The notes beneath the pieces were generated by a model that was given only the letters and a program-made list of their open reading frames with translations, searched no databases and had not been told where the DNA came from. Position numbers and translations under genes: made by a program. A stretch of 34,588 nt of DNA from Bacteroidales bacterium (GTDB lineage: Bacteria > Bacteroidota > Bacteroidia > Bacteroidales > F082): assembly GCA_017381865.1 (NCBI GenBank), contig JAFOBJ010000012.1, positions 1 to 34,588 on the forward strand, read 5' to 3'. Positions 1 to 34,588 of this stretch are shown here, one piece after another (the stretch's first letter is position 1; the number at the start of each line of letters is the position of its first letter).

Positions 1-897
1 CAGAGTTCGGAGACCTTTCAGCAAGACATCTACTGGTAAATTTAACTTTGAAAAGGCAAATAGTTTTTTACCTAAATCCTTAAGCGATGCTCCTATATGA
101 AAAACATCTTCATTATCAATTATAACAAATCTATCGTGAATGTCTTTGACTGTTTGTATTTCAATTGCCGAATATTGTTTATTATGTCGTTCCAAATCCA
201 ACTTTAATTGATTGCTAATTTTATCGGTACATATAGTTGCTACAACGCCATCCTTTCTTTTATCAAGCATCGTCAATACGGATTCATCAATATAATTATC
301 AATGACAATTATTGATTCATTTGCTATTTTTATCAAATCCGTCATAAACTTGTAAGCTTCAAATATTTCACCGCCGTAAAAAACACCTTGGACAGGAGGC
401 ATTGACTTCTGAACAAAATAATTTATCTGTTCATTTATCTCTTTCAATTGAACATCATGATTATATAGTTTATTATCAAATTTATTTTCTATATAATCAA
501 TCCTTTGATTTATGGAATATCCTTTAAGCAAATTGTTTTTAAGTATATTGTTTGCCCACTGTCTAAAATGGATTCCAATCTTTGTATTGACTCTAAATCC
601 AACAGAAATTATAACATCAAGATTATAATATGTAATATTTCTGAACACTTCCCTATTCCCTTCAACACGAACTGTTCGGAAATTCCGAACAGTTGAATCT
701 CTATCCAATTCATTCTGCTGATAAATACTCTTAATATGTTCACTGATGTTTGCCTTGCTTGATTGAAACAACAGAACAATCTGACTCTGGGAAAGCCATA
801 CCGTATCATCGTTTAAAACGACTTCTATCTTAGTATCATCATTATGATATATTGCAAGTTCGCCTTGAAGACTAGCTTCATTTTTTATACTACTCAT
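1..897 (-). CDS. RhuM-family (virulence RhuM) protein, 3' end off the window
   Basis: The reading frame opens at the ATG at 897 and stays open for 299 codons to base 1, so the C-terminus is missing. The N-terminal part carries the RhuM signature: a 'TVWLSQSQI..LFQ' helix-turn-helix-like segment, then 'VRNFRTVRVEGNREV', 'YYNLDVIISVGFRV' and 'HFRQWANNILKNNLLKGYSI'. The C-terminal part holds 'IVIDNYID' and 'DIHDRFVIIDN', followed by 'FHIGASLKDLGKKLFAFSK'. This PLD-like tail is one I know from other Bacteroidota RhuM proteins. RhuM proteins are usually found in accessory regions near restriction, toxin or phage genes, and their molecular role is poorly defined. A good promoter lies just upstream. 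Family assignment is firm; function is not. Confidence 0.85.
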   Translation of the reverse strand, partial: MSSIKNEASLQGELAIYHNDDTKIEVVLNDDTVWLSQSQIVLLFQSSKANISEHIKSIYQQNELDRDSTVRNFRTVRVEGNREVFRNITYYNLDVIISVGFRVNTKIGIHFRQWANNILKNNLLKGYSINQRIDYIENKFDNKLYNHDVQLKEINEQINYFVQKSMPPVQGVFYGGEIFEAYKFMTDLIKIANESIIVIDNYIDESVLTMLDKRKDGVVATICTDKISNQLKLDLERHNKQYSAIEIQTVKDIHDRFVIIDNEDVFHIGASLKDLGKKLFAFSKLNLPVDVLLKGLRTL

Positions 898-920
898 AAA
901 TTTTGAATTTGATTCTTCTG

Positions 921-951
921 CAAATTTATATCAAGAAAAATAAAACGTCAA
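921..951 (-). promoter_or_regulatory. Probable promoter of the RhuM gene
   Basis: On the minus strand there is a TTG (949-951), then a 20-base spacer, then TAAATTTG (921-928). This matches the Bacteroidetes sigma-factor pattern TTTG-N19-21-TAnnTTTG. It would start transcription about 20 bases before the ATG at 897. Confidence 0.5.
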
Positions 952-1002
952 TGTTTCAAAACGAGAATTTTATCCAATATTTTCTTTTTTATCCTTTTTC
1001 TG

Positions 1003-1060
1003 GTTTTTATTAAGAATTTATGTTAATATTTTTTTAAAGTCACCGAGACACCGAGTCTGA
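1003..1060 (+). repeat. Direct repeat, copy A (pair with 5099-5160)
   Basis: The block 'TTATTAAGAATTTATGTTAA', followed by a T-run and 'AAAGTCACCGAGAC.CCGAG', recurs almost unchanged at 5099-5160. The two copies lie in the same orientation about 4.1 kb apart. Between them is the BspA-like gene with its flanking repeats. Confidence 0.8.
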
Positions 1061-1086
1061 GTCAGTGTCTGAGTTCAGAGTTCTTA

Positions 1087-1222
1087 GTCACGTAGTGACG
1101 ACAGAATATAGGCAGGCGGTGGAGTGCGAAGCACGGAACCCCTGCATTCATGACCATGATGATATAAAAAGTGCCGAAAGCACGACAGAGAAATTGTTCT
1201 GTCGCACCTTCGGCGCTGTGTG
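1087..1222 (+). repeat. Palindromic dispersed element, truncated copy 1
   Basis: The element starts with the small palindrome GTCACGTAGTGAC. It continues through 'GGCAGGCGGTGGAGTGCGAA' and 'CCTGCATTCATGACCATGAT' to a central hairpin with arms at 1170-1189 and 1198-1217. It matches 24151-24290 closely. The right arm seen in the 24 kb copy is absent here. The central stem differs from copy 2 by a compensatory C-G to T-A change. Confidence 0.8.
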
Positions 1223-1272
1223 CTATTTAAAATTGAAAACTGAAAATTAATTTTCAACATTCCATTTTCAAT

Positions 1273-1310
1273 TAAAAAAGAGTGTCACCCTTCTCCAAAG
1301 TAACACCCTA
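1273..1310 (-). terminator. Intrinsic terminator of the surface-protein gene
   Basis: Read on the minus strand, AGGGTGTTACT (from 1310) pairs with AGGGTGACACTCT using a few G-T pairs, followed by a run of T (1279-1273). It lies 16 bases after the stop codon at 1326. Confidence 0.6.
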
Positions 1311-1325
1311 ATTATGCATTATGAA

Positions 1326-4310
1326 TTATTCTTTAATGAATCTCTTCACAACTTCACCTTCACTTGTAACGACCTTCAGGAAGTAGATGCCATTGTTTAA
1401 GCTTGAAACATCTATTGAGTTGCTGAGTTGCTGAGTTGCTGAGTTGCTGAGATTTTGTTGTCTGCCATATACATCAAAGATAGCAACTTCCTCTACTTCG
1501 ATTTCTGCTTCAATGAACAACATATCGCTTACTGGATTTGGATAAACTTTGAATGAAGCTTCGAGTTCTGAGATGCTTTCTGTTGATACAAAGTTAGCAA
1601 CCAAGCTTCTGTCACCTGTAATTACGAATGAATATTCTGCTTCTGTTGACACGACTGTGTCATTTTCTGTCCAGTTAACGAATTTATAGCCTTCATTTGC
1701 TGTAGCTGTTAATGTAACTTCTTCGCCATAACCATAAATACCAGCACCTGTTATTTCACCTGCATTTTCAATATTTACTGAAGCTACAACTTCATATGTT
1801 AACAATTCAAAGTTAGCCACCAAGTTTCTGTCTCCTGTAATTACGAATGAATATTCTGCTTCTGTTGACACGACTGAGTCATTCTCTGTCCAGTTGACGA
1901 ATTTATAGCCTTCATTTGCTGTAGCTGTTAATGTAACTTCTTCGCCATAACCATAAATACCAGCACCTGCTACTGAACCGAAGTTTTCATCATTAACTGA
2001 AGCTGTTACTTCATGAAGCGTTACAAAATTTGCAACCAAGTTTCTGTCTCCTGTAATTACGAATGAATATTCTGCTTCTGTTGACACGACTGTGTCATTT
2101 TCTGTCCAGTTGACGAATTTATATCCTTCATTTGCTGTAGCTGTTAATGTAACTTCTTCTCCATGGCTGTAAGTGTCAGCTCCAGTGACTGCACCAAAGT
2201 TTTCATCATTAACCGAAGCTGTTACTTCATATGTCAATAACTCAAAGTTTGCAACAAACTCTCTATCATTTTCAACAACAAATGTATATTCTGCCACTTC
2301 AGAAATGACTGAGTCATTCTCTGTCCAGTTGATGAATTTATAGCCTTCATTTGCTGTTGCGGTTAATGTAACAGTATCATTTATTGCATATGCTCCTGCG
2401 CCTGTAATTATACCAGCATCTTCTGGGTTTGAAGCAACTATAACAAAATATGGCATAACCATAATTGTATACTTTTTCCAAGGACTTGCTATCTTATAAG
2501 CATATATAGATTGTTCTGGAACATAAATTACCATATCTGATGGACAATAATCAAATGCATCACTATCTGTTTCTGGAACACTTTCTGCATAACAATAAAT
2601 GCTTGTTAAGGAGTAACACATTTCAAAAGCACTCTCTCCAATAGAAGTGACACTGCTTGGAAGTTCTATGCTTGTTAATGAGGAACAGTCCCAAAAAGCC
2701 CACTCTCCAATAGAAGTAACACCGCTTGGGATTTCTATGCTTGTTAATGAGGAACAGTAAGAAAAAGCATAATCTCCAATAAATGATACCGTATTGGGTA
2801 TAACTGTATTTTGACATCCTGCAATCAGTGTGTTTGTTGCTGTTTCTATAATTGCATTACAATTATCTCTGCTATCATAAACAATATTGCCACTTTCTAC
2901 AACTATGCTTGTTAAACTTGAACATCCAGAAAAAGCCCTCTCTCCAATAGAAGTAACACTGCTTGGAATTTCTATACTTGTCAAGGAAGAACAATACCTA
3001 AAAGCATATTCTCCAATAGAAGTAACAGAACTTGGTATAACTGTATTTTGACATCCTGCAATCAGTGTGTTTGTTGCTGTTTCTATAATTGCATTACAAT
3101 CATTTCTGCTATCATAAACCATATTGCCACTTTCTACAACTATGCTTGTTAAAGAGGAACAGCCAGAAAAAGCATCATATCCAATAGAAGTAACACCACT
3201 TGGAATTTCTATGCTTGTTAAAGAGGAACAGCCTTCAAAAGCCTCCCATCCAATAGAAGTAAGTTGAGAGTTTTCTCCAAAGTCTATGCTTGTTAATGAG
3301 GAACAGTAAGAAAAAGCTTCATATTCAATTTCAGTAACACCGCTTGGAATTTCTATGCTTGTTAAAGATTCACATCCATAAAAAGCAGCTTCTCCAATAG
3401 AAATAAGCTGAGAGTTTTCTCCAAAATCTATGCTTGTTAAAGAGGAACAGTCAACAAAAGCACAATCTCCAATAGAAGTGACACCGCTTGGAAGCTCTAT
3501 GCTTGTTAAAGATTCACATCCATAAAAAGCCCTCTCTCCAATAGAAGTGACACCGCTTGGAAGCTCTATGCTTGTTAAAGATTCACATCCATAAAAAGCC
3601 CTCTCTCCAATATAAGTGACAGAACTTGGAATTTCTATGCTTGTTAAGGAGGAACAGCCATAAAAAGCAGAATATCCAATAGAAGTAAGTTGAGAGTTTT
3701 CTCCAAAGTCTATGCTTGTTAAAGATTCACACCCATAAAAAGCATCATATTCAATTTCAGTAACACCGCTTGGAATTTCTATGCTTGTTAAAGATTCACA
3801 TCCATAAAAAGCTTCATGGTCAATAAAAGTAAGCTGAGAGTTTTCTCCAAAGTCTATGCTTGTCAAAGAGGAACATCCATAAAAAGCATCAGGATTAATT
3901 TCAGTAACACCGCTTGGAATTTCTATGCTTGTTAAAGATTCACATCCATAAAAAACATCATAACCAATATAAGTAAGCTGAGAGTTTTCTCCAAAATCTA
4001 TGCTTGTTAAAGAAGAACAATCAGTAAAAGCACTAGATTCAATAGAAGTAACACCGCTTGGAATTTCTATGCTTTTTAATGAGGAACAATGATAAAAACC
4101 TCTAATAGAAGTAACAGAATATTCTTTCCCTGAAATTGTTACCTTAGATGGAATTGTAACATCTACTGGTTTACCAGAATATCCTAAGACTTCGCATTCT
4201 GCAAGTTCTATGCTTGTCACATTAAATTTCAAACCACCAATGGTGGCACTCTGTGCATTCAATCCCAATCCTGAGATTAATAATGCGATAATAAGTAAAA
4301 TCTTTTTCAT
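1326..4310 (-). CDS. BspA-like leucine-rich-repeat surface protein with InlB-type repeats and type IX sorting domain
   Basis: A 994-residue secreted protein. Residues 1-19 form a signal peptide (MKKILLIIALLISGLGLNAQ). About residues 50-600 hold some 18 LRR_5/BspA-type repeats of the form 'CSSLTSIEIPSGVTSIG..AF', alternating with a second type, 'CESLTSIDFGENSQLTSIG'. Residues ~620-907 are four ~72-residue InlB-like B-repeats ('TLTATANEGYKFVNWTEND...LVANF') that are nearly identical to each other. Residues ~918-994 are a type A type IX sorting domain ('VYPNPVSDMLFIE' to 'GEVVKRFIKE'). BspA-type proteins are typically adhesins, so a surface-binding role is inferred. It would be cargo of the porU/porV system nearby. 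An octamer array (1420-1451) adds about 11 residues rich in N, S and Q inside the sorting domain. Confidence 0.9.
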   Translation of the reverse strand: MKKILLIIALLISGLGLNAQSATIGGLKFNVTSIELAECEVLGYSGKPVDVTIPSKVTISGKEYSVTSIRGFYHCSSLKSIEIPSGVTSIESSAFTDCSSLTSIDFGENSQLTYIGYDVFYGCESLTSIEIPSGVTEINPDAFYGCSSLTSIDFGENSQLTFIDHEAFYGCESLTSIEIPSGVTEIEYDAFYGCESLTSIDFGENSQLTSIGYSAFYGCSSLTSIEIPSSVTYIGERAFYGCESLTSIELPSGVTSIGERAFYGCESLTSIELPSGVTSIGDCAFVDCSSLTSIDFGENSQLISIGEAAFYGCESLTSIEIPSGVTEIEYEAFSYCSSLTSIDFGENSQLTSIGWEAFEGCSSLTSIEIPSGVTSIGYDAFSGCSSLTSIVVESGNMVYDSRNDCNAIIETATNTLIAGCQNTVIPSSVTSIGEYAFRYCSSLTSIEIPSSVTSIGERAFSGCSSLTSIVVESGNIVYDSRDNCNAIIETATNTLIAGCQNTVIPNTVSFIGDYAFSYCSSLTSIEIPSGVTSIGEWAFWDCSSLTSIELPSSVTSIGESAFEMCYSLTSIYCYAESVPETDSDAFDYCPSDMVIYVPEQSIYAYKIASPWKKYTIMVMPYFVIVASNPEDAGIITGAGAYAINDTVTLTATANEGYKFINWTENDSVISEVAEYTFVVENDREFVANFELLTYEVTASVNDENFGAVTGADTYSHGEEVTLTATANEGYKFVNWTENDTVVSTEAEYSFVITGDRNLVANFVTLHEVTASVNDENFGSVAGAGIYGYGEEVTLTATANEGYKFVNWTENDSVVSTEAEYSFVITGDRNLVANFELLTYEVVASVNIENAGEITGAGIYGYGEEVTLTATANEGYKFVNWTENDTVVSTEAEYSFVITGDRSLVANFVSTESISELEASFKVYPNPVSDMLFIEAEIEVEEVAIFDVYGRQQNLSNSATQQLSNSIDVSSLNNGIYFLKVVTSEGEVVKRFIKE
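1420..1451 (+). repeat. Octamer array inside the sorting-domain coding region
   Basis: Four perfect copies of TTGCTGAG lie within the surface-protein gene. In the gene's reading direction they read CTCAGCAA and stay open, coding 'LSNSATQQLSNS' between 'GRQQN' and 'IDVSSLNNG'. The plus-strand unit contains TGA. Confidence 0.9.
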
Positions 4311-4382
4311 AATTTATTTAATTAAATGGTTAATAATTTTCTTGCTGTGAGCTTTGAGCTACAAGCTATGGGCAAATGGTAC

Positions 4383-4426
4383 CTGAGCTTATCGAAAGCA
4401 TAAGTCCGGCACTTCGACAAGCTCAG
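4383..4426. repeat. REP-like inverted repeat
   Basis: CTGAGCTTATCGAA (4383-4396) and TTCGACAAGCTCAG (4413-4426) form a 14-bp stem with one mismatch and a 16-base loop. The 'TTCGACAAGCTCAG' word is a common extragenic repeat in many bacterial genomes. Confidence 0.7.
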
Positions 4427-4784
4427 TGACCGAAACATTTTATGTCGTAAAGTTATTACAACACGCCATCGCAAAGCATGACGACACGCCTTGTAAAATT
4501 TTGTTAAATAAGATTTTGGGGAATTAAATTCCAGCTCCTTGGTCAGCTGCCAATGGGAGGGGGGGTAATCGTAATGTATGTCAATGCGTTACACAAGCAA
4601 CTTTTGCTTAAGTACTCTTCTTTCATATTTAAATTTACGCTTGACATCACATTTCGTTTGATGTTGCGAATATAGAACTTTTTTTAATAACTAAAGCTGC
4701 TTTTGAACTTTTTTTGCTATGAGCTGCGTGCAATTGAAAATTATCTTCGCGTTCCTTTGCGTCTTTGCTAGAGAAGACCTTAAT

Positions 4785-4805
4785 TTCTGTCGCACCTTCG
4801 GAGCT
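4785..4805 (+). repeat. Fragment of the palindromic element
   Basis: The right arm of the element's central hairpin (TTCTGTCGCACCTTCGG, then AGCT) is present alone, with no left arm. It is a third, decayed trace of the elements at 1.1 and 24.2 kb. Confidence 0.55.
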
Positions 4806-4901
4806 ATCAGAGCTCAGAGTTCAAGATTCGGCGATGTATTTCTAAAAGCTATTCCAGTTTTGGTATCGCTGTCTCAATATTTATTTGTACTTTTGCATCA
4901 A

Positions 4902-4957
4902 CATTCGTCTGAGAAGGACTGTGAGATTGACTCCCCTTAAGAAAGTTCAGACGAATG
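4902..4957. repeat. 11-bp perfect inverted repeat followed by a T-run
   Basis: CATTCGTCTGA (4902-4912) and TCAGACGAATG (4947-4957) are perfect complements separated by 34 bases, followed by GCTTTTTTATT. It could be a terminator or a structured leader or small RNA. The long loop makes a simple terminator less likely. Confidence 0.45.
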
Positions 4958-4997
4958 GCTTTTTTATTATCGTTTGACATATTTTGTTCCATAAATT

Positions 4998-5024
4998 TAA
5001 CTTTGGTTACTCATTGCAAAGTTA
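4998..5024. promoter_or_regulatory. Two facing -7-type boxes
   Basis: TAACTTTG on the plus strand (4998-5005) and the same word on the minus strand (5017-5024) form an 8-bp inverted repeat separated by 11 bases. Each matches TAnnTTTG. They could be divergent start sites or an operator; neither lies close to a gene start. Confidence 0.3.
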
Positions 5025-5098
5025 TAACAAACAATATAAAACGATAAAGCCTTGCCACCATAAAATCACCTCATCTTTTCTTTTTTAACATTTTTATG

Positions 5099-5160
5099 TT
5101 CTTTATTAAGAATTTATGTTAATGTTTTTTTAAAAGTCACCGAGACGCCGAGACTCTGAG
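5099..5160 (+). repeat. Direct repeat, copy B (pair with 1003-1060)
   Basis: Near-identical to copy A through 'TTATTAAGAATTTATGTTAA', the T-run and 'AAAGTCACCGAGAC.CCGAG'. It runs straight into octamer and heptamer arrays. Confidence 0.8.
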
Positions 5161-5217
5161 TCTATGAGTCTATGAGTCTATAAGTCAGTTCTTAGTTCTT
5201 AGCTCTTAGTTCTTAGT
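5161..5217 (+). repeat. Octamer then heptamer tandem arrays
   Basis: Three TCTATGAG-type octamers (5161-5184) are followed, after a TCAG link, by four TTCTTAG-type heptamers (5189-5216). Each unit carries TGA or TAG. The array ends a few bases before the -7 box of the C25 peptidase gene. Confidence 0.85.
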
Positions 5218-5228
5218 TAAAAAAATCC

Positions 5229-5236
5229 TATCTTTG
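5229..5236 (+). promoter_or_regulatory. -7 box of the C25 peptidase gene
   Basis: TATCTTTG is a perfect match to TAnnTTTG and lies four bases before the ATG at 5241. Transcription would start at or just inside the start codon, so the mRNA may be leaderless. No clear -33 element is seen; the upstream DNA is heptamer repeat. Confidence 0.5.
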
Positions 5237-5240
5237 CATT

Positions 5241-6968
5241 ATGAAAAAATCGCTGCTCATAATACTGTTTTCACTCATGACTTTATTTTCATATTGTCAA
5301 GACAACGAAGGCTGCGAATATCTCATCGTCACCCCTAACAACAGCGGCATCCAACAATGGGCCGACACACTGGCTAGATTCAGAAACGAACAAGGCATCT
5401 TGACTAAAGTCGTAAGCCTGAACGAAATCGGCGATAACTTTCCCGTAAATATCAAAAATTATTTTAACAACATTTACAAAAGCTGGAACCTCTCTCCTTC
5501 CGCCATCCTCCTTTTCGGAGATTATAATCTCGATGCCACAAAAGGAATAAGTTCCTTCTACCTCAATGATCATCCCGACAAACATTCTTATCTCACCGAC
5601 AACAAACTCGTCGACTTCAACAACGACAATCTTCCAGAAATCGTCATCGCTCGTATGCCAGCAGCGAATGCTCAACAAGCGGAAATTATGGTAAAGAAAA
5701 CTATGCGTTACGAACGTAATCCTTCCACGAATCCAGATTATTACGACAAGCCTCTCATGGTCATGAGTTTCGACGAATCGCGCTGGTTTCACCTCAGTTC
5801 TGAAGTCATTGCTGGTTATTTTGAAAAAATAAACAAACATCCTAATCGTCAAAGCACGATTTTTTACGGCAATCCTGATTCGATTTGGTCATCAGCAAAA
5901 AACACTGACGTCATAATTAATTATTTCGGTCCTGATGGATTGAATTACATTCCTTCCGACCTTCGTCATTTAAACAATTGGAACGGAAACAACAAAGATA
6001 TTTGTGAATTAATTAATAAAGGTACTTTCTTGGTTCAATATCGAGGTCACGGACAATATCAGGCTTGGACAAATCCTTATTTTTCAAATAAAGAAGTAAA
6101 TAATTTAAGCAATGAAGATTTGACTTTCGTAATGTCAACGAATTGCAGGACTGGCAATTTCCGTTACGGAGAAGGCAACGACGACTGTTTTGCAGAACAT
6201 TTCATGCGTACAGAAAACGGCTGCGTCGCCATAATCGCAGCTTCTGAAACATCGTATTCTTTCGTCAACGATGCTTACGTCTGGGGAGTCTACGATTATC
6301 TTTGGAACGACTTCATGCCTGATTATGGCGAAAACAACACAAATTTCAAATATCCAGCTTTCGCTAATTCTTACGGAAAGCATTTTCTTAAACAATCATC
6401 TTGGCCTGAATTTGAATTCAATAAAAATATAACTTACAATCTCTTTCATTATTTCGGCGACGCTTTCTTACAATTAAACACCGAAATGCCTAAAGAAATA
6501 AATATCAATTATCCAAAAGAAATTACAAGCGACGAGACTTCCATTAATATAAAAAGAGATAAAGACACAAAATTAGCTCTGTCTGTAAATGGAAAAATTA
6601 TCGCCGTTTCAACTGACAACGACAGCATTATAAATATAAATCCGCAAAAAGGAGGCAGTACTATCAAAGTCGTGGCAACAAAACAAGACCATTATCGTCA
6701 TGAAGGATTTATCGAAGTGAAAAGCATCTTGAATAATGACGACTTATTTATATATCCAAATCCTGCGAAAGACTTTTTATTTGTCGAAAGTAAAGGAATA
6801 AAAAAGATTGAAGTCTACAATAGTTTAGGACAAAAGTTAATGGAAATTAACAATAATGCATCAAACGAAAAATTAAGAATTGATTGCAGCACATTACAAA
6901 AAGGACTCTTTCATCTTCAGATTATTTATGAAGACAAAAGAGTCGGCAAATCTTTTGTAAGACTTTGA
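5241..6968 (+). CDS. Gingipain-like C25 cysteine peptidase with type IX sorting domain
   Basis: A 575-residue secreted protein. The signal peptide ends near 'FSYCQ' (residue ~20). Residues ~27-400 match the peptidase C25 fold: 'YLIVTPNNSG', 'AILLFGDYN', 'LPEIVIARMPAANAQQAEIM', then the catalytic pair, His270 in 'VQYRGHGQY' and Cys302 in 'MSTNCRTGNF'. Residues ~498-575 are a type A sorting domain ('IYPNPAKDFLFVESKG' to 'VGKSFVRL'), so it should leave the cell through the type IX system. The neighbouring porV and porU genes are on the opposite strand; PorU is a relative specialised as the sortase. Substrate specificity cannot be told. A heptamer array starts at its stop codon. Confidence 0.88.
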   Translation: MKKSLLIILFSLMTLFSYCQDNEGCEYLIVTPNNSGIQQWADTLARFRNEQGILTKVVSLNEIGDNFPVNIKNYFNNIYKSWNLSPSAILLFGDYNLDATKGISSFYLNDHPDKHSYLTDNKLVDFNNDNLPEIVIARMPAANAQQAEIMVKKTMRYERNPSTNPDYYDKPLMVMSFDESRWFHLSSEVIAGYFEKINKHPNRQSTIFYGNPDSIWSSAKNTDVIINYFGPDGLNYIPSDLRHLNNWNGNNKDICELINKGTFLVQYRGHGQYQAWTNPYFSNKEVNNLSNEDLTFVMSTNCRTGNFRYGEGNDDCFAEHFMRTENGCVAIIAASETSYSFVNDAYVWGVYDYLWNDFMPDYGENNTNFKYPAFANSYGKHFLKQSSWPEFEFNKNITYNLFHYFGDAFLQLNTEMPKEININYPKEITSDETSINIKRDKDTKLALSVNGKIIAVSTDNDSIININPQKGGSTIKVVATKQDHYRHEGFIEVKSILNNDDLFIYPNPAKDFLFVESKGIKKIEVYNSLGQKLMEINNNASNEKLRIDCSTLQKGLFHLQIIYEDKRVGKSFVRL

Positions 6969-6990
6969 ACCATTGACTGTTGACTATTGA
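6966..6990 (+). repeat. Stop-phased heptamer array after the C25 gene
   Basis: The gene's stop TGA (6966) is followed by TGA at 6974, 6981 and 6988, in units CCATTGA, CTGTTGA, CTATTGA. The three TGAs lie in three different frames. Confidence 0.75.
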
Positions 6991-7014
6991 AAGACGCCAC
7001 AGGAGTGACGTCTC
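6991..7014. repeat. Hairpin repeat of the 'GACGTCAC/GTGGCGTC' family
   Basis: AGACGCCAC pairs with GTGACGTCT with one G-T pair. Read on the other strand it is the same hairpin that occurs twice in tandem at 23928-23984, with one loop base changed. Confidence 0.65.
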
Positions 7015-7056
7015 TACAACTCCTAACTCTGACCGTTGACCATTCTATCATTCCAT

Positions 7057-7096
7057 AAAAAAACTCCGAGCATCAGATGATACCCGGAGTTTTTTT
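7057..7096. terminator. Bidirectional terminator between the convergent C25 and porV genes
   Basis: AAAAAAACTCCG...CGGAGTTTTTTT forms a stem with an A-tract before it and a T-tract after it. It can end transcription in both directions and sits between the two convergent genes. Confidence 0.75.
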
Positions 7097-7110
7097 CAAT
7101 TATATCGGAA

Positions 7111-8355
7111 TCAATTAACTGATTCTAATTTTGTTTTGTTTCCCCATTTATCGAGGTTGAATGTCAAGCTGAAACGAAGAGTTCCTTCCAATGGATTTGT
7201 TCCTGATGTTGCGCTGTTATTAACTGGCACCAAGTAAGATACGTCGATATTAAACACGTTATAACGTAATCCAGCACCGAATGTCATATAACGACGATTA
7301 CCTTTCATTTTTGCTTCATGGAAGAAACCTGTTCTTACTGTGAATGTTTGGTTGTACCAATATTCTGCGCCAACGCCTAATGTAAATTCTTTAATTTCTT
7401 CGCTGAATCCGCCTGGAGCGTCATAGAATGATTGGATTAAACCTTGAATTGGACCAACGTTATCATCTTTGCCAGCAGCGATGACTGGTTCACCATTGTC
7501 ATAGATAAGCGCACCTGTTATTGAATCCTTTGCATAAACTGGAGGTGTTGGAACTAACAATTTGTTGAAATCAATTGAGAATGCCAATGAGTTATAATCA
7601 TCGATATCGAGTTTCAAAGTTGGACCAAAACGCAAGTTTGTAGGAATAAAATCTTTGTCTAAGTTTGCGTCATTGTAATTCATTTTTGAACCGATATTAT
7701 TGATTGACACACCCCATGAGAAGTTTGCATCCATTGTATTAAACCAATAAACATCTCTTGTATAGTAAACAGCGACATCAGCTGCAACAGAAAGAGCTGG
7801 TTTTGAATAATCTTTTACGCCTTGTGTCAAGTTAGAATAGATGAGACGACCTGCTACGGCACCTGAGATATATTTACCTAACTTACGAGAATAAGCGACA
7901 TCGATTGCCCATTCATTTGGAGAATATGTTCCTAAATCATAATTATCATCATCTGTAAATGTAATGTCACCGAGGCTGAAATAACGTAATGTTGCAGCAA
8001 CAGTTGATTTAGGGCTTACGCGTTTTGAAATGCCTAAGTAAGCGATATTCATATCTGTGACCAATTCTCTGAGCCAAGGACTATAAGCCAAACCGACTGA
8101 AAAATCATCTTGAATGAATGCGTATTTTGCAGGGTTCCAATGCATTGAGTAAACATCTGGAGATGTTGAGACGCCTACATCACCCATAGCTGAAGATCTG
8201 GCATCTGGAGCAATCATCATAAAAGGAACAGCTGTAGAAATCACGTTATAGTCCAAATTCTGTCCTACTACTCCATCAATATCAACTTGTGCTTTAACGC
8301 CATAACCTGCAAAAAGCATCACAAACAATAAGGTAAAAATCTTAATTCTTTTCAT
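7111..8355 (-). CDS. porV: Type IX secretion outer membrane protein PorV (LptO/PG27 family)
   Basis: 414 residues with a signal peptide ending 'GYGVKAQ'. The N-terminal block 'STAVPFMMIAPDARSSAMGD', then 'VGVSTSPDVYSMHWNPAKYA', is the PorV family hallmark. The rest alternates in the beta-barrel manner and ends in a strand ('LRFSLTFNLDKWGNKTK'). PorV is an outer-membrane barrel of the FadL superfamily. It carries sorting-domain cargo from the translocon to the PorU sortase. The gene lies directly downstream of porU, as in other Bacteroidota, but the 94-base gap contains its own -7 box. Confidence 0.92.
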   Translation of the reverse strand: MKRIKIFTLLFVMLFAGYGVKAQVDIDGVVGQNLDYNVISTAVPFMMIAPDARSSAMGDVGVSTSPDVYSMHWNPAKYAFIQDDFSVGLAYSPWLRELVTDMNIAYLGISKRVSPKSTVAATLRYFSLGDITFTDDDNYDLGTYSPNEWAIDVAYSRKLGKYISGAVAGRLIYSNLTQGVKDYSKPALSVAADVAVYYTRDVYWFNTMDANFSWGVSINNIGSKMNYNDANLDKDFIPTNLRFGPTLKLDIDDYNSLAFSIDFNKLLVPTPPVYAKDSITGALIYDNGEPVIAAGKDDNVGPIQGLIQSFYDAPGGFSEEIKEFTLGVGAEYWYNQTFTVRTGFFHEAKMKGNRRYMTFGAGLRYNVFNIDVSYLVPVNNSATSGTNPLEGTLRFSLTFNLDKWGNKTKLESVN

Positions 8356-8437
8356 ATTCTTAAAAATTATTTTTCAATTAACGTACTAAAAAAATTATTA
8401 TTGTACTTTTTTTTAAAATTTTATAGAAAAATCTCTG

Positions 8438-8445
8438 CAAATATA
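8438..8445 (-). promoter_or_regulatory. -7 box of porV
   Basis: TATATTTG on the minus strand lies just beyond the porU stop codon at 8450. It predicts a leader of roughly 78 bases before the porV ATG, so porV can be transcribed separately from porU. Confidence 0.45.
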
Positions 8446-8449
8446 ATAA

Positions 8450-11400
8450 TTATTCAATTATTAATTTAGAATATCCTGATGTTTCTTCACTTTGTGAATT
8501 TTTAATTGTCACATTATAAACATAAACGCCAGATTTCAAAGGCGTTCCCCCATCAGAGCGTCCATCCCATTTTATAGGTTCTATTCTTGCAGTCGTTCCG
8601 TAACGATGTTCTGTTATTGTCTTAACCAATTGTCCTACAACATTATAAATCTTTATAACGACATCTATCTGATTATCTTTCTGATTATGTTCAAAGGTAA
8701 AATTAGTGCTACCATTCATAGGATTAGGATAGTTAGTTATGTTTTCCATATAGATAACCTTACCTTTTACAACATCAAAACGTATAGTCGCTGTGCTTGA
8801 ATTATTGTGAATATCCCAGACTTTAAATGTCAACGTATGTTCTCCTTCATTCAAGCCATAAAACTTATACGACAGCAAACCCGATTCATCTTTAGAAAGC
8901 GGTGCTTCATAGAACTGATTGAGAGTATAAACTTTGTTCGTTGCCCCTGAAAGAGTTGCAGTAATATCATGGCCAATGCCTGCTCCAGAAGTATTGACGC
9001 CATTTTCATCTTTAATATATGCCAAAAGAAGCGGATTCTCATTTGTCATGGAGCCATCGACAAATCTTTCATCATCAATATACAATTTAATTTCAGGTCC
9101 AAGATTATCAGTATCAGCAGCTTCATTCAATCCTCCCACTATAATATTAGAATATGCGCCATGTGCGTCACAATCTTCACTATATGCATACAAGCTTATC
9201 AAGCCTTCGCCATAGCTGTAATTGATATCTTTCGGCAAAGTAAAATCGGCAGAAAACATTCCATCTTTCACTTCAGCCTTACCTGTATATATAACACTGT
9301 TTCTCAACTTGAAAGAAATCACATTTGTTTCGTTGCCATGAGTATTATAAGTCACATCTTTATCATATACATTGATATGCAAGACGCCATTAAAATCAGA
9401 CAGATGAGTTCCAAACATATCGTTAACCACACCTTTTATGTTAACATTTTGCAATGCTCTCAATGTATCTGCTTGATTTGGCAAAGTATCATTTTGAATC
9501 ACATCATGATTATTTATTGATGTTAATTCTATTATATTTTCCGGATAATTAAGTCGTAGCGCAGGATCGCCGAAGTAGACATAAACCTTCGAATTCTCGT
9601 CACCCACTTGTTTTGCATGGACAAAGACATCACCCATCGTAATATATTTTCCACCTTCAACATCGAAGAGATGTTCATACAACAATTTCATCAATTTAAT
9701 ACTATTCGATGCGTATGTAACTCTCGCCGTTGTCATCATTGCGATAGCACCTCCATGATGATTAAGGAAGACATATTCACCTGCGGAAGTCCTTGTATGG
9801 TCATCAAAGCGACTAAATTCGCATGAAGCTGTTATCATAAGATGAAGTTTCGGAGAATTCTGCCAAGAGAAGATGTCCTCGTTTGTCAATATTCTTTCTG
9901 CAGCCCAGCCCACTTCACCAGCATGACCTATATAATTAATTATAGAAGCACCAAGTTCTACTCGGTTAGTAATAGCAGCATTACATTCAGGGGAACGCTG
10001 TCCGCTTGAAGTAGCGATTTGAGGATATGCATCGAGATAAATTTTGTCAATATCAACATCTTCACCGCCGTTGTTCCTTATTATATTTTCCAACTGTTCC
10101 GCATGGCTAGCATAATATGTATCATCATCATCTGCAACGAAAGTAATATTCTTGCGCCACTGACCTGCGCTTTCCTTTGTTATTGATATGTATTGCTCAA
10201 TTTTATCAATCATAGCTGAAGCATCTTCCTGCGTTGCCACCGGCATTCTTCCAATAGCCAAATCTATAACAGAAGTGTTATTCATAATGCCCTCATTATC
10301 ATCTAAACAGACAAAATAATCATCCGACACCACGCATGCTGAAGAACATGATGTTTTAGACTCATACGAAGGAATAAAACAGACTTGTCCGCTTTTATTT
10401 TTAAAATCGTACGAAGCATCACCGAAAAGCAAGACATATCTCAATCTCTTATTAGATTTTTTGTAAAGCATTCTGATATAATCTCTTATCGCAGTGATGT
10501 CCTGAGTTCCACATGAAAACTCATTATAAATCTGCTGCGGAGTCACGATTTCTATTTTTAAATCATCGATTCGAGAATGTATTTCTTTAAGACGTAAAGA
10601 TTGAGAATAAAAATCAGGATGTGTAATTATCAGATAATCGAAATCATATTTGGAATGAAGATTCTGATTAGCTATTTTTGAAACAAAGTTTACCTTATTA
10701 TAATAGTTTCCGTCAAAAGCAATGAATTCGTTTTGCTGCGAACCTTTTGTCTTAAAATAAGCCTTATTGGAAGAAAATTCAAGTTCAAGATTCTTTGGCT
10801 CTGTTGGTTCTGTTACATCCCAGACTTGCAAAGATTTATTAACATTACCTATTTCATATTTATATATTTTCTCTTTACTGAAACAATCTGGATTTCTGAA
10901 AAGCATCATTTTTTCGGTAAACTTCAGTTCACGCCAAGCATTGATGCCGATATAATCAAGCCAAGCCGTTGATGTAGATGTAGTTCTTGAATATGAAAGT
11001 TCGATAATAATCTGATCCTTATCGGAGTTAAACTTCACATTACCAGTATTTATCATATTGGCAAACAGGCCATCTGATGCGTTTGTTGAAGAAACCAATT
11101 TGTATATCATGCTTCCGTTCGCTTTGTAATTAAATTCAGATCTTGAGAAATTTCTTGAAGCGACTTCCGAATAGAGATTGCATTTCTTTTCCTTTATAAG
11201 ATTAGGAAAGACGAAAGAATAAGAACGAGACAATATCGCATCGAATTTATCACCATACCATGTCGCGCCCATATTGTTTAGATTGTAAGTATCATCTTCA
11301 ACAAGTTGATAATCAAGAAATGAATCAACTATCACATCATGATTTTCAGCTATCGACTCTGCATTTTCTATTCTTTTTCCTTCACCAAGATCTGTAGTCA

Positions 11401-12238
11401 AGAAAACGTAAGAATAATCGGAATACGGATTGGTTACTTTTTCATAAATTCCATTAACATTTTTCAATGTCACAGGACCTCTTCCATAAAACACAATGTA
11501 GTCGTCTAAATCAAAAGAACCATCGTTTTCTCCACTGACAAAAATTGGAATCTCCACCAAATCGTCATGGCGTTTTTCATTGTTTATCACGGGCAATATT
11601 CCGCCCCCATTGTGATACAATCTGATATTTTTAGGATTTATTGAAGCGACTGGCACACCCATCGATGAAAGTTCCGAATAAGTTATCTTATACATTCCCG
11701 TTGATGACAGCGACATCTTATACCAGTTTCCAGAAGCAAGTACAGAATTATCTGTAGAATAATAACTTCTGTTTCTTTTTACACCTTCAATAGAATAATG
11801 TACATCGCACGAAACAAGTCGCACCGCAACATTTTCGACTTTAAAAAACGGATTTATTTCAAAGCACAAACTATGATTGTCGCGAGAAGATTTTATGTAG
11901 TAATTATATAATGGTATAGTATCAATTATTTCAGATTCATTCAAAAAAGAAAGCTCATTTTCAGGTATTTCTTCATAAGTTAAATTATCAAGATAAGCAT
12001 CTATTTCAACTTCATCAGAATAAATTGGGAAAGTCGTTCTATAAAAGGGATTTTTTTCATCAAAATAATTGTCATAAACAGCATTTTCAAAAGAAACACA
12101 TTTAACGGCATTGCCATTTACAAATATATTTTCCAGTCCATTCCATTTAATTTCAACGGAAAACGAATCTTTATTCTGAGCATTTAAAGCAATTACATTA
12201 AAGCAAAGAACAAACAAAAAAACATACGGCTTTATCAT
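8450..12238 (-). CDS. porU: Type IX secretion system sortase PorU (C25 family)
   Basis: 1262 residues from the chosen start. The frame extends upstream to a TTG at 12292, but a -7 box (12281-12288) overlaps that start. The ATG at 12238 gives a clean signal peptide, 'MIKPYVFLFVLCFNVIALNA'; the ATG at 12265 is the alternative. The C25 domain begins near 'YDFDYLIITHPDFYSQS' and includes 'YVLLFGDASYDF', 'IDLAIGRMPVATQEDA', catalytic His772 in 'NYIGHAGEVGW' and Cys806 in 'TASCEFSRFD'. The C-terminus is a FlgD-like Ig domain ('NYPNPMNGSTNFTFEHN' to 'GYSKLIIE') as in other PorU proteins. PorU cleaves the C-terminal signal of cargo and attaches the cargo to A-LPS at the outer membrane. It pairs with porV immediately downstream. 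Confidence 0.93.
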   Translation of the reverse strand: MIKPYVFLFVLCFNVIALNAQNKDSFSVEIKWNGLENIFVNGNAVKCVSFENAVYDNYFDEKNPFYRTTFPIYSDEVEIDAYLDNLTYEEIPENELSFLNESEIIDTIPLYNYYIKSSRDNHSLCFEINPFFKVENVAVRLVSCDVHYSIEGVKRNRSYYSTDNSVLASGNWYKMSLSSTGMYKITYSELSSMGVPVASINPKNIRLYHNGGGILPVINNEKRHDDLVEIPIFVSGENDGSFDLDDYIVFYGRGPVTLKNVNGIYEKVTNPYSDYSYVFLTTDLGEGKRIENAESIAENHDVIVDSFLDYQLVEDDTYNLNNMGATWYGDKFDAILSRSYSFVFPNLIKEKKCNLYSEVASRNFSRSEFNYKANGSMIYKLVSSTNASDGLFANMINTGNVKFNSDKDQIIIELSYSRTTSTSTAWLDYIGINAWRELKFTEKMMLFRNPDCFSKEKIYKYEIGNVNKSLQVWDVTEPTEPKNLELEFSSNKAYFKTKGSQQNEFIAFDGNYYNKVNFVSKIANQNLHSKYDFDYLIITHPDFYSQSLRLKEIHSRIDDLKIEIVTPQQIYNEFSCGTQDITAIRDYIRMLYKKSNKRLRYVLLFGDASYDFKNKSGQVCFIPSYESKTSCSSACVVSDDYFVCLDDNEGIMNNTSVIDLAIGRMPVATQEDASAMIDKIEQYISITKESAGQWRKNITFVADDDDTYYASHAEQLENIIRNNGGEDVDIDKIYLDAYPQIATSSGQRSPECNAAITNRVELGASIINYIGHAGEVGWAAERILTNEDIFSWQNSPKLHLMITASCEFSRFDDHTRTSAGEYVFLNHHGGAIAMMTTARVTYASNSIKLMKLLYEHLFDVEGGKYITMGDVFVHAKQVGDENSKVYVYFGDPALRLNYPENIIELTSINNHDVIQNDTLPNQADTLRALQNVNIKGVVNDMFGTHLSDFNGVLHINVYDKDVTYNTHGNETNVISFKLRNSVIYTGKAEVKDGMFSADFTLPKDINYSYGEGLISLYAYSEDCDAHGAYSNIIVGGLNEAADTDNLGPEIKLYIDDERFVDGSMTNENPLLLAYIKDENGVNTSGAGIGHDITATLSGATNKVYTLNQFYEAPLSKDESGLLSYKFYGLNEGEHTLTFKVWDIHNNSSTATIRFDVVKGKVIYMENITNYPNPMNGSTNFTFEHNQKDNQIDVVIKIYNVVGQLVKTITEHRYGTTARIEPIKWDGRSDGGTPLKSGVYVYNVTIKNSQSEETSGYSKLIIE

Positions 12239-12280
12239 ACAATTATTTATATCTATTTTTCCCATTTTAAAAGCATTTTG

Positions 12281-12288
12281 CAAATATA
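12281..12288 (-). promoter_or_regulatory. -7 box of porU
   Basis: TATATTTG on the minus strand puts the transcript start near 12275, between the TTG and the downstream ATGs. It therefore decides against the longest reading frame. No clear TTG -33 box is seen. Confidence 0.45.
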
Positions 12289-12376
12289 CCAAAAGCCTAA
12301 CGTTTCTACTAATTATTTATTATTAAAAACATCACAAAAAAAATACATTTATGCTTTTTATTTAAAAAAAAATCCG

Positions 12377-12384
12377 TATAATTG
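12377..12384 (+). promoter_or_regulatory. Possible -7 box of gldJ
   Basis: TATAATTG differs from TAnnTTTG by one base. It would give a leader of about 80 bases before the gldJ ATG at 12468. Confidence 0.35.
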
Positions 12385-12467
12385 CAAACTGAAATTAGTC
12401 CGCTGTTTTCAGTGGGCACAATATTACGTTTTTTTTAGAGTTAGATAGATAATTAAAAATTAAAATA

Positions 12468-13991
12468 ATGCGTAAAAAATTTAGTATCAAATCATTACTA
12501 ACAATGTTATTCGTAAGTTTTTTGTTAGTATCATGTGGCAAAATCGGCAATCAATCATCTCGTACAACTGGTTGGAAATACAATGATGACGAAAACGGAG
12601 GTTTTTATATCATTGATTCTCCTGAACAAATCACAGGTCCTGGCCTCGTTGCGATTGAAGGCGGTACATTTACAATGGGTGCAACTGTTGAAAATGTCTA
12701 TTATGAATGGAATAATACTCCTAGAAAAGTTACTGTTTCATCATTCTTCATGGACCAAACAGAAGTTAGCAACTTAGATTATTTGGAATACATTCATTGG
12801 TTAACAAGAGTTTATGGTAGCGACTATCCACAAGTCATCGCTAATGCTCTTCCTGACACAACAGTATGGCGTACTTCATTGTCATACAATGAACCAATGG
12901 TTGAAATTTATTTCCGTCACCCTGCTTACAGAGACTATCCAGTTGTTGGCGTTTCATGGAATCAAGCAAACGACTATGCTTTGTGGCGTTCAGACAGAGT
13001 TAATGAAAAATTATTAGTCGATGCTGGTATGTTATCATACAACAACGACCAAAATAAAGATTATCACTTCAGCACAGAAGCTTACTTAGCAGGTAAATAT
13101 GTTGGTGCTATCAGCCAAAGCAATACAACTACAGAAGAAGTTTCTAACGTTACAGAAGAAACAACAGCAGCAGAAGGCGAAGTTGTTGAAAACGCAGAAA
13201 GCACAAACAATAGCAGCGAAGCTACTGCAAACCAAGAATCAAACGAAAAAGTTCAAATGGAAGACGGTATCCTCCTTCCTAAATACAGACTCCCAACAGA
13301 AGCAGAATGGGAATATGCAGCATTAGGTCTCGTTGGTAACACAGTAAGCGAAAATGTTATCGAACGTAAAGTATATCCTTGGAATACAAATGGTTTGAGA
13401 TCAAATCATCCAGATTATATGGGCGTTTTCGTAGCTAACTTCAAGAGAGGTAATGGTGACTACATGGGTGTCGCTGGTAGCTTGAACGACGGTGCTACAT
13501 TCCCAGCTCCAGTAATCTCTTACTGGCCAAACGACTTCGGTTTATACAACATGGCTGGTAACGTTTCTGAATGGGTACTCGACGTATATCGTCCTCTTTC
13601 TTACGAAGACTTCTACGATCATAACCCATTCCGTGGTGATGTTTATGCTAGCGACTTATTCTCAGGTAAAAATGACTCTGTCGAGCAAAAAATCCGCGAA
13701 GACCTTTACTCTTTGAACTTCAACGATGGCGACTATATGTCAGTTATCCAAGATGGCAACGACTGGACTAATCCAACATTATCAAAAGATGCATATACAA
13801 CACAAATGTATGACTATGGTAATACAACATTGATTTCTGACAAATCACGCGTTTACAAAGGTGGTTCTTGGAACGATGGTCCTTATTACTTGAGCCCTTC
13901 TGTTCGTAGATTTATGAATGAAGATGAAGCTTCTTCAACAGTTGGTTTCAGATGCGCCATGAATAAAATTGGCAGTGCATTAGCAAAATAA
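12468..13991 (+). CDS. gldJ: Gliding/type IX secretion lipoprotein GldJ, FGE-sulfatase fold
   Basis: 507 residues. The lipoprotein signal ends 'FVSFLLVSC', with the lipidated Cys at ~23. 'SSRTTGWKYNDDENGGF' is the GldJ-type linker. The FGE-sulfatase domain starts at 'GPGLVAIEGGTFTMGAT' and ends 'VYKGGSWNDGPYYLSPSVRR' and 'TVGFRCAMNKI'. GldJ is an outer-membrane lipoprotein needed in Flavobacterium to stabilise GldK and the type IX machinery. It sits divergently from porU; a gldJ-porU-porV cluster is also known in flavobacteria. A stretch rich in E, T, S and N at about residues 218-265 interrupts the FGE domain and looks like a lineage-specific insertion. A strong terminator follows. Confidence 0.9.
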   Translation: MRKKFSIKSLLTMLFVSFLLVSCGKIGNQSSRTTGWKYNDDENGGFYIIDSPEQITGPGLVAIEGGTFTMGATVENVYYEWNNTPRKVTVSSFFMDQTEVSNLDYLEYIHWLTRVYGSDYPQVIANALPDTTVWRTSLSYNEPMVEIYFRHPAYRDYPVVGVSWNQANDYALWRSDRVNEKLLVDAGMLSYNNDQNKDYHFSTEAYLAGKYVGAISQSNTTTEEVSNVTEETTAAEGEVVENAESTNNSSEATANQESNEKVQMEDGILLPKYRLPTEAEWEYAALGLVGNTVSENVIERKVYPWNTNGLRSNHPDYMGVFVANFKRGNGDYMGVAGSLNDGATFPAPVISYWPNDFGLYNMAGNVSEWVLDVYRPLSYEDFYDHNPFRGDVYASDLFSGKNDSVEQKIREDLYSLNFNDGDYMSVIQDGNDWTNPTLSKDAYTTQMYDYGNTTLISDKSRVYKGGSWNDGPYYLSPSVRRFMNEDEASSTVGFRCAMNKIGSALAK

Positions 13992-14011
13992 GTTATTCAC
14001 TTTATATAATG

Positions 14012-14042
14012 TAAGCCGTCACACAAAAGACGGCTTTTTTTT
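14012..14042 (+). terminator. Intrinsic terminator after gldJ
   Basis: AAGCCGTC (14013-14020), an 8-base loop and GACGGCTT (14029-14036) form a perfect stem that merges into an eight-T run. Confidence 0.85.
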
Positions 14043-14051
14043 GGTCTAATA

Positions 14052-15329
14052 ATGAAGATTATCGAAAAAATATATCAGCTATATTCTGAAAAATATATCG
14101 TCACAACCGACAGCAGAAAAGTAGAACCAGGCTGTGTGTTCGTTGCACTAAAAGGTGAACATTTCGATGGCAACGACTTCGCATATCAAGTTGCAAATGA
14201 TAATATTGCAGCTTGCGTCATTGCCGACCGTAAAGACCTCCCCCATCACGAACGTCTATTTATTGTTGATGATAGTTTGACAACACTTCAGGAACTAGCG
14301 AAATTACATAGAGAGAAATGTAATACTCCGATAATCGGAATTACGGGAACCAATGGTAAAACGACCACCAAAGAACTGGTAGCTTCTGTATTGTCTCAAA
14401 AATACAATATCATTTACACACAAGGCAACTTCAACAACCACCTCGGCGTTCCTTTGACTTTGTTTCAAATAAAACCAGATACAGAAATCGCTGTTGTGGA
14501 AATGGGTGCAAATCATCCTAAAGAAATCGAATTGTTATGCTCATTAGCGCAACCTAATTTCGGCATAATAACAAATATCGGAAAAGCGCATATAGAAGGC
14601 TTCGGCAGTTTCGAAGGCGTTGTTAAAACCAAAAACGAACTGTATGATTATCTAAGAAATACAAACGGAAAAGTATTTCTAAATAACGACAATCATCTAT
14701 TGAAAGAATTAGCTCAGAATCTGACTAACGTAAAATATGGAAAAGATGATAATGCCGATTATCACGCTTCGATATTATCATCAAATCCTTATCTTTCTAT
14801 AAGCTGGAATAATAACACCATCAATACAAAACTCGTCGGCGAGTACAATTTTGAAAACGTAATGGCCGCTATAACTGTAGGTTGCTATTTCAACGTAGAT
14901 CAAAAATTGATAATCAAAGCATTAGAAAGCTACCACCCTACTAATAATCGTTCTCAATTCATAAAGACCGAAAAAAACGAAGTTGTCATGGATGCTTACA
15001 ACGCAAATCCAGTAAGTATGTCTAACTCCGTTAAAAATTTCAGAAATATCAGTGACGCCAATCACCTATTAATATTAGGTGATATGAAAGAACTCGGAAA
15101 CGAATCTTTAAATGAACATCAAGAAATCATAAATCTTATAAAAGAACTTAAATTCAACAACGTGATTCTTGTTGGAAGTGAATTCAACAAAATAAATCAC
15201 GATTTCGTTTCTTTCTTAAATGTCGATGAACTCATCAGACACATAAATCAAAATGAGATTTCTGGAATGAAAATATTAGTCAAGGGTTCCAATAGTATTC
15301 ATTTGGAAAAAATCATAAATCTTTTATAA
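14052..15329 (+). CDS. murF: UDP-N-acetylmuramoyl-tripeptide--D-alanyl-D-alanine ligase
   Basis: 425 residues, a usual MurF length. The N-terminal UDP-binding domain includes 'TTDSRKVEPGCVFVALKGEH'. The ATP loop is 'GITGTNGKTTTKEL' near residue 95. The middle domain has 'EMGANHPKEIELL' and 'NIGKAHIEGFGSFEGVVKTK'. The C-terminal ligase domain has 'MDAYNANPVSMSNS' and 'LILGDMKELG'. MurF adds D-Ala-D-Ala to UDP-MurNAc-tripeptide in the cytoplasm, completing the peptidoglycan precursor. The anmK gene begins two bases after its stop, so the two are co-transcribed. Confidence 0.95.
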   Translation: MKIIEKIYQLYSEKYIVTTDSRKVEPGCVFVALKGEHFDGNDFAYQVANDNIAACVIADRKDLPHHERLFIVDDSLTTLQELAKLHREKCNTPIIGITGTNGKTTTKELVASVLSQKYNIIYTQGNFNNHLGVPLTLFQIKPDTEIAVVEMGANHPKEIELLCSLAQPNFGIITNIGKAHIEGFGSFEGVVKTKNELYDYLRNTNGKVFLNNDNHLLKELAQNLTNVKYGKDDNADYHASILSSNPYLSISWNNNTINTKLVGEYNFENVMAAITVGCYFNVDQKLIIKALESYHPTNNRSQFIKTEKNEVVMDAYNANPVSMSNSVKNFRNISDANHLLILGDMKELGNESLNEHQEIINLIKELKFNNVILVGSEFNKINHDFVSFLNVDELIRHINQNEISGMKILVKGSNSIHLEKIINLL

Positions 15330-15331
15330 TC

Positions 15332-16399
15332 ATGAGAGATTTCAAGGTAATAGGTTTAATGTCAGGAAGTTCACTCGATGGTGTTGACATTGCTTATGTC
15401 AATTTCAGTCACGACAACAAAAGATGGTTCTTCCAAATCGTTGAAGCAGGCAATATTCCATATACTGAAGAATGGAAAAACAAATTGTCTGAGGCATTCA
15501 ACAAAAATGAGTCGGAATTAAAAGAATTAGATATAGAATACGGAAAATATCTTGGTACGATAACTAAGAAATTCATCAAGAAATACGAGTTCGATCCAAA
15601 ATTGATAGCGTCTCACGGACACACAATTTTCCATATGCCTGAAAAGTCATATACCTTGCAAATTGGCAATGGCCAAGAAATAGCTAATGCTACAGGTATT
15701 GTGACAATCAATAATTTCCGAACAGAAGACGTAAAAAAAGGCGGACAAGGTGCTCCTTTAGTTCCAATCGGCGACAAATATCTGTTCGCTGATTTTCCAA
15801 TCTGTCTAAATATCGGCGGAATCGCAAATGTATCGTATAATATTGATGACCAACGTATTGCTTACGACATTTGTATGGCAAACCAAATGTTAAACTATTT
15901 GTCCAACAAATTGGGCTACGATTATGACAACAATGGAAACTTCGCTCGTCAAGGTAATATAAATCAAGAATTGTTAAATATTTTTAACGATAATCCTTAT
16001 TACGACAAGTGCCATCCTAAATCTTTAGGGAGAGAATTCTTTGAAGAATATCAACATAAAATTATTGACAACTCTTCTTTATCAATAAAAGATTTATTAG
16101 CAACAGCTACAGAACATATTGCATATCAAATCGTTAAAGCAACTAATTCTTTAGAAACATCAAAAATGCTCATCACTGGCGGCGGCGCAAAAAACAATTA
16201 CTTGGTTGAGCGTATCAGAAAAATGAGCAAACATGAAATAGTAATTCCTGATACAATGATTATCGATTATAAAGAAGCCTTGATTTTTGCTTTCTTGGGA
16301 ACATTGAAAATGGAAGGAAAAATCAATGTATTATCATCTGTAACAGGCGCATCATCAGATAGTTCATCAGGAAATATTTGTTTACCACAACAATTATAA
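15332..16399 (+). CDS. anmK: Anhydro-N-acetylmuramic acid kinase
   Basis: 355 residues with the AnmK nucleotide-binding start 'VIGLMSGSSLDGVDIAYV', then 'IASHGHTIFHMPE', 'GQGAPLVPIGDKYLF', 'NIGGIANVSY' and 'LITGGGAKNNYLVERI'. AnmK phosphorylates 1,6-anhydro-MurNAc while opening the anhydro ring, giving MurNAc-6-phosphate for peptidoglycan recycling. Placement two bases after murF links synthesis and recycling of wall precursors. It is slightly shorter than the E. coli protein but complete at both ends. Confidence 0.95.
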   Translation: MRDFKVIGLMSGSSLDGVDIAYVNFSHDNKRWFFQIVEAGNIPYTEEWKNKLSEAFNKNESELKELDIEYGKYLGTITKKFIKKYEFDPKLIASHGHTIFHMPEKSYTLQIGNGQEIANATGIVTINNFRTEDVKKGGQGAPLVPIGDKYLFADFPICLNIGGIANVSYNIDDQRIAYDICMANQMLNYLSNKLGYDYDNNGNFARQGNINQELLNIFNDNPYYDKCHPKSLGREFFEEYQHKIIDNSSLSIKDLLATATEHIAYQIVKATNSLETSKMLITGGGAKNNYLVERIRKMSKHEIVIPDTMIIDYKEALIFAFLGTLKMEGKINVLSSVTGASSDSSSGNICLPQQL

Positions 16400-16450
16400 T
16401 ATTTTAGAAAATATTAAGTTAATAATAAAAAGTTAAAAAATAAAAAAGAC

Positions 16451-17134
16451 ATGAATTTATTAAGCATTCTCATTCAAGCTACAAACGTAGCTGCTGCACC
16501 AGAAGCAGAAGAAATCAGATTATCATTATTGGAACTGGCCAAAGAAGGCGGCTGGATTATGGTTGTACTCGCAATTTTCTCAATAATAGCGGTTTATATT
16601 TTCTGCGAAAGATTTATAACCATAAACAAAGCATCAAAAAGAGATGACAACTTCATGAATTTAATTCGTAACTTCATGATTGAAGGCAAGTTAGAAGAAG
16701 CTAAAGATTTATGCAAACAAACAGATACTTCAATATCAAGAATGATTGAAAAAGGTATTTCTCGTATCGGAAAACCACTTAATGACATTCAAACAGCTAT
16801 TGAAAACGTCGGTAATGTGGAAGTCAGCAAACTTGAAAAAGGCGTCGCTTTAATCGGTATGATTTCAGGTGCCGCTCCTATGCTCGGTTTCCTTGGTACT
16901 GTAACCGGTATGATTCGCGCTTTCTACGATATGTCAATGGCTGGAAATAATATTGATATTGAATTACTTTCAGCAGGTATTTACGAAGCTATGGTTACAA
17001 CAGTAGGCGGTTTGTTCGTCGGTATCCTCGCTTATATTTTCTATAATATCATTGTCGCTAAAATCGACAAAGTCGTTAACATACTCGAAAGCAAGAGTAT
17101 AGAATTCATGGACGTATTAAATGAACCAGTTTGA
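16451..17134 (+). CDS. exbB: MotA/TolQ/ExbB proton channel family protein
   Basis: 227 residues. A first hydrophobic helix ('GGWIMVVLAIFSIIAVYIF', residues ~34-52) precedes a long cytoplasmic helical loop. Two further membrane helices follow: 'GVALIGMISGAAPMLGFLGT', with the family motif continuing 'VTGMIRAF', and 'VGGLFVGILAYIFYNIIV'. Together with the next two genes it makes the inner-membrane proton-driven complex that energises TonB-dependent outer-membrane transport. TolQ is the alternative name, but the TonB-like gene behind exbD favours ExbB. Heptamer repeats fill the 95-base gap before exbD. Confidence 0.9.
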   Translation: MNLLSILIQATNVAAAPEAEEIRLSLLELAKEGGWIMVVLAIFSIIAVYIFCERFITINKASKRDDNFMNLIRNFMIEGKLEEAKDLCKQTDTSISRMIEKGISRIGKPLNDIQTAIENVGNVEVSKLEKGVALIGMISGAAPMLGFLGTVTGMIRAFYDMSMAGNNIDIELLSAGIYEAMVTTVGGLFVGILAYIFYNIIVAKIDKVVNILESKSIEFMDVLNEPV

Positions 17135-17137
17135 TTC

Positions 17138-17221
17138 AATTCATAATTCATAATGCATAATTCATAATTTAGGATGGAGACAGGAAACAACTCCTAACTC
17201 CTAATTCATTACTCCTAATTA
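17138..17221 (+). repeat. Heptamer arrays between exbB and exbD
   Basis: Four AATTCAT/AATGCAT units (17138-17165) begin three bases after the exbB stop. A second set of ACTCCTA units (17190-17217, with one ATTCATT variant) follows. Both carry TAA at seven-base spacing. The array lies within an operon without an obvious terminator. Confidence 0.85.
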
Positions 17222-17229
17222 AAAAGTAT

Positions 17230-17643
17230 ATGGCAATTAAATCTAGAAATAAAAGAAAGATTGACTTCAATTCGTCATCAATGTCGGATTTAGTCTTCCT
17301 CTTGTTGATTTTCTTTATGTTAACATCAACATTAGTTGCACCTAATGCTATAAAATTGATGCTTCCATCAAGCAATAGTAAAACAATGTCAAAACAAACA
17401 ATAACAGTTTATGTTGACGAAAAAAACCAATATTATGTAGGTGAGAAACGAGTTCGCGAAACAGATTTGCAAGCTGAAATATTTAAAGGATTGGCAAATC
17501 AGATCGAAGGTACTGTCGTTGTTCGTTCCGATAAAACTGTTGCTGTTCAACACATTGTAAATATTATTGACGCCGTCAATGAAATCAACAAAGAGACCAA
17601 TAATAAACATAAAGTTTTGTTAGCTACATCAAATAAAAAATGA
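17230..17643 (+). CDS. exbD: Biopolymer transport protein ExbD/TolR family
   Basis: 137 residues with one membrane helix, 'LVFLLLIFFMLTSTLVA' (~residues 21-37), preceded by 'IDFNSSSMSDLV', which contains the conserved membrane-border Asp. A periplasmic domain follows ('ITVYVDEKNQYYVGEKRVRE', 'VVRSDKTVAVQHIVNIIDAV'). It is the partner of ExbB in the proton-driven motor. The stop overlaps the start of the TonB-like gene by four bases (ATGA), indicating translational coupling. Confidence 0.92.
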   Translation: MAIKSRNKRKIDFNSSSMSDLVFLLLIFFMLTSTLVAPNAIKLMLPSSNSKTMSKQTITVYVDEKNQYYVGEKRVRETDLQAEIFKGLANQIEGTVVVRSDKTVAVQHIVNIIDAVNEINKETNNKHKVLLATSNKK

Positions 17644-18491
17644 CAAATAAAAACAAACATAAGTTATTTGGAATTGTTATGACTATTGCATTTCATGCAG
17701 TAGCACTCGTTCTGCTTCTCAATTTATGTTTCATAACTCCTCTCCCACTTCCTGGCGAAGCTGGCGTTGAAGTCAATTTAGGAATGTATGCTCAAGGTTT
17801 AGGAAAAACCAGCGAAAACGTTGCTAGCCAACCAGTTCCTGAAACGCCTAAAGTTGTAGAACAACAAGAAGCACATGCAGAAGACGTCGAGGAAATTTTA
17901 AGTGAAGACGAAGAAGTTCCTAGCATCGAAGAAGTTCCTGAAGAGATTGAAGAAATAGAAGAAAAGCCAGAGGAAATAGAAGAACCTAAGGAAGTAGAAA
18001 AAATTGAAGAGCTTGAAGAAATCGAAGAAGTAGAGGAACCAATAGAAGAAAAGCCTGAAGAAAAACCTGTTGTTAATCAAAGAGCTATGTTTCAAGCTCC
18101 AAAGAACAACACAGAAAGTTCATCAGAAGGAAACACGCAACCAGGAGGCATTCAAGGCTCGCCTAATGGTTTGAAAGACATCGACAGATACGAAGGCAAC
18201 GGCGGAAGTGGCGGCGGACCAGCCTACGACTTGGGCGGACGTGGCGCAAAAAGCATCGCCTCACCTAGTCGCGAAAATGTTAGCGAAGAAGGTAAAGTCG
18301 TCGTCGACATCTGGGTTGACAAAGAAGGTCGTGTGCAAAGAACTGAAATTGGAAAAGGAACGACAATAACAAATTCTGAAATGCGTGCATTAGCACTGCA
18401 AGCCGCTAAAAATTCCATTTTCAATAAAGATGAAAATGCAGCCGAATTACAAAGAGGTACCATAACATACACTTTTATTATCAGACAATAA
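17640..18491 (+). CDS. TonB-like energy transducer
   Basis: 283 residues: a short cytoplasmic start, one membrane anchor ('IVMTIAFHAVALVLLLNLCF', ~residues 11-30), then a long periplasmic spacer. The spacer (~residues 80-143) is unusually acidic, built from EEI, EEK and EEP units rather than the Pro-Lys repeats of classical TonB. After a Gly-rich hinge ('GGSGGGPAYDLGGRGA') comes a C-terminal TonB-type domain ('VVVDIWVDKEGRVQRTEIGK' to 'ITYTFIIRQ'). It overlaps exbD and would carry the ExbB/ExbD proton-motive output to outer-membrane receptors, or act as a TolA-like protein. Family level is clear, exact partner unknown. Confidence 0.8.
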   Translation: MTNKNKHKLFGIVMTIAFHAVALVLLLNLCFITPLPLPGEAGVEVNLGMYAQGLGKTSENVASQPVPETPKVVEQQEAHAEDVEEILSEDEEVPSIEEVPEEIEEIEEKPEEIEEPKEVEKIEELEEIEEVEEPIEEKPEEKPVVNQRAMFQAPKNNTESSSEGNTQPGGIQGSPNGLKDIDRYEGNGGSGGGPAYDLGGRGAKSIASPSRENVSEEGKVVVDIWVDKEGRVQRTEIGKGTTITNSEMRALALQAAKNSIFNKDENAAELQRGTITYTFIIRQ

Positions 18492-18503
18492 AAACAAAAC
18501 GAC

Positions 18504-19790
18504 ATGAATTATAATGAAACTTTAAATTGGATGTTCAACAAACTACCTATGTATCAACGCATTGGTGCATCCGCTTACAAGGCAGACCTCAACACAACTA
18601 TAGAAATAATCAACTACCTCGACAATCCACAAGATAGTTTCAAATCAATACATATAGCTGGCACCAATGGTAAAGGCAGCACTTCTCATTCTTTGGCGTC
18701 TGTATTTCAAGAAGCTGGCTACAAAACAGGACTCTACACTTCCCCACATCTCCGCGATTTTAGAGAACGTATCCGCATCAACGGAGAAATGATTCCTGAA
18801 AATGACGTCGTCGATTTTATCGAAAAACATAAAAACAAACTCGAAGAACTCGAATTATCTTTCTTCGAAATGACTGTGGCAATGGCATTCGATTATTTCA
18901 GAAAAGAAAAAGTCGACATCGCTATCATCGAAGTCGGAATGGGCGGACGCCTCGACTCCACAAATGTCATCAATCCAGAATTGTGTGTTATAACAAACAT
19001 ATCTTTAGACCATGTTAAATTCTTAGGCGAAAACGAAGAACAAATCGCTAAAGAAAAAGCTGGCATCATAAAACCTAAAACTCCTGTTGTTATCGGTGAA
19101 ACTCAAGAAGATAGCAAAAATGTATTTATAAATACAGCTAAAGAAAAAGATAGTAAAATCATATTTGCCGACCAAATAATGGATTGCAGAAAAGATAACA
19201 CATACTCTATCGAATATCAAAAATTTGACATATACAAAAACAACGAACTCTATCTTAAAGACCTGAAATATCCATTATTAGGCAATTATCAGAAGAAAAA
19301 CCTCGCCACCGTAATTTGTGCGTTAGATATTCTAAAAGAATCATTCAATATAAATAACACACACATTATCAATGGTTTAAATAATGTAATAAAAAATACA
19401 AGCCTGATGGGACGCTGGCAAGTCATAAACAGAAATCCTTTAGCAATAGCCGATACCGGACATAACGTTGCCGGCATCAATGAAGTGAACCGTCAATTAG
19501 CAGAAACTAAATACAACAAATTACATTTTGTTTTAAGCGTCGTAAATGATAAAGACATTGATGGAATTCTAAACTTATTACCAAAAGATGCAGAATATTA
19601 CTTCTGCAAAGCTGACATACCTAGAGGATTAAGCGTCAATATTTTAGCAGAAAAAGCAATTAAATGCGGACTCAATGGAAAAATCTATGATTCCGTACGT
19701 CTCGCTTATTCAACAGCTTTGGAAAATGCAAAAGAAGGCGATTTGGTATTTGTTGGAGGAAGCAACTTTACAGTAGCTGAAGTTGTTTAA
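18504..19790 (+). CDS. folC: Bifunctional folylpolyglutamate synthase/dihydrofolate synthase
   Basis: 428 residues of the Mur-ligase superfamily. Seen are 'MYQRIGASAYKADLNTTIEI' at the N-terminus, the P-loop 'IAGTNGKGSTSHSLAS' (~residue 52), 'GLYTSPHLRDFRERIRINGE', 'IIEVGMGGRLDSTNVI', 'TNISLDHVKFLGENEEQIAK' and the C-terminal 'IADTGHNVAGINEV'. FolC joins glutamate to dihydropteroate and extends the polyglutamate tail of folates in the cytoplasm. It starts 12 bases after the TonB-like gene and probably ends the same operon. Confidence 0.95.
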   Translation: MNYNETLNWMFNKLPMYQRIGASAYKADLNTTIEIINYLDNPQDSFKSIHIAGTNGKGSTSHSLASVFQEAGYKTGLYTSPHLRDFRERIRINGEMIPENDVVDFIEKHKNKLEELELSFFEMTVAMAFDYFRKEKVDIAIIEVGMGGRLDSTNVINPELCVITNISLDHVKFLGENEEQIAKEKAGIIKPKTPVVIGETQEDSKNVFINTAKEKDSKIIFADQIMDCRKDNTYSIEYQKFDIYKNNELYLKDLKYPLLGNYQKKNLATVICALDILKESFNINNTHIINGLNNVIKNTSLMGRWQVINRNPLAIADTGHNVAGINEVNRQLAETKYNKLHFVLSVVNDKDIDGILNLLPKDAEYYFCKADIPRGLSVNILAEKAIKCGLNGKIYDSVRLAYSTALENAKEGDLVFVGGSNFTVAEVV

Positions 19791-19830
19791 GAATTAAGGA
19801 TTTCAGACATAAAAATTTAGAAACAAATTT

Positions 19831-19838
19831 TATTTTTG
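19831..19838 (+). promoter_or_regulatory. -7 box of tamL
   Basis: TATTTTTG matches TAnnTTTG and would start the transcript about 19843-19846, close to the non-ATG start codon of tamL. The mRNA may therefore be nearly leaderless. Confidence 0.4.
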
Positions 19839-19854
19839 TAAAAAATTGGAGATT

Positions 19855-22173
19855 GTGCGCAGAGTTTTTATAAATATCATTTTATTATGCCTCATGATTA
19901 CGACTTTCGTGTCATGCTCCATCAGGAAGCATATACCAGAAGGCGAAATGATATTGAAAAACAATGTTGTAGAAATTCATTCACAAGATGTAGACTTTAC
20001 CAAGTCTGACATATCTTCATACATCGTACAATCTTCTAACCCTAAATTTCTGGGATTCATGCCGCTAACATGGGTCTATTATAAAACAGAAAAAAACAAA
20101 GATAAAAAACTGATTGGCTGGATCAATAAGAAAATAGGCGAAAAACCTGTATATTTCAATAATGAAATGAAAGAAAACTCCATCGTTCAAATCAGTAAGT
20201 ATTTGAATGATGTCGGTTATTTTAATTCTGGAATATCTACAGAAATAAAAAACAGAAAAGGCATTTCAAAAGTATATTACGGAATATATCCTGCAAAACC
20301 TTATATCGTTGATAGTATATCATATAAAATAACTGACAGCACTATCTATCACTATGTCAAAGACATAGAAGAAACTTTACCTGTAAAAAAAGGTGAAATC
20401 TACAATGTATTCAATCTAGATGACGAACGCGATCTGATAACAGAACATCTTAAAAACAACGGCTATTTCTATTTTACAAAAGATTATATCTTCATGGAAG
20501 TAGACACCAACTTCAATGATAAAAAAGCTAATATCAATATAAGAATAGACAATGTCATTGATCCTTTAACACAAAAAAATATAAATCATAAACAATACAA
20601 AATCAACAATATATATATTTATCCCAAAGGAGTTTTAACTAATAACGTAAAAGCTGACACTTCAAAATATACATTTGAACTAAACAGAAATTTGGGAGAC
20701 GAGACTTATTATTTTATTTACAATGAAAAACCTAAAATAAGATTCAAGACTTTCGACAATATAATCCAAATACAAACAGGAAGCCTTTACAACTCCCATC
20801 AAGTTACGCAAACTTACAAAGCTCTTAACAACTTAAAACTTTACAACCACAACAATATTGACTTTGAACCTATTGAAAATGATAACGATAGCATCAATCT
20901 TCTAAATTGTAATATCATACTAAACAGATCCAAGGTAAACTATTATAGTCTACAATTAGAAGGCACTAATTCCAGTGGTGATTTAGGCATACTTGGCAGT
21001 TTTACCTATCGTAACAAAAACATTTTCAGAGGCTCAGAAATTTTCAATATAAGTCTCAGAGCTGGAACTCAGGCTCAGTCAGTACTTGTTGATAATGAAG
21101 GAAATACAAGCCTTTTCAATACTAAAGAATTCGGTATTGACGCAAGTATTTTCTTCCCTAAATTTTTAAGCCCAATAAAATTAAAAAACTTCGCTAAAGA
21201 ATATCAGCCAAGAACAACATTAACAGTAGGTTACAGCCTACAAACGCGACCTATTTACACCAGACAAATATCTATTCTCTCATTCGGTTATAACTGGATG
21301 AAAAACAATTATGAACAGCATATTTTAACACCTTTAACTTTCAATAGTGTTAAAGTGGATCCAACACCATCTTTTGAAGAAATCTTAGAAAAAGAAACAA
21401 ACCAACGTATCAAAGACCAATATACAAGCCACTTGATTTTCGGTTTAGATTATACTTATATATTTAATAACCAAAATGTTAGATTTATAAAAGACTTCTT
21501 TTATTTTAAAGCCAACGTTCAATCAAGCGGTAATTTATTATCACTTTTCAACAACACTTCTGCCATACAGACTGTCGACAACTATCATGAAATATATGGT
21601 ATCAGATATGCTCAATACATTCGTTTTGCCTTCGATTTCAGATATTTCAAATATGTATATGGAGAAAATCAGATTGCAACGCGATTCATGTTGGGCGCTG
21701 GCATTCCTTACGGCAACTCTAATGACATGCCTTTTGAAAAAAGTTTCTACGCAGGAGGCTCTAATGGCATGAGAGGCTGGCAGTTCCGCGAATTAGGTCC
21801 TGGAACATTCAGCAATCCTGAAAACCTTAATATCGAACGTATCGGCGACATACAACTAGAATTCAATTTAGAATATCGTTTCCCTATTCATAGTTTCATC
21901 AAAGGAGCTATTTTCACAGATATCGGCAACATCTGGACTATGAAAGAAAGCGAAACTTTCGTTGGCGGTCAATTTAAATTTGATACTTTCTATAAGCAAC
22001 TTGCTGCAGACGTCGGCGTCGGAATACGCTTCGACTTTTCTTTCTTCCTCTTCCGTCTCGATGCTGCAATCCCTATTGTAAACCCTGCTTATCCTGAAGG
22101 CGAACGCTGGAGAATCAACAAGTTACAATTCAAAGATTTTGTTCTCAACTTCGGTATCGGTTATCCATTCTAA
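19855..22173 (+). CDS. tamL: TamL-type BamA-family outer membrane lipoprotein
   Basis: About 772 residues. No ATG is available. GTG at 19855 gives a textbook lipoprotein signal, 'MRRVFINIILLCLMITTFVS', followed by the lipidated Cys; TTG at 19846 is the alternative. After 'SIRKHIPEGEMILKNN', a TamL hallmark, the N-terminal half looks like POTRA domains. The C-terminal half is a BamA/Omp85 barrel with the conserved loop motif in 'GGSNGMRGWQFRELGPG', ending in a strand with terminal Phe ('FVLNFGIGYPF'). In Bacteroidota TamL is the lipidated BamA relative that works with TamB in envelope assembly. No tamB is in the window. The helicase gene follows after 11 bases. Confidence 0.85.
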   Translation: MRRVFINIILLCLMITTFVSCSIRKHIPEGEMILKNNVVEIHSQDVDFTKSDISSYIVQSSNPKFLGFMPLTWVYYKTEKNKDKKLIGWINKKIGEKPVYFNNEMKENSIVQISKYLNDVGYFNSGISTEIKNRKGISKVYYGIYPAKPYIVDSISYKITDSTIYHYVKDIEETLPVKKGEIYNVFNLDDERDLITEHLKNNGYFYFTKDYIFMEVDTNFNDKKANINIRIDNVIDPLTQKNINHKQYKINNIYIYPKGVLTNNVKADTSKYTFELNRNLGDETYYFIYNEKPKIRFKTFDNIIQIQTGSLYNSHQVTQTYKALNNLKLYNHNNIDFEPIENDNDSINLLNCNIILNRSKVNYYSLQLEGTNSSGDLGILGSFTYRNKNIFRGSEIFNISLRAGTQAQSVLVDNEGNTSLFNTKEFGIDASIFFPKFLSPIKLKNFAKEYQPRTTLTVGYSLQTRPIYTRQISILSFGYNWMKNNYEQHILTPLTFNSVKVDPTPSFEEILEKETNQRIKDQYTSHLIFGLDYTYIFNNQNVRFIKDFFYFKANVQSSGNLLSLFNNTSAIQTVDNYHEIYGIRYAQYIRFAFDFRYFKYVYGENQIATRFMLGAGIPYGNSNDMPFEKSFYAGGSNGMRGWQFRELGPGTFSNPENLNIERIGDIQLEFNLEYRFPIHSFIKGAIFTDIGNIWTMKESETFVGGQFKFDTFYKQLAADVGVGIRFDFSFFLFRLDAAIPIVNPAYPEGERWRINKLQFKDFVLNFGIGYPF

Positions 22174-22184
22174 TCTTAATTATT

Positions 22185-23711
22185 ATGGATAGAAATACAT
22201 TATTTAACATTCTTTTAAGGAATTTTGGCTTAACACCTACCGAAGGTCAGGCCAAAGTTTTATATCATCTAGCGGCATTTATATTAACAGAAAAAGAAAG
22301 ACCTGTCTATCTTTTAAGAGGTTACGCTGGTACCGGAAAAACTACTTTAGTCTCGACTTTAGTAAAAACATTGCCAAGTATCGGCATGCGATACCAGCTG
22401 CTAGCACCTACAGGAAGAGCCGCAAAAGTCATAAGCAATTACACTGGAAAACCAGCATCCACTTTACATAGAAAACTATATCGTTTTCAAGCCGTTGCAA
22501 ATGGAGAATTGCGTATGACAAGAGCTGAAAACAAAGCAAAAAACACCATCTTCATCGTCGATGAAAGTTCTATGATTTCTGACCAAGGCGACGGCTATTC
22601 CTGGTCGCGTTCGCTTCTCGACGACTTGATAGAATACGTCTTCAGCGGCAGCTGCTGCAAACTTCTGCTCATAGGAGATTCGGCTCAGCTGCCGCCCGTC
22701 GGACTCGAAATCTCACCCGCAATGGACTTCAACATCTTGAAAAACAGCTTCGACCTTACTCTCGCTACATTCGAAATGAAAGAAGTCATGCGTCAAGCCT
22801 TGTATTCGGGAATATTGTATAATGCTACTGAAATCAGGAATAAAATTGCAATGGGAAATGAGCAATGGGAAATGAGCGAATCCGATATGTATCAATTGCC
22901 TTTATTAGACATTAAAAACTTTGACGATATTGTTAAAATCGATCCGATGTCGTTTGAGGAATTGCTGTGGGAAAGTTTTGGCGACAAAAGAAACAACAAC
23001 GACGCCGTCGTAATCTGCCGTTCCAATAAAAGAGCCAATATGTTCAACCAAGCCATCAGAAGCAGAGTGCTGCAAGAAGAAGGCGAACTCTCCACCGGCG
23101 ACAAACTCATGATTGTGAAAAATAATTATTATTGGACAAGTCAACAAGACATCAAGACGACAAGACAACAAGAAGTTCAACAATCAAATGCTCATAGCTC
23201 ACAGCTCATAGCTCAAGGCCAAATAAGCTTCCTCGCCAACGGCGACATGATTGAAATCACTAGAATCAACAAATTCGAGGAAATGTACGGATTCCACTTC
23301 GCCGATGTCGACATTCAACTTACAGATTATGAAGATGCGCCTAATCTTTCTGTAAAGATAATAATGGAAACATTATACAGCGACTCCCCTGCCCTCACAA
23401 ATGAAGAAGCTAAACGACTATATCAAGCCGTTGAAGAAGATTATATGGATATTCCGCGAGCTTCTGACCGCCGTAAAGCTATGAAAGAAAATCCATATTT
23501 CAATGCCTTACAAGTTAAGTTCGGCTACGCATTGACGTGTCACAAGACACAAGGCGGACAATGGAACAACGTCTTCGTGGAAGCACCATATCTTCCAGAT
23601 GAAACCACTTTAGAATTATCAGACCTCCGTTGGCTTTACACCGCCATCACCCGCGCCAAAGAAAAGGTATATCTGGTTAATTTCAAGGATGAATGGTTTA
23701 TTAGAAATTGA
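22185..23711 (+). CDS. RecD-like/PIF1-type superfamily 1 DNA helicase with repeat-derived insertions
   Basis: 508 residues. Motif I is 'RGYAGTGKTTLVSTLV' (~residue 47), motif Ia 'LAPTGRAAKV', motif II 'FIVDESSMI', motif III 'LLIGDSAQLPPVG', motif IV region 'VICRSNKRANMFN', and the C-terminal UvrD_C_2 part has 'ALTCHKTQGGQWNNVFVEAP' and 'YTAITRAKEKVYLVNF'. It is a stand-alone RecD-like ATPase, probably 5'-3', common in Bacteroidota. Its role in repair or recombination is inferred. Two stretches look foreign to the fold and come from tandem repeats: residues ~222-231 (22849-22876) and ~318-345 (23136-23217). All helicase motifs are intact, so the gene is probably functional. It is likely co-transcribed with tamL. 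Confidence 0.88.
   Translation: MDRNTLFNILLRNFGLTPTEGQAKVLYHLAAFILTEKERPVYLLRGYAGTGKTTLVSTLVKTLPSIGMRYQLLAPTGRAAKVISNYTGKPASTLHRKLYRFQAVANGELRMTRAENKAKNTIFIVDESSMISDQGDGYSWSRSLLDDLIEYVFSGSCCKLLLIGDSAQLPPVGLEISPAMDFNILKNSFDLTLATFEMKEVMRQALYSGILYNATEIRNKIAMGNEQWEMSESDMYQLPLLDIKNFDDIVKIDPMSFEELLWESFGDKRNNNDAVVICRSNKRANMFNQAIRSRVLQEEGELSTGDKLMIVKNNYYWTSQQDIKTTRQQEVQQSNAHSSQLIAQGQISFLANGDMIEITRINKFEEMYGFHFADVDIQLTDYEDAPNLSVKIIMETLYSDSPALTNEEAKRLYQAVEEDYMDIPRASDRRKAMKENPYFNALQVKFGYALTCHKTQGGQWNNVFVEAPYLPDETTLELSDLRWLYTAITRAKEKVYLVNFKDEWFIRN
22849..22876 (+). repeat. Heptamer pair repeat inside the helicase gene
   Basis: CAATGGG and AAATGAG alternate twice (period 14, two heptamers). They encode the region around 'MGNEQWEMSE'. 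The frame used avoids the TGA in each AAATGAG unit. Confidence 0.8.
23136..23217 (+). repeat. Octamer and heptamer arrays inside the helicase gene
   Basis: Five ACAAGACA-type octamers (23136-23175), a 14-base link and four GCTCATA-type heptamers (23190-23217) add the Q/S/T-rich stretch 'SQQDIKTTRQQEVQQSN' plus 'AHSSQLIAQG'. It lies between the strands 'MIVKNNYYW' and 'ISFLANGDMIEI'. The GCTCATA words are of the same kind as the intergenic arrays. Confidence 0.85.
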
Positions 23712-23735
23712 GAAACTGAAGATTTGAAGAACTGA
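23709..23735 (+). repeat. Stop-phased octamer array after the helicase gene
   Basis: From the stop codon TGA at 23709, further TGAs occur exactly eight bases apart at 23717, 23725 and 23733. Together they cover all three frames. Confidence 0.7.
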
Positions 23736-23795
23736 GGAAGTAATTTTTCTCCCTAATACCTTTATACCATCAAATCCCCAAATCCTCAATTCCTT

Positions 23796-23881
23796 CTTTT
23801 GGGCGTTCCGCTACGCGTCGGGCTTTCCGCTATATCTTTTTCCGCTGCGCTCCAAAAGGATGCCGCTCCAATCCCTAACGC
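23796..23881 (+). repeat. Left arm of ~86-base inverted repeat
   Basis: The arm contains TGGGCGTTCCG, then GTCGGGCTTTCCGCTATATC, then a variable piece, then AAAGGATGCCGCTCCAATCC and CTAACGC. Its inverted partner is at 24738-24823. The long blocks are identical, and differences cluster in two short segments that look like hairpin loops. Confidence 0.85.
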
Positions 23882-23927
23882 AACGTGTAAAAAAAGGAAT
23901 CGTTCCTTTTACAGCACCGCTCCCGTA

Positions 23928-23984
23928 GAGACGTCACCCCTGTGGCGTCTCAAAAAATGTCACCCCTGTGGCGTCTCAAAAAAC
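23928..23984. repeat. Two tandem 26-base hairpin repeats
   Basis: The unit GTCACCCCTGTGGCGTCTC plus an A-run occurs at 23933-23958 and 23959-23984. With the preceding GAGAC the first copy forms the stem GAGACGTCAC/GTGGCGTCTC. A further copy in opposite orientation is at 6991-7014. A related pair of arms (AGACG...CGTCT) lies at about 24007-24057. Confidence 0.75.
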
Positions 23985-24103
23985 AAATACGAATCCTACA
24001 AAAAATGAGACGTGTCAATGTTTCTTTATTTTTTGCAAGATACATTAACGCGTCTCTACATTGGATGCGGCAAGCCACGTCACCACAAAAAATTCAAAAT
24101 CTC

Positions 24104-24143
24104 AGAAACTCAGAAACTCAGCAACTTAGTGACTCGGTGTCTT
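24104..24143 (+). repeat. Octamer array
   Basis: Units AGAAACTC, AGAAACTC, AGCAACTT, AGTGACTC and GGTGTCTT repeat with period 8 and decay to the right. The right end resembles, in inverse orientation, the CACCGAG words of the direct repeats at 1.0 and 5.1 kb. Confidence 0.65.
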
Positions 24144-24150
24144 TAAAAAA

Positions 24151-24350
24151 GTCACATAGTGACGACAGTTTCCAGGCAGGCGGTGGAGTGCGAAGCACGG
24201 AACCCCTGCATTCATGACCATGATGATATAAAAAGTGCTGAAGGCACGACAGAGGCGTTTTTCTGTCGCACCTTCAGCGCTTTGATTTTCTTTGCATCTT
24301 ATTTTGCATGGATTCCGCACTGCGTGCTTCATCACCTGCCTGGGAACTGC
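24151..24350. repeat. Palindromic dispersed element, full copy 2
   Basis: The outer arms 24166-24210 and 24305-24349 are imperfect inverse complements of about 45 bases. The central hairpin has arms 24234-24253 and 24262-24281. Because of this symmetry both strands encode similar peptides (one strand 'ARNPC' and 'SAEGTTE', the other 'VRNPC' and 'SAEGATE'), which explains the overlapping open frames here. The first ~140 bases match 1087-1222. Confidence 0.8.
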
Positions 24351-24504
24351 CGCTCCTGACGGAGCTGTTTTAAAATTCCTCAATTTCTCCTCGCGTCATT
24401 CATTCCGTTGCGCTTGCTTCGTTCGTCCCTCACTCGCTTGCTTCACTTCATTCATTGTCTCGGCTTTAGCTTAGTGCCAAAAGGATGGGATGTAATTGTA
24501 GTTC

Positions 24505-24627
24505 CTAAAGGACAAGGCGGAGACCGCGGTAGTTGTACCTGCTGTCTGGGTGGTTGTAGTAACGAATCGACACACGGCAGTCCCTTGCGATGCTGTACCA
24601 GCTACCGCCACGATTCACGCGGTCAGA
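24505..24627 (-). pseudogene. C-terminal fragment of an FGE-sulfatase-domain protein, resembling a DGR variable region
   Basis: The minus strand reads 'SDRVNRGGSW', then 'ARDCRVSIR', 'NHPDSRYNY' and 'RGLRLVL', then a stop. This is the C-terminal core of formylglycine-generating-enzyme-like proteins. There is no start; the frame closes at a TAA (24672) and the expected ~200 upstream residues are replaced by CGCAGAGA octamers. Between the Trp codon (24600) and the Arg codon at 24528, thirteen variable-site codons are TAC, AGC, ATC, CAC, GAC or AAC. All end in C and can be derived from AAC by changing A only. The last 22 bases before the stop contain no A. Both traits are typical of variable regions of diversity-generating retroelements. 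The fragment is not a copy of gldJ, whose C-terminus differs. Confidence 0.75.
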
Positions 24628-24737
24628 GCCAATTAACACTTTGCGTTTCTCTGCGTCTCTGCGAGAAATTTAAAAAATCACTTCAACGAACTCAGCAACC
24701 TTGCTCAAAGCTCGCCTCTCATTACTCTTAGCCCCAA

Positions 24738-24823
24738 GCGTTAGGGATTGGAGCGGCATCCTTTGCGAGTGTGCGAGCAAAGATATAGCGGAAAGCCCGA
24801 CGGCTTTGCCGGAACGCCCAAAG
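24738..24823 (-). repeat. Right arm of ~86-base inverted repeat
   Basis: Inverse complement of the left arm at 23796-23881. Here the first variable piece is CGGCAAAGCCG (stem CGGC/GCCG) and the second is TTTGC...GCAAA, each still able to pair although the bases differ from the left arm. Confidence 0.85.
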
Positions 24824-24860
24824 AAAGTGTAGAATTGAAAGTGTAAAGTGTATAGTCTGT

Positions 24861-24890
24861 TCTTAGCTCTTAGTCCTTAGTTCTTAGTTC
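24861..24890 (+). repeat. TCTTAGT heptamer array
   Basis: Four units, TCTTAGC, TCTTAGT, CCTTAGT and TCTTAGT, each with TAG. They are the same family as 5189-5216 and lie just beyond the eno terminator. Confidence 0.8.
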
Positions 24891-24920
24891 AAAAAAAAAC
24901 CGCCCATTACTGAGCGGCTT
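24891..24920 (-). terminator. Intrinsic terminator of eno
   Basis: On the minus strand CCGCTCA, a GTAA tetraloop and TGGGCGG form a 7-bp stem followed by nine T. It lies after the heptamer array that follows the eno stop codon. Confidence 0.85.
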
Positions 24921-24921
24921 A

Positions 24922-24950
24922 ATTATGAATTATGCATTATGAATTATGCA

Positions 24951-24953
<3 letters not shown>
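24922..24953 (-). repeat. Stop-phased heptamer array after eno
   Basis: In the eno reading direction the stop TAA is followed by TAA every seven bases for four further units (TAATGCA/TAATTCA). The stop codon itself is the first unit. Confidence 0.85.
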
Positions 24954-26295
<1,342 letters not shown>

Positions 26296-26308
26296 TTTTG
26301 AGAATATA

Positions 26309-26776
26309 TTATTCTGCTGTATTTTCTTCTACTGTAGCTTCAGCTTTTTTCTTTGTGCTTCTTCTACGAGTTGCTTTTGCTGTTTTAGCAGCTTTCTTAT
26401 CGTTGCCTGTGTAAATTTCATTATAGTCAACGAGTTCCATCATACACATCTCAGCGCTATCACCAAGACGAGTACCTAATTTAATGATACGAGTGTAACC
26501 ACCTGGACGTTCAGCAACTTTTTGGCTAATTTCGCGGAAAAGTTCTGTAACTGCTTCTTTGCTTTGAAGCATAGCGAAAACTGTACGGCGTGATACTGTT
26601 GAATCATCTTTGGAACGAGTAATCATTGGTTCTACATAAATACGTAAAGCTTTAGCCTTAGCAACTGTAGTAACAATGCGTTTGTTAAGAATAAGCGAGC
26701 AAGCCATATTTGCTAACATAGCATTGCGGTGAGCGCTTTTTCTTCCTAAGTGATTAAATTTTTTATTGTGTCTCAT
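26309..26776 (-). CDS. rplQ: 50S ribosomal protein L17
   Basis: 155 residues. The core is '[20 protein letters not shown]' onward through '[20 protein letters not shown]' and '[17 protein letters not shown]'. A Lys/Ala-rich tail of about 35 residues after '[11 protein letters not shown]' lengthens it relative to the ~127-residue E. coli protein; such tails occur in Bacteroidota. It is the last gene of the ribosomal operon, six bases after rpoA. Confidence 0.96.
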
Positions 26777-26782
26777 CTTTTA

Positions 26783-27775
26783 TTATTCCTTATCTAATTT
26801 ATATTTGCTGATATTCATTCCAAATTCTAATCCTTTGCTTCTTACCAATTCTTCTAACTCTGTAAGTGATTTCTTACCGAAGTTACGGAATTTGAGCAAG
26901 TCATGCTTATCAAGTGATACTAAATCACCAATTGTTTCAACTTCAGCTGCTTTCAAGCAATTCAATGCACGAACTGAAAGATCCATCTCAACTAATTTAG
27001 TCTTAAGAAGTTGACGAACATGTAATGAATTTTCGTCTAAATCTTCTGATGCTGCTTTCTTTTCATCCATCATTGTTATTCTCTCGTCTGAGAAAAGCAT
27101 GAAGTGATAGATAAGTATTTTTGCGGCTTCCTCCAATGCATCTTTTGGATTTATTGATCCGTCAGTCTCAATGTCAAATATAAGCTTTTCGTAGTCTGTC
27201 TTTTGTTCAACACGATAGTTCTCATATTTGTAGCTGACATTTCTTATTGGAGTGTGGATAGAATCTATGGCGATTGTGTCGATTGGTGCATTCAACACTT
27301 TGTTTTCGTCAGCATTCACATATCCTCTACCTTTGTTGATTGTCAATTCTAATGACAATTTTACTGAAGGGTCCATGTGGCAGATGACGAGTTCTGGGTT
27401 CAACACTTGGAACACTGAGAGGAATTTGTTGATATCGCCAGCCACGAATTCTTCTTGACCGCCAATAACTACATTAACTTTCTCAAATGTTTCACCTGGT
27501 ATTTGTTGTTTGAAACGAACTTGTTTGAAACGTTGTACTATATCAGCAACATCTTCAATAACACCATGGATAGGTGCGAGTTCATGTTGTACGCCTTCAA
27601 TTCTGATTGAAGTGATAGCGAAACCTTCTAATGAAGATAAAAGAACTCTTCTGAGTGCGTTACCTATAGTTGTTGCGAAACCAGGTTCAAGTGGGCGAAA
27701 TTCGAAGACACCATGCTTGTCTGTCGATTCTACCATGATAACCTTATCAGGTCTTTGAAATGCTAAAATTGCCAT
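26783..27775 (-). CDS. rpoA: DNA-directed RNA polymerase subunit alpha
   Basis: 330 residues. The N-terminal assembly domain has '[20 protein letters not shown]', '[20 protein letters not shown]' and 'HEFAPIHGV'-like sequence (here HELAPIHGV). A linker follows ('[17 protein letters not shown]'), then the C-terminal DNA-binding domain with '[20 protein letters not shown]' and '[19 protein letters not shown]'. It starts polymerase assembly and contacts promoter DNA and regulators. It sits in the usual place between rpsD and rplQ. Confidence 0.97.
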
Positions 27776-27794
27776 AATATCAGTTTATATTCGA

Positions 27795-28400
27795 TTATTT
27801 AGAATACAACTCAACGATAAGTTGTTCATTGATGGTTTCAGGAATATCCTCGCGGTTTGGATATGTCATAAATTTACCGCAAAGTTTATCTGAATCCCAT
27901 TCTAACCATGGATAGCGATTTGTATGACCTTCCACTGAATTAGTAACGACTTCCAAACTCTTGGATTTTTCACGTACTGCGATGATGTCACCAACTCTTA
28001 CTAAGTATGAAGGGATGTTGACAACTTTACCATTGACTGTAATATGACGGTGGCTAACCATTTGACGTGCAGCTGCACGTGTTGGAGCAATACCGAAACG
28101 ATAAACTAAGTTATCTAAACGTGATTCAATAAGTTGAAGTAAAATTTCACCAGTGATACCTTTTTTTCTATTTGCTTTTTCAAACAAATTTCTGAACTGG
28201 CGTTCCAAAATACCGTATGTGTATTTTGCTTTTTGTTTCTCCATCAACTGTACACCATATTCAGAGACTTTTTTTCTTCTCTTAGCTGCACCATGTTGTC
28301 CTGGAGGATAATTTCTTTTTTCGTAATTTTTGTCAGCACCGTAGATTGGTTCACCAAACTTACGAGCGATCTTTGTTTTAGGACCTGTATATCTTGCCAT
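27795..28400 (-). CDS. rpsD: 30S ribosomal protein S4
   Basis: 201 residues: N-terminal '[20 protein letters not shown]', central '[19 protein letters not shown]' and the S4 RNA-binding fold with '[20 protein letters not shown]' and '[20 protein letters not shown]'. S4 nucleates assembly of the 30S body by binding 16S rRNA. In many bacteria it also represses translation of its own operon; no such site can be identified here. Confidence 0.97.
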
Positions 28401-28430
28401 AACTACTAATTTTTAAAATTTTAATAAAAA

Positions 28431-28820
28431 TTACACTCTTCTACGTTTAGGTGGACGGCAACCATTGTGTGGCAATGGAGTAACGTCAACGATTTCTGTT
28501 ACTTCAATACCTGATGCATTGATTGAACGAATAGCTGATTCACGTCCTGAACCTGGTCCTTTTACAAATACTTTAACTTTACGTAATCCCAAGTCATATG
28601 CTGTTTTAGAGCAATCCTCGGCTGCCATTTGAGCTGCGTATGGAGTGTTCTTCTTTGAACCTTTAAAGCCCATTTTTCCGGCTGATGCCCAAGAAATGAC
28701 TTGTCCTTCATTGTTTGTCAAGGAAATGATGATGTTATTGAAAGAAGCTTTAATGAATGCTTTACCTACAGCTTCAATCTTCACAACACGTTTCTTAACG
28801 ACTTTTGTGTTTTTTGCCAT
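28431..28820 (-). CDS. rpsK: 30S ribosomal protein S11
   Basis: 129 residues with '[20 protein letters not shown]', '[20 protein letters not shown]', '[20 protein letters not shown]' and the C-terminal '[18 protein letters not shown]'. S11 lines the mRNA exit site on the 30S platform. It lies between rpsM and rpsD in the standard order. Confidence 0.97.
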
Positions 28821-28874
28821 TTTTTTAAATTATTTTTTTAATGGTTTTTTATGATCCAACCAATAAGCTATTTA

Positions 28875-29252
28875 TTACTTAGTGGCTTTCTTTTTATTAG
28901 CAACAGTTTTCTTACGTCCCTTACGAGTACGAGCATTGTTTTTGGTACTTTGACCACGCAATGGTAATCCTGCACGATGACGGATTCCTCTGTAGCAACC
29001 AATATCCATTAAACGTTTGATATTGATTTGAATTTCACTACGAAGTTCACCTTCTACTTTGTATTGATCACCGATGATTGTACGAATTTCATTTTGTTCA
29101 TCATCGTTCCAGTCTTGTACTTTCTTTTCTGGATCTACACCTGCTTTTGCAAGAATTTCTTTAGCAAGTGAACGACCAATACCATAAATATAAGTCAATG
29201 AAATTTGACCTTGTTTGTTGTTAGGAATATCAACACCAGCAATTCTAGCCAT
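28875..29252 (-). CDS. rpsM: 30S ribosomal protein S13
   Basis: 125 residues with '[20 protein letters not shown]', '[20 protein letters not shown]', '[20 protein letters not shown]' and a basic tail. S13 sits in the 30S head and contacts the P-site tRNA and the 50S subunit. It follows rpmJ by 24 bases. Confidence 0.97.
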
Positions 29253-29276
29253 AATTATTCTTTTTTTACGTTTTTA

Positions 29277-29393
29277 TTAACCCTGACGTTGTTTTTCTTT
29301 AGGGTTCTTTTTGTTAATTACATACAATTTACCTTTACGACGCACAATTTTGCAATCGTCTGATCTTTTCTTGATTGATGCTCTGACTTTCAT
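29277..29393 (-). CDS. rpmJ: 50S ribosomal protein L36, zinc-free form
   Basis: A 38-residue gene starting at the ATG at 29393: '[20 protein letters not shown]' then '[18 protein letters not shown]'. The length equals E. coli L36. Of the four zinc ligands of the zinc form (Cys11, Cys14, Cys27, His33), only Cys14 remains here; the others are Ser, Asn and Glu. This is the C-minus type. It lies between infA and rpsM, as usual. Confidence 0.95.
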
Positions 29394-29457
29394 ATTATTT
29401 TTATTATCTTTTTATTTCTTTAAAGTCAACTAAACTTATCTTCATTTTTTGCGGGTG

Positions 29458-29465
29458 CAAAGATA
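29458..29465 (-). promoter_or_regulatory. Internal promoter upstream of rpmJ
   Basis: TATCTTTG on the minus strand, followed by a short GC-rich patch, is a perfect -7 match. It lies in the 96-base gap between infA and rpmJ. It could drive rpmJ-rpsM-rpsK-rpsD-rpoA-rplQ separately from the upstream ribosomal genes. No clear -33 box is seen. Confidence 0.5.
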
Positions 29466-29489
29466 AGACTTTTTTTTAAGAAAAAAAAA

Positions 29490-29708
29490 TTATTTATATC
29501 TGAATGTTATACGTCCTTTTGTCAGATCATAAGGCGACATTTCGAGTCTTACTCTGTCCCCTGGTAGAATTTTTATATAATGCATACGCATCTTGCCCGA
29601 AATATGTGCTATAATTTGTAGACCATTTTCTAATTCTACTCTGAACATTGCATTACCCAATGATTCAACTACTGTTCCGTCTTGTTCTATCGACAATTGT
29701 TTTGCCAT
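29490..29708 (-). CDS. infA: Translation initiation factor IF-1
   Basis: 72 residues, the standard size: '[20 protein letters not shown]', '[20 protein letters not shown]' and '[20 protein letters not shown]' with the terminal 'RYK'. It is an OB-fold protein that occupies the A site during initiation. The gene follows map by 15 bases. Confidence 0.97.
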
Positions 29709-29723
29709 ATAATATTCTTTTAT

Positions 29724-30491
29724 TTATTGATTTCCTTCAATCCACTCAAAACTTGATAATATCTCTGCTTTCCCGTTACGAACTGCTACGTCATGTTCGA
29801 AGTGCGCCGCTGGCTTTCTATCTTTTGTCTTTATAGTCCATCCATCTCTTTCTTGAATGATGTCATTTTTTCCAAAAGTAATCATCGGTTCAATCGCAAT
29901 AACTATGCCTTCCGACAACTTTGTTCCTGTACCACGTTTGCCGTAATTTGGAACTTGTGGGTCTTCATGCATCTTACGACCAACACCATGACCAACCAAT
30001 TCTCGTACTACTCCATAACCAAATTGTTCAACATAACTTTGAATAGCATAACCTATATCACCAATTCTATTTCCTGATACAGCTTGTTCGATACCTTTAT
30101 ACAAAGACTCTTTTGATCTTTGGAGAAACAACTTAATCTCTTCAGACACCTCTCCTACTGTAAAAGTATATGCAGAATCACCGACATAGCCATCTAAGAT
30201 AGTACCACAATCTACAGAAACTATATCTCCATCACGAAGCTCATAATTTCCTGGTATACCATGGACGACTGCATCATTAACGGAAATGCATAAACTTCCG
30301 GGAAATCCTTCATAGCCCTTGAAGGCAGGTATTGCACCATGATCTCTGATAAATTCCTCAGCGATTTTATCAAGTTCTATAGTACGGATACCCGGACGTA
30401 TATGCTTCCCTACTTCACCTAAAGTTTTACCTACAAGTAAAGCAGCTTTTCTAAGCAATTCTATTTCACTATCTGTTCTATAATGAATCAT
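29724..30491 (-). CDS. map: Type I methionine aminopeptidase
   Basis: 255 residues. Metal-binding and substrate motifs are visible: 'VVHGIPGNYELRDGDIVSVD', 'CGTILDGYVGDSAYTF', 'ELVGHGVGRKMHEDPQVPNY' and 'AIEPMITFG'. It removes the initiator Met from nascent proteins. It is placed between secY and infA, as in many bacteria, and starts 12 bases after secY. Confidence 0.97.
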   Translation of the reverse strand: MIHYRTDSEIELLRKAALLVGKTLGEVGKHIRPGIRTIELDKIAEEFIRDHGAIPAFKGYEGFPGSLCISVNDAVVHGIPGNYELRDGDIVSVDCGTILDGYVGDSAYTFTVGEVSEEIKLFLQRSKESLYKGIEQAVSGNRIGDIGYAIQSYVEQFGYGVVRELVGHGVGRKMHEDPQVPNYGKRGTGTKLSEGIVIAIEPMITFGKNDIIQERDGWTIKTKDRKPAAHFEHDVAVRNGKAEILSSFEWIEGNQ

Positions 30492-30503
30492 TGTTAGAAA
30501 TCT

Positions 30504-31916
30504 TTATATTCTTCCAGAACGACCTTTAATGCGACCTGTCTTTGTTAAACCATCATAGTGACGCATTAAGAGATGGCTCTCTATTTGTTGTAATGTGTCT
30601 AATACAACACCAACGAGAATCAACAATGATGTGCCGCCATAGAATTGTGCGAACTGTTGATTAACGCCGAGAATTGAAACTATTGCAGGCATGATTGCAA
30701 CTACGCCTAAGAATAATGATCCTGGTAATGTTATTCTTGAAATAACGTCATCAAAGAATTCTTGTGTCTTCTTACCTGGCTTAACACCTGGGATGAAACC
30801 GCCGTTTTTCTTAATATCTTCTGCCATTTGAGCTGGGTTGATTGTAACAGCTGTGTAGAAGTATGTGAAAACAACGATTAAGAAGAAGAATACTGCATTA
30901 TACCAGAATCCGTTCATGTTTGTAAATGCTGACATGAAGCCTGACATTGATTCACTTTGGGTAAAACCAGCAATAGTAATAGGTATGAACATAATTGCTT
31001 GAGCAAAAATGATTGGCATAACACCTGCTGCATTAACTTTTAATGGAATATATTGACGTACTCCACCGTATTGTTTGTTGCCAACAACACGTTTAGCATA
31101 TTGTACAGGTATTTTGCGTGTACCTTGAACTAACAATATTGTCATGATGATAACAAGGACGAGAACGACAATCTCAATCAATAAGAAAATCAAACCTCCG
31201 CCTGAACTTTGAGTACCACGAGATACACATTCTGCTATCAAAGCAAATGGTAAACGAGCAATGATACCAATCATAATGATCAAAGAGATACCATTACCAA
31301 GACCCTTATCTGTGATACGTTCACCGAGCCACATGACGAATAATGTGCCAGCTATAAGAATAATTACTGATGAAATCCAGAAGAACAAAGTTGGTGAGCC
31401 GCCTGCTACGAATGGATAAATTGCTTCAGCTGGAAGTTGAGCACGCAAGTTAGCAATGTAACCTGGAGCTTGAGCTGCAACAATAATAACTGTTAAGTAG
31501 CGTGTAATCTGATTGATTTTACGACGACCGCTTTCACCTTCTTTTTGTAAACGTTGGAAATAAGGTATTGCCATACCCAACAGCTGAACTATAATAGAAG
31601 CTGTGATATATGGCATAATACCTAATGCGAATACTGAAGCGTTAGCGAAAGCACCACCTGAGAACATGTTCAACAAACCAAGGAGACCGCTGCTACTTTG
31701 ATTTTGCAATTCGGCGAGTTGGTTAGGATCGATTCCAGGCAGAACCACGTAAGAACCGAAACGATAAATTAAAACAATTAATATCGTATAGGTGATACGC
31801 TTACGGAGTTCTTCAATTTTAAAGATATTTCGTATGTTTTCTCTAAGTCGTTTATTCATCCATAGAATAGCGGCTACTACTACACATACCAAAATAACTA
31901 TTACTAACTCCTTCAT
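30504..31916 (-). CDS. secY: Protein translocase subunit SecY, with a possible extra N-terminal membrane segment
   Basis: 470 residues from the first ATG. The family core starts at residue 20 ('MNKRLRENIRNIFKIEELRK') and runs through 'YRFGSYVVLPGIDPNQLAEL', 'GIMPYITASIIVQLLGMAIP' and 'LGNGISLIIMIGI' to 'HLLMRHYDGLTKTGRIKGRS'. These are the ten helices of the Sec channel. The 19 residues before it ('MKELVIVILVCVVVAAILW') form a strongly hydrophobic segment. The first ATG lies 20 bases after rplO with AT-rich DNA before it, whereas the ATG at 31859 has a GC-richer upstream. I keep the longer form but the start is uncertain. Confidence 0.93.
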   Translation of the reverse strand: MKELVIVILVCVVVAAILWMNKRLRENIRNIFKIEELRKRITYTILIVLIYRFGSYVVLPGIDPNQLAELQNQSSSGLLGLLNMFSGGAFANASVFALGIMPYITASIIVQLLGMAIPYFQRLQKEGESGRRKINQITRYLTVIIVAAQAPGYIANLRAQLPAEAIYPFVAGGSPTLFFWISSVIILIAGTLFVMWLGERITDKGLGNGISLIIMIGIIARLPFALIAECVSRGTQSSGGGLIFLLIEIVVLVLVIIMTILLVQGTRKIPVQYAKRVVGNKQYGGVRQYIPLKVNAAGVMPIIFAQAIMFIPITIAGFTQSESMSGFMSAFTNMNGFWYNAVFFFLIVVFTYFYTAVTINPAQMAEDIKKNGGFIPGVKPGKKTQEFFDDVISRITLPGSLFLGVVAIMPAIVSILGVNQQFAQFYGGTSLLILVGVVLDTLQQIESHLLMRHYDGLTKTGRIKGRSGRI

Positions 31917-31936
31917 ATCTCTTCAGTTTTTATTTA

Positions 31937-32380
31937 TTATATTTTCTCGATTGTTCCACCGGCATTTGTAATAGCTGCCTCTGCGCTCTTTGAGAAAGCG
32001 TGAGCTTTGACAGTCATTTGTGCCTTTAATTCACCGTTACCAAGAATCTTTACGAGTTCATTCTTACCAACGAAACCATTTTCCATTAATAATTCTGGAG
32101 TAATGTTCATGATACCGCAGTCAGCGAAATCTTGAAGGATTTCAACATTAACTGGGCGGAAGAATTTACGATTGATATTCTTGAAACCAAATTTAGGTAC
32201 AAGACGTGCCAATGGCATTTGACCACCTTCGTAGCCGATTTTGTGAGAAGTACCTGAACGTGAGCCAGCACCTTTGTGACCACGTGTTGATGTACCACCT
32301 CTACCAGAACCTTGTCCACGACCGATTCTCTTGCGAGCTTTTACTGAGCCCTTGGCTGGTTTAAGATTACTAAGATCCAT
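31937..32380 (-). CDS. rplO: 50S ribosomal protein L15
   Basis: 147 residues: 'MDLSNLKPAKGSVKARKRIG', then the Gly-rich 'GRGQGSGRGGTSTRGHKGAG', 'YEGGQMPLARLVPKFGF' and the C-terminal 'KAHAFSKSAEAAITNAGGTI'. L15 helps late 50S assembly. Its place between rpmD and secY is canonical. Confidence 0.97.
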   Translation of the reverse strand: MDLSNLKPAKGSVKARKRIGRGQGSGRGGTSTRGHKGAGSRSGTSHKIGYEGGQMPLARLVPKFGFKNINRKFFRPVNVEILQDFADCGIMNITPELLMENGFVGKNELVKILGNGELKAQMTVKAHAFSKSAEAAITNAGGTIEKI

Positions 32381-32409
32381 ACTATTTATTAATTTTCTTA
32401 GTTCAACAA

Positions 32410-32592
32410 TTAAATTTCTTCAACTTTGAGAAGGTGTTTTACCTTTTCAACCATACCGGCGAGACATGGATTTTCCATATCAACCTCAATAGATTGGTTC
32501 ATTTTTCTAAGACCTAAAGCTACTAATGTGTCTTTTTGATCTTGTGGTCTGCCGATGCCACTTCTAACCTGAGTAATTCTAACTTTTTTCAT
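32410..32592 (-). CDS. rpmD: 50S ribosomal protein L30
   Basis: 60 residues from the ATG at 32592: 'MKKVRITQVRSGIGRPQDQK', 'DTLVALGLRKMNQSIEVDM' and 'MVEKVKHLLKVEEI'. The frame is open further upstream, but those codons run into the rpsE tail and do not belong to the family, so the start at 32592 is chosen. It begins ten bases after the rpsE stop. Confidence 0.95.
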   Translation of the reverse strand: MKKVRITQVRSGIGRPQDQKDTLVALGLRKMNQSIEVDMENPCLAGMVEKVKHLLKVEEI

Positions 32593-32602
32593 TGCTTTAA
32601 GA

Positions 32603-33121
32603 TTATCCGTTAAACACCACATCCATATCAACACCTCTCATTTCAGCTACCATACGAGCGTCACGCATTTGGCTCAATGCTGCGAATGTAGCCTTAACTA
32701 CTGAGTGAGGGTTTGAAGAACCTTTTGACTTAGCCAAGACGTTTTTAACGCCTACGCTTTCCAATACAGCACGCATAGCACCACCTGCGATAACACCAGT
32801 ACCAGGAGTAGCTGGTTGTACATAAACGTAAGCACCGCAGTATTTACCATATTGTTCGTGAGGAAGGGTTCCGTTGATAATTGGAACTTTAATTAAGTTT
32901 TTCTTTGCATCATCGATACCTTTTGCTACAGCGGCTTGAACTTCCTTGGCTTTACCAAGTCCGTAACCTACCACGCCATTTTCGTTGCCGACGACTACGA
33001 TAGCTGAGAAGCTAAATGTACGTCCACCTTTGGTAACTTTGGTGACGCGTTGAACGCTAACCAAACGTTCTTTAAACTCGATTTCCGAAGTTTTTACTCT
33101 TTTTACGTTGACTTCTGACAT
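32603..33121 (-). CDS. rpsE: 30S ribosomal protein S5
   Basis: 172 residues. The N-terminal double-stranded-RNA-binding fold has '[20 protein letters not shown]' and '[20 protein letters not shown]'. The C-terminal domain has '[20 protein letters not shown]' and '[20 protein letters not shown]'. S5 lies at the mRNA entry site and affects decoding accuracy. It starts four bases after rplR. Confidence 0.97.
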
Positions 33122-33125
33122 AGCT

Positions 33126-33485
33126 TTAGAATTTTAATCCACCATTACGAGCGCCGTCTGCTAAAGACTTAACTCTACCATGATACAAATAACCATTACG
33201 ATCGAAAACTACATTTTCTATACCTGCTGCTTTTGCTTTTTCAGCGATTAAAGCACCAACTTTAGCTGCTTTTTCAATCTTTGTAATTTTTTCTTCTTCA
33301 ATTCCGTTCTCGCGTGAACTTGCAGCAAGTAAAGTCTTGCCTGCAAGGTCATCGATTAATTGAACGTAAATTTGTTTGTTGCTTCTGAAGACAGACATTC
33401 TTGGACGTTCAGCAGTACCGTTGACGATTTTTCTGACGCGTCTCTTGATATTCAATCTTCTTCTTATCTTTTTAACTTTAACCAT
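33126..33485 (-). CDS. rplR: 50S ribosomal protein L18
   Basis: 119 residues: '[20 protein letters not shown]', '[20 protein letters not shown]', '[11 protein letters not shown]' and the C-terminal '[20 protein letters not shown]'. L18 binds 5S rRNA with L5. Order rplF-rplR-rpsE is as in other bacteria. Confidence 0.97.
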
Positions 33486-33515
33486 CTTAATTGCGTTTTT
33501 TTATCGTTTCAAACA

Positions 33516-34070
33516 TTATTTACCTGCTGCTTTACCTTGTTTGCGTCTTAAGACTTCGTCAACAAACTTGATACCTTTACCCTTGTAAGGTTCTGGTTTA
33601 CGGAATGAACGAATCTTAGCTGCAACTTGACCAAGCAATTGTTTATCGTAAGAACGCAACTTGATGATAGGGTTCTTACCTCTTTCGTTAACTGTTTCAA
33701 CTTTGATTTCTTCTGGGAATACCATAACGATAGTATGTGAGAAACCAAGTGATAACTCTAATTGTTGACCTTTAGCTTCTGCTTTATAACCAACACCAAC
33801 AAGTTCTTGTACTGTTTCAAAGCCTTCTGATACGCCTTTTACCATGTTGAAGAACAATGCGCGGTAAAGTCCGTGTTTTGCACTAGCTTTTTCAATGTTA
33901 GCTGGTTCTACGATAACGAAACCGTCTTCAATTTTTACATTAACGTCGCCGTGGAAATTTTGGCTCAATTGACCTAATTTACCTTTAGCTGTAAAAACGT
34001 TATCTGATACTGTTACTTCTACGCCTGCTGGGATAGCGATAGGCATCTTTCCAATTCTTGATAATGACAT
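33516..34070 (-). CDS. rplF: 50S ribosomal protein L6
   Basis: 184 residues with two L6 folds: 'MSLSRIGKMPIAIPAGVEVT', 'LYRALFFNMVKGVSEGFE', 'LVGVGYKAEAKGQQLELSLG' and 'FRKPEPYKGKGIKFVDEVLR'. L6 sits near the factor-binding site of the 50S subunit. It begins 16 bases after rpsH. Confidence 0.97.
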   Translation of the reverse strand: MSLSRIGKMPIAIPAGVEVTVSDNVFTAKGKLGQLSQNFHGDVNVKIEDGFVIVEPANIEKASAKHGLYRALFFNMVKGVSEGFETVQELVGVGYKAEAKGQQLELSLGFSHTIVMVFPEEIKVETVNERGKNPIIKLRSYDKQLLGQVAAKIRSFRKPEPYKGKGIKFVDEVLRRKQGKAAGK

Positions 34071-34086
34071 TGCTATTCTCCTTTCA

Positions 34087-34485
34087 TTAACTTACGTAAC
34101 ATAAAACTTCTCCACCGATATGAAGCTTACGAGCTTCTTTATCTGTCATAATACCTTGTGATGTAGAGATGATAGCTATACCTAAGCCATTCATCACTCT
34201 TGGCAAGTTTTCAGAATCAGCATATTTACGCAAACCTGGAGTTGAAACTCTTTGGATTGACATAATAGCTGGTTGTTTTGTAACAGGATGATATTTCAAA
34301 GCGATTTTGATTGTGCCTTGAGGACCTTCTTCTTCAAATTTATAGTTAAGGATATAACCTTTTTCGAAAAGAATTTGAGTTATAGCTTTCTTAACGTTTG
34401 AAGCAGGTACTTCAACTATTCTATGTTTAGCGCTGACAGCATTACGAATGCGTGTCAAGAAATCTGCTATAGGATCTGTAATCAT
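34087..34485 (-). CDS. rpsH: 30S ribosomal protein S8
   Basis: 132 residues: '[20 protein letters not shown]', '[20 protein letters not shown]', '[20 protein letters not shown]' and '[20 protein letters not shown]'. S8 is a central 16S rRNA binder and in E. coli represses the spc operon. It follows rpsN. Confidence 0.97.
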
Positions 34486-34503
34486 TGTCTTAATTTTTAA
34501 TGT

Positions 34504-34588
34504 TTACCAACTTGCTTTTTTAACACCTGGAATTAAACCTTTCAGTGCCATTTCACGGAAGTTGATACGTGAAATGCCGAACTGACGC
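34504..34588 (-). CDS. rpsN: 30S ribosomal protein S14, C-terminal part only
   Basis: The last 27 codons plus a partial one enter from the right edge: 'RQFGISRINFREMALKGLIP' followed by 'GVKKASW' and a TAA. This is the conserved S14 C-terminus. The 5' part lies outside the window. Its position before rpsH fits the spc operon order. Confidence 0.93.
   Translation of the reverse strand, partial: RQFGISRINFREMALKGLIPGVKKASW

Follow-up and report, generated by a model that had tools for sequence, protein, structure and literature searches.

The window analysed here is a stretch of 34,588 nt from a Bacteroidales bacterium (contig JAFOBJ010000012.1). It holds genes, identified by their Pfam matches, and short tandem arrays with units of 7 or 8 nt, some of which belong to a unit family that we call family A. 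The following features are relevant (coordinates, strand, description):

1310..1328, minus strand: short family A array; the surface-protein gene 1326-4310 ends on its first TAA
1326..4310, minus strand: surface protein with BspA-type LRR, InlB B-repeats and a T9SS sorting domain (Pfam)
1416..1451, minus strand: octamer array of 4.5 units (36 nt), read in frame as part of the T9SS sorting domain in the surface protein
5157..5218, plus strand: octamer (TGAGTCTA) and heptamer (AGTTCTT) arrays 5' of the C25 gene (TRF)
5241..6968, plus strand: C25 peptidase with a T9SS sorting domain (Pfam)
6966..6990, plus strand: short TGA array running from the C25 peptidase stop, TGA at 0, 8, 15 and 22
16451..17134, plus strand: exbB, MotA/TolQ/ExbB family (Pfam)
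17138..17169, plus strand: family A cassette of 32 nt at the exbB end
17189..17218, plus strand: heptamer array of AACTCCT type, in the gap from exbB to the gene that follows (TRF)
22185..23711, plus strand: helicase (Pfam matches AAA_30, UvrD_C_2 and PIF1)
23709..23735, plus strand: degenerate octamer array running from the helicase stop, TGA at 0, 8, 16 and 24
24891..24918, minus strand: terminator-like hairpin and T run 3' of the eno array, read from the sequence
24921..24953, minus strand: family A cassette of 33 nt, the first TAA of which (24951-24953) serves as stop codon of eno
24951..26225, minus strand: eno, enolase (Pfam Enolase_N and Enolase_C)

The first-pass annotation had reported phased stop triplets at five gene ends of the window, and all of its spacings read as claimed. 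Counted from the stop codon, TAA recurs at 0, 7, 14, 21 and 28 at the end of eno and at 0, 7 and 14 at the end of the BspA-type surface-protein gene; the TGA positions of the C25 and helicase ends are given above. The exbB end also reads as described: the TGA of the gene is followed by TAA at 12, 19, 26 and 33, and the array, which starts 6 nt past the first base of the stop, is out of register with it. The arrays of the surface-protein, C25 and helicase genes are short or degenerate, and three of the five ends are missing from the position counts given below because of the lag-score cut-off of 12; among the ends of the window, eno alone passes the tract cut-off with an array that contains the stop. 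The arrays at 5157..5218 lie away from any stop codon. At eno, as at the locus L020:11948-14134, the cassette sits between stop and terminator. In a sister species of the same genus (G009) the orthologous eno end carries no array, a terminator-like hairpin similar to that of eno is found there, and a related array occupies the position that matches the exbB array. Named enolase loci were dropped as a further source of arrays, 63 of 80 having none.

Abundance, size and position of the arrays

We sampled 570 kb of the genome of the window (G000) and 580 kb of G009, the latter in stretches picked at random except for three from contig C87. Contigs of G063 and G043 were picked by hand, partly for family A matches, and form a non-random sample. 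Genes were called with a home-made ORF caller, partially checked via orthologs (87 ends). Position counts are restricted to tracts whose lag score is at least 12 (at least 10 in the count of unit numbers), and tracts inherited by both G000 and G009 enter the counts of both genomes.

The G000 sample contains 136 tracts at lag 7 and 82 at lag 8, against 0 and 0 in the control of one local shuffle per period. The 234 tracts of this sample divide into 142 in intergenic DNA, 42 within ORFs and 42 that run over a called stop only, the remainder covering a start only (6) or both a start and a stop (2). Family A occurs 47 times in the sample, and 24 of these occurrences measure exactly 32 or 33 nt. 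Identical unit families turn up at unrelated genes; within the genus, family A is patchy, being carried by 6 of 60 genomes. The modal array consists of four units and part of another: four full units are found in 107 of 223 period-7 and 50 of 128 period-8 non-coding tracts of G000 and G009. In the hand-picked contigs the corresponding figures are 22/45 (period 7) and 2/7 (period 8) for G043, and 7/19 (period 7, with 9 tracts at three units) and 6/14 (period 8) for G063. None of the ten commonest units contains GGG or CCC, and TAACTGA is not among the commonest units listed for the G000 sample. The arrays look like dispersed cassettes of many unit families.

That arrays occur at stops beyond chance, as the first-pass annotation had supposed, is borne out. 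The left edge of 37 of 159 tracts in G000 falls between -2 and +9 of a stop, compared with 14.7 in a gap-preserving permutation of array positions; in G009 the counts are 26 of 81 and 7.5, and the concentration recurs in the contigs picked from G063 and G043, which form smaller samples. Both tandem and convergent gaps, and both family A and the other families, exceed the permutation. In tandem gaps of at least 120 nt 30 of 116 tracts are at stops (5.5 expected). For convergent gaps the count is 14 of 42 (6.6 expected), and for those of at least 120 nt the excess is weaker (6/30 where 2.5 are expected, a count that 34 of 1000 permutations reach). At starts, arrays number 4 in G000 against 9.4 permuted and are somewhat frequent in G009 (8 against 4.1). 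Counted per gap over gaps of any length, G000 has 21 tracts in 49 divergent, 111 in 257 tandem and 28 in 46 convergent gaps, and G009 has 11 in 42, 55 in 288 and 15 in 36, respectively. The arrays were rejected as parts of terminators, a strict scan having found terminators after 2 of 112 arrays and after 43 of 642 array-free stops. Palindromic GAGACG..CGTCTC repeats, tried as a control for the proximity to stops, are too few (38 in G000, 8 in G009).

Avoidance of promoters alone is insufficient to account for these positions, because the excess at stops goes beyond the limits set by gap length and persists in convergent gaps; some targeting of gene 3' ends, or selection there, may play a part. 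A cellular process that directs insertion to gene 3' ends, for instance to the untranslated stretch behind the stop, would make the nearness to stops the mark of an active target and not of tolerance. It would refine rather than exclude an account by dispersed cassettes, and we regard it as rather unlikely. The long tandem gaps and the convergent gaps speak for it, as does an earlier study, cited in PMC12306157, in which a significant share of E. coli REPs was located 1–20 nt from an ORF 3' end. Against it, PMC12306157 itself places no more than 446 of the 4,072 REPs of E. coli at 15 nt or less from a stop codon. Random insertion followed by selection would yield the identical pattern, and our searches for two domains revealed no enzyme for such a process. 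Y1_Tnp has no match in the family A carriers G043 and G056, with matches in G000, G009, G023 and G063; RVT_1 has none in G000 (an assembly 79% complete), G043 and G063, with one match in G009, two in G056 and one in G023. The Y1 transposase was discarded as the spreader, as its distribution does not track family A, and so was a reverse transcriptase, as that of RVT_1 does not match either.

Register, stop content and orthologous gene ends

The register with the gene's own stop, the other part of the same claim, found no clear support. If the stop lies inside an array, register is forced because the frame entering the array must end on an array stop. Arrays that start 1–40 nt past a stop are in register in 14 of 66 cases against 10.1 expected, which is slightly above expectation and about chance, and register is not supported as a property separate from overlap. 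Of 44 arrays that overlap a gene's stop, 25 have it as their first phased stop, 12 as their second and 7 as their third, so that the share of the first exceeds equal thirds. This preference, together with the peak of array edges near the stop codon, is what would be expected if replication slippage on local sequence seeded the arrays at stop codons, as the first-pass annotation had suggested; for units of 7 nt, slippage was already put forward by Mrazek 2007, as cited in PMC4679880. We nevertheless consider such seeding highly improbable: the unit families recur at unrelated loci, array size has its mode at four units and a part, the register is near chance outside overlaps, and orthologous stops in G009 are array-free or carry another family.

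The stop content of the units is linked to their location. Of 162 tracts whose units carry stops on both strands, 9 lie inside ORFs, against 56 of 192 whose units have a stop-free strand. Families that carry stops close every frame of one strand, and ORFs which they overlap therefore end there. It had been proposed that arrays are retained at gene ends as frame-independent, fail-safe translation stops. Three-frame stops within 30 nt are indeed commoner at ends with arrays (45/68 against 64/307 array-free ends in one genome sample, 29/46 against 70/346 in the other), although this excess follows from the array sequence itself; about 80% of the array-free ends (243/307 and 276/346) do without them. 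Phased stops behind genes show no strand preference, occurring on the sense strand of 66 and on the antisense strand of 64 of the 90 arrays that start 1–40 nt past a stop, and phased stops are missing from the sense strand of 21 of the 58 tracts that begin 1–9 nt past the first base of a stop.

The first-pass annotation had recommended comparing orthologous gene ends in related strains; here they were compared with the sister species G009. With an array definition looser than that used for the C-termini below, 29 of 87 ends have an array in either species; it is present in both at 10, against 4.4 expected under independence, and discordant at 19. Retention would explain the shared excess, and so does inheritance. 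Taken with the strand symmetry and the discordance, we judge retention as fail-safe stops to be very unlikely. Where just one species has an array and it reaches into the gene, the C-terminus differs between the species in 4 of 4 cases; where such an array abuts the stop, 9 of 14 C-termini agree, and at ends without arrays 45 of 58 do. At their 78% DNA identity the two genomes offer few clean empty sites. Beside one insertion in G009 (L092) a candidate 7-nt direct repeat, potentially a target-site duplication, was noticed by eye.

Dispersed cassettes as the preferred reading

We think it very probable that the arrays are dispersed 7-/8-nt repeat cassettes, copied genome-wide and preferring gene 3' ends, with the register as a by-product. 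Cassettes of many unit families would be copied around the genome and mostly settle in non-coding DNA. Most of the units carry a stop triplet on one strand or both. Since neither 7 nor 8 is divisible by 3, a frame that enters a stop-bearing array in the direction of its stops ends within about three units. A cassette arriving at a gene end would thereby keep the old stop or supply a new one, automatically in register. Cassettes with stops on both strands are rare inside ORFs, and in this account stop content sorts where cassettes survive. The side of the stop is presumably favoured since changes there cost least. Phased stops as a selected safety device are thus replaced by an account that can be tested.

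A single dedicated process could, for example by templated repeat addition, build or copy cassettes of fixed unit count and insert them just behind stops. We arrive at this idea because many families share four units and about half a unit at either 7 or 8 nt, and because the cassettes lack G tracts, mix variants freely and are placed at gene 3' ends; we hold it to be quite unlikely. If true, the four-unit preference of G-rich heptamers need not come from quadruplexes.

Relation to known repeats

STRR repeats of filamentous cyanobacteria are short tandem 7-nt repeats, and the arrays described here are likened to them by description, not by sequence. REPs are palindromes linked to RAYT transposases, and a Y1 (RAYT-type) transposase is expected in the genomes that carry them. 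The arrays differ from REPs in being tandem and in a distribution that does not follow Y1 transposase genes; they resemble those of E. coli as dispersed short elements, some of which lie within 15–20 nt of an ORF 3' end (PMC12306157). Telomerase-like repeat synthesis of the DRT10 type (PMC12632851) needs a reverse transcriptase gene, whereas RVT_1 is unmatched in three of the genomes named above.

The pattern is real and mostly of a known kind. Among the papers listed in the literature searched, chiefly outside the subscription journals, none has a title or abstract on stop-codon register as such; the nearest papers are PMC4679880 and PMC4692102. MacGregor 2015 (PMC4679880) described TAACTGA direct repeats in Beggiatoaceae, Cyanobacteria and Bacteroidetes and already published the frame argument for them. 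The stop-carrying families found here likewise close all three frames on one strand. However, the TAACTGA sets of the main genome studied there are mostly just 5' of start codons, whereas our arrays have a different unit and favour stops, starts not consistently.

The closest parallel is provided by Rehm et al. 2015 (PMC4692102), who reported GGGAATC and GGGGA(C/T)T heptamers from Xanthomonas and Nostoc and also mentioned heptamers of Calothrix. These are dispersed and mostly intergenic, prefer four units, are strongly biased to positions close to or over the stop of the upstream ORF, and vary in length and sequence among related species. Units of 7 nt, dispersal, a mostly intergenic location, preference for four units, bias towards stops and variation between species are thus common to both systems. 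Unlike those heptamers, the arrays described here have no G tracts able to form quadruplexes in their commonest units, comprise many families and a second period of 8, show no sense preference near stops (with phased stops as a proxy for strand) and are not under-represented between divergent genes when tracts are counted per gap with all gap lengths pooled. Our analysis adds a Bacteroidales-like lineage to those with four-unit heptamer repeats close to stops, and with it G-poor units and a period of 8. This points to something other than quadruplex formation as the general cause of the four-unit size.

Phased stops in the window and repeat families in its genome

The first-pass annotation had listed five gene ends in the window at which the stop codon is followed by phased stops, and on re-reading of the sequence, with the genes identified by Pfam, each reads exactly as stated:

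eno: TAA at 0, 7, 14, 21 and 28
surface-protein gene: TAA at 0, 7 and 14
helicase gene: TGA at 0, 8, 16 and 24
C25 peptidase gene: TGA at 0, 8, 15 and 22
exbB: TGA, then TAA at 12, 19, 26 and 33

The window (contig 99 of a 2.12 Mb genome, G000, 79% complete) encodes T9SS-type proteins according to Pfam and belongs to a Bacteroidales-like lineage. Its enolase shows 86% identity to the nearest named records among the matches listed, which are Muribaculaceae MAGs, and 64 to 96% identity to matches from its own genus. The latter group at 96%, 71–78% and 64–66% identity (loci L050, L053–L056, L059–L064, L066, L070 and L078), and such groups within one genus suggest that eno may have been replaced or transferred.

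The arrays are dispersed and recurrent. In a sample of G000 comprising the window and up to 20 kb from the start of each of 40 random contigs (570 kb, 391 called genes), self-similarity revealed 136 tracts at lag 7 and 82 at lag 8 (none in one local shuffle), 92 at lag 14, which equals two heptamers, and 0 to 10 at each of lags 5, 6, 9–13 and 15. After merging, 142 of 234 tracts are intergenic and 42 lie inside ORFs; of the rest, 42 overlap a stop alone, 6 a start alone and 2 both. Their units form 93 classes, many being variants of each other, and a G tract is found in none of the ten commonest units. The biggest group, (T)AATTCAT/AATGCAT (family A), is patchy in the genus: it occurs in 6 of 60 genomes, with 1 to 131 pattern matches each (a control pattern gave 1 match overall). 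Four family A cassettes (L009 14021, L011 2315, L025 10686 and L042 15109) have in common the upstream flank GCC(C/A)TAAAAC, which suggests that these copies may be parts of larger dispersed repeats.

Dispersed palindromic repeats, GAGACGCCACAGGGGTGACGTCTC and variants, were also seen (window 6992–7013 and 23928–23983; L028 10111–12350); a strict count gives 38 in the 570 kb sample of G000 and 8 in 580 kb from the same-genus species G009. They sometimes adjoin heptamer cassettes, as AATT followed by GTAGAGACG.

Position, register and stop content

The claim that arrays start at stop codons is borne out for position: left edges peak at about -6 to +11, counted from the stop's first base. We re-placed each tract randomly within its own gap, permitting a reach of 20 nt into the 3' end, in 2000 rounds. 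Left edges at -2 to +9 were found for 37 of 159 tracts in G000 (permutation mean 14.7) and for 26 of 81 in G009 (mean 7.5), values reached by 0/2000 permutations in either genome. Tracts at start codons numbered 4 vs 9.4 in G000 and 8 vs 4.1 in G009. Pooling both genomes, stop-side tracts make up 49/166 in tandem gaps (15.4 expected) and 14/42 in convergent gaps (6.6 expected), but only 6/30 (2.5 expected) in convergent gaps of at least 120 nt. This concentration at 3' ends is seen for family A (18/48 vs 5.7) as well as for the other families (45/192 vs 16.3). Smaller hand-picked samples of two further species of the genus point the same way, with 7/23 vs 1.5 in G063 (reached by 0/2000 permutations) and 7/40 vs 2.7 in G043 (reached by 26/2000).

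The accompanying claim, that the gene's stop is in register with the array, holds clearly only where the stop lies inside the array. Among 57 tracts whose left edge coincides with or precedes the stop's first base, 41 carry further phased sense stops after that of the gene, and 35 are in register, a state that is forced by the overlap. Of 90 tracts starting 1–40 nt beyond that base, phased stops occur on the sense strand in 66, of which 14 are in register where the count of stop phases per unit predicts 10.1, and on the antisense strand in 64; thus, without the stop inside the array, there is neither clear register nor choice of strand. Phased sense-strand stops are absent from 21 of the 58 among these tracts that start within 9 nt. 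Among the phased stops of 44 overlapping arrays, the gene's own comes first in 25 cases, second in 12 and third in 7; an excess of first positions over equal thirds is what a peak of array edges near the stop would produce.

The location of arrays is sorted by stop content: 56 of 192 tracts whose units have a stop-free strand lie inside ORFs, vs 9 of 162 with stops on both strands (Fisher p = 3e-9, the tracts being not fully independent). Arrays read in frame in the window include:

1416–1451: octamer array, 36 nt, 4.5 units, in the T9SS C-terminal sorting domain of the surface protein
22848–22877: heptamer/octamer array in the helicase gene, aa 222–231
23136–23173: heptamer/octamer array in the helicase gene, aa 318–330
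23190–23215: heptamer/octamer array in the helicase gene, aa 336–344

Comparison of orthologous gene ends

G009 has an enolase 96% identical to that of G000, and aligned DNA is 78% identical on average. Among 87 orthologous gene ends, arrays are present in both species at 10, in G000 only at 9, in G009 only at 10 and in neither at 58. Sharing exceeds the 4.4 expected under independence and mostly involves the same unit family, as inheritance predicts. At the eno end, the stop in G009 is followed by an AT-rich spacer and a similar terminator, with no array. At L020:11948-14134, G000 carries a cassette and another repeat between the conserved stop and the terminator, which in G009 closely follows the stop. 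Arrays of different families occupy the same stop in the two species at L037:2-313, and at L041:9953-10432 an octamer array in G009 corresponds to a degenerate TGACTGT-type repeat in G000 that falls short of the cut-off. Two gene ends (L020 18269–19555 and L035 11975–13498; G009 counterparts in L107 and L085) have a palindromic repeat immediately at the stop in G000 and an octamer array in G009, so that repeats of different kinds occupy one and the same end.

Where an array reaches into the gene in one species only, the C-terminus differs in 4/4 cases; where it merely abuts the stop, 9/14 pairs share the same C-terminus (the eno C-termini differ by one residue), as do 45/58 at ends array-free in both species. 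Overlapping arrays therefore supply a stop themselves, and the old one usually stays in place where the array abuts it.

Cassette size, possible origin and known heptamer repeats

The cassettes have a preferred size. Among the non-coding period-7 tracts of G000 and G009 (n = 223), 107 contain four full units, 44 contain three and 24 contain five, with 86 measuring 31–33 nt; for period 8 (n = 128) the counts are 50, 33 and 10. Length remainders of 3–5 nt occur in 144/223 and 67/128 tracts, vs 46% and 38% in simulated random-ended arrays with units taken from the tracts themselves. With half-unit rounding, tracts outside family A most often measure 4.5 units for both periods and in both genomes, and the preference looks like one for unit count rather than base length. 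The period-7 tracts of G043 agree (four units in 22/45), but those of G063 show no clear agreement (four in 7/19, three in 9/19).

The cassettes probably spread by copying, and the sites just behind stop codons are probably those where they are best tolerated. Of 60 genomes of the genus, 42 have Y1 transposase matches, but the profile search gave no match in two of the six family A carriers. RVT_1 reverse transcriptase has no match in G000 (only 79% complete), G043 or G063, which weighs against a telomerase-like DRT10 (PMC12632851) as their source.

According to Rehm et al. 2015 (PMC4692102), GGGAATC heptamers clearly favour four units and are strongly biased towards positions very close to or overlapping the stop codon. 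Together with the TAACTGA direct repeats of MacGregor 2015 (PMC4679880), this covers most of the finding. Our analysis adds an explicit test of register, a comparison of C-termini, the sorting of arrays by stop content, a similar size rule for 7-mers and 8-mers poor in G, and the treatment of many families at once.
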